Source: Ceratodon purpureus
Lineage: Eukaryota > Streptophyta > Bryopsida > Pseudoditrichales > Ditrichaceae
DNA: 64,000 nucleotides
Direction of reading: 5' to 3'
NCBI GenBank assembly: GCA_014871385.1
Contig: CM026426.1
Location: forward strand, 71,125,377-71,189,376
The notes below the pieces were generated by a model. It did not search any database. It was not told where the DNA came from and saw only the letters and a program-made list of their open reading frames with translations. Below, piece after piece: positions 1-64,000 of this stretch. Position numbers and translations under genes: made by a program. Numbering within the stretch: position 1 is the first letter of the stretch; each line of letters opens with the position of its first letter.

Positions 1-20
1 CTTCTCACACTTTAAAGTGA

Positions 21-28
21 CATGTATG
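21..28. repeat. Left target-site duplication CATGTATG
   Basis: Eight bases directly abutting the left CAGGG end, identical in direct orientation to 23426-23433. Eight bp is the expected hAT duplication length. Confidence 0.93.
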
Positions 29-48
29 CAGGGTTTTCTATTCCGTCG
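29..48 (+). repeat. Left terminal inverted repeat of the giant hAT
   Basis: Reads CAGGGTTTTCTATTCCGTCG. It matches the reverse complement of 23406-23425 at 19 of 20 positions (T versus G at position 14). Looser similarity continues inward for about 100 bp on both sides, with shared CCGTCGCGACGT, CATTCGG and GTCACGAC words separated by indels. Confidence 0.92.
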
Positions 49-700
49 CGACGTGCCCCTCTCGCGTCACAATGTCGGGACGTCACGACGGTGTACAGTC
101 ACGACCGGACGTCCCATTCGGTCTTTATCGCGACGGCCCAAATATTTACGGCAACATTTTCACTTTTACATTTCCGCCCCGGCGACACCTCGGACAGCCG
201 ATGTCCACGTCTGCGATAAAGGTGGTCTGATACTGGTGGGCCCCAGTACCAGTCCGCTTCGTCCGCGCCACCCTGTACGATCCGATACCCAGTCCGATGT
301 CCGATCCGACATCCGCTTTCCGCCGGATCGATGCCCCGTCGTCCGACGGGTCTTCGTGATCTCGTCCGCATTCCGGCATCCCTCAAGGCGCTTATCCGCC
401 ATCCGATTGCTGTCGGCTCCGACGAAGTCCGCCACATTCTACTGTCCTCCTCGTGGTCGGACCCTGGTTCGGCCACTATCCCGACATTGTACCTTCGACG
501 GCCAAGTTCCGACCTGAGTTCGGGTCCGACGCATATCGAATTCGGATGTCCGGCAACATATCCCGGTGGACTCCCATCAAATGGACTGCGCGTTCTATGC
601 TACGCCTGCTTTATCTTCATGGTCGTTCTAGGAATCGGTGCATTATTTTCCACTTCGGTAACGGCTCGTTGAAACGTGACACTTTGACTGCATTTCAGCG
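49..700. promoter_or_regulatory. Left subterminal region rich in GTCCG motifs
   Basis: I see no convincing gene here. Between about 270 and 540 there are many TCCGA/TCCGC words, mostly in one orientation. In Ac/Ds, short subterminal repeats are the transposase binding sites, so these may play that role; that is inference. A polypyrimidine-CAG sequence ends at 698, just before the F-box ATG, and looks like the 3' splice site of a 5'-UTR intron. Confidence 0.5.
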
Positions 701-1048
701 ATGGCTCACAGTGCTGGGATTCCAGGGAGTCCTATCGCCTTGTTCGGGCCAGCCCAGTTTAGGAACGATTCTGACTTTAGCGACGATGAAGAGTATTTGG
801 CGATCGTGGAGATGGGGACGAGAGTCAGGCCGAGTTTCTTACCTGCCATCCCGGGAGACGTCTCGGAGGGCATCATCTGGAAGATGTTGATGGTCGAGGA
901 CGACGACATCGAGAACTACAGAACATGCACACTCCTCCGTTGTGTTTGCAGGGGGTGGAGGAACTTTGTGGATATTCAGCCACGTTGGTACCAGAGCCGA
1001 TTTGCATTCAACCTGCGGCCTTTTATGGATTCTGAAGACGAATCCTAG
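701..1048 (+). CDS. F-box protein, 115 aa (cargo gene of the giant hAT)
   Basis: Residues about 47-92 fit an F-box: a leading LPAIPGDVSEGIIWKML stretch, an acidic loop, then LLRCVCRGWRNFV. F-box proteins bind SKP1 and bring substrates to an SCF ubiquitin ligase. Little follows the box (about 23 residues), so no substrate-binding repeats are present; it could be a stand-alone adaptor or a competitor of host F-box proteins. An acidic patch (DFSDDEE) lies near residue 25 and an acidic tail ends the protein. The ATG sits 2 nt after a splice-acceptor-like CAG. It is the first gene inside the left end of the transposon. The F-box call rests on recognition by eye. Confidence 0.7.
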   Translation: MAHSAGIPGSPIALFGPAQFRNDSDFSDDEEYLAIVEMGTRVRPSFLPAIPGDVSEGIIWKMLMVEDDDIENYRTCTLLRCVCRGWRNFVDIQPRWYQSRFAFNLRPFMDSEDES

Positions 1049-1739
1049 GATATTGTTCGTTGAAACACTAAGGTGTAGGGTACCAAACATCGCAGTTTAG
1101 TACATCAAGATCTGCAATGCTTAGGGTTTAGCGTAGTTGCAGGTCTGCGATGGTCGGATTGGTGTCGACCATTGTCCGGCGCCTGTCGGACAACGGGTCG
1201 GACACTGCATTGCAGCCGAATAAGGCTGGTTTATCATGATATTGAATCCGTAAGTATTGGAATCATGAAACTTTAATTGTTAAATCATTGATGATACTGT
1301 AATCATACTTGTACATGCGTGGTCACTAATAAGTTCATGATGCCATTACATGTCCGGGGCCGTCTATCAATTCTGTTCTCGAGTGATACTCGTGTGATAG
1401 GGTGTATTATGAATGATATCATACTCCCTAGACATATCGAGCGTGTTACGTTTTATGATTATACCGTCGGCCCTGTTATAACTGCGTGTACGTCTGTTCG
1501 CAACTTGGGATTGATTTCATAATCCCAAATCTAGGTGGATTATAAGTTTTATTGCAACTGAGAGGGAAAATTAAATGCCCATTTGGAACTATGATGATCA
1601 TCGCCTCCCTTCTTGTATGTGTTGAGCGCCGTTGGTAATGCAGCACCATTGCGGAAAACGTTCTTCCTCCGTGGTGTAGCGTTGTCTATTCTCCGCGCGC
1701 TGACCTGCACCAACCTCAACTCATTTCGAGCCGTGCCCG
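1049..1739. other. Intergenic spacer, no gene seen
   Basis: It holds a telo-box-like TTAGGGTTTAG near 1118-1128, a few CGGAC words near 1150-1205 and AT-rich sequence from 1230 to 1550. One short reading frame in 1319-1522 shows no protein-like features. Confidence 0.5.
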
Positions 1740-2580
1740 ATGGCTTGCTCGCGCGAGTGCCCTCCATCTTGTATGGAAGGGAGTAGCCGGTGCCTAAGCG
1801 AGTTTCTCCGATCGGACTACGAATCCGCGGATTTGCCAGTGTGGGTTGATGCAGCGAGGAGAAGGGGAGGGGAGTTTCAACATGCGAAAGATGTGCCGAG
1901 ATCCAAGGAATGTCTACGGACTTGGCTCGAATCCGTCGACGCGTTTCAGGAAGAGTATGGCCTCTTGTGTCCCGACTTCTCCGCCGTGCCCCTCATGGAG
2001 ACCCGTCTGTGGGCGTCGAACTTGGGACCCAGTCGCAGTGTTGCAGTTCCAATCCGTGGCGAATTGCACAGGCATCATGCATCCGATGCGCGTGCGCATT
2101 CCAGCGGAACGGGTGGTGCAAAGTGGGGTCCGGGGGGACGAGGAGGGTCGGAAGATCGTGCGGACACGGACTGGGGGTCCATCGAGCGATCGAGTGCGTG
2201 AGGGGTGTGCATGCGCGCATGCCCGATGGTGGAGGGCTGGAAGTCGGACGAGGACGACGCCACTCCGCCGGGATAGAATCAGGGGACTTGGCCAGGTTTC
2301 ATTGCATATGGAAGTGGGAGGCGCAGCGTTGGAATCTCGTAGATCCATAAGGGCGGATGCAGAATCCCCTAATGCGACACGCGGATCCTCCGGTGATGCT
2401 AAGAAGCGTAAGGTGGACGAGGAGGAAGACCACTCCGAGCATGAAAGTGACGAGACTCGCGAAATGACGGACTACGAGTTCCAACGGTATTGCTGGAGAA
2501 CGATGCCTTATCTCGGTGAGATGTCGGATATTGTGAACAAACAGGAGGGTTTTCAGCAGAGTTTTTGGGAAAACGCTTGA
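1740..2580 (+). CDS. Unrecognised nuclear-signal protein; two reading frames, probably spliced or frameshifted
   Basis: From the ATG at 1740 one frame reads protein-like sequence to about 2040 (for example CLRTWLESVDAFQEEYGLL), then degrades and stops at 2201. A second frame becomes protein-like from about 2290 to the stop at 2578-2580. It contains AKKRKVDEEED near 2398, an SV40-type nuclear localisation signal followed by an acidic stretch. The simplest reading is one gene with an intron, or a frameshift, somewhere in 2040-2300; I could not fix the splice sites. No family is recognised. It lies between the F-box gene and a convergent minus-strand gene, inside the giant hAT. Confidence 0.45.
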
Positions 2581-2956
2581 TTTTAATAGACGAGTGTTGC
2601 AGCTGTTAATGATTCTGCTCACTACCAATCTTGGAATGCTTAACTCTGGCCTTCTCTTTCTCTGACTATTTTGTATATGGGACGAGAATTTTCGTAAATT
2701 TTCGGCCTTACTATAATATTTATTCCCCGTTTATTATTATGCTGATCTTCCGATGATCAGAGTATATTTATGTTTTATAATGATGGAGCTATTCCGAACG
2801 TCCCCCGTAGTTTGATATCTCCTTTCTGTTTCGGAAATATCCATCCAGTGCAGTTTCTAAGCAGACATGCATCTTCCAACCTCTTGTCTAATTGCTAATG
2901 CATTGCGTCGATAACGGAGATTCTCCGTATTTAACCGGACACTATTTACTTCGTAA
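2581..2956. other. Intergenic AT-rich spacer between convergent genes
   Basis: AT-rich sequence between two converging gene ends; it probably holds both 3' untranslated regions. No further structure seen. Confidence 0.4.
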
Positions 2957-3415
2957 CTACCTAGATTTCCTAGCTTGTTCGATGTCATTCTTAAGTTTCT
3001 GGTACTTGGATGGCCAAATCGCCTCCAGTTCCTCGACGTAAGTCTTAGGCTTTGAAGTTTCGGTCTCTACGGATGCGGCTGGTCTCCCCCGCGAGTTTCT
3101 TCGTATCGGACCTATCGCGGTCGTAGCAGCGGTGGAATGCTTCCTTCCCAGTGCTGGGGATGACCTCCCATTACTACTTCCTCCGGGCTTCCCGTACTCG
3201 TTGTTGTCCTTCCACTTGCATCCCTCGTTACCTGGAATGCATAGACCTCCCCCCAATACTTGTACCTTGTCTACGCCGATGTCCTTGTCTCCACTGCCCG
3301 CTCCTGGAGCAGTTTCCTTATCACTGTCCCCAACGACTTCGTTCCTCTCGGGATTCCAAGAGAGCAAGAACTCTAATACCTCATCCTCTAGACTAGTTAT
3401 GTCACAAGGATCCAT
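2957..3415 (-). CDS. Unrecognised small acidic/Gly-Ser-rich protein, 152 aa
   Basis: An intact frame starts with ATG at 3415. The N-terminus is acidic (EDEVLEFLLSW), the middle is Gly/Ser/Asn-rich and disordered-looking, and the C-terminus is predicted helical and basic (YQKLKNDIEQARKSR). A TATATAA sequence lies on this strand at about 3497-3503, roughly 85 nt upstream of the ATG, and a pyrimidine-rich CAG ends 7 nt before the ATG. It is the only clear minus-strand gene in the transposon and is divergent from the transposase. A role as transposition accessory protein is possible but unproven. Confidence 0.6.
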   Translation of the reverse strand: MDPCDITSLEDEVLEFLLSWNPERNEVVGDSDKETAPGAGSGDKDIGVDKVQVLGGGLCIPGNEGCKWKDNNEYGKPGGSSNGRSSPALGRKHSTAATTAIGPIRRNSRGRPAASVETETSKPKTYVEELEAIWPSKYQKLKNDIEQARKSR

Positions 3416-4528
3416 CTTGTAACTGGAGAGGACTCGTCCACAATAACTTGCGGGCTAACTGCATCAAAAGGGACCTGTGTTATCGCACTTCCCGTTTATA
3501 TATCATGGCATACCTCGCGCACTATAGTCCGCCATTCGCCCTTTGCCGGACGACGCTGCCTCGGATTGAATCCGAACGTCCGTTGCCTGCTGCCCCTATC
3601 CGACCGTACCGGATCACCATCCGCGCTATACCGGACCGGCACAATCTCCTGCCAAAGGGCGGATGCGCGGGGTTCGTATTATCCGGCGCCGTTTTCACTG
3701 TCCAGACACAATCCGCCTTTCCGAAGTCGGATTCCGCTTCGCAAAGTTCCGACCCCTGACCTATGCTCTAGAAGAACGACGCGATATTGTTTAATCGTTC
3801 CTGTAATCAACTATGTCCGCCTTCGCCGCATTACTGCCCCGAGGTCGCGTCCGACCGATTCCGGAACGCGCACGTTTCGATCGGCGGACCACGTCCGAGC
3901 CTCTAATCCGTCGGGGTACCTCGTCCATGTCCGATTGCGGAGTTACCACATTCCGCAAAACGATCGGATTTCAGGTAGTCCGCCCGTCCGTGGTTCATCC
4001 ATCTCCGTACACGGGCCAATCTCACGGAGTGCGAACCACCTCCCCGATGTCAGCACACGACTGCCATAATATGCAGATCCTGACCATCTTTTTCCTACAA
4101 CGCGGACCAAAATCGAATCTGGTTACTGGACCGCCATCGATCCCGCTCTCGTCCGACCTCGTCCGCAACACCCGGAACAACTCCGCGATGTTCCGCTTCC
4201 TGGTCCCGGACACGCTCGGGGAGTGCCATAAAAGATGCGACTCACCAGGCTCTGTTCTCCCTTCTTTGCACTGCGTGTCTCAGGACTCTGGGGTCTCGAC
4301 TGAGGTTCCTCTGCATGAGACCCAAGTGTGCTCAAGGGGTCAAGCATAGCCCACTGGAACGGACCGTCCGAACTCCATCGGAGATCTGGAACATAATCAG
4401 GGCAAGTCCATCCCTCCACCCTCGTTCAACGACGCTAGAAGTGCGTTGTCGGGCGCAATTTCTGTAATAGGTCCATCTCGCCTTAAATAGTGCGTTCACC
4501 CTCCAGATTCTTGCTTTCTGTCGCAGGC
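3416..4528. promoter_or_regulatory. Divergent promoter region between accessory gene and transposase
   Basis: About 1.1 kb without a convincing gene, dense in TCCGA/TCCGC/GTCCG words from 3540 to 4180. A TATA box for the minus-strand gene lies near 3497-3503, and a CATAAAAG box at about 4227-4234 points toward the transposase, about 300 nt upstream of its ATG. A polypyrimidine stretch ending in CAG at 4526 precedes the ATG, consistent with a 5'-UTR intron. Confidence 0.5.
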
Positions 4529-7500
4529 ATGCCGCGAAGAGTAGATGCCTGGGATCAGTGGTGGCAAGACTTGGGCGTGGTGGGTGCGAGGCCTCAGAGA
4601 CAGGTTAGGTGTAGAATTTGTAATGTGACTATTGTGTACCGTCGGGATAGAATGTTCGCCCACTTTGGATACAGACCTTTAGGTGGTCCAGGTAACTACG
4701 GTATACAAGTTTGCAGGTTGCTAAGTGCGCGGGTGAGGAGGTTGTTCGTAGACTGCGGAGGTGAAGTTCCTAGAAGAGAGCCCGATGATGTTCATGACAT
4801 TGGCTTGGGAGGTGACGGGGTCCCAGATCCGGTAATACCTCAAGCTCCCGATAACGAGGGGGCGCGCGCGAATGATGGGCCAGCTATGCAGGAGCCCGAT
4901 ATGGCACCCCAGGGTTCTCCACCCAGGGAAATGCGTCAAGTGAATCTTGTGCAAGGATTCAATGCTTCCACGAAGCTTCGATTAGATAAAGTGTGGGCGA
5001 CGGCATTCTACGAAGCCAATATCCCATTCAACGTTATTAAGCATCCTGCCTTCATTAACGCCGTTCGGGAAACAGTGCGAGCCCGCTTCCCGGCATACCT
5101 GCCGCCATCGATGAATGCTATTCGCACAAAACTGTTGAGCGCGAGAAAGGCGGAAATGGTGAGACAAGTAAGGGAACTCACGGGCAATTCCACAGAGAAA
5201 TACGGTGTTACGATATGTGCAGACGGTTGGGACAACGTCCAGAGTCGTCCTCTTCTGAATGTTATCCAGAGTGGGACCAGGGGCGACGTTTTCCTTGGAA
5301 CCATAGACACGACGGGACACTACAAAGATAGCGATTACATCGCTTCTCAGATCCGTCCGTTTGTGGAACGGGCCGGACCGCAACATGTGGTCCAAGTTTG
5401 CACTGACAATGCTCCGAACATGCTTGGATCCAGTCGGATGCTCGAGACACGATATCCTCACATTTATGTTCAAGGGTGTGCCGCACATTGCTTGGATCTG
5501 TTGCTCGAAGATTGGGGGAAGCAGGATTGGGTGAAGCACATAGTCAGAAAGGCGAGACTTATTTGTCTATGGGTTAGAAATCATCATTCATCAATGGCTT
5601 TGTTTCGCAGGATGTGTCCCAATCTGACCATCCGTTTGCCCGTTGAGACGCGGTTCGCGACGAATTTCATTATGATCGAGCGTCTTGTGGAACTTCGGAA
5701 TGCATTTGAGAGAATGGTCATCGATCCGGCGTTTGCAGGTATTTTAGCAACCTATCCTGATGTGAACAGCTCAGCAGGGAAGAGGGTCCGCCTATTTCGG
5801 AAGTACGTGCGTGCGGACGGTTTCTGGAACACGTGCCATAACTTCTTATACATGGTCATCCCAGTGGTGAAGGCATTACGCCTTTTTGATGGGAAGGCAC
5901 CTGCAATGGGCCTAGCTTGGAGGGCGATGTACGATTTGAAGAACCACGTCCGCAGTTTTTCCTCCCATCCGTTTAGATTGAACGCGGACCTGGCAGCAGA
6001 CGCCATGGTCGCATTCGACCACAGATGGGCTATGATGTTGACAGATCTTCATTGGGCAGGTGCGATGCTCAACCCGACCCTACGTGGATGGGCGCCACTT
6101 CATAACCACGAGGAGTCGAGGATCATTTTAAACCGGGTTTTTCGCAAGTTATCCTCTAACGAGGAGAATTACGTCCAGATCCTTGTCCAGTATCAGGATT
6201 TCCTCGAGAATCGGGAGGCATTTGCTGATTCAACCGATCCCCAGGCGCACGGCACTGCTATCCACGAATGGTGGGACGCAATGGGAGGTGGAGCCCGGGC
6301 TCTCCAAACAATAGCTAGACGTATACTTGGACAGGTTTGCTCCGTGTCTGCGTGTGAGCGCAACTGGAGCATGTACTCTTACGTGCACAGCAAGGTGCGC
6401 AATAGATTGAAACATGTACGAGCGGAGGACCTCGTGTATATCTACACGAACAGTAGACTCGTTCGTCACCGCCGGGCCCCGCGTCCGGCACAGTGGTATG
6501 GCTTAGAGGAGGTTCATTCCGACGATGACCTCGATGGCGAGGATCCGGACGAGGACGACGAGGAGGAAGACGTCGGACGGGGAGGAGACCATGTAGCGGA
6601 CGATGTGGCGGACGATGCCCGCATGGATGGTGTCGGACAGGGCGGATTGGGCATGGGGGGTGTCGGACTTGCGGACGACGATCCGCCCGAGAGCGACTTT
6701 GAGGAATCTGGATCGGACGACGCAGGATCTGACGGTGACGACGGTGGCGATGTCCGGATTGCCGAGCTCTTCCACAATATGTTCGACGCAGGACATCGCC
6801 GAGATGCGGTTGAAGATATCCTCCGCCAGGATAGTCGCGTCGGACGGCAGGCGTATGCAGGAGGTGAGCGTCGAGCTCAGAGTCCGATCAACGAAGCAGA
6901 AATACAGTCGGACAGAGGAGATGGTAGTCCGGCCCGGAGGATACCTATCGTCGACGCGGACTTCTCGCAGCCTTGGAGTGATTCTTTGTCATTTGGCCAG
7001 AGGGATTTCGACGAGAACCTGGCGAACATGGAGGGAGAGATTCGAACTGTTCTTCAGGAGGATTTACCACCTATCAATCGCCGGAGAGATGAAATGACGG
7101 AGGAAGATTCGAGAAGGAGGATGGCCGACCAGGAAGTTCAGACCCCGTCTGAGGAAATACGCCGTCCCATAACTCGAAGCCTTGCTAGTACGTCCGGAAG
7201 TATGGCTGTAAACCAGCAACAGCCAGCTTCTGCCCTGCTCTCCACCCCCGTTGGTAGGGGTCACATCCTTCCGCAGCAGACCTCCGGCCGGGGTCGCAGA
7301 CGCCGAGCAGTAGGATCTGCTGTAACCAACGGTAGCCAGTCCGTTGTTCTGACCGCGTCTTCTTCACGCAGCCGGCCCGTGCGGAGAGGGGTTCCATCTA
7401 CGTCGATCCGGGACCCTGCGGCACGTGCATCTAGTTGCACGACTGGGGAAAGAGTGTCCAGTGGTCCTGCAAGGGGAAGTGTTATCCAACGAACAACAAG

Positions 7501-7774
7501 AGGTGTAAAGCGAAAGAAAAGGTTCCAGGGGACTGCGTCGCGTTTCGCCCCGTACGAACCTGACAACTCCGAAGGTAGACCAGAACTCGATGAAAATGGA
7601 ATACGCGACCCTCAAGGATCCCGTCCAACGAAGAAGCTAGTTATCACCAGAGACGATGAGTTGCGGCTAAGCACTAGAAGTCCGCGGTCTGATGACGACA
7701 TGAGCACAGATGAATCCGAGGAGGACCGACGTTGCGACGAAGCGAACGACCCAACTGTTCGGATCCGAGAGTGA
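4529..7774 (+). CDS. hAT transposase, 1081 aa, apparently catalytically intact
   Basis: This should be the enzyme that excises and inserts the giant element. The first ATG after the acceptor-like CAG is at 4529. The N-terminus has a degenerate BED-like zinc-finger region (C28, C31, H45). A DUF659-type RNase-H core follows with CADGWDN (D232) and VCTDNAPNM (D293), then a conserved GCAAHCLDLLLEDW motif. The hATC dimerisation region spans about 580-647 and includes SACERNWS (E610), so the D-D-E triad is present with no stop or frameshift. Residues about 660-1081 are an unusual long tail: a strongly acidic block to about 745, then Ser/Arg-rich disordered sequence with a basic VKRKKRF signal. The acidic block is built from repeated CGGAC-containing codons. 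Confidence 0.93.
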   Translation: MPRRVDAWDQWWQDLGVVGARPQRQVRCRICNVTIVYRRDRMFAHFGYRPLGGPGNYGIQVCRLLSARVRRLFVDCGGEVPRREPDDVHDIGLGGDGVPDPVIPQAPDNEGARANDGPAMQEPDMAPQGSPPREMRQVNLVQGFNASTKLRLDKVWATAFYEANIPFNVIKHPAFINAVRETVRARFPAYLPPSMNAIRTKLLSARKAEMVRQVRELTGNSTEKYGVTICADGWDNVQSRPLLNVIQSGTRGDVFLGTIDTTGHYKDSDYIASQIRPFVERAGPQHVVQVCTDNAPNMLGSSRMLETRYPHIYVQGCAAHCLDLLLEDWGKQDWVKHIVRKARLICLWVRNHHSSMALFRRMCPNLTIRLPVETRFATNFIMIERLVELRNAFERMVIDPAFAGILATYPDVNSSAGKRVRLFRKYVRADGFWNTCHNFLYMVIPVVKALRLFDGKAPAMGLAWRAMYDLKNHVRSFSSHPFRLNADLAADAMVAFDHRWAMMLTDLHWAGAMLNPTLRGWAPLHNHEESRIILNRVFRKLSSNEENYVQILVQYQDFLENREAFADSTDPQAHGTAIHEWWDAMGGGARALQTIARRILGQVCSVSACERNWSMYSYVHSKVRNRLKHVRAEDLVYIYTNSRLVRHRRAPRPAQWYGLEEVHSDDDLDGEDPDEDDEEEDVGRGGDHVADDVADDARMDGVGQGGLGMGGVGLADDDPPESDFEESGSDDAGSDGDDGGDVRIAELFHNMFDAGHRRDAVEDILRQDSRVGRQAYAGGERRAQSPINEAEIQSDRGDGSPARRIPIVDADFSQPWSDSLSFGQRDFDENLANMEGEIRTVLQEDLPPINRRRDEMTEEDSRRRMADQEVQTPSEEIRRPITRSLASTSGSMAVNQQQPASALLSTPVGRGHILPQQTSGRGRRRRAVGSAVTNGSQSVVLTASSSRSRPVRRGVPSTSIRDPAARASSCTTGERVSSGPARGSVIQRTTRGVKRKKRFQGTASRFAPYEPDNSEGRPELDENGIRDPQGSRPTKKLVITRDDELRLSTRSPRSDDDMSTDESEEDRRCDEANDPTVRIRE

Positions 7775-8610
7775 ACGCTCGCCTAGTCTTCATACTACGA
7801 TATGAGGAGACCTCCATTCCGTACTTATCCGAGCCGTGTCCGACAACCTCGTCACCCGTCCGCGCATGAATCGGTCTGCTCCGCGACAGATGTGCGACCT
7901 CTGTCCGCCCACGATTAATATCCCCTTTTGGTGGCTCTCCGACCTCGTCCGCCGTGGATCCTTTAGTGTTCTGTGTCTTGCCCCTCCCACTCCCCCTCCT
8001 CGCACTCCCCTCCTCGCACTCCCCTCCTCGCGCCATCCTCACTTCTGTGTCAGACATGCACTCTTCGCTACCCCGGATATGGCACTGTCCGACTCACTGT
8101 CCGGCGCCTATACTGATTGGATGATCTCGGAGGCTACTCGTCCGATCCCGTTGCCGGATGTCCGCTGCAGGTCGGACGGGTTGCATTGTAATCTTCGTCC
8201 CCGTTTGCGTACAGTTCACTTCCCTTCCGTCCGTATTAGAGTGCACCCTCCGCGGTCCCTCAATTTTGTCTATTTTATCCTGTTCCGAATAATAAAAATA
8301 TCATTATTTCGTAGAGCATGCATCGTGGGAAGTCCCATTTGGTATAGTATTCCACATGTGGATGTAATTGTACGTGATTTACAAACAGAGTGAGAATATG
8401 TATTATAAAAAACTAATGGAATAAGGAAAACATTGGAATTTTTTGGCATCCGTTTTATAAAAGCCCAAATAACAAGTTATTAAAGCGTGTGACAATCATT
8501 TACTAATTACGGCATTTACATTCCAAGATTCCTGTAAAATCTCTAATCTCTTTTTTAAATATTTGTTTATGCAACCAACACATGAGTATAGTAATTACGT
8601 TGATTTTGCG
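7775..8610. other. 3' spacer with GTCCG words, then AT-rich DNA
   Basis: From 7800 to 8250 the sequence is CT-rich and full of TCCGAC/TCCGCC words in the same orientation as the element ends. From 8270 on it is AT-rich. No gene supported. Confidence 0.45.
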
Positions 8611-8611
8611 T

Positions 8612-8691
8612 ACATGTGCATATAACAAACATGTGCATATAAGAAACATGTGCATATAAGAAACATGTGCATATTAGAAACATGTGCATAC
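8612..8691. repeat. 17-bp tandem repeat, about 4.7 copies
   Basis: Unit ACATGTGCATATAAGAA, with copies at 8612, 8629, 8646, 8663 and a partial at 8680, differing by one or two bases. Confidence 0.85.
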
Positions 8692-8777
8692 GTGCTCTCT
8701 AAACCCAAATCCCATTATCCTCATTGTTACGAAAGGGGGGGGGGTGGGGCTGCGGTGGGGTAGTGATACCTCACAAT

Positions 8778-8862
8778 GCGGTAAGTTGCGGTATGTTGCG
8801 GTAAGTTGCGGTAAGTTGCGGTGCGTTGCGGTAAGTTGCGGTGCGTTGCGGTAAGTTGCGGT
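8778..8862. repeat. 10-bp GTTGCGGTAA minisatellite, copy 1
   Basis: Repeats of GTTGCGGTAA/GTTGCGGTGC immediately precede the first copy of the 0.3-kb direct repeat. A G-tract and the words TACCTCACAATGC lie just upstream. Confidence 0.85.
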
Positions 8863-9154
8863 TAAGATTTAATAGAAACGCCTTTCATATCCAAAACTAT
8901 TTGCCTACATATGTTAAACCTTTTGCCTACACGCCAACCAACTTTGTCATACCTAGTTAAATCGTAGTATAATTTATACGGTCGTTATATTTTTTTAGGA
9001 AATTTAATTGTCCTCATCGGAATTGTAGTTGGACTTCTATATTATTTTTTAGTCTACTTTCACTCTTATGCCATCTAATTGATCATTGCCACCAATTAAT
9101 TCTAATTTTAATATCGTTGCAATACTCCCGTTAGTAATCACTCTGTATTTATCG
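8861..9154. repeat. About 295-bp direct repeat, copy 1
   Basis: Nearly identical by eye to 9958-10253, differing by scattered substitutions and single-base indels. Both copies follow the same decamer minisatellite, so the duplicated unit is minisatellite plus about 295 bp. The segment is AT-rich with no coding capacity. The pair resembles degenerate long terminal repeats or a local duplication nested inside the hAT. Confidence 0.88.
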
Positions 9155-9339
9155 ATAGATTGGGGAAGGTGGGGGGGGGGGGGGGGGCGATGGGCTAGTG
9201 CTACCTCACAATGCACGTGCAGTCGTCTCTCTACTTCATTTCTTCATGTTATCCGTGTGCACATGGCTCCGCTTAGTTGCGAGGTTCGGCGAAGGGAATT
9301 TCTCATTGCCGTTCCATTTACAACGAACGTCTTCTCCAA

Positions 9340-9422
9340 TGATGGCCATGGCTTCTGCTACGTTTGAAACAATGGATATTGACGAATCATTTGCTGAACT
9401 CAAGCGCTTAGAGGATCTTCAG
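9340..9422 (+). other. Exon-like fragment between the direct repeats
   Basis: An ATG near 9340 opens a short protein-like frame (DIDESFAELKRLEDL) that runs to CAG at about 9422, followed by GTGACT, a possible splice donor. The frame stops soon after. It may be the first coding exon of a captured gene whose remaining exons are absent. Weak evidence. Confidence 0.3.
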
Positions 9423-9852
9423 GTGACTTAGGGTCGACCTGCAGATTTGCTGGCTTTAGTATATTAGCTTTAGTATGATATAGCCAATTGCAAGCCCTGT
9501 TGGTCCAGACGTTAAACACAGCCAAGTTTAACATAAAGTTTAACAAGAGATACATGTATTTGGTCAAATATGAATTAAAAAGGTAAAGAGAAACGTATAA
9601 TAAACACATCAAATTTAACATTGCTAAAGAACTCAATTTGTTAAAAGTCGTAAATTGTTTGTGAATCATTCTTTGAATACACAGAATATTTAATCGTCAT
9701 CCAAGAACAATAATGACGCTAAAAACTTGTAACTTTAGCAAATAATTATAGTATAGAGAGGTTGGGCTTTTTTACTACCACTGGATTGGACGTTGTTGTA
9801 CCACTATACTCGTCAAGGAATGTGGCAACTTACTGTTTAAAGCAAGTTACAT

Positions 9853-9960
9853 TACGTTACGTTGCGGTAAGTTGCGGTAAGTTGTGGTTAAGTTGCGGTA
9901 AGTTGCGGTACGTTGCGGTAAGTTGCGGTAAGTTGCGGTGCGTTGCGTTAGGTTGCGGTT
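9853..9960. repeat. 10-bp GTTGCGGTAA minisatellite, copy 2
   Basis: The same decamer array as at 8778-8862, again directly before a copy of the 295-bp repeat. Confidence 0.85.
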
Positions 9961-10253
9961 AAGATTTAATTGAAACGCCTCTCATATCCAAAACTTTTTG
10001 CCCTACATATGTTAAACCTTTTGCCTACACGCCAACCAACTTTGTCATACCTAGTTAAATCAGTAGTATAATTTATACGGTCGTTATATTTTTTTAGGAA
10101 ATTTAATTGTCCTCATCGGAATTGTAGTTGGACTTCTATATTATTTTTTAGTCTACTTTCGCTCTTATGCCATCTAATTGATCATTGCCACCAATTAATT
10201 CTAATTTTAATATCGTTGCAATACTCTCGTTAGTAATCACTCTGTATTTATCG
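9958..10253. repeat. About 295-bp direct repeat, copy 2
   Basis: Second copy of the sequence at 8861-9154, same orientation, with about 1.1 kb between copy starts. Confidence 0.88.
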
Positions 10254-11220
10254 TTTTTAACCCCTAAAGGACAATCTGCCACATTTGGGCATTTTTTGAA
10301 TTTGTGCATGTACGTATGTATGCAAATTATTGAAGTTAGCTACAAGATCTTTTGGTTAGATGTTAAAAAAAAAACCCCCAAGTTTTCAGAATCAACCTTG
10401 CTTCGAAGAGGAGCTGTTTTCAGGCAGTTTTGATGAAAAATACCCTCAGGACTTTAGGGCTTAATATATTCTTTAGCCGCTCAGTATTCTATTATGTACT
10501 CCCACCTCATTCCTTTATCATTCACGATTTTGTTTCTATATCATACTTATTTAAACATTATTTCATAACTTCTCTATAACTTTCCCTTATATTTATTTCT
10601 TATTAAACGCTTATTCGTCCTTCTTCATTCACAGCGTTTTCTTTTCTCCACGAATTTCGTATTTTTGTTTATTCTTGGCTGCGTGGTCCGTAACAGTCGC
10701 TGTGATCGGAGAATCGGAGCGATTGAGCCATCGGAACCTGCGTTCAACACTGGGAATTACGCGGTCAGTGGGTCGGACAGGTCGGGAGCGTGCTCTCGTC
10801 GGATCCAAATGCACACGGGTTCATGCGGACTGGGATGCGGAGAGCGCGGATACGAAGGTCGGACGACGGATGGCAATGTCGGATTTGAGTGGACGTTCTT
10901 CTTTAAGTCATGCACTAACATGTCTCCACTCCCACCAAAACATCAGTAGTTATGATTAACATGCTTGATCTAATCATTGTCACTCTTTCCCTGCTCTCGG
11001 ATATCATGTCAAATGCATTAGTTCAGTCATTATTCACTCATTCTTCTACAACGGCAGTCTACTGTCTACACGGTAGATTACCTATGCTCTTCCACGATAT
11101 GCGTATAGTAATTTTGGTTATTCTTGAGACTCTCGTTTTAGAATGAACAGGGTGCTTATTTTTGAGACTGTCATTTGAGACTCCCACTTGACTCTCTTGA
11201 TTTCCGCATCGTCTCGTAGC
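10254..11220. other. Intergenic spacer, no gene seen
   Basis: AT-rich to about 10660, then a CGGAC-rich block (10690-10890) with the motif in the reverse orientation to that at the left end, then AT-rich again. The last bases before 11221 read CGTCTCGTAG, a possible 3' splice site abutting the next ATG. Confidence 0.4.
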
Positions 11221-11835
11221 ATGGCCGGGAGCTCCTCGTTTAGAATGCCTAGTCCGACAGAGTCCTCCCCGCACCCTGAGTCCGCCACGGATGTTTTGCA
11301 GTGGCTGCTTGTAACCCGTGTGATGCACGAGATTAGAGATTTCCGGTATTTACCAGATCACCAGGATATTGTGAGGTCTTTGTTGAATACTTCTCGAGAT
11401 TTCCAGTGGACGCCCATTATGCAGGAGCAGTTCACCAACGTCAACAATGTGTTGAACTACACTTGGGTGCGACGGAGTCTACTCGCCGCCGGAGCTGCGA
11501 ACTCGGGAGATCAAACTGCACACGGCTCGGCTCACGCGCAGAGCGGAACTCCCACGAACTCGCAGACCGTATCACCTAGAAGCGCGCATCGCGAGACGGA
11601 CATCTCCGCTCCAATCCGACCGGACATATCTTCTCGGACTCTCGCCGGGGGTGGCCGAGTCGCACGGCATCGCAGAAGTCGGGAACGCCGGCTTAGTCGC
11701 GATTACGAAGGTATGCGTCCTCAACCCCCTGCTTTTCGCGGATCCACGACGCCCCGGCGCGTCACTCGCGACCAGGGAACGCAGACCGATTTCGTGGATC
11801 TTCTGTCGGAGCCGGAATGTACGTGTAACTATTAA
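11221..11835 (+). CDS. Unrecognised 204-aa protein with C-terminal TQT motif
   Basis: An intact frame begins at ATG 11221, one base after an acceptor-like TAG. Residues about 20-85 look folded and helical (TDVLQWLLVTRVMHEI, then LLNTSRDFQWTPIMQEQF). The rest is Ser/Arg/Pro-rich and disordered-looking, with basic clusters. Near the end DQGTQTD (residues 184-190) matches the core of a dynein light chain LC8-binding motif, an observation from motif knowledge only. No family is recognised. It lies between the transposase and the RING genes in the giant hAT. Confidence 0.6.
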   Translation: MAGSSSFRMPSPTESSPHPESATDVLQWLLVTRVMHEIRDFRYLPDHQDIVRSLLNTSRDFQWTPIMQEQFTNVNNVLNYTWVRRSLLAAGAANSGDQTAHGSAHAQSGTPTNSQTVSPRSAHRETDISAPIRPDISSRTLAGGGRVARHRRSRERRLSRDYEGMRPQPPAFRGSTTPRRVTRDQGTQTDFVDLLSEPECTCNY

Positions 11836-13586
11836 TCCATTTGTAACTGGACACTACGGAGCCATATGAAGTGGAACAGTTTACGGGCTTATTAGAATAG
11901 GAGCGGGTATTTGCGCAATGGAAGGGTGGTCCTGCATTCGAACGAACAATTTTGTTGGAGTATGAATCCGCCAGCGATGCAATGCAACTTCCTTTGAACC
12001 CGCCTCTTTTGAGGGCAAGCTGGAGCTGCGGTGCATAATGAGCTTGCTTGCAGTTTTTAAGCTCCATTTTGAGAACTTTTCTTCACTGTAACTTACGTCT
12101 CACAGATCCCTTTTTTGCAGTTCCTATTTTTAATTTACGGAAAGTGATCCTGGGTTGGATTACTCGGCTTTTCTAATCCTGCACGAACCTTTGCTAGACA
12201 TCTTGTTACTATCAGTTTATGTGCCTTTTTACTATGTATAGAATAGTGCTCTGGCAACGTCCAATAAAGTCCCAATTTCGTAAGATTCTCGTCCAATGGA
12301 ATTGGCGGCGTGCATTAAATCTCGGATCATTCATTGTCGTGATATGGAGTCCGCGTTGCGTTATGGAAATCTGGCTCTGACGGCTGTCATGTGCCTGCCT
12401 TACCCCTAATTAGTTTTTGCGTATGTTGTGTATCCTCTTCATGTACGATACTGCTGTTCTAGCCAGGGCAATGCGTGATAGACTCTTGAATGCGGGCTTG
12501 TAATCTATCTTTTGCAATGGAATTCCTTTGCGTCAAAAAAAAAATAAAATCTTGCATGCAACCTCCATCTGTATGGTTCCTTCCTTTTTTTCTCGAACAC
12601 GATTCTGAATGTGCAACTGTCCAGTAAGAACTCACTGTAGAGCTGATCATCAGAGAGAACTTGTGTAACGATTAATCTAACATCCGGTCGGACACATCCT
12701 TGCAATTCGAACTCATCCTCATCGTGATCCGTAACTATAAACTTCAGGAATACTTCCGAACTAGTGATGCATTTGTACATGTACAATGCTGCAGTATCCT
12801 TTCTTTTATGTGAAAAGTCGTCCGACGAGGACCTCAACCCCCTCTTTGAGATGAAGTTTGCTCTTAGGCACAAAAAACATCCGAGAAAGATAATGAAAAA
12901 ATAATAAGGAAAACTTTAATCGATAAAAAACCAAGCCGGATGGACGCAGCGGAACCCTGTCCCAGATGGCGTGTTAATTGGGGAGCACCAAAGCTTGGAA
13001 GAGCGATACGACGGACGAGGTCGGACGAGGTCACTCTGGAACGTTCGCGCGTGTCCGCGATGCAGCGGACTACAATCCGGATTGTAGCGCGGACTGCGGA
13101 CTGCAAGCCGGACTGACAATTACGAATCGGAATGCGGATCAGTAGTCGGACTGGACGTCGGATTCCTGGGAACGTTGTGCACTTGACAGGGAGCGGGGGA
13201 TGTGGAAGGGAGCGAGGAATGCGAAGGGGCAAGAGCAGGATGGCCAGTGGGTCGGGCGGGTGCGGAACGGAGAGGCGGACTCGTATAAATGCAAGTTCGG
13301 ACGCACATTCGTTCTCCACACTTCTCAACTTTTGCGCCCAGACCGCTTGCCTCTCTCTGAGTGTGCGGGCGCGCGGGGTGCGGGGTGAGCGTGGGGTCCT
13401 TGTACGACCTGAATATTCCGTATGTACTAAATTGACCCTATTCGTGTGCTCTATCACATTATATACTTAATGTTAATTTTTTCCCCTCAACCCAGCATAT
13501 GCGAAGTGTCCGTTTAGGGTTTAAGAGTAATCGTATCAGGATCTAACCAAGATACTGTGAGCAGGTCCGAAGTTCGCAGCACGAGG
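11836..13586. promoter_or_regulatory. Spacer and promoter of the next gene
   Basis: No gene supported. 12950-13290 is rich in CGGAC words. A TATAAAT box at about 13284-13290 lies about 300 nt upstream of the ATG at 13587, the same distance as the TATA box of the transposase. A GTGAGC donor-like site near 13386 and a GAGCAG acceptor-like site near 13564 could bound a 5'-UTR intron. Confidence 0.45.
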
Positions 13587-14408
13587 ATGTCCACCGGATC
13601 GGGCACTCCCTCTAGGAGGAGGCCGAGCAGACCGGGCGGAGATGAGTCCGCCGGCGGATCGCAGTCCGCCAGTGGTTCCGGGAAGAGAGCCCGCAAAGAA
13701 CTGGATTTGCAGCTGGACGTTTTCCACAATAGAGCGATACTGGCTGCTAATGGCTGGGAGGAAGTGCCAGAGCCTTGGGACGCTGCGACGGCTATGCATT
13801 TTGTCGACTTTCCTCATTTCGATCGGCTTTGGCCAGATAGTTCGCACGCGCAACACTGTAAGTCGAAGAACGCGAAATATGCATCCTTGACAGACGTGGA
13901 CGTGAAGTGGAGATTCCTCTGCATTCTCCGGGCAATTTCCAATGAATCGAAGTGGCCCAAGAACGAGATCCCGAAGGCTATTCTTTCCCTGATGTATGCC
14001 GAGCATGTGTTGAAGAAGAAGGTCGACTGGTCTACCTTAAAGACTCCAGGCTCCACTTTCGGAGGTCTAGGAGAGAAATTGACAGCGAAGAAGCCGGTGC
14101 ACATACCTTATATAGATGTGCCCGAATGGTTCAAGCGTAATCCTTCCCTCGTTGAAGATCCAGGGGGTCCGATACCGACAGACAAGGAACCGTCGAGGGC
14201 CGGGAGACCACGGCAACGCACAATACAGAATGCCACGTACGAGGATCAGATGGCTGGCATGCTCGGATCCGATTGGCAGGGAAGTGGGTCGGATCCCCAT
14301 CATTGGCGGGAGTGCGGGAGAAGGGTCGGGCGCGGCGACTGCATCGCTTGCGAGGGACGGGGGGAACGATCGGACGGGATCGGCATGGGGACCATCCGAG
14401 GCAGGTGA
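13587..14408 (+). CDS. Unrecognised 273-aa protein, probable N-terminal part of the RING-H2 gene
   Basis: An intact frame from ATG 13587. Residues about 1-45 are Ser/Gly/Arg-rich with a basic GKRARKEL signal. Residues about 48-190 look like a folded domain (AANGWEEVPEPWDAATAMHF, then VKWRFLCILRAISNESKWPK). After about 14250 this frame loses protein character while another frame (14280-14540) becomes acidic and protein-like (GLEEIVNATVASFSGADID). The original frame resumes in the RING-H2 reading frame from 14607. I infer one gene interrupted by an intron or by two indels in the CGGACGAGG-rich minisatellite at 14534-14614. No family recognised for the folded part. Confidence 0.5.
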   Translation: MSTGSGTPSRRRPSRPGGDESAGGSQSASGSGKRARKELDLQLDVFHNRAILAANGWEEVPEPWDAATAMHFVDFPHFDRLWPDSSHAQHCKSKNAKYASLTDVDVKWRFLCILRAISNESKWPKNEIPKAILSLMYAEHVLKKKVDWSTLKTPGSTFGGLGEKLTAKKPVHIPYIDVPEWFKRNPSLVEDPGGPIPTDKEPSRAGRPRQRTIQNATYEDQMAGMLGSDWQGSGSDPHHWRECGRRVGRGDCIACEGRGERSDGIGMGTIRGR

Positions 14409-14533
14409 GGAGAGTTCTGGGCCAGATGTGGCTATGGTCGGATTGGAAGAAATCGTCAACGCGACAGTAGCCTCCTTTTCTGGAGCTGACATAGACCTTG
14501 ACATGGCGCACGGTGGGACCGAGAGCGCGAATC

Positions 14534-14614
14534 CGGGTTTAGGTAGGTCGAACGAGGGTTTGGGTGCGTCGGACGAGGGTCTGGGATGCGTCGGACGTGG
14601 GTTTAGGTGGGTCG
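14534..14614. repeat. GGGTTTAGGTxGGTCGGACGA minisatellite within coding DNA
   Basis: About four imperfect units of roughly 20 bp, each with a TCGGACG or TCGAACG core. Length change in this array would shift the reading frame between the two halves of the RING gene. Confidence 0.65.
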
Positions 14615-14627
14615 GACCACAAATTCG

Positions 14628-16910
14628 ATGGGAGAATCGCTTCCGACGACCTCACGGGATTGGCGGATGCCCGGCTCGGAACACGGGTTATTCGGACGAG
14701 GTGCGACAACTAGCACTGGCCATCACGATCCTCCTCAGCCGAGAGGTGCAGCAAACGTTGTATTGGGAGCAGACCCGGTAATGCGGCGTCTGCTAGAGGA
14801 AGTTTTTGCCAAACATGACGCGGACGTTCGGGAGTTAAAAGCAACAATAGGTGGTTTGGAACTGAAGATAGAGGCTCTTCGCGTGTCCGACAGCGGGGAC
14901 CAGATGGCAGGAACATCGGACACAGAGTTGATGCGAGAAAGGGACGAGGCGCTGAGATCCGCTGAGAGAGCGGAGGCACGGGCTAATGCATGGGAAAAGG
15001 ATATGAAAGCCTCCATGTACGCAGCGAAAACGGCCGAGGACCTGACCACGCAGTTAAATGGCCAACTCACGGACGCTGAGGAACGCATAATTGGGTTGCA
15101 AACGGAAATGAGGGAGATGAGCGTCCGACTCGAAGATGCGGAAAAGCGAGCAATAGCGGCGGAAGCCACATCCACGGAGCGGGCTGTCCGACTAGAGGAA
15201 TCCGAGATACGTGCGAAGGCAATGGAAGACGAATGTCGGAGACTGTCTCGCCAATTGGAGGAGGAGAAGAAGAATACATCGAAGCAAGGAGAGATAATCC
15301 TGCGACTGGAGTCCAAAATGGAAGATAATAAGAAGAAGGCTTCGGACGCAATAGCTTTGGCAAAGAAAACACAGGAAGAACTAAACGAGCTCCGGGAAGT
15401 CGCTACGACGAGCGACAACTTGATACGTGCGGAGGCAGAGGCGGAGAAAGAAGCAAACAATGCCAAGGTGGTGGAATTGGAGACAGAGAACCTGCGACTA
15501 CTAGAGGAGGTAACACGGCTTGGGAAGGCCACTGGCGCTGTGAGTGAAGGTGGTGCCAACGATGATCCAATCCAGGGCTGGTCGGAGTCATTAACTCAGG
15601 AGCAGAAGGCATTACTCGTGGGTGCGCTCCAAAAAACGGAGGATATGTACGTGATCGCTATACTTGCATTAGCGGGGCGACTTCAGTACGAGAAGGAATT
15701 CGAGGCAATTCAGAAAGAGTGGACGGAGAATGGACGATTGCGACACTTGCTCCTCACCTCCTGGCCGCCTTTACAGACGATGTACCCTCCGGAATGGGAG
15801 GACAGTCCGGGGATCCGGTCCGGCACGGGCAGCATTCAGTGGGAGAATGTTGCTGAGATTGATCATCACTGGAAGCGGGATCAGAAATGGGGGATGGGCA
15901 AGACCGAAGAGCTGCGGGCGGCGCTGACTTGGCCCGTCCCGCACGACATGACAAAGGACGGAACCAATTGCATCGTGTGCTTTAATCCTTTTGGCCCGGA
16001 GGGGTGCTACCAACTGGGGACGTGCAAACATGGATTTCACCCATATTGTTTAATCCCGATGATGATAAGAAGACGTGCGTGTCCAATCTGCTCAGCCCCT
16101 CTCCATCCTCGCCTGTATTTGACATTCGGATTGAGGGATTTCATGCCCAGGGGCTGGGCGTACGATCCAAGGGAGTTCCCACTTAACTATCCGCTCGGGA
16201 CTTTCGAGGGAAAACCAATGGAGTGGGTCTGGCAACTACACACGTCGCAGCTCGAGATGTGGCACCAATTTCAGCCTACGGACTTGCTAAAGAAACCGAG
16301 GACCATTATGCAAGCGGCCGATTTGTTGTACCCAGGGATGCCTGTCGATAGTGGACTCAGGCAATACTTTTACCAGATGTGCAAACACTACTGGGACAGT
16401 AGGAAGGGCCAGCTGGTTCCAGGGGAGAATCCAAATCCAGTGAATTCACAAGGATTGCCTGCGACATCTGCCAACGTATTGGCAGGATTTCCAGGAGGAT
16501 ATACGGGTGCTACCAGTAGTCGCGAGATGGATTACGAACAGGGTTACCACACGATGCGGCTAGAGATTCTCGCTTTAGAAGAATTGTTATGCAAAATTCT
16601 CCCCGCTACCAAGAGGTGGCTGGATAAGAAAGGACCGAGGCCCAAGCCGAAGGAGCCATCATGTCGTCAACGCTTGTTATCGAGTGGTGCTTCAACTTCA
16701 GGAACTTCAGGGGCCACACCAAGGAGCGCGACACCGCCGGGGAATTCCACGAGGAACGCGTCACGAACCCGTTTGAACCCAAGCCAGTCGGCACCTCCCT
16801 CCAGAGTCCCGACACCGCCGATTCCGCCGTCCGAGGGCCCAACGCAACCTGGCCACAATAGTGCAGCGTCCGGATCAGGTGATACATTGCAATTAGACGA
16901 TTCGGAGTGA
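14628..16910 (+). CDS. Coiled-coil RING-H2 protein, 760 aa (putative E3 ubiquitin ligase)
   Basis: An intact frame; the first in-frame ATG is 14628. Residues about 50-305 are a long coiled coil (repeats of E/K/R with A/L; RLEDAEKRAIAAEAT). A RING-H2 finger spans residues 448-488: CIVC, then CKHGFH, then YC, then CPIC (C3H2C3 order). RING-H2 fingers recruit ubiquitin E2 enzymes, and a coiled coil usually mediates dimerisation or substrate contact. Residues about 490-650 look folded (YDPREFPLNYPLGTFEGKP); the C-terminal 100 residues are Ser/Thr/Pro-rich. The true N-terminus may be the frame at 13587. E3 activity is inferred from the finger. Confidence 0.8.
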   Translation: MGESLPTTSRDWRMPGSEHGLFGRGATTSTGHHDPPQPRGAANVVLGADPVMRRLLEEVFAKHDADVRELKATIGGLELKIEALRVSDSGDQMAGTSDTELMRERDEALRSAERAEARANAWEKDMKASMYAAKTAEDLTTQLNGQLTDAEERIIGLQTEMREMSVRLEDAEKRAIAAEATSTERAVRLEESEIRAKAMEDECRRLSRQLEEEKKNTSKQGEIILRLESKMEDNKKKASDAIALAKKTQEELNELREVATTSDNLIRAEAEAEKEANNAKVVELETENLRLLEEVTRLGKATGAVSEGGANDDPIQGWSESLTQEQKALLVGALQKTEDMYVIAILALAGRLQYEKEFEAIQKEWTENGRLRHLLLTSWPPLQTMYPPEWEDSPGIRSGTGSIQWENVAEIDHHWKRDQKWGMGKTEELRAALTWPVPHDMTKDGTNCIVCFNPFGPEGCYQLGTCKHGFHPYCLIPMMIRRRACPICSAPLHPRLYLTFGLRDFMPRGWAYDPREFPLNYPLGTFEGKPMEWVWQLHTSQLEMWHQFQPTDLLKKPRTIMQAADLLYPGMPVDSGLRQYFYQMCKHYWDSRKGQLVPGENPNPVNSQGLPATSANVLAGFPGGYTGATSSREMDYEQGYHTMRLEILALEELLCKILPATKRWLDKKGPRPKPKEPSCRQRLLSSGASTSGTSGATPRSATPPGNSTRNASRTRLNPSQSAPPSRVPTPPIPPSEGPTQPGHNSAASGSGDTLQLDDSE

Positions 16911-17680
16911 GATGAACTCCTAGAACTGTATAGAGTGGTAACCATTAACAATGTTTCATTTTCTTTCATAACTATAGTAACCATTGCATAAACATAACTT
17001 CATTTGGCTTTTTCCTTTCCCGAAGACTCACCTAGAGTCACCAACGCCTAAGTCTGGATATATGCCATATAAAGAGTATTATCCCTTCAGTCCGCGCATG
17101 CGACCGAGTCCGAGTCCGCCCATGCGTCCGAGTCCGAATCCGCCCGTGCGTCCGGGTCCGAGTCTGCCCATGCATCCGAGTACGCGTGGTGCAATCACCG
17201 ATCGACCCATCCGTTCGCATCATAAGATCGCGAGCCCATGCGGACATAGCAACCCCCCCGTCCGACGACCCGCCTCGTCCGCATTCACAGTCCGCCAAGT
17301 CCGACTGTGCGATCCGACCAACCCGCTAACCCTAATTCGCTCACAGGCCTAGATCCTACGTCTGCCACCCGACCGATCCCTTCCAAGGGTGATCGCCAAG
17401 CAATCAGTTATCGTCCCAGATCAATGATCTTCCTCGTCTCCTATATAAAGGTGTCCCTTTATTTTCCGCTCACTTTCCCATCCTCTCTAGGCCTCTCGTT
17501 GGGATCCGAGACTCTGTTGCGTCCGTCGGGACAGCGGCAGTGCGCGGGTCCGGAGGGTCAGTAGAGCACGGGACCGATTTCAGAGACAAACCCTTGCTAA
17601 TTTATATCAGGGTTCTGAACTGACTCGCCTACCGAAAAACCAATTGCTGATTGTTCTGTTTTCTTCCTTTCCAGGGTACC
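16911..17680. promoter_or_regulatory. Spacer with 24-bp tandem repeat and promoter of the kinase-like gene
   Basis: No gene supported. An array of 24-bp units (CATGCGTCCGAGTCCGxxTC) spans about 17095-17190. A TATATAAA box lies at 17442-17449. A GTCAGT donor-like site near 17556 and a strong polypyrimidine-CAG ending at 17674, six bases before the ATG, suggest a 5'-UTR intron. Confidence 0.55.
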
Positions 17681-19614
17681 ATGGCAAACGAGAGTGGAAG
17701 AATACATCAGGAATGGCGATCCGACGGGAGCCCCATCGGAGCACTCGGGGTGGGCGGGGGGCGTGGCGGAGAGAGAACCAGGTTTAATTAGGAATTCACC
17801 CCGATGGAAAACCTCGGAGGAGGCCACTTGCAGCGAGCGCGGGGAACGCGGGGTGGCCATGGTTCCCGGAGTCACGGCTCTCGTGCAACCCATGGATCAG
17901 GGGGGCGACACGGTGCGATAGGGAGCCACGCCGCGGAAAACATCGGCAGCCAAGGCACTAGGTCTGGTCCAGCGAGCTCGGGAAGTTCTAGCGGAGTACA
18001 AGCACCCGCCATGGAAATCGTCCCGCCACCTAAACCACTACCTAGGGTATTGTGGACATCGGCACCGTCCGACCAGTGTCCGCCGTCTACTGAAGAGCGT
18101 AGGGGAAGTAAGCGGGCAGGGGGGTCGCAAGGAACGGAGTCTGGGTCGACCGCGTCCGGTTCTGAGGTTAGGAAGCACAAGCATCGGAAGAAGGTAGCCG
18201 CGTGTGACCAGCATTCCACGGAGGCTAGGCTTTGCTGTAGAAAGATAATCCTGGACTGGTTTGCAAGCCACGACATGCCATACTTGGAGAGTACATTCTT
18301 GAATGATGGTCCGGCGGGACTCGAGAAAGCTTTGAATGCTCTGAGGTTACTACTGCAGGAGGGCATGGCGGGGGATGAGTTCCAAGAGGATAGAGGGAAG
18401 AGTAATTGGGGACAGTGGATCGAGGAACAGGTGCAGGAGGCATTGTTCAATTTGACAGTGCCATTTAACATGTTGTGTGGACCTGGTTCGGGATGTAGTG
18501 GGGGAAACTCCGAGCTCCTACAGAAGCTGGAGAATTGGAAAATAGGTGCTATCCTCGCGAAGGGGAAGGGAAGGACTACACTGCCGAAGTTTGTCGGGAG
18601 AGCTCTGGCCGACGACATCGCTTCTCGGGACAGAAACGGTCTGAAGTGGCTACCGAAGGGTTCTTACGCCATCCCCGTAGACGAAAATAGTTTTCAGGGT
18701 TCGTTTGGAATCGTGCGAAGGGTGCGAATTGCAGAGGCATGTTTCATCCCGGAGTGGCTTCATTTTGCAGGGAAGACCATGAAGGTGACTGACTTCAAGA
18801 CAAGTCGCGATCAACGCTCTATCGAGGCAATGTCATGTCCAGTTGATCACCCTGGTGTGATTAAGCTGCAATACCTTAACCGGAAGACGCTCGAGTCGTA
18901 CTCGCTATGGTGGAACGGAGGCTCGTTGAAGAACATGCGTGCGTTCAATTTGAAATTTGGGGAAACCCATGAAATGGAACTCCTCAAAGACGCAGGTCTG
19001 GACTTCGAGGCCCGGAAGAAGCTGGTCGTTTACCGAAAAATCGAGCTCACTTGGCCAGGGCTCTCATGTGCATCGTGGATGTGGTACACGGCGAGGAAGT
19101 GCTACACTGCGACCTGCACCCTAACAATGTCATGCTCCACTTTCCAGCAGACCGCGACGGAGCTATTTTCATAGGTATATGTGACTGGGGAATGGCTTCT
19201 TTCATGCCCGAATCGGCCCCTTCGTACTACGGAGTACAGAGCGAAGACGCGATAAAGAAGCACATGGAAATGTACAGTTGTGCCGCTCCGGAGTTGTTCC
19301 ATGTGCATGGCTCTAGAGGCTCATCCCAATCCCCACGTCGCATGGCAAAGCAGCACCCTCACACGTACAAATCAGAGTCCTATAGCGTTGGAGTACTCGC
19401 AAGGCAGATTTACAACTCCGACTCGACATCGGTTCTATTTCAGCAGAACCGCGATCCTAACGGGGTTAAGATGCGCTTTGAGCAGGGTTTAGACGAAATG
19501 ACCCAGATCAACCCGGCTGCTAGACAAACCGTCACACACGTCGTGAGGACGTTGAAGTTACCACCTTACAATCTGCAAACACCGAATATGTGTTTCCGGG
19601 ACACCCATTCATAA
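17681..19614 (+). pseudogene. Protein-kinase-like gene, broken by one nonsense codon and one frameshift
   Basis: From ATG 17681 the frame is interrupted by TAG at 17789-17791 and continues open to about 19040. A Gly/Arg/Ser-rich N-terminus with a basic KHKHRKK signal precedes a kinase-like domain: glycine loop NSFQGSFGIV (about residue 338), AGKTMKV as the likely lysine, HCDLHPNNVML as catalytic loop (D codon at 19111), ICDWGMASF in place of DFG, and CAAPELF as the APE motif. The catalytic loop lies in another frame, so a 1-2 base indel near 19045 splits the domain before it. Key residues survive on both sides, so inactivation looks recent. The DWG variant and short N-lobe make it divergent; kinase activity is unproven. 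A downstream ATG (17804) could bypass the nonsense codon but not the frameshift. Confidence 0.72.
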
Positions 19615-20843
19615 ATCACATGTGAGTATGCAAAACTCCTTAGAAACGTTTTGTCCAACGCGCAAGTACCGCTTCTTAGTGGTCTGACAATTTGAATATA
19701 ACTATATCATTCTGAACACCAGGGTCCGAGTTTGCATTCGCCCAGGTTAGGCGCATAGGAGGTCATGTACCGTCTCTGAACAGATCAATTTGTAAATAGA
19801 GTTTGTTTGTCAAATTCCTGACCCCGAAGCCATGATAGAGTGATTGTAATTCCACAATATTGGGACCAGAGCCCTAAACACCCAACGTTTATTCCACGCC
19901 GGACCCTCTGAAAATGGTCCGGCGACGCGGACCACCCCCTTGCCCACTGCACCCGCGGATGGTGCCCGTTCACCTCGAATCCGTGCGATCCGACACCCTC
20001 CTGCAGTGACCACTGTCCGACATCTAGTCCGCCCACTCCGCGTACTCGTTGTGCCCGCTCTCCGATCCGTCTTACTCGCGTCCGAATCATGCCCGCTTAC
20101 CAGTCCGCCCCAGCCGCGTCCGCATATCATTGCCTTCCGACTCTAAACCCCGATCCGCATCCGCCTGTCCGGCCTCAATCGTCCGCTACATTAAACCACT
20201 TCGGTCTTCAAACCTGGCGACGAGGAATGTCGGAAAGACCGGACGACTGGCCGAGAAATACGGCTCGTGTCCCGTGCTTAGGCAGAGACAATGTCACAAA
20301 TCCTCTTCAACAACGTGAAATTCAAACTCTGACCAACTCATGAACGAAAATTCCCAATAGAACTTACGAACACGAGAGTTGATCGGTGTGACACTTCAGT
20401 AGAATTACAAGGTGCATAGATTTTTTTGAATGCAATGAATTTCGTGTTCATCCATCTATTAAACCGTCTTTTACCCACAGCCTACAGGACATTTGAAACA
20501 CCATATTCATGTTGCAATGATGGAGCCTATTTGGATACACTGAGTGTTGAAGGAGGAGTACGAAGACAGGAAGTCCTGAAAGGTATGTTGTCAAGTCACA
20601 GTCGCCAATCCGAACTCAACCCCTCAAATCACCATAATGAGATGACCACCTTGGCGTTAAATATGGCGGCTGCCTGTAGGGGTAGCCATGGCCAGGGCAG
20701 TTCCATTCAATCCACGCCATCGCTGAGAGTTTTGGTTGGAGTCGCCATTGCATTCTGGTTCCAACTTGTAGTTCGCTGGTCTGAGGTTGCCCCGGTCCGA
20801 TCGAAGAGGAGGGATATACCTGTTGCGAGTGAGAGGGGTCAGA
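19615..20843. other. Intergenic spacer with GTCCG block
   Basis: No gene supported. 19900-20240 is dense in GTCCG/TCCGC words in the left-end orientation. The rest is of mixed composition; a weak frame at 20426-20941 lacks protein features. Confidence 0.4.
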
Positions 20844-22321
20844 ATGGGAGAAGTTGGGAAGGAGAATTACTTTCACGTGAAGGTTGGGTTGCCAAATGCA
20901 GGTTTGGACCCCGCCTTCGACTGCAACCATGTCAGCAATGAGGAGCTAAGGTCCGTATTCGGAGAGAGGGTTCCTGGGAAGGGATATCTCATCGACGGAG
21001 CGAATTCAGGAGAGGTCAAGGCGAGAGTGTTGGAGCTGTACCCAGCAATCTCTCAAATTCCCGAGCTTCCTGCGGGTTTGTTCCTCCCGGAGAGCTTCGC
21101 GAGAGCGGTCGTTTCGGAGGTCTTCCATCGCTACCCAATGAACTGGGCAAAGTATGCGGAGGATCGCTGGAGGGGTAAGAAAATCGAGAGCGGAGACGAA
21201 CTCACAGTCCTGTATCGCACCCCTGACCGGAATGCCACCTACGTCGAAACCCTCTACAAGGGCCTGGAAGCCGAGATTGCGATCGCTGAGAAGGACTTTG
21301 AGACGGCCGTGGCAATCCATAGTGTTGCACACGAACGGGCTGCGCTTCTGAGGCAGACGGCCAAGCCACCGCTCACGGATATGGAGAGGTACAAGCTTCA
21401 GATCAAGCTGATGTGCATTGAGGAGACTATGGACTCCTCCGAGGCGAAACTGCAGAAGTGGGGGGCGATGAAGTCCGTCGTCGAAGGCTCTGCTGATGAA
21501 ACATTCCTGAGGTTCTTCAAAGACAAAATTTTCGGCGAAGAACAGAGAATCTTGGAGGCTGGGGAGGAAGTGCAACGTATGAAGGAGGATTTAACTGAAA
21601 CGTCGGCGAAGGATCTCGCGGTGGCCATCGAGGTTGAGAAACGCCTGTCTTCTGCAAAGCAGGATGCAAGGGACAAGGTGATGGGCTTGAAAGAAAATCT
21701 CCGCCAGCTTCAGATATGGTCGTCTACATCAATGTTCCGTGCCCCCAGTCCTCGAATCGCAGCGCCCACTCAGAACATCGACTCAATTACCCTTACAGTG
21801 CAAGGTTGCTCCCTTTGTAACCAAGGGTTTCCGGCGATGGACCTCGTGACTGCGTCGTGCGCTTGCCCATACCACCCGTGGTGCGCTGCAGTGCGGACGT
21901 CGCTTAGTCAGAACTGCGCAAGATGCGGGGAGCATTTCGCAGAGAACTGGTTGAACAGCTTCGGCTTTTTCAAGTGCGAAGGTACGTCAATGTCGCGCAT
22001 GTGCATTGATTTCCAGTATTGCTGAATCCGTTGCGGAACCGAATATGAAAAACTTCCGACTTATGAGTCTGTATCTTGCATCTGATAAGCAATTTTTTTT
22101 TGAAATTCGTTTTTGACATGATACTGTGCATTAGAGTGTCCAGGGCGCTGGTCCGGAACTGATATCTGAGTTTTGCTACAACAGCGCGAGTGGGGATTAG
22201 CAGTGCGCCAGATACTGGAGAGGGAGAAAAGAAGCGCAAGCATTTGAACTCGGACATTGGAGGGTGGAATTATGCGCGCAAGGACAAGTCGACCTCTACA
22301 TGCCGCCGGAAATCAAAATAG
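20844..22321 (+). CDS. RING-like protein with basic tail, two exons, 424 aa
   Basis: Exon 1 is 20844-21981, ending in phase 1 before GTACGT. Exon 2 is 22185-22321, after TTTTGCTACAACAG, and ends in TAG; the join keeps the frame exactly, giving 424 codons. Residues about 130-305 are helical and coiled-coil-like. A RING-like finger spans 322-361: CSLC, then CACPYHPWC, then CARC. It has the RING-H2 spacing but Cys instead of His at the fourth ligand. Exon 2 adds a basic tail with GEKKRKHL, a likely nuclear signal. A ubiquitin-ligase role is inferred. It is the last gene before the right end of the giant hAT. Confidence 0.75.
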
Positions 22322-23405
22322 TGTTTTCCACCTCCGATTTCTTGGAAGACTGCGACTGTATCTCAGCGACGGAATGGATTGCATTGTGACTACGCAGTGA
22401 ATTTTCTTACAGTAGCTTAGACACTTTACCTTTTTTAAACTCCCAACTGTGCATCCGAACCAGGAAAACTTTGATCAAAGACTGTTTGTAAGGAATTTTC
22501 GGACCTATACTCGTTTGATAACTAAGCTACTATCACGGAAGTCCTGTTTTTTATAAGGAACCTTTAGAGCTATACTCTTTCACTGACTAAACTTCTACCA
22601 AGACAGCCATGTTTTAATGGATTCATCTCGATTACAATATATAATCTGATGGAATTCAATGTCGGTTTGAGAAGTAGTTGGTCAGTGTGTCACTTCAGTA
22701 GTGTCGGATGGTTCGAATTTCATATTTGCTCGTGAAGCAGTTGAGCTGTATGAAAATTGAAGACAATATGTTCCCAATCACAGCATCGCGGACCACCCTG
22801 TATGTGTTCGTCCACATCGCGTCCGCCCGGTCCGAAAGCCTCCGTCCGCAATACGATCGGCATGAAGTCTGCCCACCCGGATACGCATTATCCCGCCTAC
22901 AGGCCCGTCCGAGCCATGTTCCCAACACCCCACTGCATCGCGGACCACCCTGTATGTGTTCGTCCACATCGCGTCCGCCCGGTCCGACAACCTCCATCCG
23001 CAATACGATCGGCATCAAGTCCGCCCACCCGGATACGCATTATGCCCGCCTACAGGCCCGTCCGAGCCATGTCCGCCTACCAGTCCGGCCCACTCGCGGA
23101 CTTCCCCGGCATTCAACGGTCGTGTTCCTCCTCAATCGTCCGCCAGGCCTAAACACGTCCGCCCCTGAACCCTAAATCGGTTGCCCGTCTCTGTCCGCCC
23201 GACTCCGCCGTCGGAACTCCTCCGGACATCCACGTCACCGTCCGGGGCCACCGCAATTCCAAGTAGGACGCCACGTAACGGGGCCGAGTAACTCTTTTAC
23301 CCACGCTACTCGCAGGACCTAGAGGACCCTACGCTGACCCCTATTGTGACGTCGGAGGACCCCCGTCACGACCCATTCGGACGTCGCGACGGAAAAGTCA
23401 CGACC
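22322..23405. other. Right subterminal region of the giant hAT, no gene
   Basis: AT-rich to about 22700, then a GTCCG-rich block up to the right inverted repeat. It includes a 152-bp tandem duplication. Confidence 0.5.
22784..23086. repeat. 152-bp tandem duplication, about two copies
   Basis: Copy 1 starts at 22784 and copy 2 at 22936, both with CATCGCGGACCACCCTGTAT. They differ by scattered substitutions. The unit is packed with GTCCG words. Confidence 0.85.
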
Positions 23406-23425
23406 CGACGGCATAGAAAACCCTG
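23406..23425 (-). repeat. Right terminal inverted repeat of the giant hAT
   Basis: Its reverse complement is CAGGGTTTTCTATGCCGTCG, 19/20 identical to the left end. It is immediately followed by the target duplication. Confidence 0.92.
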
Positions 23426-23433
23426 CATGTATG
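23426..23433. repeat. Right target-site duplication CATGTATG
   Basis: Directly follows the terminal CCCTG of the right inverted repeat and matches 21-28 at all eight positions. Confidence 0.93.
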
Positions 23434-26427
23434 ATATTTTGACATGCTTGAATTGCTTAAAATGTCCTATGTTAAAACAATAAGCAACAATCATTTATAT
23501 TTCAATGATAGGGACGCTCCTATTGTATGTTGGAATGTGAAAGAAATGGTTGATTTAAAGGACATTGTATCAATTTTGAGTCCCAATATAATGAAAGTCC
23601 CATTATAGTTGATACAATTTTAGGTCTATTTTAAGCACTATATTAATTTGGGACTTACAGAAGTCCCATTTTAATGAATATGGTGTTTAGGGCAGGATTC
23701 CTCTCGGGTCCGAATGGTTAACTTCAGAGATGTGAGTTTGAAATGGTAGGATTACTGTCGGGCCCGAATCATTGCATTCAGAGACGTGAGTTTCATATTG
23801 CTGCAATGTGCCGAACACAGTATCACGCGTCACGCAGAGAATAGAACCTGTCTTAGTATCAAAAAATGTTTTCCAGAATCAATTCCGTCAGGCATTCTTA
23901 GCATTTCGGGCCAGAATTCCTCAGCTCACATTTCTCTCTAGGTCGATGTTGAACAGTGGACATGTCAAAATCTGCAACTTGAAAACCACAATCGGACCCG
24001 AGACCCTTAACATTGTGAAAAATGTTTCAGCTTAGTGTATAGAATTCTTGATATTTGTATGCATGTCTATTCCGCATTCAAACAAGTATATCCTATTGGT
24101 GACATGTAATTGAATGTACAATATCTTCAGTGACATCATTCTGGTCCGATAGGTAGTCTTGTGTGGAGGCAATTTGATATAATATTTGACAAAACAAGGG
24201 TTCTCTAGTAGGAAATACTCTCAATATTATATTATCTGAAGCCTGTTAGGTTTTCTCGGAGCATAATTGGCTGATATCGGAGAAGGAAGCCTTCCATCGG
24301 ATCCGATATATCTCGAACATGACATATCATATCAAAACCTGTCTCATGAACCTTACTCTCGGACCCGATGGCATTTGCTTTGCTATACAGTTTTGATATT
24401 TGGTCCATATTATCATCATCGCTTGATCGTTTCAACATTATGATTTCGGATCAATTGAGCACCGTGAATAGAGCTCTCGGATCCCATACGCCTAAGATAG
24501 ATCCCAGGATTTGATGATGTCAATAGATTGTTTCATGAACTAGCAGCTCAGATTGTTTTCAAACGGACTTTTGCTCAGAACCAACCGTAGTCAAAAACTC
24601 ATTCGGAGCCGATACCACTTGGGATGCTCATAAGTTTGTTATCAATTCAGAAACTTTGAGAATGATTTAGTCATGTTTCCAACGTATTGCGAATCCGGTG
24701 TCTCACTCCAGTGACCATTCTCATTTTTTTAGTTATCTCATCTTCTTCTCATACACCGTCATTTGGTGCTCAAGATGTTGCCATGTTGCTAATGCTCTGC
24801 TTAGCATTTCTGTTTTATGTTTACGTACTAGTTGGTATAATTGGTACTATTGCTTTTTTCGCCCGAGCTGAATGATCAGACATTGTCTCGTGCTGTACTT
24901 GAACACAGTGGGCAGAGGTATTACTTAGAGGATTTTGGGAAGTTGATGGGTGGGTTTGTTTTTGCTGATTCTCTTTCAATTTGCATGCTACCTGTTCATT
25001 TTCTGGCTCTTGAGAAGAAGCGAATACAATAAAGGTTTTAGTCGAAATAGCTGTGTAGGGGAGATCGGTTGTCTAGAAGTCATTATGATTGCAGTGTGAA
25101 AATGTCTCTTCTTTTTGTATTTTCACGTTTGGATAGACTTTATAGTGCTTAACGGACAGCTTTGTGATAAGGTTGATTGAATTGCAGCCAGCTCAACAGC
25201 GAGTGTTTTTCTGCTTGAGATTCCTGTTATTATTATTGAAGCATCATTTTCATAGTCACGAATTGTACAGATTTATGAAAGGGGGCTATTGCGGCTGAGT
25301 TTTCACCTTTCATGTACATTAGGAGCTACACTGAAGTGAGTTACAAGATATGTTTATGCCATCTTTGACCTTTTTCTGATTAATGCAACTGGGTTTCTAA
25401 ATCAGGATTCTTCTCAACTCCCTGGTCAACAATAGACATAGAGGTTCAAAAGTTCAAATGGACTTCTTTGAGTAATCTTCTATTGTTCACAGCGATACTG
25501 ATCACCGTGTCTCCCTGTTGCAAGAAAAGCTTCAGCTTCTGGTTTATAGCTTTTCTGGTGGTTTCTTTGTCATTCCTGTTCTTGAAAGTCACATTTATGC
25601 CTGTTCGATGTGATCATATTTCTAATATGGTGTGGGCTCCTTGAATTTGATAAGGTCGAGAAGGATTTTTTGCATGAGGGTTTCACATAAGTTTTTGATG
25701 AATAGCAGGAATCATACATTCAGTCGCATGCTTTCTCTTGTATAGGTTTCTTAGATATAGCTTTCATAGGTTGTGAATGGCCTTGAAGGTCAGTGCATTT
25801 CATAGGACCCAAAAGGTCGTGGAACAGTGATGACTTGCAATCAAAAAATACTCTCAGATCTCTCCACTCGGACCCGATGCCACTACCGAGGCTCTACAGC
25901 TTTGACATCGAAGCTCATGCTCGGTGGTCACTTCTAGTTTCTCCTGAACCAGATTAGCGCAGGTGTAAAGCTCATCTAGGAGATATCAGACCGGTCCAAG
26001 AATGAGGGATTAAGAACTCGGGCCAGTAGTTTGATCCCTTGAGCGCCGTCAGCTGACCTCGTCTCTGTGCGTTAGACTGCGTTAGATGTTTTTACTATAT
26101 TTTGATGGAGCGGTTATGGATTTCTTGGTAATTGAATTACTAACAGTTTTTTCTATAGTCTGAGTTGTAGAATCAAGGAAGGCATTTGTAACCGAGATTT
26201 TGTCTCGTGGTTTAGCTCAAGTCTGAGTGCTCTTGTGAATTGGGTCATGTTGATATAATATGCGTGCTGATATGCACCACAACAGAGCGTTTCACTAAAT
26301 TCATTTTGAACTTGCCTGGAATTCCAGCATCATCTTTTTATATCGGTTCTTAAAATCTTCTCCTGTTCTGATCTCAAAGTAGCCAATAGTATATGGTATA
26401 GTGCGTTCTGGCTTAAAAGTGTTGCAG
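23434..26427. promoter_or_regulatory. Non-coding region with a cluster of TCGGNNCCGA palindromes
   Basis: No convincing gene in about 3 kb. Perfect copies of the 10-bp palindrome lie at 23704, 23758, 23992, 24297, 24359, 24603 and 25868 (start positions), with a one-mismatch copy at 24477 and several half sites. It lies between the hAT insertion and the ParB/methyltransferase gene and may include that gene's promoter, 5' UTR or first introns. Confidence 0.6.
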
Positions 26428-29400
26428 AGTACTCTGTTGGTAAGATGATGCGGTGTTTAGAAGAGTTGAATGACAGTACTGGTGTAAAGATTGTGTATTG
26501 TGTCAGATTTTCAGATGGGGACAGACAATCTATTCATGATAAATTTGTTCTGTGGCGGAATGAGGGAGTAGGCAGATGGTGTGATATGCAGCAGCAATTT
26601 TTTGGTATGCAATTTCAATTTAATGTTAGCCTTGTAACATGTTGGTATCCTTCACTACGTTTCTTGAATAGGATGAGGTCGAGAAGGATGCTACAACTTC
26701 ACCAGCCGAACCATTGTTACAAGTGGGGCAGGAAACCGATATGATTGACATCGATGCTGACGGTGACCAAGAAACTCCAGAGGATGAGCATTTTGGGTTA
26801 GATGAAGATGCAATTCGAACGCGGGAGAAATTGAACTCAGTGGCAACGATTGCTTCCTTGAGATTTTAGCCATTGTCTTGCTCAAGGTTTCCTATACCTC
26901 TATGCAGGATGTTGCCCATGCCCATGGTCAGACCTACTCTTGAGAGTGACTTGTCCAAGCTTGAACAAGAATTTGTTCATGGCTATCGTGACGGCGCTTC
27001 AGTCTTTTATGTTTCTATCACTGATGAAGATGGCAAGAGCAAGGAGATTTCATCAAAAGACAAGGAGAAGTGGAGCCCTATGTGGAACTCCAAGAACGAA
27101 GAATTCAACAAGTACTTGTCTTCGGTTCCAGAATTGTCAGGGTTTACTAATATGATGTTTTTTGTGTGTGATGGAAATCACAGACTCCAGGCCTGGTTAA
27201 ATCACATTGACCGTCTTCATAAAGATGACTCCACCTGGCATTACATGGTAGACTCCATTTTGCTAAACACCGCGGGAAAAATTGGACTTGTCATGCAAGT
27301 TATGCATGACATAAACAAGTAAGTATTATTCACTTTTTCATTAAGTTTACTAGATTGAATGTGAACTATTTCATTCCTATCATGTGGTGTTCATTTATTT
27401 TAATTGCTTATTTGCTTCAGACACACAGAGGATTCACATGTGAAGACAAACCTGGTTCATACACTCTTCACAGTGAGGAAGTATGGGCTTATGGAGCTTG
27501 AGAAATTCAAGGATGTCTTATCACCGTCTGACTTTAGGCGTTGCCAGTGATCTAAGAAGAATACGCGGTATTTGTTGACTCAAAGCGTGGTCACATCATT
27601 TATATTCCAGGTACTTCTGATGTTCAGTCACACTGTTCTTCGTACAGACTTATTGATAGCAGAAGGCATTTCAGATATAAGTTCATGTTTTAATCAGCAT
27701 GTTCAAATCAGAAATGCTGTTCATATAGTTCATGTTAGGTTGATAATGCTGCATTCAAGTCTCATTCTGAAACAAGCCTCTTATGAGTCTTAAATTTTAC
27801 ATGTAATGGTAAGCTCGATGCCCATACCATGTAGCATTAGAGCTTTTTTAACATAGACGCCCATCCAATGTAACACCAGACATTTTATGTTGATTCAGTG
27901 CACTTCCTATGCTATGCGAAAGAACAATGGATTTTTTCCTTTTTCAAGCTATGAATAATTCATGTTTATCTACTGATGCGAACTTTCCTAATTTTCACTC
28001 TCATACTTTCTACCTTTTGTTATATACAGCACGAAATCGGCCAGGCCGCAGACGAAGGCATTCGAGTTCTAATAGAACAATCGGATGGGGATACTACCCC
28101 ACTTCAGAGAACTATGGCAATGAAGGCTGCTGCAGAAAAAAGACATGAAGCCTTGTATCAGAAGATGGGGAAACTTCTTGCTGTGGCAAACCCAAATCTC
28201 ACGGATGGTTGGTTGCAAGAGGTTTGTATAAGAACCCAAAATTAGTGGAGGTATATTCTCATTGATTTATCCTACATTACTAATTTCCAGTACACACCAT
28301 CTTCTAACTTTTATTTTGGAATCTTTGTAGATTGAGAGGCACTACACACTCAATTCTATAATTCCAGAGCTCAATCTTGAGAAACTACAAATCATTGTTA
28401 CAGCTAAAGCTTCTACCAACTTCAAGATCAAGTGGCTAGAGTATTTCAACTCATCGGCTGCTACTCGTGAGGCAAGGAGAGTTCCACCGTCCACCATCAC
28501 AGAAGAGAAGCTACATTTGTTCCTAGCTAAAGCAGCGTGGTGGGCTGGGGTAAGTTAATTCATTCAGGGACGTAATGATGTTTCTCTTTGAATTGTCTCA
28601 TGTTGTACTCTCACTTACTGGTACTCTCCGTTATGTGTACTCAGTCATGTGTAGTCTCTGTCATGTGTACTCTAATTACTCGTTGCATAGATACAGTTGA
28701 TGGCACATGATCATGCATAACCATTGATCCCCATTTGTTATATGCCCATGTGTTCTCTGAGATTTCAGCTTCAGATTTTCTTTTTCCGAAGCTATAGTAT
28801 TTCTTGCCCTCGGGGTGCAGTTGCAAAGAGTATCTGATTCTGAGTCAATGGGTGCATTCAGAGTTTTAGTTGCCGTGTGCTTGCTTGCTTTAACTAGATT
28901 CAATTGTATCTCAATCTTCAGATTTCGGATCAGGCACAGAGCATGTACGATGAAATGATCCTGCAAGACCGGATTGTAGTCAACCTGACAGTGGCATCTG
29001 AGCCGATGTCTTTATCAGAGTACATTGAAGATTGTAGAATAAAGCTTTGGGACACGGCTTTCTCTTCTCTATTTGGTGGTCACGAATGCTTCAAGAAGAC
29101 TGATTAATTCTCGAAGTATAAAGGAGCTGACCTTGTTGTGAGAAGAGTAATTTTCAGGTAATCTTTTCCCAACTGTTATGCATTGCTTTTAATTCATAAA
29201 TAATATATCCATATATTCACTTCCAAAATGTATTCATTGTTACAGCTTTGAATTACCATTCTCTTTGAATTACCTGCTGTACTTTGTTCAACCTGCTGAA
29301 TTTTGCCCTTGATTTGTGTCTAGTTCTTGAGCTTTGGGTGTGGATTTGTGTTAGAGGGAAGTGAAGATCTGGAGCTAGGATTTGTTCTGTGAGAAGGAGA

Positions 29401-32400
29401 AAGTGTATGAATTTGACTCTGTTTGAGTAGTGGTACTGAAAAGGCCATTGAGATCTGAGTAACTACTCTTTATTCGTTCTCTTCCAAAGGTCGTTGTGTG
29501 AGAATTAGTCTTCAGTTGTTTGGTTTGGTTAAGTTCTGTAGTTAAACTAGGTCCACTGAGCGTGATCTAAGATGTTGGTGTGCGTTTCTTGTACAGCGGC
29601 TTAAAGTTTGCAACGCGTGACTTTAGGGAGTGAAATTAGCATTAGGTGCGAAGTCTGGAGCTGATAGCAGTAATGGTTAGGAATTTAGGCGGTTTCTGAA
29701 TTGGTGGTATGCACTTTAGTGAAGAACGAGAGGAACGTCTATGAGCTAAACTTGTAGTACGGTGCTGCTGTTGCTTGAGCTGAATCACTTGAGCTTGAGC
29801 TGCATAAAGCCTCGTGAATATCACGTATTCTGCCTTTTTCTTGCTGGCTTCGATTTGAGCGTCGAGAAATGTGTGTTAAGTGGTTGAGATTGTATTTCTT
29901 GTTTGTTATCCATGTATCAGAATTGAAATGGTACCTTTTAATTGCAATTGATGGTTTCGGACTTATTGAGCTAAATTTTGGAGTATCAGGGCATCCTAAC
30001 ATTCTTGAATGGCGAAGAGCTAGTTCTGCAATTGGGATCTTGGTTACATTTTTGTTGCATATAGAAATTGTTCACGACACGTTTTATTGGTATAGTACTT
30101 GGGTTTGAATGTAATATGTTGTCCCGACAACGTTAGATGCTACTGTCTGTCTCGCAGGTTAAGCAATTGGCGTGACGTGACTTGTAAGCGGTGTTTGTTT
30201 TGTTTGGTTTCTTTTGAGCAACGTGCATTGTTTTGTAGGCAACTACAACTTGGGATAATGGACTTTGGTTTCTTCTCTAGAGTATACACGCTAGCACTTT
30301 GATGTGAATTGTTGTGTCATTGTACCTCTCTGATGTGAATTGCTGTGTCATGGTCTGTCTTTGAGTTACTCTGTAAATTTGATTGAACTGTCACTGAGTT
30401 CTTAGGAGTTCCTGCTGATTTCTCTTCAGTTTTGGAGAATGGATAGTTGCTAATATCTTTGGTTAAATGATGTAGGTATTTCAAGTTTGAGCTATTAGCG
30501 AAGCAGGCAATTGCCAAGGAAAATCTCCCTATTTTTCTTTCTACTTGGGTCGATCAATCGAATGCAGCATGCATGTTTTCAGCTTTGCAACAGCAGACAT
30601 GGACAACTTCGCATCTTACTGCAGGTGCCTGGTACCTCGACTGCGTTCCTAGTTTCACTCCTTCCTTTGAGATTGAGCTCAGGAAGTCCAGGGAAGCTAT
30701 AGGTGAGTCAGGAGTTGAGATGGTGGATCTTGCGGGGATAGAGGATGAGAGAGAGAGGGCAAAGGCAATCAAGAGGAGAATTGAAGAGGATAGGAAAAAG
30801 GCTCTTAAAGTGAAAGAAGCGGAGGTCAAGGCACAGCAGAAAGAGTTGGAGAAGGAGCATAAGGCGTCTGAGAAGGCATCTAGAAAAGAAAAAAGGAAGG
30901 TTAGTACTCCAAGGGAAGTGCAAGGTAAAAGCCCCAATGCCCCAAGTACTACTGTGAATTCAGGAAGTGTTTCAACAAAGGGGACAAAGAGAGATACTAC
31001 TTTTGAGCTCCAGCTCACTCAAGTGCAGGTATTAGATTGCACAAAGGAAGCCAACAATTCTATTGGAGAGTTTATTTTGAACTCTTCAATGGATTTGATT
31101 CTTGGGGGTAAATCAGATGTCCCCACACCGGCCTACTACGAACTTGTGGGTTTTTTAAGGAAGGTAATATGATTCCCTTTCAGCTTCTACTTATGTGAAT
31201 GCTTCATATCACTTGTTCACCATTTGCAGAGGAGATTTAGTATATGCTGAAATTAATTAGTTCATTTTGGTTGCTCTGAATTCGCATGCATTGTTCTGAA
31301 TTCATATCAATCTTTTGAATTTTTGTTCATGTGCTCTTAGCCTCTTACTAGATCAATGAATAGTTTACTAGATCTTAGCTTTTAATTTGAAATTCTTTGC
31401 ATGGAGATTTTATTGCAGCAACATTTGATAAGGAAATATTCTCCATGGAACTACTGATGTAATTATGATTTTGTATTCCTAAAAATTGTTTCAGATTATA
31501 GTTATTTATCTGTAGAAATATTTACAACCTTGATATACTAATTATTTGTCTTTTTTTACAGCATTGTATTGGTAGAAGCCGTCTGTACAAGGGTTCTTCC
31601 AAGCTCCACCCTTGTGTTGACTTGATGCTTGTGGACATTCCCGAGGGACTTCCAGTTCCAGGGATCTCCAACCCAGGTGATTCCATTCCTCCTTGGAACC
31701 AGGACTCCAAGATGTGGCTGAATCCAGTATTTGAATTTGCTGAGCAACACCTCTCAGATGATGGTGCTATGATCCTATTTCATCCTTTTCGAGTGACGAC
31801 AAGATCCAACATGCTAGGATATCTGAAGACTTGGAGTTACAAAATCAAAAAGGAGTGGTGGGGGATGAACCGCCTCCATCTTACTTCTGGAACTAATCCA
31901 CTTTTGACTATAAGTACTTTTATTTTCTTGATATTGATTTAAATGTTGTATATATGCCGTGTATGTCGTGCAGTTGTAATAATATTCTACATCATGTTGT
32001 GTGTAACAGACCCAACGTTTTAGGATATGCCTTGCTATACGCAAGGCACCAACTTCCAACTTCAAATTCCAGACCATTCCCGCTCTGGATCGGCAAGGAG
32101 TGAATGTTGCCGTTGATGATATTTTGCCAAATATTGTCACAAGAGAGGAACAACACATGAATGGGGACGTGGCATGGCGTGGACCTCGAGAGAAATCAGT
32201 TTCGTTTATGCAGACGCTTGTTTTGGCTTCAACCCAGCCTGGTGATATCGTTCTTGATTGTACTGCTTCGACAGGTATGAAATTCTCCAGTCAAGTTAGT
32301 TTCTTCATTTCATTTCACTCAATTTAATGTCATTAATTCTGACAAGTTTTTGGAATGTGTTTGTCGCAGGGTCTACTATCATTGCTTGTCGCAATGTAAA

Positions 32401-32980
32401 TCGCCATGTAGCTGCTTTGGAGCCAGATATTGAAATCTACAACGCCCTCATAGCTCCTTTGATCCAGCAGGCAAAAGAGACTGTTGCACTTGTTGAAGAA
32501 ACTGGCATCAGTCTAGATGATATCAGTGTTGAAGATGCTCCAGTTGAGAAGATTACGAAGAAGTCTCGTTTTATGTTGTGAGTATGTTTCATAGAGTGGA
32601 CATTCTACTATTTTGTTTGAAGGATTTCGTTATTTTATATATATGATATCTTTGGCCATTGCAGATATGATAATCTGAAGTATCCTGTGCACCGTCCTTT
32701 TTTTTGTAACCCTCATTTCCATTCGAGCCCTCCAAAATCGTGGCACCTTCCCTCATATGCTGATGCTATGGCTATTCAATTAGCTCAAGGGCATTACCGT
32801 ACTAATCATTCTACTAGAACTATCCCTAGGCAGTTAGAATATGTAGATGATGAGGCTGTTGAGTCGGATGCAGTAGCCTCTTGTGATGACGAGAGTATTG
32901 ATCTAGATAGTTTTTCAGAACCTGGATCTTCCTTCATTTCAGATAGCGCTAATTCTGAGACACTCTCTTCATCAGATTGA
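26428..32980 (+). pseudogene. ParB-like domain fused to permuted DNA methyltransferase; multi-exon gene, probably inactivated
   Basis: Frame-consistent exons: about 26672-27318, 27421-27610, 28030-28221, 28331-28549, 28922-29157, 30476-31163, 31562-31913, 32010-32274, 32370-32577 and 32665-32980, with GT-AG borders and matching phases except at 31913/32010. An upstream exon (26428-26604) is tentative, and its join to 26672 is out of phase. Exon 1 encodes a ParB-like domain (FFVCDGNHRLQAW). Exons 3-6 are helical and lysine-rich. Exons 7-9 form a methyltransferase. In-frame stops occur at 27548 (TGA) and 29105 (TAA), and TAG at 26867 precedes the ParB part. ParB-methylase fusions are familiar from bacteria and phages and unusual in a eukaryotic intron-rich gene. 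Confidence 0.7.
31562..32980 (+). CDS. Permuted N4/N6-type DNA methyltransferase domain (C-terminal exons of the above)
   Basis: Four exons. VDLMLVDIPEGLP occupies the place of motif IV, which is DPPY-like in active enzymes, so the catalytic motif is degenerate. NPVFEFAEQHLSDDGAMILF fits the following strand-helix. GDIVLDCTASTG-STIIACRN (split by a phase-1 intron at 32274/32370) matches the AdoMet-binding motif I, and VAALEPDIEIYN the acidic residue after it. Motif IV before motif I is the permuted order of beta-class DNA methyltransferases. A Ser/Asp-rich acidic tail ends at 32980. The GT at 31914 does not keep frame with 32010, so a donor mutation or an unseen exon is likely. Base-modifying activity is doubtful without DPPY. 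Confidence 0.65.
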
Positions 32981-33455
32981 CTTAGTCCATAGGACATGAG
33001 CAGTTAGCTAGAGACCATACACCTGTTGATGATGTTTTGGAAAAATTCCTACATTAGTTGAAGTCTTTCACTGTAGGGCAAATTTTCAAGATTTATATGA
33101 TTTTCAAGGATTACAGTTGGTTGAATCTTTAGTAATCTATTTGGCGCATGCTGTATATCTGGTACCTTACAGTTCCCGAGCACGGCCTTTGTTATGATAA
33201 GTATTCCTAACCGTCTTTGCTTTTCAACGTCCATGTATATTTAACTTCTGAGACATAATGTGTGATGCACCTATTGTTGCTACAAGACTTTCTATCTTTA
33301 AGGATGTCGGTTTAGGAAAACTTGCTTTGTCAAATATTATTCTTCTAGTAACTCTATTACTATATCTACTACATGAATGCCATGTGTCATTTTACATACA
33401 CTTCATTCCCATTATAGTTCTGTACCAAAACCCTATTATTGCATAAGTTAAGGCT

Positions 33456-33960
33456 TTAGACGCTAAACCGGTTCTCAAGCTTAAGAAAAAAGATAGAATG
33501 GAAGAACAAATGAAGAATATTAAAAATTTTAAGATTGAATGGAATAAGAATGGTTGAATTTAGATGAAATGGAAGAAGGATGGAAGAAGAAATGAAATAA
33601 ATGAATAAAGAAAAGAAGAATGGAAGTTTAAGTAAATAAGAAGATAGAATCGAATGAGAATGAAAAATAAAAATAAAAACAATAATATGAAAGTGATTAA
33701 GAATGGAAGAATAAATAGATATTAAAATGGAATGGAAGAAGAATAGAAGCAAAAATAAATAAATGATTAAATAAAATGAATGGAGGAAAGATGGACGAAA
33801 AATGGAAGAAAAAAAAATTGAAAAAAGATAGCAAATTAGTTAACTAAAAAAAATAATGAAAACATAAAAGAAGAAGTTTAATAAACAAGAAGATAGAATG
33901 GGATTCAAATGGAAGAATAAAAATTTAAGAAATAAAGTTTGGAAGAATAAATAATTTGCA
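33456..33960. repeat. Purine-rich low-complexity tract, left
   Basis: Irregular GAATGGAAGAAT/AAATAAATGA repeats, almost free of C. A similar tract lies at about 41600-41900, on the other side of the Mutator-like element. Confidence 0.7.
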
Positions 33961-34166
33961 CTATCTATTATATATTATAATATTTACATCCTTGCATTCC
34001 GTAAATTCTCTCAAGTGCCTGAACCACGGATATAGGCATGCCAAAATTCTTCATTTATATACCCTAGGCCCTAAATGTTTTAATAATATTCAAAATAACT
34101 ACCAAATCCGCGGTCATAGGATATGCTTCACGAGACAGCAAATTTCCAAAATTACAGAAAAGTTAC

Positions 34167-34209
34167 CGCTCACCGCTCACAGCTCACCGCTCACCGCTCA
34201 CCGCTCACT
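34167..34209. repeat. CCGCTCA heptamer array, left
   Basis: Six near-perfect tandem copies of CCGCTCA. A related array lies at 42286-42333 in the same orientation. Both are preceded by a related word (TCCGCGGTCATAGG at 34111; TCCACGGTTATAGG at 42147). Confidence 0.8.
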
Positions 34210-35163
34210 AAATAGCTTTTCCCCCAAGAAAATCCTCTGAAATCCACAAAGTTTTCACAATTTAATTAAATTCTTTTATCAACCATGCATTCACGTTACA
34301 AATAATGGAACCAAAAAAATCCAAAAAAAATAAAACAAAAGCAAAATCCCCAAATCCAACACCCCGCCTCGGACCTACATTCGTTGACGAACGTAGGGTA
34401 GCCGTTTTTTTAATTTTCAATTCAAACGCATCTGCACACCGAGCAGAGCAAGCAATCAACCCGGTTAGCAAGTTGTAACTTCTGTAAGCAAACCCCAAGC
34501 ACCCTTCAATGCGACCATGGACAGTCTCCAATTATCGATCACCTGATAAAGAGGTTTAGCCTGATAAAACCGCTAGCCACCGAGAACAAACCAGTCCAGA
34601 TAACAAACACTCAAGGGGAATGAATCTTGAGCATTTTGAACAATTCTTGAGCATCCTCGGCCCACCCCTCGGGGTGAGCCTCCGCATCTGAAACCGAATA
34701 ACCCACTCGTTCCAAGACATAAGCACCCAACAACCTCAAACCGCAAACAAAACATAAGCACCCAACAACATGAAACCCATGACCAACCATAAACCATACA
34801 AACCATAAACACTCAATGAAGAAAGATCGCAACCCACACTACTTTAATGCCACCTCTGCTCGCAAGCTACCGAGGACAGCTGCTGGGGGGCAGTGCTAGC
34901 TTCGGAGATCACACCCTCATAGCAAGCAGGTCCCCTTGACTGAGCTGCGGCACTGCCAGAATCCCGAAGACCCTCAATCCGCAAACCACACGCAAGTCCG
35001 CAAAGACTACGATTCCAACATTCCGAAACCAGCAAAGCATCCGATACTCAAGAAGAACCCACAACATTACATACTTGACAAACCCAAAAAACCCACACGC
35101 AATCTGCAATAAACCCAACACACAAACACCCCGCATCTCCCAACTACCAACCATTTCAAGTAC
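34210..35163. other. No supported gene
   Basis: Between the heptamer array and the last recognisable minus-strand exon. Further exons of that gene may lie here, but I could not place them. Confidence 0.35.
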
Positions 35164-36399
35164 CTCGTCGTCGTCGTCAGAATCTCCATCCTGGTCTCTA
35201 CGACCGACCTCAATCTCCTCTCCCACATCCTGCCCACCTCCTCCAGATTCCTCGCGGTCGGTGGGTTCTTCAAACCCATCGAATCCCCCTGCTCCTTCTG
35301 CAACACCAAGATCTTGCTCCCGCCCGTTGTCTCGCCTCGCTTCGCCAGCTGAGTCGCTCGCTGCCTCCATAATCGCTGCCCGAACCTTCCTTGCGCAAAC
35401 CCGCAATTCCTCACCCTCCTCTCCCTCTACTCGAAACCTCTAAGTACAAAAAGAATCAGGTCGACAGTGGCCAAGCATTCTATTGCAAGTCGCATCAGAT
35501 CTATCCAGGCCAGGCCGGGCCGAAGTTAATTTAGCGAGCTCCTTTGACTTTTACTCTCAAAGCTATAGATTTAGTTAAACATTCCATCATAATTACGGGC
35601 ATCTCTCGACTGCCAAGTAGGTGGTCACGGCCCACACCCAGTACAGGCTTCATATAAATATTTTGTGCCTTTAATTCGCTCTCCCTTATCGATTACATTA
35701 CACCATATTTCTGTACATGCTCTTCACTGGATATGACATGGGTGTCGTACAGACATTTAGAAGCACTTAACTACTTTCAGTCAACGTACACTATTGTACA
35801 CTATAATATCCATCTACGTTCATTAGCTGGTTCAAGTGTTGAACTTATATCACTGTTTAATATAGTTCAGATTTTTTCTAAAATAACTTGCTTAACATAA
35901 CATGGAGTTGTTGCCCAACCATAAAATAAAATTTGCTAAGACAGTGACGTACACTTACCAGTTCAGAGAGACAATCTTCGTCTGATTGTGAGTGCATATC
36001 CCTTGAGCGTGAATCCTTCTTCCCAAAAGACGGCTTCGGGGATTCTACTCTTTGACTACAATTAAATTCTAAGTCTTCCATTTGCTCCTCAAGTCGTACT
36101 CCACTATATGGTATCTCGTGCTCCTGATTTGCAGCTCCACTGTCTTCCAAGATCTCTTCCTTCACCTCAACTATACTGTCTAGGATGAGTTTACGAATGC
36201 TACAGAACTTCAAAGCTACAGGCAGACCAGCTCCTCTCCTTTTCACAGGTGCACTCAAATGGTCTGTTTTAAATACTACCTTCTTACGTGACTCTCTCCT
36301 CTTCCTCGCTCTTCTATCCGTAAAATCTGTACGACCTGGTTTTCTTCTAGGTTTAGGAGTGACATAAGTGGAGGGAGATGGCCCTCCACTCTGCTTCAT
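35164..36399 (-). CDS. Unrecognised nuclear-type protein divergent from the Mutator-like transposase; at least two exons
   Basis: Exon 1 is 36399-35959 (147 codons, phase 0), ending before a GTAAGT donor. Exon 2 fits 35439-35164 (92 codons, phase 0 at both sides) after GTACTTAG and before GTACTT. Exon 1 is strongly basic (TDRRARKRRESRKKVVF), suggesting nuclear DNA binding; exon 2 is Gly/Glu/Asp-rich and ends in an acidic run. The 3' end lies beyond exon 2 and was not located. It faces away from the transposase gene with about 640 bp between start codons, which suggests a shared promoter. In MuDR a second gene accompanies the transposase; this could be a functional analogue, without evident homology. 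Confidence 0.5.
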
Positions 36400-37039
36400 G
36401 TGCCTAACCTCAGGAAGAACTCTCTCACAAAAACACTCTCTACAGAACTTCCTCCCAGCTTAAATACATTTCAGCTGCAACTATTTTGATACAACCCTCA
36501 TTAGATATAGCATCTTAACTAGTGACCGATACTATACCTACTTTATTTTAAGAGTTCGAATAACTATTCTATTGTGAAGTAAAATTAGAAAAGTTCAACC
36601 TTTAAATATAAAGAATAAATCCAAGCACACTATAAATTAAAAAGATTTGAATCAAGCACTTTCATGCATGCTCCTGTTTATATTCATTGCTTTAAATGTA
36701 GAATTCAAAATACGGCTCAGCCTAATCTTATAATACATCATAACAAATAGAATCTGCTCCACGATTCAAATTATTAAAGTAGAGTTATAAAAATCTGCCT
36801 TGATATTCTTAGACAAGCAGGAACTGGCATTCTAATTAGTTCGCGCCGTCTCTCTAAAATCATACATTCGTTACGTAACAGAATGAATCATTACCTAGAC
36901 GTCCGCATGGACATTCCAGCCTGAATAAAATGATCAACAGCAATGCATCATTCCTCTCACTTTGCTCTTGCGATACAGCTTGGCTAGTACACTCACTCTT
37001 CTCCCTTCTTCCAGTAGTACTTGTGATTTGCCTGCGATC
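36400..37039. promoter_or_regulatory. Divergent intergenic region of the Mutator-like element
   Basis: AT-rich spacer between the divergent start codons at 36399 (minus) and 37040 (plus); no gene seen. Confidence 0.4.
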
Positions 37040-40000
37040 ATGGGGATGGTCTGTCTGTATGCCCAAGGCATGGGCATCCCTCTTAGGTTTCGCGTAGATG
37101 ACGATGGTCTAGCTACAATTTCCTCTCTTCGCCTTAGTCTCAGATTCCATTTCCGTGAGGATTCCATCAGTATAGAGGAGGAGATCTTTGATGACGTTAC
37201 TGCGGAGGTTACCCACACCCTCGGGCAACCTTCAGTGAGAGATGAAAACAATATGTTGCAGTCGAGACTCCTCCCTGGATCCTATAGAGTCTATGGTCTT
37301 ACAGATTCTCTGGTGGCTGCATTCACTGAGATCCTCACCCCCCGTCGCTCTTCTACTTGCACAATTCGGACTCCCTTACCTTGTGATGTCAAGGTCAAAG
37401 TCGAGCGTGGTACTGAGACTTCAGATGTAGAGAAACCTCGTCCTCCGGCAGTCATTTCTCTCTCCTCTGATGACGAAGTTAGTCCCGTCAAGTTGGTGCC
37501 CAAGGTCCACGCTGATGCTCCTCCTTCCAATGTCTCTCCTCCATTGTCCCAGGTCACAGTTAGCATTGTTCCGCTCCTTCAACAGCTTGGAAGGGCGCGT
37601 GGGTCAAAAAACATTTTGAAGAAGATAGACTATTCCACGATTAGACACGAGAGAGTAGAGTACTTGCCTGCGAAGTTTGATGGACCGGTTCTTTTTGAGT
37701 TGCCCCCAGCTGCTGCGAGATCCTCTAAGCTCGCCGCCAAGTCATTGCAGGGAATGGACAAACGATACGACGGACACTTGTGGACCAAGACAATCACAAC
37801 AAACATCAAAAATGACTTCGGACTCTCTTTTCGAAGTTCCACCTGCGTCGGATGGCTGCGCTGCACCAACGAGGAGTGTGACTTCCTGAAGCGTGTTCCC
37901 AAGATCTTTGAGGTTAACGAGACTGAGTTCGAAGGCTATACCCTGCAAGCTTTTCTCATGGATCAGCCTCCTCCATCTGACTCAACGCTAGTGTGCAAGG
38001 TATGTAAAGAACCTCCATCATGTGTAGCTACATGCGAGGCTAAGATTTATTACGTTGTGGGCAAAGCGAATCAGACTAGAGCTTGTATTCACATAGGAAC
38101 ACATGATCATCCAGTGAAAGTTGAAGACTACAGAGACTCTAAAGCAGAGATTAGTAGCTTAATAGAAGAGCAGGTAGAGATGAACAACAAAGCAACAAAG
38201 AGCGCCATTGTCTTGGAGGCGAGCAAACTCCTCATCGGAAGCTACCTGCTACAGCCCGAGGATGCACCACCGAGGAAAGCTGACGATGGAAGAGCTGGTT
38301 CCTGTTCTGGATCGATGCAAAGACATGGCGTCACCAAACATCCGCAACAAAGTCGCCACCTTCAAAAAATACAGAAGGTACGGAGTCATGGACGGTATCA
38401 CCAAGCTCCGTGGAAACAGTCTCTGGGCGTATGTGCAGGAGAATAGGTTTCCTGGTCAGGGATCTATGCGTGACAAAGTCTTCGTCTTCAAGATGTCGGA
38501 GGTCGGGCCGGGAAGTGGCGTCGACTTGGTCAGCCGAATGCAAGCTGGTGGAGATTTGGAGAACGCATGGATCATGTTCGACCATGTCAAACGGGTGAAA
38601 GATTGGTCGACGATGGCGTGCCATGTGTACGACGCCACCTACTGCCGCGTGATGACAATCGCCACTTGCGACATGCAGTCCGAGGACACGGAGGCCCAGC
38701 TCGTCTTCTGGAAAAACCTGAACCTGGTCATGGAGATCAATGGAGAACTTCAAGGGGTTCATGGCGGATAACGCACAAGCGAATTGGAATGCAGTGCGAA
38801 TCCTTTACGGCAATGGCAACAAAGAGGATCCAATGGAGGACCGGGAGAGGTCGTGCTTGTTCCACTAAACACAGAACATGGTAGGGTATACGCAGAAGCA
38901 CTTCCCCGAAGAACTCTGGGAACAGCACAAGAAGATGTTTACTCTGTACAAGACGGCGACCAGCCTGGCAGAGGCGGAAACTCTGTACCACGCGTTGCGA
39001 GCCTGGTGGGCATCCACCGGGGTCGTTGGCGAGAGCGGGCTCATCAAACTCGATCAGTGGCTGTCATTCTGGCACCACCGCTTCCGCCAGTGGGGGGGGA
39101 TTCATGACCGAGGTATTATCTCTGCACTCTGTTTTCATGTTTTTGATACTGCTTTCCTAGCCCTAACCTACAAATCTGTAATCGGTGACTCTAATGTCAC
39201 CTAGTGTCTAAACTGCTGAAATTCACGGAAGAAGAACTCACAGAGATGCCCACCTGTAACCTCGCCGAAACAGTTCACAACAAGTGGCTCCAAGCTTCAG
39301 GAAACAACGGGAACGACCTGTACGTTGCTACCGTGGACGATTTCGTTTGAGCTTTTCTACAGGTTGTTGACTACTACCAGTTCCTCAAAGGTGACTTTGG
39401 CGGAACCGGACCATCGAAGAAGGAACTGAGGCTCCGTATAGCGGAACGCAACGCGAAGAGATGGGAAAATCCTACACTGCTCGAAGACCCCATGCTCGAT
39501 ATGCTACGAGCGGATGAGTTCTACACCCGTCAGCCTATCATGCCTGGAGCGGAAGTGTTTGGTTCACATAAGCGAAAAGCCGACGTCCCTATCAGAGCTG
39601 ACGAAGAGTCTCATCGCCCGGACAAGACAAACTTTTCACGCCCAAGAGGCCCAAGACGTGCCGTCAGAGCTCGCCCTATTCAGATGCCCGTCATTGTGGA
39701 AGACGACTCCGAACACGACCCCGAGGTAGAAGGTACCCAATCTCCTGCCCAGGAAGTTGATTCCCCTTTACCTTCACCTGTGAACAAGGGCGGCATTCGC
39801 CATGTCAATGCGGTTGAAGAAACTAAGGTCGACGTGAAGGAGTGGCACATTTCGAGACTTCACAAACTTTCTGCGAAGTGCTGCTTGGCCCAAAGAGCTG
39901 AAACGAAAAAGAAGTGCACTGAGAGAATCGTCAGGGGGCCCCATTGCACAGCTGCACCGACCTACACTGGGCTTTGGACTAACTATCGCAGGAACACAGT

Positions 40001-40709
40001 TGAGAAGACAGAGTTCTTCTGCTCCGACGATATTGAGCGCTGCGTAAAAGGCTCTAAGCGCAAGTGGGTAGCGCACTACTCAAAAGACCAGGAATTCCCC
40101 TCCATTCCAGAGGTCTGGCCAGTGAAACTTGGTACTAACCTAAAACTCACCGAGATTCTTGCCCTCGAAGCAGCAGGGTTTCAACTTCCGCCACCGAAGC
40201 CGGTCTCCCCAAGACGCCTCTTCTCCTTTGCCCCGCCCCCTGCAAATCTCAGCTCGGTGCCAGTCCCTGCAGACGCTACCCGCTATCTAGGCAAGAGAGA
40301 CGGCAAGATGGTGAAGCGCACTGCCACTCGTCCCAATCCAGCGCAGCGACTATCCCTGGGCTCCTCCGAGTCTCTCAAAGCGCGCCTCCGTTCCGTCATC
40401 ATAATACCTGAGCCGGGCCACGGTTGCATCATTGGGCTGGATTTGGGCGTCGCTCCACACATCACACGGTACCAGATTACCATCAGTTCTTACCCTGGTT
40501 GCAGTTGCCCAGCATTCAAGAAGACGATGACTACGTTCCGTGGTAAGACTCAGTTCACGTATTGTAAGCACCTATACTACATACTCTTGAAGGTCTGCAA
40601 CCGTGATCCCGAAGCCGAGCTTTTCATCCATGCGCCTACCTTCAGCTTCAACGAGGTCAAGCTACTCTTAGAGAGTGGAATCTTGCGTCACCCCTTGGCA
40701 AAGAAGTAG
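37040..40709 (+). pseudogene. Mutator-like (MULE) transposase with zinc cluster and SWIM finger, decayed
   Basis: Exon 1 starts at ATG 37040 and ends at 39112. A 92-nt intron follows, and exon 2 runs 39205-40709; the join restores frame. Order: a SUMO-interacting-like AVISLSSDDE; a GCM/WRKY/FLYWCH-like zinc cluster (GWLRCTNEECDFL, CKVCKEPPSC, CIHIGTHDHP); the RNase-H core with VYDATYCRVMTIATCD and FKGFMADNAQANW as probable catalytic aspartates and CLFH beyond; a second acidic patch (VIVEDDSE); and a C-terminal SWIM finger (CSC, then CKH near 40565). The frame shifts by +1 near 38275 and again near 38748, and TAA at 38866 and TGA at 39348 interrupt it. It is therefore inactive, though every domain is recognisable. 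Confidence 0.82.
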
Positions 40710-41086
40710 GTAGCCCTCCTACTTTAGAACTGCCATTTCCACAATGGCCATTTGTCACGTAGTGAATGATTTTAGTAATACCCCATGTACTAAGTCAGCA
40801 ATACGGAAGCTATATTGACTTTTTCATTATAAAGGCTTTGTCGTTCACATTGATTGCACTCTATTTCAAAACATTCTATCTTGAACAAGTGCACTATATA
40901 CCTCGTATCCCCTGACATGTACCCTTTATTACAGCAAACATATACTTGTTATTAGATGTTCTAATCTTCGAACCTAACACGTTTAGGGTTGCCCACTACA
41001 CTATTAGCAGGACTGCCAGCCACTGACTGTACTACAGGAGAGAATACATTTGCATTCACTTTCGTTCCCACACTTGGCAAGTGTCC

Positions 41087-41413
41087 TTAGTATGAACGTT
41101 TCAGCAATGGCCCACCTCCCTGCCTCCGATTCACTGATTCCCTGGAATAGGTTCCCCTTGGGATCTTTCCAACCTTGGAGTATGCATGTGGTTGCAAAGG
41201 CACATCTGCGTCCTCCTCCAGCACTATGATATCATCCAAATTTTCTGAACGTGGAGGGTCAGCTCTTACATCCGGTTGTACGTCAACATCCGTTGTCAAA
41301 GGACGCCTTTGGCTGTTGTCCATCACCTCTTCTTCGTCCTCCACCTCAACATATGGTTGAAATGGACAAACATCGTCAGCAAGTGAAACAACAATATCTC
41401 TGACGTCTTCCAT
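41087..41413 (-). CDS. Small acidic protein, 108 aa, with SUMO-interacting-like motif
   Basis: An intact frame from ATG 41413. It is acidic in its first half (VEDEEEV) with DDIIVLEEDAD, a hydrophobic core plus acidic flank typical of SUMO-interacting motifs; the C-terminus is basic. No family recognised. It lies just 3' of the Mutator-like transposase on the opposite strand and may be an element-encoded accessory protein or one exon of a larger gene. Confidence 0.4.
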   Translation of the reverse strand: MEDVRDIVVSLADDVCPFQPYVEVEDEEEVMDNSQRRPLTTDVDVQPDVRADPPRSENLDDIIVLEEDADVPLQPHAYSKVGKIPRGTYSRESVNRRQGGGPLLKRSY

Positions 41414-41599
41414 AACTGCTGTCCCGCACTAAGAAAAAGAGCTTCACAAAACACCAACACAAAAGAGGAAGAGACATTCCTTAATCTTATCTTAAATATC
41501 GTTGAAGAAGATGCTTGGCGCCCTTGAAAATTGGCTTTTCATTCATTTAAAAGTTGTCATCCTCCTAAACTGAATGGAAAAAGATGAGGGTTTAGCAGA

Positions 41600-41900
41600 G
41601 GTCATTTAGCATTTAAATTTTAAAAAAAAAAAAAAAAAAAAACATTTATAAAAAATGAAATTAAATAGATAAAAGTAAACAAAAGCAAAAATTAATATTA
41701 AGGTTGAAAATAATATGAAGGAAATTAAGAAAATGAATGTGAAAATAAAATGAATGTGAAAATTAAATGAAAGAGAAAATTAAATGAAATGACGCTTTTG
41801 ACCCCTCTAATAAGATAGATAGAATAAAGAAAGTTAATAAAAAATACAAGACAATTATAAAAAATAAAAATAAAAAAGATGAAAGGCTTGTAGACTATGG
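41600..41900. repeat. Purine-rich low-complexity tract, right
   Basis: A poly-A run followed by AAATGAATGTGAAAATTAAATG-like sequence, comparable with 33456-33960. Confidence 0.65.
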
Positions 41901-42285
41901 CGGATGAATTTTAGCAATGTTAAGAAAATGTTACGATATTAAATGTTACTTGATCCCTCTTAAGAACTTCAATACCAATACATTTTAAGTAGTAATTTGC
42001 ATAAAAATGTGAGGGGATAAGGGGAATTAATGTATGCCTGAACCAGTTAGAAGGAGCTGGAGCACAGTAATTGGTGCACATCTAAAAATTAATCACCAAG
42101 AAAAGAGAAAACGAACTACAAATTCAATGAAAATACTGTAATTAGTCCACGGTTATAGGGTCAATAAAATTACTAAAATAAGATTATTTCTAAAAATATA
42201 CTGAGAATATTCGAATCTTTTAATTATATATTATATTTTTAGTAAAAAAATTGCTATTTTTAGGTTCTGTCCCCCATTCTATGCT

Positions 42286-42333
42286 CTCCGCTCTCCAAAT
42301 CTCCGCTCACCGCTCTCCGCTCTCCGCTCACGT
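42286..42333. repeat. CCGCTC(A/T) heptamer array, right
   Basis: About six heptamers, CCGCTCT and CCGCTCA, in the same orientation as the left array 8.1 kb away. Confidence 0.75.
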
Positions 42334-42352
42334 ACAAGCTACCTCCCTTCCA

Positions 42353-42740
42353 ATCCGGATCTTTCAAATCCGGATCCGGTTCACAACAAGTTAACACAAA
42401 ATGAAGTTTAACCTCTATATGAGAGGGTGCCGTTGGTATTTAGAAAGGATGGCTCCTACCGTTCTAGAGATTTGAGTGGCTGAAGTACCACTATCAAAAC
42501 CATAAAACAACAACAAACACAAAGGGTGCAGTTACTTCCTCACAACTATTCCGGGTTGACAATCCGGTCCAGCAGGTCACACAAGAAATCCCCACAATCC
42601 TACCAATACTACAACGACGAACCTATCCGGATCCGGATCTTTCCGGATCCTTCCGGATCTTTCCGAAACTTTCCGGATCTTTCCGGATCCTTCCAAAACT
42701 TTCCGGAATTTCTGGATATCCGGATCTGGATCTGGTTTTG
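42353..42740. repeat. TTTCCGGATC-type minisatellite
   Basis: Scattered copies to 42400, then a dense array at 42620-42735 of TTCCGGATCT/TTCCGGATCC/TTCCGAAACT units. No coding potential. Confidence 0.75.
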
Positions 42741-43269
42741 GAGGGGAGTTTGGTGACCAGATAACTAGGCGGCCCATACCACTTGTTGTCTACGCCTTTC
42801 AAATACTGTGGAACCTCTTCAAAAGGTTGGTTGGCCCTTCCTAGGCTCTTCCCGGATCATACCCAACCTAGCAATGGCTATCCCACATGAAAGTTATACA
42901 AGCAAACACACCCAGTGAGGCTTCACTCCTACTACACGTAGTCTTTTAACCAGCTCTTAAACCAACCCCAAAACTAGACCCTAAGATAGATCCGGGTACT
43001 CTTCTAAGCTTCTCCCTCCAAGTCGTCCTCTCAAAGCTCACTCACACGTCTATAAGGAACTGTAGCATCAACACTTGCAGCAAAACTCTGGATGAGGCTT
43101 TACTTCATAGAGAAAAGGAAACAAAGAAAGAGGACCAGGAAGAACCGGAAGTTCCCCCCCTTATAAACACAATGCCAACCCTAACCCTAACTCAAATCAG
43201 GCGCCTACGCGCCCTGAGCACCGCCCATTTGGCGCTCCATGAATTTCGGATCTCAGATCCACAATTTTT

Positions 43270-43430
43270 GGATCTCAGATCTTCCAACCCGGATCCTCCA
43301 ACTCCAATCTTTCAACCCGGATCCTCCAACCCAGATCCTCCAACCCGGATCCTCCAACCCGGATCCTCCAACCCAGATCCTCCAACCCGGATCCTTCAAC
43401 CCGGATCCTCCAACCCGGATCATGCACCCG
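43270..43430. repeat. 14-bp TCCAACCCGGATCC tandem repeat
   Basis: About ten units with few changes (CCAGATCC variants). The array is translatable only because the sequence is repetitive; I do not regard it as a gene. Confidence 0.85.
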
Positions 43431-43439
43431 GATCGGGTA

Positions 43440-45056
43440 CTCGGATCTTTAAAACTTGATTTTCCAATCCGGTCTTTAGCTGAAATGAAACTCTTTTCCT
43501 TAACCCTTTTATCCTCTAGCCCTTTCACACTTGGCTCTATGTGCTAATTTATCTACCACTATTACTTTTGTGCTATCTAACTAAAAAATTAACACTAAAA
43601 GAATTTTCCTAACCTATTTTTACTACTATCTAGCTAAAAACTAACTTTGCATGTTCCCACATCAAGAATACCGTGAGATGAAGCTATATACTCCAATTGA
43701 CAAGGTGAGGGGGGAAAAAGCAATTGAGCAACGGAGTGACCATGCCCTTGGATCCACCATGTGTCTGAATCTAACATAATGGAAAACATGTATCAAATCA
43801 CGCAGAACTACCGGAAGAAGCAAGTAATGTTGTTCAATGAAGGGATTTTTAGTTAGTATGGTCTGGAAAAACCAAATCGTTCAGTACAATGAACTGAGAA
43901 AAACAAATCAATCAATCGAAAACCATACTTCCATTTGGACAACTGAATGAACGCGGTAAGCATCTACATTGACATATATTCGTACTCAATGCGTGATGCA
44001 TCGAGGAATAGAACCGCATCAGGTTTTCCTGGTGCATCTACCTCAAAGAAAAAAACGTGAATAGAAATCGAAAATAAAGGTGGCATTTTCATTAATTTCC
44101 TACGGAGCTAGGGTGGAATAGGCGCACATGAAGGTGAAATGGGGTGACGCAGTTTGGAAGCACTTGATACTGTTGGACTTAGTCTACAGAATACAACATT
44201 GGCAATAGTAGAGTAATCCCCAAAAAAAACAGCATCCGGTAGAATTAAAGCCACGCATAATCCTTAGAGGAACGATCTAAGATTGTTCAATGGGAACAAA
44301 GAGCATGAAACATACAATCATAACGGGAAAGGAGTACAGACGTCGCACTAGAGCGTCTTATACTAGGGAGATTCTAGTCACAGCGGCGCAGATATTGCTC
44401 TTAGTGCATTAAAGGAATCCGCAAGAGTACACATACAAAAGCATGGTCTTCTTCAAATCAGGGGAGATGTGGAAAGTGATTTCCACGGTTGGCACGCCGG
44501 AATACTAATTCCGGTAGAAAAAAATGATAAAATTCAAAAAATTTGTGTTAGAAATACGGAAGTATTACGTAGATAAATGTAACAACCGGTTAAGACGGTT
44601 GGCTGAAGAAATAAGAGAATCGGAAGGGCAGCTGGTTCAGATCCGGTCGTACGAAGCCGGATGAGATAGAGCACCGTCTATGTGACGGAACCCTGACCAA
44701 GCAGACTTAGGGAAACAGCCGGAGGGTATGATTCACGCGGGAAAGGTGGCTGCAACCATTAAAGCGCCGCCGGCCGCGACCGTCCAATGATGAAGGGCTA
44801 CGACCGTCCGCCATGATGAGCTACGAATGGGTTGAGGTGAGTAAGGGTATAAAAGGAGGAAGAGCAACCGTGCTCCTCCTTTCTTTTGTCGTTTTGTGGA
44901 GCACCGAACCCTTGTGCTCCTCGGCGTAGTTCGCATTTCGGGTGATGACGGTAGGAGAGAGACGATGAGACGGAAGTGTTTCCGTTAGTCGAGGGATTGT
45001 GGTGAGGATCGTGCGTTCAGGTGTTACCGGAGTGACAGTGAGGAGGATTTAGCAGT
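43440..45056. promoter_or_regulatory. Spacer and probable promoter of the following gene
   Basis: 43440-44470 is AT-rich with nothing recognised. From about 44480 CCGG words become frequent. A GGTATAAAAGG box at about 44847-44857 lies about 210 nt upstream of the ATG at 45057 and is followed by a pyrimidine-rich start region. Confidence 0.5.
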
Positions 45057-46937
45057 ATGGTTAGGAACGGGAAAGAGCCGGTCGAGGAGGGACAATTGTT
45101 GAAGGTACAACGGGTCATGCCGTTGATGCCGGTAGATGACGAAGAGTGGGAGCTCCTCCGGACTTCCTTAGAGATCATGGACTGTGAGTTACTACTGGAC
45201 AAGGCGTGGGGGTGGAAGCAGGCCCTTTCGGCACAGGAGATCATCGTCAAGAACCCCGACAATTGAGGAACCATCCGTGGAGAGCCGGAACAGTGGACGG
45301 CACAAGACTGGAGGGATACGTATGGCTTCAACAAGGATGGGGAAGTTACGGCTCCGGAGTCCCGGGAGTTTGTCTACAACTACATCAAGACGTCCGGCGA
45401 CAATGAGGGGTGGGCCCTGAAGGACATCAAGGATCCGAGAGCCAAGAGGGTGATAGGGTTTATGAACCCAATTTTCCATCCGGAAAGGCCCAAATGGATC
45501 ACCATCAAATGGGCGTCCATCTTTGTTGGGGCCATGGACGGTGAGATTTCCGTGGACTGGGGTCTCATGATTAAGACAAGAGTCGACCGGCAGGTAGCCA
45601 ACCTACGGAAGACCAAGAAGCAGGCCACCTGCCTTCCGTCCTTCCTTATTCATCTTTACCGTCACAAGGCGCTGTTGACCCCTAAGGAGGTCTTGGAGTA
45701 TGACGAACTAAAAAGCCTCCAACGGTATGCGGAACAGGAGGAGATGTCCGAGCACAAGAATGATGACGATTGTATGGAGGTCTCACCCACTCCGGTTAAG
45801 AGACCCCGTCCCAGCCCGGAGAAGGGACAGCCGTCCGGTTCGCCTCGGACTCCCACACCGGCTAGGCGTAACCTGAACACGGAAGTCCTCAAACCCACTG
45901 GGCTACCGGTCCACACCGGGGACCCGTGCCAAGACTTATTCAACCTGTCGGAACAGATGGCGGCCTATGTCCAGTACCTACAGGCGACCCGGCAGCTCGA
46001 GAGCCAGTTGGTGAAGGAGGTAGTTCAACTTACAGGCACTGACAGGTTCGAAGAATGCATTGTCATCCTTCACAAACACCGGGACCTGGCCAGTGTGCAG
46101 GCCCAGCATGTCGACCAAATGGATCAGTACCAGGAGAGGATCAACAAACTCCAACAACAGGTGCATGATGTCCATAAGGACTTCAATGACGTCCGTGACC
46201 GGGCAGCCCATGCCATCCAGTCTGTTGTGGAGGTCAAGGCTACCTTAGCCCTTCCGGTGGATGTGGCAAATCAGTGCGCCATGTACCAAGCATTCTTGAC
46301 CCGTCAACCGGATCCGGCTCGGAAATTGATCCTGAAATTCATGCACGACCGGACGCAAGTGATGAAGGACACTTGGTTGCAGATGAGACACCTAGTGGAA
46401 ATCCTCTGCGACGGAAAGGATGGTCCGTCAAGACCACCAGAGCCACCAGCGGATCGAGAGGAGCCCAGACCATCGGCACCAACCATGGGGCCGGCATAGG
46501 TACCACCCTTTGCTTCTCAAGTACAGTCAACCATCCGGCCTATTCAACCGGGGCTTGGACAACCATTGGCGGATCCTCTTCCGGACACCTTGGACAGTCT
46601 GCACAACCTGCCCAATCCGGAAGGAGTTGAGGTAGTTGACCCCGAGAACATCCATTTGGAGAGGGACCAAGGACCACTGCCGGGAGTTGGATTTGTTCCG
46701 GTACAGCGATCTCCATCTCCAGAACGTATGCGGGTGGATCTCGGTGTAACTGCGGTGGCTGCACGATCTCCCTCACCAGCGTCACAAGCAGGACGAGTCC
46801 GGAAGGCGACTGACCATCCAGTACCAGATACCCCGGGAGCCGGCACCTCACTAAAGAAGCTGAAGAAGGGGGTACAGAAGAAGGAACGGCCGGATGGAAC
46901 CCGGCACAGCCCAAGGTTCGATAAGAACAAGGAGTAG
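45057..46937 (+). pseudogene. Coiled-coil mobile-element protein (gag-like?), interrupted by two nonsense codons
   Basis: A single frame runs 626 codons from ATG 45057 to 46937 with only TGA (45264) and TAG (46497) inside and no frameshift. Residues about 95-220 look like a folded domain (KRVIGFMNPIFHPERPKW, then FVGAMDGEISVDWGLMI). Residues about 300-430 are helical and coiled-coil-like (QYQERINKLQQQVHDVHKDF). The C-terminal part is Pro/Ser-rich and ends in a basic stretch. Layout and composition recall structural proteins of plant mobile elements, but there is no zinc knuckle, protease, reverse transcriptase or integrase, and I cannot assign a family. The surrounding DNA is CCGG-rich. Confidence 0.55.
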
Positions 46938-49530
46938 GGGTTAGGATAAGGACCGGATAAACTGGCAGCGACTAACGATGGGGCTCGATTGCACCCGGCT
47001 GTCAATTTGGATAGATAGCAGCAGTAACTAGGAATAGAAGGCGGCCACCGGTCCGGGATACCCGGGATCCAAGATCCGGAAATTTTGGATCTCGGTTGGC
47101 CACTTGTTTGCTATAGGCCCGTTAGGATTAGTACTTAAGCTTGACGTTTTTCCAAGGCCACGGCCTTGTTTTTGTACGCCGTTTTGTTATTGCAATTAAG
47201 AATATATGTTTGGATTTGTTGTATCAACCGGCTGACTGACGGGTCTCTTGCCGTAACGGTTTGTGGGTACCATTGTCTCCAGTAGTGTTCCGGAGGAGAG
47301 TTGAACAGTGTGGTGATTGGGAGAGCGCCCGGAGAGATTGGGAAGGTGTCAAGCTCCGAGTGTTGATGGTTTCCTAAACCGGAAGGAGCCTGGAGGGAAG
47401 GAGAGATTTATTGCAGCAGGGCTGGTAGTCTTAAGGACACGGAGAGCCGTGTGTACACCGGAAACCGAGAGCGGACCGGTCGCTTCCTGTAGATGGGATA
47501 AAAGCCGGATTACCTACTGCGGACCAATCCGGAAGGGAGATGATGTAGTTAGGATACTATACAACCGTGCGGTGATGTCGTTGTAGTATGATTTCCGTAT
47601 CCGTAACCGGCAGTGAGTAGCTATCTCGACCGGTCTCTAGCTATACGGAAGGATTATTACTCCACTCTCTGGGTGGTAGATAGGAACAGTGGGGTGTCCA
47701 GCCACTTTAAGTCTCAGGACGGTGGAGAATCCAGCCACTTGAAAGAATAGACGGATCAGTGGGAACCGGCCACTAGTCTAAAAAGCCGGAACAAAGCAAA
47801 AACTACCGGTTCAGGACAACCGGTCGTGGGACGGAAGACGGTTGGATTCGGGTGGTGATTTCCGTTATGGTCTAAAAGGAGGAAAACTATAGGTCTTCGT
47901 GGGAACAAACAAGGAGTGGTTTACTTTGGAGGGTATTTAGTGTCAATTAAGTGCCTTCCGGAGGAATACGGGTACCACGTCGTGCTACAGGAGACAGCTA
48001 GAAAACCTGAAAAACACACAATGCACTTGTTAGCTTTGGTTGATAATGCTGGCACAACCCACATACAGGAAAAACTCATCAGACGCATCAACTACAAGTC
48101 TACACAGCTTCACCTTTGAATCAAAAGCAAACAACTATGACAGCGGGAATGCGAATCAATTACCAAAAACCTGAAAACACCAACGACGGCTAGCACAACC
48201 AGGATCGAAGAGGGCGACGACACACAATGAACTTGGACAAGGCAAGGGGACGGAGGTCGATGCCAGGCAGAGACTCAGGGGAACAGTTCGGGCTGTCAAG
48301 TAATTTGGATTAGAACGCGTTTAGAACGCGTTTAGAACAAGGGTGAGATTTAAAAGTAGCTATTGATGATCAGTGGAACGTGGAATTGACATAGGATTAG
48401 CAAATGGCTTGATTTAGTTTGAGTGGAACCGGGGCTGGAGTGGGTACTTAATGAGTACAACTCTGTGGCGGCTACAAGATGTTAAGTATCCTTGAATTCA
48501 ACTTTTGGTGATGATAATAGTAATCTTCATGATGCCTATTGATAGATGATAAAATTCGTTGGTTTGGTGGCTACCAGCTTGGAAAATGGAGGACTCCTGG
48601 GTAATTGCTTAATGCTAATTCTCTCTTTATATTTCCAGACATGAGGCATGTTGGTACTGTAGATAGTGTAGATAATCACAAGAAGATCAATCCACATTTC
48701 TAATATTTTAGATCAAATGTTATCCAAAATTTCAATATGTCAGGGATCATGGGAACTGAATTTTTTTGGATGCATGGTACTGAGTAACAGTCGACAGTCT
48801 TGAACACATGCACAGTGATGAAATAATAGTGTAGCAGTTGCATGATGATAAGAAATTAAAAGCTTGTTGTGCAAAATAACTTGCCGATTAAATCGGGAAC
48901 TTGAGAAACAAAGAAGGAAAGATATATATTTAATTGAACCATGCTAAATGGTCACTAGTACTTATTTTGCCATGACTGGATTCTTATGTTATTGATAAAG
49001 CTCGCAAGGGTCATGACACCAAACATTCATGAAATACTTACAATTTCCTACAATGCTATATTTATGCACCAAATTCAAGTTTGCAACCTAGGGTTTAACT
49101 ACGCAAGCGGGGTAGAGAGTTAACTACAGAGCATGTGAAGCCAATCCCGCACCAAAAAATTTGAAATCTGAGAATTTCAAACTAGCACTAGTTATTGTTA
49201 TTCCATTAATATTTGAAACAGAATAAATGTGGCAAACAGTAGCAGGTAAAAATCTTGTGAAAAATTCTTTTCTAAACAAATTAAATACAAGTTTAAAGGG
49301 GTATTTAAGTAATTATGGACAAAAAGCTCAATTATGGACTACTTTGCATCATCAGTAGACGTCCAGTTCATGCGTTATCCCTCAAATTTAAAGACAAAGA
49401 TGTCAAATATTTATGAAAAAATGCATTCCCCTTAGAAGGGATAAAATCATTTGAGTGATTTTTAATATAATGCTGAAAAGAGGACTTCCAAGTCTCACTG
49501 TCATGGCCGAATCCCTCGGCGAGTGGCTGA
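46938..49530. other. No supported gene
   Basis: 46940-47900 continues the CCGG-rich composition and may be the 3' part of the same element; short frames at 47317-47586 and 47916-48119 are not convincing. 48120-49530 is AT-rich. A direct duplication of AGAACGCGTTT lies near 48312-48336. Confidence 0.4.
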
Positions 49531-49532
49531 CT

Positions 49533-49560
49533 AAAAACCCTAAACCCTAGAAACCCTATC
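49533..49560 (-). repeat. Telomere-like CCCTAAA repeats
   Basis: AAACCCTAAACCCTAG followed by AAACCCTA: about three units of the plant-type telomere repeat, minus orientation. Confidence 0.7.
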
Positions 49561-49837
49561 CTTAGAAATCTATCTTTTCTAATAAAAAGAAATACATGCT
49601 CTGCAAAGTGTGGATCAGTGAATCAATGAGGACTCCGGAGACGTCGTTCAAAATTAACAATATTCACGGTCACTACGTTCGAAGTCCTTTCTAGTCGGCT
49701 GACCGCCGACTAGAAAAGTCAACCTCTTCCTTACTGAATCGACCTGTGGAATTTGAAATACATATAAAACTGATGAGAAATCGTCACATAATGCGGAATT
49801 AAAAATACATCAGGAAGAAAAGTAACTACCCATATGG

Positions 49838-49853
49838 TTTAGGGTTTAGGGTG
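49838..49853 (+). repeat. Telomere-like TTTAGGG repeats
   Basis: Two units of TTTAGGG in the opposite orientation to 49533-49560, about 300 bp away. Confidence 0.7.
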
Positions 49854-50227
49854 TTCGCCTAAAAGAGCGTTCAAAGGAGACTTTTGGGATAAGTTGTCAT
49901 ATGATAAATTGTACTTTTAAAGAGTAGACCATACCAGGAGAAGTACACAATATTGGTTAATTACGCTTAGATAAATATCTGCAAAAGATGATAAGTTATT
50001 TCTACTTTGATTAGTCCGAGTTAAGGTAGTCCTAGTCGGCTACCTGCCGACTAGGAGAGTATGCGCTACTAGGCTAGGTCCACGTTGGCAACTAGTCGTC
50101 CAGAAGACCCTAGAGAAGTGGTTTACTAGAACTTTTACCTGTTTAGTAGACGAACTCCAGCCGGATACAATAGAAGAAGGTCGCATACTGTAGAGGTTAG
50201 TCGCATATTGTCCAATGTTTTGTCGTT

Positions 50228-50560
50228 ATGGGGAGGCGGGGTAGCAATGTCTGGTTTATACAGGAGACACCGGCTGACGTCGAGGAGCTCCGGCCATGGT
50301 TTAGGGCGGTGGTCGCCCGTTCTCGTAACACAGTTATTCGTGCTTTCAAATACATCACACGCGTTCTCCAGCCAGGTGCGGAGTGGGATTGGAGTTTTGC
50401 TCACACAATAGAGTTGCTGGAGATCTCTAAGGCTTCCGGCATCGCCTTCCCACTAACGTTCGAGGAGTCCGAGGAGTCTGAGGAGTCCGAGAGTGTTGGC
50501 AGCGTTCACTTCAGCCACACAGAGGAAGTGTCAACGCAAACCATGTCAACTGCAGGGTAG
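50228..50560 (+). CDS. Small protein, 110 aa, with acidic Glu/Ser repeat and TQT motif
   Basis: An intact frame from ATG 50228. Residues about 8-80 look folded (FIQETPADVEELRPWFRAVV, then AEWDWSFAHTIELLEI). An acidic EESEESEESES run follows, then VSTQTMS at the end, similar to LC8-binding motifs. It is divergent from, and about 0.8 kb beyond the 3' end of, the minus-strand GHTHEDID gene, among the same palindromes. No family recognised. Confidence 0.5.
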   Translation: MGRRGSNVWFIQETPADVEELRPWFRAVVARSRNTVIRAFKYITRVLQPGAEWDWSFAHTIELLEISKASGIAFPLTFEESEESEESESVGSVHFSHTEEVSTQTMSTAG

Positions 50561-51398
50561 CTTTGCCTTGTTGACGAAGCATACGACATCTCGAAGGGTG
50601 CTGGAAGTCGGTGCTCAGGCCAAGATTAGTGGTGCGGAGGGAAGGCAAGCCCGCAGTCCACGTATTTGTCGTTTGGATCCGTGCATCCATCCGTCGATAC
50701 TGGGTGTAGTGCTGTCCGAGCGAAGTCTACTGCGAAGGACTGATCGCTGCATGGCCGTTGGCAACCATATGCGGCTTTTCTCCGTGTACAAAGGCTTTAG
50801 GGTGAATTAGTGAGTGTTGACATTGTCCAGCTCGTTTTCAATAGAGTTGCTTCACACACTAAGATAGTTGTAGAATTCAAGGTTACTAGTTGTTATTGAG
50901 GCTTTAGGAGTAGTGGCATCTCTAATGTGTACACAATACAAAGTAACATGTAAAGGGCGGAACACTACCGTTGTACTCCGATAAGAATATAATGAAATGG
51001 ATAGATATTTTTTCCCAGTTTCTCAAAGCGCGTAGTGGTTCTACCAATGTTGTGGAAAGCGTCGGCCTATAGCCGACTAGTGTAACAATGTCCACCCTAA
51101 AAATCACAGGCCATACAATATAGACCAGCCTCACGAAGTCACCGACCATGATGCTTATCTAGTATGGTTAGAAGCATCGGCGGACAGCCGACAATCACCG
51201 AAGAAAGAAAAGGAAGCCATCAGAACAACAAATAGAAGACCAAGCGTAATACATGACTAACATTGGCTCTATGGTAAAATACAATTCTTATTCGAAGGAA
51301 TCACAGTGTTTACAATATTCAACTATAACGTCGATAGAGGAAACCATCACAACCTACGTCCTCTACAGCTAAGATCACAATCGTCGGCGGGCCGCCGA

Positions 51399-54300
51399 CT
51401 ACTCTTCATCCTCGTCATTCCAGTTCATCGAGATTCCATGCGATTCAAAGTTTGCCATGGCAGCAATCGCAACTTCTTCGGTTATTAGATGGGACTTTGG
51501 GGAGCCCTCATGCGTAGTTTTCTTGGTCCTATGAGTGTATACGACGGATTTACACTCCACCCACTCCGCAAGAGTCAACTCCCTCTCCCACCATCTTGTC
51601 CAGCACTCTCTCGGAACTTTCTTCTTACCTTCCTTCTTGCCCTTCATCGGAGTCCACCATTCAACCTTGAACTTACCATAATTAGGACCAGGCTCTGTTA
51701 TAACAGGCTCTATCGCCCTACCCATCCAAATGGGTAGGTGGTCTTCCTTACTCGGACGACAGAACACCCAATCGCCACGTAACACGTCACAATATGGGTT
51801 AAACATAGACTTCGGCCTAGATTTTTTTGGACCGCAGAAAGGATAAGGCTCCACCTCATCCTCGTCACCGGGACAAATATTCGGATCCGGTATATATTCG
51901 TCCTCTGCATGGAATGTGGTGACGTGGTCCCGCTACCAGTCTGAGATAGGCCAAAATCCTTCCTGTAAGGTGGCGGAATTGGGGGGTAGTGGCTCATTGA
52001 CCTCCTTTAAAATTTGCTCCCAATACTGTACATATGGTAACATGTCTTGTGCGTATTTCTTATCCCGAGCCATGCCAGTTCTCCAGTACTCAATGTACTT
52101 AGATAATCCACTATTAATGAAATTTCTCTTCTCTGAAGACTCCGCTGCTCGTGCCACCTGTTTATCCGCATTCTTCTTGCCCTCATCGACTTCAACACTA
52201 CCCCATTAGTGCTTATGAGGAACCGGTTTGGGATCTACGACGGGCAAACGTGGTTTACCCTCTTTGTCTGTCCTCCACATTTTCACGGGTTTGCCAAGTG
52301 GAAGCCATGACAGATCAGTTGCACGCTTCATGTACCTCATCAAAGGCCACCCCGCATCCTCCCCATCCTCCACTACATAAAACTTAAAAAGATGCATTTC
52401 ACTCTGACCTTCTATCGCATTACCTCCGTCGTGATGACAATCAGCAACATAACTTTTGAAGTCTGCCACTTCCTGAACAACCTCTGGAATAAAGGCAACT
52501 GTCTTCTGAGAATTTATGAATGCCTTCATAAGGTCGGCAAGGCAGTATGTGTTCTTTTGCTTAATGAGTTTCGACAGGTGATTGAAGTGGGCGTCGATGT
52601 CTTCATGTGTGTGTCCCACCAACTGTAACTTCCTTGAATATTCGCCTCGCCGTCAGCAACGAGCAGAATGCTAGATGAAACCGGTTCTTGTTGTCCTTCG
52701 CTGAATTGTCAACCTAGATTGTGTGAATCTGGGGACGATGTACTCTAGAATTTCCGTGACTCCCATTGACACGGCCACTTCTCGCCGAAGCCTTGTAGTT
52801 GTAGAACGCGGATTTTGATACTCCGTGAATAATATACCATGCTACTTCACATACGTCAACGTTCGCAAGAGTAACATAGAGCTTCCGCTTGCCGGGTACA
52901 GTATGTAAGTGCCCTTGCACAGCGAAGGACATCTCTCGCCTCGCCTCGAAGGTTGTTGCGTAAAATCTTGGACAAATACGCACACTATCTTCCCATCTAA
53001 AAGTCTAACAACATCGGTCCTTGCAACACCGCTTTGAGCTCACTAAGCGGCATTCAGCAGGGACAACCATTCGACGAAGCTTATTAGAGGAGACGTCATC
53101 TTTTTTGCTAACTTTCCTCCTCACCAATCGATAGGCATTCTTCGAGACACCATCCAGACCATCGTCCGCGTCGACGTCTGCTAAATTCTCGGAGCAGTAA
53201 GTAATTATATCAGAGAGAAGGTGACCCCCTTCTAACCGAGTGTGAGTCAGACGCCATCTGAGAGTTGTCATCTGCAGATGATCATCTTCAGAGACGAAGA
53301 GAACCCCAACCTCTGTATCCCCTAGGACTTCATCATCACATGCCTCGTCCAGTAAGCATACTTGAATCATTGCTCTACCACGTACTGATAGGTCATCATT
53401 AAGAAGTTCAACATACCAATTTCTTCAGAGGTGGCGGTCGGGATATGAAGCATCTGGAGTGGAAGGAGTACCCGAGGTCCCGGATTCCGGACCCCAACTA
53501 TGATCATCCGTGTCTACGTTGGATTCCCCCTGTTTAGACACATCGTCGTCACTGCTGATATTTATTGGAGACCTAGTCCCCAGATCCTGCTCAGAGAGAG
53601 CGGAGTTGCTTTCATCAATTTCTTCATTGTCGTTCTCCAAGTGAGGTTCCGTCGGCGGGCAGCCGACGGGACACGTGCCAGCGAACGCGCCGTTCACAAG
53701 TGGACATACCTTGTATCCACTCCAAAGTACCAATCGCCCCACAGCACACTTAATCGTTAACACATCCGGTAACTCGCAGAAAGCAGGTGTTTCCGAGAAT
53801 TCGGGATTGACGGACGACACTCTCACTATTAGAAAGAAGCTGTGGAGAATCAAAAACCCCTCCCACGTTCCATTAGGAGAGCACTCCAAAATGACTCCAG
53901 CGGCAACACAACGCTTTGAGCCTCCGGATTCCTCAAGGAGCGCAACTTCCATCTGCTCTGCGAGGTCCAGGAATTCTTGAACGGGCTTGACATCTTCTAC
54001 AACATCCATCGACGGGCACCCGACGGGGTTGATGTCATCTTCTTCCACCTCTCCGAAAGGCCTGAGGTCTGCCGCCTCCCACAATATCATGCGTCCTAAG
54101 CAGTCGCTCAAGGACTTCACACCCTCATCCGGAACTAGTATATTCATTTCCATGCTGTCTTAAACCTCAATCACTTTTACCATCACCACTATAGGATCAA
54201 ATTCTACAGCACGTTGGATCACTGCCTTGCCTGCATAATAGAGCCCAGAATGAGTAAGGGCCACAACAACGCCCTTTTTAATCTTCCACCGCCCTGATCG

Positions 54301-54468
54301 GCCATTCCTTAGAAACGTCTGGATTGGCTCTACTTCCATTGGATAGAAGTAGAAGACCTCGTCGGCGGACCGCCGATAGGGTCGATGGGAAGTGTCCCCG
54401 CCAACGGAGAGAACTGTATCCGCCGACAACGAAGACGCCTCGGCGGGCATTCGACGCAGATCGGACAA
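51399..54468 (-). pseudogene. GHTHEDID-motif mobile-element protein (DUF7869-like), minus-strand copy, decayed
   Basis: From ATG 54468 one frame reads to about 52640 through TAA 54162-54160, TGA 53427-53425, TAG 53007-53005 and TAG 52716-52714. It shifts once just before VGHTHEDIDAHFNHL and continues to the true stop at 51401-51399 through TAA 52208-52206 and TAG 51935-51933. Landmarks shared with the plus-strand copy at 58474-62056 are a Cys cluster (KRCCKDRCC), VDNSAKDNKN, GHTHEDID, SKYIEYW and GDWVFCRP. The central part present in the other copy (IHDKMDH) is missing between about 52770 and 52720, so this copy has an internal deletion. A SUMO-interacting-like INISSDDD lies near 53560. I recall this family as DUF7869; that label needs a search. 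Confidence 0.72.
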
Positions 54469-54544
54469 CTCGGAGTGTGCATAGAATTAGTATCCGCCGA
54501 CGAAGACGGATAGGTCCGCCGACAGAGATTGCAGGGGACCTTTC

Positions 54545-55136
54545 GTGAAAAGCAATATGGTGTTCTCTAACTTGTCCAATCAGAGACTCCTCTCAACTGT
54601 CCAATCAGAAACGTTAGACGAAGACAACAGAAACGGCAGCAGAAGGTACCTGTCGCACTGGACCTCGTCGCACTGGACCCCTGTGCTTGGGCTGGAGCCC
54701 TCCGTATCAACTCTTGACTTCTGTGCCAGGACAGTTGACTGTAGCGCATCCCAGCCCTCCGTATCGATTGCAGCGTCAAAGAGTAATTACTAGGTCCCAG
54801 GTGCGACAACCTTGTGGGAGTGTGCTACTGTTACCACGTCGACGGGCCTCAGAGAATCCGCGGAGCGCTTGGCAACAAGGTTCGGCGCCATCTGAGAATC
54901 CAATGCAAGGTGAAACAGCTGGTTTTAATTTGGTGTCCCCCGTCTCCAACGATTCTCCAAGTCGTGACAACCGCGGTCCTATAAAGGAATCTATCCCTGA
55001 CGGTGACCCACAAACTACATCTCATATTGGAAATGCACAGGAGCCCCGTTTCAATATGGTGCCCCCCGTCTCTATAGGTTCTCCAACTCGTGGCCCCTCA
55101 GGTTCTTTTCCCCGAATATGTAATTGTACATATTGA
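54545..55136 (+). other. Possible exon(s), weak
   Basis: The frame ending at 55136 contains two related segments (AGFNLVSPVSNDSPSR and PRFNMVPPVSIGSPTR), an internal repeat suggestive of coding. No start or splice sites could be established. Confidence 0.25.
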
Positions 55137-58100
55137 TTGTTAATCGTCATGAATATGGTCGTTGAGAATCCTGTAGAAATGACGTAGAGACCAGGATTAC
55201 CTCAGATGTGGGCAAAGATTTTCAACAGATTGAGTGGTTACAAAACGGCAACAAGCAGGGGCGGGAGCGACTCACTACATATCGCCGTCGTTAGCCAAAT
55301 CCATACTAGTACATGCATTCACTCAAACAGTGATTGCCTCTAGTTTTCAACTAACTTTGTATTACTTCTATATCTAAGGCTATACGATAGTTAGGACATA
55401 TCGGTAGTGTATATAGTGATTTTTTCCTAAGGATGATCAATTTTGGTAAGTTGAAAGCAATGCTTCCAACATTTTGTATCAGGAAAACAGTGTTCAGCAG
55501 CAGCTGCAAATGGAATGTAATTTTTTGTTAACCCATTGGTGATTGTTCATGGATGACATAAGGTGAGAAATGTAGTACGCTTTATGTTGAAAGTTGTTTT
55601 CCCTGAATACGGGTATTTGTTAATTTATTCCTGTATTTAAAGAATTGTATATTTTTAGAGAGATGGAATGTTCTTTTTCACTTTCCAGCAAGGGACTGCT
55701 TAATGCATACGACGCAATTTTAAATGCAATCTCCTGAACCTAGGTAGATAGACTTAGGTCTTTCCATAGGATTAGGATCTCCCAATCTATATTTGTAACC
55801 GAATTCAAGCTCCAATGGACATGGGCATCGATGCATGAGGTGGGGCATATTTGCGGTCATTCTTGGGAGTTGAGTTGGCCCCTCTGCTTATTCTGCTATT
55901 CTACGCATGGAATCCAAGATCCATACTTATGACCACTTCCTATGCCGCCATTCTAGTCTGACAGGTTTTTTCCCTCCAATTCTGTGCTCAAATTTCCCTC
56001 TGGTATGTTGTAGTCAGTGGTGTATATAAACTCTAGCTCCCAAATTGTACTTCTCGACCTCTTATTCTCATGCAGCGGAAGTCTTGTCTCTAGAAGCTCT
56101 CCTACGCTCACGTGTGGTTATTCCCTCTGCTTGATTGAAGACAGTGTATTCGTTGACCCTGTTTTCTGGTAAGTTTTCTGAGTCTAATAGATTTTCATGT
56201 TCGTTATAGTCCTACAAGGTACATTGTCAATTGATATGCTATGAAGCTGTGACTCCTGCAGATTTTATTTGGAAGTGAGTTCTTTGCATGAGAAACCAAA
56301 TCAGCTTGGGTTCGGTCATAACTTAGAATGTAGGATGTACTCTTGTCAACTGTCGATTTGATTGTGAAATTCATGCTATCTCTTATCTCGAGGCATGTTA
56401 GAATTGTAATGATGTTGTTCTAGTTATATTTTGGGCTACACTTTCTCATTATAGACGTTGCATGAGGATATCCATACGATAGTCCCACGAGAGTTTTAAC
56501 TCAATAGTGTTTCATGTTTATGATCTGATGCAAATATCTTTCAAGAAGCTCGAATGCCTCTGCTTTGTAATGGTCTGGAATACATGCGTAACTGAAAGTC
56601 GATCTTTCCTTTTACGTCAGTCCAAATTGTGAGTGCATGACACATGTATTTGAATAATTTTTGCAGATTGTAAACTTACCACGCCTGGGTTACAATTTCA
56701 CTGTGTTTGTTAGTGACCATTTCTATTACAGTGACATATATATCATCTTAATCGATACTGAGATGAGTAATACGCCTTTGTTTCCAGTTCATGAGTTATT
56801 CTACAATAGTTAAGATCTTCTTAAGAGTCGCTTTGTATTGAGATTAGTATTCCTAATTTGTTTCCACTTCATGAGTTCGAGAATTGGTTTCATTCAATTG
56901 CTTAATTGAAATCATAGAAGGTAGGTTAGGAATGCTATTCAAGCACAATTTCTAGTAGATTGTAGCCCATTCTTGTACTACGTTGACATCCCATTAAATT
57001 CTTGATGTAGAATATAGTCCTGTTTCTCTTCATCTTATTAGTGTTTTGATTGTTATTCTTTGCAATTTAAGGTGATTACCTTAATTCACAGTATGGAAGT
57101 CGTTATATTTGGTTCCCAATATATACACCTAATACAATCAAAATAATAGTTGTGTAGGCTGTATGTCTATGAATGCCTTTGTTCTGTTCTAAGGTAACCG
57201 TCTTAATCCTGCTCTTCGTCATCTTCTTTCATGAGCCAACGTAATATGTATGGTCCGAAAACACTGCATGTTCAGTCATGTTTGCATGCGTCACTGACCG
57301 TGATGTTACTGCAATGCTCGGGGGGGGCACTACATGTGTAAATTGGGTACCACGTGCGTTGACGGGGTATTTTATGGGGGGGGTATTTATCTTAGAAAAA
57401 AGACTCAAAAAGAGCATTTTTGAGACCTTATCTTACTTGTAAAATGGCTAAATGGCTTATATGCTACCATTATTGTTTTCTAAGATGTAAACTTCCAATT
57501 AATTCATGTTATCTTACATTTAAAAAAAATATAAATTTTACCTGGAAAGAATTAAAACCCCCATATCTTTGTACTCAGGTAGTTTCTAAGTTGACGCGCA
57601 GTGGCCCCCCCGGGCTGCAATGGTAATCCCGGTATTAGTAGATAGAGTGCGAGGTCCGAAAAGGTCGTTTCCAAAAACGGATTGGTGCATGAAAGAGAAA
57701 CATTCTTTGACAGAATTTCCATGACGTAGCACTGTCTCGAAATGCCCGGAATTTGTGAGAAATACAAAACTCTTCTAATGATTAATATTCCAAAAAGGAT
57801 TGACGTTCGTCACCATCTCTGCAAGGATTATACCTGTAATGGCGGATTTCCAAGTTCTCTTGTCAAAGGAGGTAATGGTCAACCAACACTAACTTATTTG
57901 ACATTAAGTCACGCTCGGACGTTAATAGTACACTGTACGTAAAATAGAATATATCTATTCAATTTAATGGACAGCTATTGCAACTTCATGCAGCTTATTT
58001 TTGAAGGTAAGATCAAAGGAGCCGCTATTCACGTCCCTTCAATCCTCGATAGTAAGATTCGTTGACTACTAATTATATCTTCTAATATATTACAAATTTA

Positions 58101-58473
58101 GGATTGTGATAATTTACTATTTGTAGGCATTGAGGCAATGGGCTTGTTGAACATGGTGGTTTTAAGGTGGCCGCCTTAATTGAAGATCAACTACTGCCTC
58201 CTTCAATGCACTCCTTACTTTAGCCGGGGAGAGTATCTACTTTTTAGTGTACTTCACTTTCATTCTTGTCAAAGGCCGTCTCTCAATCGTCGTATGGTTT
58301 TGGACAGACCCGGCTCTAACTGGCGTTGACGTATCGCGCGCGCAAGATCCTAGGACCCCAAACTCGGTACTAATCATGCTCATTCTAGAGTACTATTTGA
58401 GGTTGTCGTCTATTTTGATATTCTTTTTTGCGGGGCATTTTGTTCTTACGGTGGGTGATTGGTGTGCTTGTAG
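55137..58473. promoter_or_regulatory. Upstream region of the plus-strand GHTHEDID gene
   Basis: A TATATAAA box at about 56023-56030 is followed by a pyrimidine-rich stretch and a perfect GTAAGT donor at 56169, consistent with a non-coding first exon. The rest is AT-rich with poly-G runs near 57320-57380. The TTAAGG palindromes begin at 57067. A short frame from ATG 57742 is a possible 5' coding exon but unproven. Confidence 0.4.
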
Positions 58474-61400
58474 GCAAGCGAGACTGACAACAATCGCGTG
58501 GACTCTAATTATGAAGATGCACCTGACATGGGATTTGGAATTCCTGAGCCCATTTGAGCCGGACTTCCACGATCGGAATGGTTGAACCGAGATGTAACTC
58601 TCATCAACAACCATGGAACTATTGTTGGAGGTGGATTAATTCCGAACAGCAATGTCGCAGACTGCATTGATAGTAGTAGACTGGGAGTCGACCATGTGGG
58701 CGTGCTAATCTTGGACTCAATCCTGGCGGAGTACGTTTCACCATATTGGATATACTCTGTTCGGCGGTGGCCTTGTACATTGGTGAAGTATGAAGGTGTT
58801 ACGTTGCATGAGCTTGAGAGGGCATTTGAAGAAGATTGGTTGGGTCGTGCAAATGGTAAAATTTTAGGCCCACGTCGTCAGTACAACACTTCCCGTGTGC
58901 GTAGACGACAACAGTCCGAAAAACTGCAGCGACTAACGAGCGACCAAGCACTTTGGGAAGTTGCTTCTAAGACTTGTTGCATGAGGAGGTGCACTCGGAA
59001 GATTCCTCTGGAAGTTGTGAAGAGCTTAAGGTACAAAATGTGGTCCTCTGATCACAAGCTCCAGTCCCACATCAAGTTGGAAGTTCATAGACATGTCCGG
59101 CGTGGTGGTGACAGGAAGTATGTCACAATCAAAAACGAAGAAGTCTGTTTAAAAGGGTGGATGATAATTATGTCAGTCTTGAAAACTGAGTTCTATAGAC
59201 AGTGCGCCAACGCTGGGCTACGGGTTTGATCTACACACTATGGTAATAGATGGATGAAGAAGCGGAGGGCATCAACCAGGCAGGCGTTGGCATCGCTAGC
59301 ATGCATTATCGACGCCTCTGCTGACATGATGCCGCATAGATTTCAAACCCTGGCATCTGGCGAGAGGGTAGTGGAGCGTGTCTTGCCTGCTGGTACGAAG
59401 TGGAAGGAAATCTGTGGGAGACTGAACGAGGTACGTTCGCTAAGAATTTTCTTCGGCAAAGAAGCTCCCGTTGTTGACGAATTCTGAGACTGTTTAGACA
59501 AGTCTGTGCATTAATTCTACACGTCTATATTACACGTACATTATTTAATTTGCACGCATTGTTTAAGTCTGATAGTTTTTATTTTACAAGTTACGGACTT
59601 CAGGTATATGATGTTACTGTTGAAACGGAAGGATAAATTCGTTGAATTTAGTCTACATCTGATTTTAAGGATGTTCAAGTATAAGCTTTTATCTCATATT
59701 ATTTGGTCCATTTCTTGATAAAGTGTAAAGATTACGGTGGCCTCCTTAATCTAAACGGTACAGGGACTTAACAATCACTACCGCAGATTAAGGTGGCCCC
59801 CTTAATTCTGTTGTACAAATACAATTGCCTTGTTCAGTATAATTAACTTCTAATAGACATTCAGTATAATTAAGGTGCTCGTCTCAATTCCGACTCCCAC
59901 TTCTTTGATGTATAATAGCATGACCTGTATTACTTTGCCTTTGCAGATCTGGATTGGGAGGATTTTATGTTATAATTAAAATAGAGTTTTGGTCGGTGGT
60001 TTGCATTTTCGTCTATGATATGTTGGTTTTTATTGTATATTTTGTTCCGTTATTCTAGCATTGATATTGTCGCGCATATATGTGCAGTGAAGGAGATTAA
60101 GGTGACCCCCTTAATTTCAACTAACCATAACGTTTTATGCTAGTGCAGTTTAACCTTGCGTTAGGGTTGCCACCCATTTCTTCGTCGACTGTGAGTTTCT
60201 TGAGACAAATGGAGTTTAGCAATTGTATTATTAAACGTCGAGGGGATATGTTTGTGCGATGTGGTACGTGCGATCGGAGGAAGCAGCTGAGGGACGCTCA
60301 TCCTTTAGACTCTACTGCCTATACGTTTTATGCGAAATCACTAGAGCAACATCTTGTCGAACAAGAGGCTCATCAGCAGGCATATTATTTGTCACGGTAC
60401 TTGTCAATTCAGAGGCCAGACAAAGTTTTAACAATCATCCATGATAAAATGGATCATTCCAAGACGGCCTCGCTATGTTTTGCGAACAAAAATAAGAATA
60501 AAGATGGATTGATGAAACTACCGATTTCGGTGACACGTATGATAGCCCATGGGCACGGTGATGTCCGATATGCTCATTTCGCTCTCAATTTGTACAAGGC
60601 AGACTTGAATCATACCGTTGGCTTCATTGCTAGACTTCTCCGTGATTTGGAGCGGCTGAAATCGACATCAACTCGCACACTATTTGATAACTCTGGCTGA
60701 ACAGAGCTATTTAGCGCACTATTGGAAGGGAAGGAGTCTTGTATTACGGCATTGGGCGTGTCAGGTGAACCTGCGGAAGCGAGTCCCCTCCCCCATGTTC
60801 TTCATGTGCAGTTGGACAATTGCTGGAAGGACAATAAAAGCATGTTCGTGTTTTGCTTCTGATCACTCCTTGTTGCAAAAGGGGTATTCTCAAAAGTTTT
60901 TGTATCATTTCTTCTTGTGAGTCATACACATGAAGACATTGATGCCTCTTTCGGAAGGTGGAGCATGAAATTGAGGGAGAACAATTATCCGACTCTGCCA
61001 TCCCTCATGGAGTCATACATGAATATTGACGAGAATACAGGGAAAGTAATTCCTCATTTGATCGAAGAAGTTCCTGACTTCAAAGCCTTTGTTGAGCCAT
61101 ATATTTCAAAGGACGGGGATAAGCTTATAGGCCATACTAAGGGTCAGCAATTCAAGTTCTCTATGCGCGAAGGTGAGCCGGTTATGCAGTTCAAGATTTT
61201 GTGCACGGATGAGCTTTAGAAGCCTACGGAGGGAATCATGCTGTGGTCCACTGACATAACAAGAAAGCAGGTGCTGCCTTCAGGTGAGCCGAAAGGGGCT
61301 ATTCCTATCCCAATGCGCAATAAAGACAAAATAGTGAAGGGGTTGTCTGGATTCATAACGTACTGGGAGTCACTTGCAGCTTAGGATACGTCAGGAAACT

Positions 61401-63358
61401 ATCTAGCGCAGAACGACTCTCTCATTGCTTATTGGAAAGGTGTGAGGGAGGCTATGGTCTTACCGGCATCCAATGTAGAGGTGCCACTAGATCTGGTGGA
61501 CGGTTTCTGGCCTTCTACTCGGGTGCATGAGGGAGCGATTGATCTTTTCAATGCCGATGGTGGCATTCGGGAGGAATTCAATGATGATGACCATTTCATT
61601 GGCCCCACCAGGGCGAGGCCGCAACCGTCTTAACCGTCTTTTCGTGTGGCGCGTGACTGCGCCGAAGGGTTCATGCTTCTCTTGCGCCCGGAAGAAAGCG
61701 ATGAAGAACCAAAGCCAGCCTGGCTAGCTCTGGCCTTTTCGGATCCGAAGTTGACGTCTTTACATGAGCATTACAAGCACATTCATGTGCAGTACTTCAC
61801 GCCTATAAAGAAGGATCGTGAAGTGCACGATTTCTACTGTGGGTGGGACACTACTGGAAGGGGAGCTTTGAGATGGCGGGCAGATTCAGTACAGCCCCCA
61901 TGTTGGGTGCACACGGACTCTATCTTAACCGCATGGAAACCGAGAGCTGGATTCATTACTATAAGTATCCCAACTTTGCAAGTGGAAATTGCTAAGGTTA
62001 ATTTGAGTCAATGCGACTCTTCTCGGGAGGACCTCGAGGAATCTCGAAGTACGTGAGAAGGTTTCGGGTCTCAGTCATGAATCATGATAGAATTTTAATC
62101 TAGGACGGTCCTGATACCGGGAAGGGATTGTGTCCACTAGAATGCGCGCAATGGGTGTGATGCTGGATTAAGGTGGTCTCCTTAATCTGGTAGGATCATT
62201 TTCTGCGCACTGTTGCTATATATTCGTTTTGATGAATCTCGCCTTACCTTAGGAATGGCTCCTCAGGCATGTTACGTCACAGTCAGGGATGGATTTTCTA
62301 AATTTCATTGCATAACCTTTGATACATGGTTATCATGTCGCATTCACGTAGGTGTTGTAGACGGAACGACAGTAATTTGAGATTACAGTACAATCGTTTC
62401 TGTCTGAAGTCAGCGTTTTTATTTTCTATTCATGTTCTCTAGTATCTATTACAATTGATTGCTGTTGTTACTCTTCGGTGGGTTGCAAATGGGATTGTCC
62501 ATGGCAGCGACTAAATGCGATGTGGGCTTTCGCGTTTTTCCTAACATGTAACTGTAACATGAATATTGAAGAGGTGTCTGGAAGTCATTAAAGTGATATT
62601 GGGCTTGTTTTCCGAAGTGTATCAGATTGCATTGGGGGGTAATTGAACCCAGTAGAACACATAATAGCTATTCTACAATTGTTAGAGCCTAGAGAACGGA
62701 CTCAATTAATTTTGGGATAAGATAAATAAGGGCAAACGCCTTAATCTTGTGTACAAAATGAATGGGTCTATGGTTTATTGTGCCTTGAATAATTTGACAA
62801 TTTAGAAGAGTTGAAGTGAGCCTTTTAACTTGAAAAACGGTATGCTAGATTGTACTTTGAGGAGAAGGTGTGTTATTTTATTTTTTAAAATATCACGAAG
62901 GGTGTTCTTAGCAGAAGGTGACCACCTATATTTTGTGTTCAAGCACAATCATTTTCTTGCAGTAATTCCTCACTTCCACAGTTTCTTGGTTGATTTTTGT
63001 ACAATGGAAACAAGTCACAATAACAGCTGTAGTGGACGACGTCTGCGTCATTCCAGACGATATGTTTAAGTGTAGACTCCTCGGTTTGTTTAGAAAACAA
63101 TTAGACGGTTTTTTTCATATTCCGACATCTCATAAAATATTGTAGTGGTCAAATGTTCTGTCTAAAAGCGTAGGATTAGATTTTAATCATAGGGTAGATG
63201 TATTCTGTGGTGGTATCCTTAAATCTGCCATGCATAGCCTTGAATGAGATGTTTGAGTCTAAAGGTTAGCATTAAGGCGGTCACCTTAATTGTATTTGAA
63301 TAAGGACATCAATCATTTTCCAGTTGCAAAATTCTTGAAATTGAGGTGGCCACCGAAA
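57067..63358. repeat. Dispersed TTAAGG-N6-CCTTAA palindromes (about twelve copies)
   Basis: Perfect arms at 57067-57084, 58162-58179, 59788-59805, 60097-60114, 62168-62185 and 63272-63289. One- to several-mismatch copies lie at 57189, 59732, 59870, 62727, 62912 and 63341 (starts). Arms and 6-bp spacing are constant; the centre is often TGGCCN or TGACCC. Four copies lie inside the intron 59431-60148 and the rest flank the gene. Confidence 0.9.
58474..62056 (+). pseudogene. GHTHEDID-motif mobile-element protein (DUF7869-like), plus-strand copy, seven nonsense codons
   Basis: Coding exon 58474-59430 joins 60149-62056 in phase 0 across a GT-AG intron. In-frame stops are TGA 58555, TGA 59227, TGA 60698, TGA 60860, TAG 61217, TAG 61382 and TAA 61631, with no frameshift over about 950 codons. 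Landmarks in order: a Cys cluster (KTCCMRRCTRK), CGTCDRRKQL, IHDKMDHSKT (first acidic motif), an HGH motif, QLDNCWKDNKS, SHTHEDIDASFGRW, then a C-terminal domain with FYCGWD. The spaced acidic motifs suggest an RNase-H-like recombinase fold, but that is inference. The 5' coding end is not established. Confidence 0.75.
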
Positions 63359-63668
63359 TCTTCTATATGACTTGTTTATGTATAAGTTTGAACGGATTTA
63401 CACAAAGGCAACATATAAATTTTACATCACTTGAGGCCCTCTATTCATGGCATGTCCATCAGTCTTTAAAGTTTATTATACCCTAAAAAAACATTCATAA
63501 GTAAATCTGGACTTAAAGGTAATAACCGGACCTTGAGTTTACTTTTCACATGATTATAAGACCGTGGGATCACACCATGATGTCATGGGCAGTATCACAA
63601 AAATGCACTAAATACTGGTTTTCAGCCGAAGTTCAGACAATGTTGCACAAATTGAGCTTAATATAAAT
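62057..63668. other. 3' flank of the plus-strand element, no gene seen
   Basis: AT-rich sequence with several TTAAGG-N6-CCTTAA palindromes. The last recognisable one ends at 63358, so the element probably reaches at least there. Confidence 0.45.
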
Positions 63669-64000
63669 TTATTGAAGGATATGTTTGTTTGCAGACGGTG
63701 CAGTGGGATCCAACGATCCACCATCACTACGTAGCACTCTTTCAATGTGCCACCTCTCAATCAGTCTACGCTTAAACTTTCCGTCCTTCTGATTTCTATG
63801 CAGGTACTCCTTTACCAAGGCGGAATACTTTAGCGGCAAAATGAACGGAAGCAACGCTGTTGCTACGTCAGGAATTACGTTTGCTGCATTGGATAAGGTC
63901 ATTTCACCACTCCACGGAGTTGGAAAGTAGCACGCCAGGTCTCCATTGAAAACATGCCTCATTGGCTGGTCATCAACCATCAGAATTTTGTCTGCACGAC
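63669..64000 (-). CDS. 3' end of an unidentified gene (partial at window edge)
   Basis: The frame is open from the window edge to the stop at 63671-63669, about 110 residues. It looks like real protein (ALVKEYLHRNQKDGKFKRRL, IERWHIERVLRSDGG), with a hydrophobic segment (ATALLPFILPLKYSALV). The start lies outside the window. No family recognised. Confidence 0.45.
   Translation of the reverse strand, partial: RADKILMVDDQPMRHVFNGDLACYFPTPWSGEMTLSNAANVIPDVATALLPFILPLKYSALVKEYLHRNQKDGKFKRRLIERWHIERVLRSDGGSLDPTAPSANKHILQ

Follow-up and report, generated by a model that had tools for sequence, protein, structure and literature searches.

A 23.4-kb multi-gene unit of the moss Ceratodon purpureus is very likely a copy of a giant, recently active hAT transposon family

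Transposons of the hAT superfamily, which includes Ac/Ds, Hermes and Tol2, generate 8-bp target site duplications (TSDs), have short terminal inverted repeats with a CAGGG / YARNG consensus, and are usually regarded as small, one-gene elements. Hermes-type hAT transposases have an RNase H-like fold with a helical insertion. VANDAL elements belong to a different group, being Mutator-like. MarorhAT-10 of Marasmius oreades is described as a 3,396-bp element (PMC9674265). The VANDAL elements of Arabidopsis are reported to code for VANC anti-silencing proteins and to harbour a short motif mainly in their noncoding DNA, which is rare in other elements (PMC5735166). Starships are described as giant fungal elements with cargo genes and a captain DUF3435 tyrosine recombinase (PMC12506042). 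The same source presents ToxhAT/ToxTA, a cargo transposon of ~14 kb first called a hAT element, as a likely non-autonomous Tc1/mariner element with a TA duplication and 74-bp ends, and for this reason it provides no precedent for a giant hAT element (PMC12506042). Literature matches listed for large hAT elements were unrelated papers only. The novelty of a cargo-carrying giant hAT element, proposed in a preliminary description of the locus presented here, is supported only within the literature searched, among the matches listed.

In the window, i.e. the whole stretch of 64,000 nucleotides of C. purpureus DNA that was analysed, a unit of 23,397 bp (positions 29-23425) is bounded by CAGGG inverted ends. 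The first 20 bases of its left terminal inverted repeat (CAGGGTTTTCTATTCCGTCG, 29-48, forward strand) match the right one (23406-23425, reverse strand) at 19 positions, and the TSD CATGTATG is present at 21-28 and 23426-23433 with 8 of 8 bases identical. The left flank is known for 28 bases only, because an assembly gap adjoins the first base of the window. A 13-base end motif is found window-wide without mismatch only at position 29 and, reversed, at 23425; one extra match within the element has two mismatches and is devoid of CAGGG. The 8-bp TSD and short inverted ends of the moss unit are those of the hAT superfamily, and like that superfamily and MarorhAT-10 it has a transposase with DUF659 and hAT dimerisation domains as well as non-autonomous relatives. 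At 23,397 bp, however, it far exceeds the 3,396 bp described for MarorhAT-10 (PMC9674265), and it differs further in its additional genes and in the motif repeats spread over the element.

Matches to the left end were found in at least 40 places scored, window included, from 248 candidates. Among these 40, 26 start exactly at the base corresponding to position 29, 13 lie no more than 6 bases away, and one is the window copy itself. Twenty copies drawn from the 39 further matches were examined. The first 25 bases of the left end are exact in all 20, and both ends are present in 17, one of which is a deletion derivative; the right end was not found in the stretch read for the remaining three. 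Where found, it stops at the base corresponding to 23425 and is exact in 16 of 17 cases, with one difference in the copy at C9:6878948. Thirteen of the 20 copies have TSDs identical at 8 of 8 bases, all of different sequences, one has a 7/8 and one a 6/8 duplication, and in two the duplications are unmatched. The internal-deletion derivative, 2,366 bp long, is among the 13 with its own 8/8 TSD. The intact ends and the 8-bp duplication initially described at this locus thus recur elsewhere with new 8-bp duplications, as a genome search with the element ends had been expected to reveal, and this co-occurrence is more than chance. An empty site of near-identical sequence was not encountered; with its two flanks joined, one insertion site has a paralogue of 72% identity, whose alignment is poor at the junction itself. 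A second, different cargo element of 15.8 kb is located within one copy.

Distances within the unit are nearly fixed. Of the 40 left ends, window included, 23 are followed by the transposase gene, at a distance of 4489-4503 bp in every such copy except that of the window. The RING1 gene (see below) follows on the same strand, 8974-10805 bp further on, for 20 of the 43 transposases scored. No pairs in the wrong order or orientation were found among the matches listed, within 6 kb for left end and transposase and 12.5 kb for transposase and RING1. Because order and spacing are nearly fixed, the inner genes are not independent nested insertions. Nested insertion of these genes was one of two findings that the preliminary description had named as grounds for abandoning its proposal; the other, ends that never co-occur around the gene set, is contradicted by the 17 copies of 20 that have both.

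One part of the unit has a different composition. An AT-rich noncoding stretch (8280-10680) contains tandem repeats of 10 bp as well as an internal duplication of 1.1 kb, and it lacks the GTCCG motif found elsewhere in the element. Copies L027, L029 and L051, the three others read over this stretch, contain it too, and the spacing implies it in further copies, so that it is part of the element; a nested insertion private to the window copy at 8.3-10.7 kb was ruled out, since its sequence or spacing is kept in other copies. This stretch, which may be an old nested insertion, is what speaks for a composite made of two hAT ends that bracket unrelated nested insertions by chance. The recurring order and spacing, the private 8-bp duplications around the unit and the absence of a second end pair in the window, where the end motif is exact only twice, argue against such a composite. 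We rejected it on the TSDs, the spacing and the end-motif count, and consider it highly improbable.

The copies might alternatively stem from segmental duplication or assembly artefacts rather than from transposition. A 400-bp right flank is common to the copies at C6:51393344 and C8:7140686, indicating some recombination or duplication between copies, and N gaps adjoin the window copy and that at C6:72580135. However, the flanks of 15 of 17 insertions (two of these 15 being mostly N on one side) have no match to the compared loci, and TSDs differ between copies, with private 8/8 duplications in 13 of 20. On the flank comparison and the private TSDs, we rejected duplication as the origin of the copies, to which we attach hardly any probability. 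The right halves of 16 copies differ by 0.94% on average and by 0.06% at minimum. Order and spacing, TSDs and near-identical copies therefore indicate a single giant hAT element with several genes, resident and recently active, and not a composite. Very likely, 29-23425 is a member of an autonomous family of giant hAT elements that has been active recently in the moss genome, transposase-driven and with resident cargo genes.

The transposase gene (4529-7774, forward strand) codes for a protein of 1081 residues with DUF659 (PF04937, E=3.2e-37) and Dimer_Tnp_hAT (PF05699, E=1.1e-7) domains, both above the curated Pfam cut-offs. Asp232, Asp293, Glu610, Cys317 and His320 do not vary among 21 aligned sequences, namely that of the window and 20 of 52 database matches; by analogy with hAT enzymes, we take D232/D293/E610 and C317/H320 to be the catalytic and signature residues. 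The description of this frame as a lesion-free D-D-E transposase was borne out, and the gene is full length and stop-free in 22 of 43 scored copies. In a predicted structure, whose mean pLDDT is only 57, the strand order near D232 and D293 is compatible with an RNase H-like fold. PDB sequence searches with the transposase and the kinase described below yielded no match. No relative of the transposase was detected in the viral contigs scanned, and the prokaryote-filed contigs scanned harbour three matching loci, of which one is strong (E=1e-141) and the other two are short; at the DNA level, none of the three matches the element over at least 200 bases. The unit is presumably moved by its own transposase: this DUF659-type hAT enzyme would recognise the CAGGG ends, and probably also the GTCCG-rich subterminal repeats, and the whole 23.4-kb unit would be moved by cut-and-paste with an 8-bp target duplication.

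Additional genes of the element are all on the forward strand. A small ORF of 122 residues (680-1048), with a weak, partial F-box match below the cut-off (PF00646, E=0.0065), is open in all seven copies compared, and an ORF of 218 residues with no assigned family (11179-11835) is open in three of four, the window being included in both comparisons. The RING1 gene (13518-16910) codes for a RING finger protein, with a zf-RING_2 match (E=1.6e-5) just under the Pfam cut-off. In the window copy its frame is broken at 14.3-14.6 kb, giving two parts (13518-14408 and 14607-16910), and intact copies are found elsewhere; it is stop-free over at least 1122 residues in 23 of 59 scored copies. The protein kinase gene (17804-19614) forms a continuous frame of 603 residues in an intact copy, with a PF00069 match (E=6.2e-10); of 16 copies besides that of the window, 9 have an open kinase frame. 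Lys324, Glu341, the HxD motif, Asn442 and the DWG motif do not vary among 17 aligned sequences, the query and 16 of 64 matches. The stop-to-stop frame of RING2 (20772-22025), whose start codon is not fixed, ends with a C-terminal RING-like Cys/His pattern without significant Pfam match; the whole frame is free of stops or gaps in 12 of 17 copies, window included, one of the 17 not spanning RING2. The RING1 and RING2 proteins have no detectable homology (E=0.26), and an Rfam search gave no match. The kinase-type gene first reported in the unit is confirmed from an intact copy, while in the window its frame is shifted near 19.03 kb. The ubiquitin-type genes are represented by one near-cut-off zf-RING_2 domain and one RING-like pattern, but none has a match above the Pfam cut-offs and the F-box match is partial and sub-threshold. 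The genes for the RING protein, the kinase and the RING-like protein and the F-box-like ORF belong to the element as residents: they recur at the same place from copy to copy, with open frames in many.

These genes might nevertheless be passenger DNA, captured once by a genuine giant hAT element and without any role for it, a possibility that we consider unlikely. The analysis of variants among copies bears on it in both directions. RING1 appears little constrained (pairwise omega 0.88; P=0.14 for shared variants, P=0.012 for all variants), and no purifying selection was detected for RING2 (pairwise omega 1.01; P=0.18 for all variants), so that both are near-neutral among copies. Shared variants of RING2 comprise 3 synonymous and 15 nonsynonymous changes, and we do not claim positive selection because the variant counts are small. 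Lesions in many copies and the internal-deletion derivative, which moved without the cargo, also fit mere passengers. Conversely, the shared changes in the kinase (7 synonymous, 3 nonsynonymous, P=0.0024; shared versus singleton variants, Fisher P=0.026) appear constrained, like those in the transposase (7 synonymous, 2 nonsynonymous, P=0.001; shared versus singleton variants not significant, Fisher P=0.12, in 5 copies), and the catalytic residues are kept in deeply diverged kinase homologues. Furthermore, a diverged transposase (P0007, 58% identical) and a diverged kinase (P0083, 46% identical) are each listed with a longest contig of 15,563 bp, which suggests that the two genes are linked elsewhere, and clusters of GTCCG motifs are found upstream of each cargo gene.

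GTCCG/CGGAC motifs are in approximately fourfold excess in the noncoding DNA of the element without its AT-rich part (118 observed versus 28.2 +- 4.8 in shuffled sequences) and approximately doubled in its coding DNA (58 versus 29.8 +- 5.2); the flank has 54 (versus 40.9 +- 5.8) and the AT-rich part none (1.4 expected). Their orientation is weakly clustered, with same-strand neighbours in 103 of 175 cases versus 89.6 expected and a shuffle maximum of 111. Clusters are found in the left subterminal region (106-548, 12 motifs), upstream of the transposase gene (3815-4366, 13), over its end and downstream (7680-8229, 11), upstream of RING1 (13012-13298, 10), of the kinase gene (17090-17299, 12) and of RING2 (19900-20240, 11), and in the right subterminal region (22789-23378, 19). 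Like VANDAL elements as described, the moss unit has extra genes and a short motif dense in noncoding element DNA, but unlike in VANDALs the motif, which is a different one, is enriched in coding DNA too (PMC5735166). Pfam scans of the main ORFs of the moss unit recognised no VANC-like gene, although Pfam may hold no VANC model, and we do not claim that the unit is a VANDAL. The unit resembles the Starships in its giant size, its cargo genes and its own recombinase, and differs from those fungal elements as described by its hAT transposase, inverted ends and 8-bp TSD (PMC12506042); ten scanned ORF stretches gave no match to the DUF3435 tyrosine recombinase.

Our preferred reading is that the cargo genes act for the element, most likely in counter-silencing or regulation. 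Their products may modify host silencing factors, bring about their degradation or adjust the activity of the transposase, and the element-wide GTCCG motif might serve as an address tag, by analogy with VANC and its motif in VANDAL elements. More tentatively, we propose as conceivable, if somewhat doubtful, that a lineage of giant hAT elements with a conserved kit of kinase and RING ubiquitin ligases and an address motif exists in mosses, and perhaps in plants of other groups. With this kit and motif it would overturn host silencing, and it would be one of several kinds of giant cargo element that inhabit the genomes of mosses.

By counts made by eye among the matches listed, 12 of the 14 RING1 copies with less than 92% identity are found on the contig regarded as V, versus 16 of the 45 others (Fisher P=0.0016). 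The location of these copies, mostly on that contig, bears on the large size of moss sex chromosomes. The window copy itself is probably on the V chromosome of C. purpureus. With its own transposase, its resident kinase and RING genes and its many near-identical copies, the 23.4-kb unit shows that in a plant the hAT superfamily can mobilise DNA the size of a gene cluster in one step. With recent copies, a deletion derivative and uninterrupted transposases, the maximal size of hAT elements and the function of their extra genes are directly testable in a haploid laboratory moss. If our proposal is true, the giant hAT lineage of mosses would be the hAT equivalent of VANDALs in the way it works and of Starships in its size.

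The element is flanked by the 8-bp target-site duplication CATGTATG at 21-28, perfectly repeated at 23426-23433. Its left end begins at 29 with CAGGGTTTTCTATTCCGTCG, the reverse-complementary end finishes at 23425, and the two ends are identical at 19/20 bases. A scan of the window with the 13-base end motif yielded exact matches at these two ends and nowhere else, plus one match with 2 mismatches within the element. The frame at 4529-7774 (+) codes for a 1081-residue protein harbouring DUF659 and hAT dimerisation domains, both above Pfam cut-offs, and when it is aligned with 20 of 52 database matches, all 21 sequences share D232, D293, E610, C317 and H320. The core of its predicted structure is fair, and confidence is low at residues 611-1037 (mean pLDDT 57; 464/1081 residues at 70 or more). 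The inverted ends, perfect duplication and intact D-D-E transposase reported in the preliminary description are thus borne out.

The window lies at 71125377-71189376 on contig C6 (110,524,308 bases), presumably the V sex chromosome, judging from the letters VG in the locus tag KC19_VG232100 (protein P0047, Ceratodon purpureus), and its left edge adjoins a gap of N. In the assembly (362,488,568 bases, 151 contigs), 248 candidates came up for the first 400 bases, and the 40 matches listed, window included, are 98-100% identical. Among these 40 of 248, the match starts exactly at base 29 in 26 cases, at most 6 bases off in 13, and at base 1 in the window. For 20 of the 39 other left ends listed, we examined the left flank and the expected right-end stretch. 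In keeping with the single unit proposed initially, both ends are present in 17 of these 20 copies, and 13 of the 20 have their own perfect 8-bp duplications (contig:position C6:2307505, C13:10557122, C4:10890352, C4:8006224, C6:36218986, C2:2047933, C11:13066261, C8:5541176, C6:64026399, C6:51597882, C12:15619143, C5:11170295 and C2:11504910). The duplication matches at 7/8 bases in C8:7140686 and 6/8 in C6:72580135, and is unmatched in C9:6878948 and C6:51393344; the right end was not found within the stretch read for C12:2088269, C6:31428546 and C3:24429813 (3/20). Later insertions lengthen some complete copies, e.g. C2:11504910 and C12:15619143. Internal deletions in hAT elements arise by incomplete gap repair, and C5:11170295 is a 2,366-bp derivative that is left with ~0.9 kb from the left part and 1.5 kb from the right and is flanked by its own perfect duplication TGCCTAAT. 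As for the empty sites also anticipated, the insertion site of C8:7140686 has a 72% paralogue without insert in the window (40371-41110), weakly aligned at the junction. The copies show that a hAT-type unit of 23.4 kb has inserted in one piece at many places.

Other features were noted around these copies. The 400 bp to the right of C6:51393344 and C8:7140686 are shared, which points to segmental duplication or to recombination between copies. Flanking ORFs in the window (36929-40709 and 40371-41110) show by eye a SWIM-like CxC..CxH pattern, with no Pfam match; they are apparently part of a dispersed repeat, because a 72% relative hosts the hAT copy C8:7140686. An ORF at 60131-60697, with a weak DUF7869 match below cut-off (E 0.0034), possibly represents another transposon. 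A second giant element with terminal inverted repeats (~15.8 kb, C2 about 11508144-11523912) is nested in a hAT copy, with a 5-bp duplication, CTTGT, and imperfect ends GGGTGGAAGCACACTACGCC / GGTGTAAGCACACTACGCCC. One of its ORFs has a Pre-SET match (E 1.1e-11), and another has a RING-like domain with 39% identity to RING2 of the hAT over 62 residues; no transposase was identified in the 15 kb examined.

Linkage within the unit was assessed from the matching positions of three genome searches, in which 40 of 248 left ends, 43 of 1441 transposases and 59 of 1945 RING1 genes were scored; as only part of the candidates was scored, the counts are lower bounds and no census. The transposase gene lies 4489-4503 bp after the left end in at least 23 copies (23 of the 40 listed left ends; the window distance counts as 4528, since its match starts at base 1), and RING1 follows 8974-10805 bp after the transposase, on the same strand, in at least 20 (of the 43 listed transposases). 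Among the matches listed, no wrong order or orientation was seen for left end and transposase within 6 kb or for transposase and RING1 within 12.5 kb. The AT-rich stretch at 8280-10680, which contains tandem repeats of TTGCGGTAAG as well as a near-identical duplication of 1.1 kb, differs in composition from the rest of the element; it was also read in three other copies and its presence in others is implied by the spacing, which makes it an old part of the unit.

The motif GTCCG/CGGAC is absent from this AT-rich part (8.3-10.7 kb), whereas the remaining noncoding DNA of the element (10.28 kb) contains 118 occurrences versus 28.2 +- 4.8 expected from 100 dinucleotide shuffles. The corresponding figures are 58 versus 29.8 +- 5.2 in the coding parts and 54 versus 40.9 +- 5.8 in the flank (40.6 kb), and motif density per kb drops where the element ends on the right. 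Clusters occupy the two subterminal regions and precede the transposase, RING1, kinase and RING2 genes, with further ones within the transposase (6483-6957) and RING1 (14570-15343) frames. This pattern ties cargo and ends together into one co-evolved unit. As described for the Arabidopsis element VANDAL21, the target motif of VANC21 is dense in its noncoding parts and rare in other elements (PMC5735166). The element thus resembles VANDAL21 in having a short motif dense in its noncoding DNA, but the VANDAL21 motif is arrayed in a single orientation (PMC5735166), while orientation is only weakly clustered here.

The ubiquitin- and kinase-type cargo announced in the preliminary description holds for the kinase (17804-19614), which matches PF00069 (E 6.2e-10), and less clearly for the others. 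The RING finger of RING1 (13518-16910) falls slightly under the Pfam cut-off (zf-RING_2, E 1.6e-5), with its Cys/His residues conserved in 5/5 database relatives; RING2 (20772-22025) has a RING-like pattern only (best Pfam E 0.9), and the F-box match of the small ORF (680-1048) is partial and below cut-off. The kinase is probably catalytic, as the query and the 16 of 64 matches aligned with it (17 sequences) all have G299, G302, K324, E341, H435, D437, N442, D461-W-G463, P496 and E497. The longest contig is 15,563 bp for both a transposase relative (P0007, 58% identical) and a kinase relative (P0083, 46% identical), and we take it as one and the same; if so, the transposase-kinase association is older than C. 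purpureus. No such contig match was seen among RING1 relatives. A relative of this plant-type transposase also occurs on CADCWO010000266.1, from a cyanobacterial metagenome bin (E 1e-141), perhaps a moss contamination.

The right halves (8.9 kb) of 16 copies, one partial copy of 17 having been dropped, differ by 0.94% on average (0.06% to 1.60%). Among the matches listed, 22/43 scored copies have a full-length transposase free of stops, and RING1, counted by eye, is stop-free in 34/59, with a stop-free frame of at least 1122 residues in 23/59; in the window copy, the RING1 frame is split mid-gene. RING1 copies below 92% identity are mostly on C6, taken as V (12/14 versus 16 of the other 45 listed). 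The window kinase has a frame shift near 19.03 kb; of 16 other copies, one of which extends beyond the stretch read, 9 have a continuous, stop-free frame by coordinate comparison, and one intact copy reads through 603 residues. RING2 is free of stops and gaps in 12/17 copies, window included and one not covering the gene, and the small ORF is open in 7/7 copies compared.

Leaving out copies with <90% of the gene aligned, pairwise omega is 0.25 for the transposase (5 copies), 0.36 for the kinase (15 of 17), 0.88 for RING1 (17 of 17) and 1.01 for RING2 (16 of 17). Synonymous/nonsynonymous variants shared by at least two copies number 7/2, 7/3, 9/17 and 3/15, respectively, and singletons 10/13, 14/35, 31/64 and 15/29, the RING1 nonsynonymous count being inflated by frame-shifted stretches in some copies. 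With copies as non-independent draws, binomial tests against site numbers gave, in the same order, 0.001, 0.0024, 0.14 and 0.83 for shared variants and 0.00036, 0.024, 0.012 and 0.18 for all variants, and Fisher tests of shared versus singleton variants 0.12, 0.026, 1.0 and 0.23. Together, these values point to apparent constraint on the transposase and the kinase in the transposing lineage, to weak constraint on RING1 and to none on RING2.

As described, MarorhAT-10 has the same DUF659 and hAT dimerisation pair, but measures 3,396 bp (PMC9674265) as opposed to 23.4 kb. ToxhAT is now assigned by its own authors, as likely, to Tc1/mariner (PMC12506042). Two reviews, one on giant eukaryotic transposons (PMC6431247) and a 2026 one on gene capture by plant transposons (PMC13317346), have 0 occurrences of the whole word hAT. 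The novelty initially surmised agrees with our literature search, since none of the open-access matches listed describes a giant hAT with several genes.

hAT elements transpose by a cut-and-paste process in which the transposase mediates staggered 8-bp insertion. We propose that the element's own transposase moves the whole 23.4-kb unit and that the GTCCG repeats may be bound by a protein of the element. The kinase and RING proteins would work for the element, most likely by countering silencing or by acting on transposase activity.
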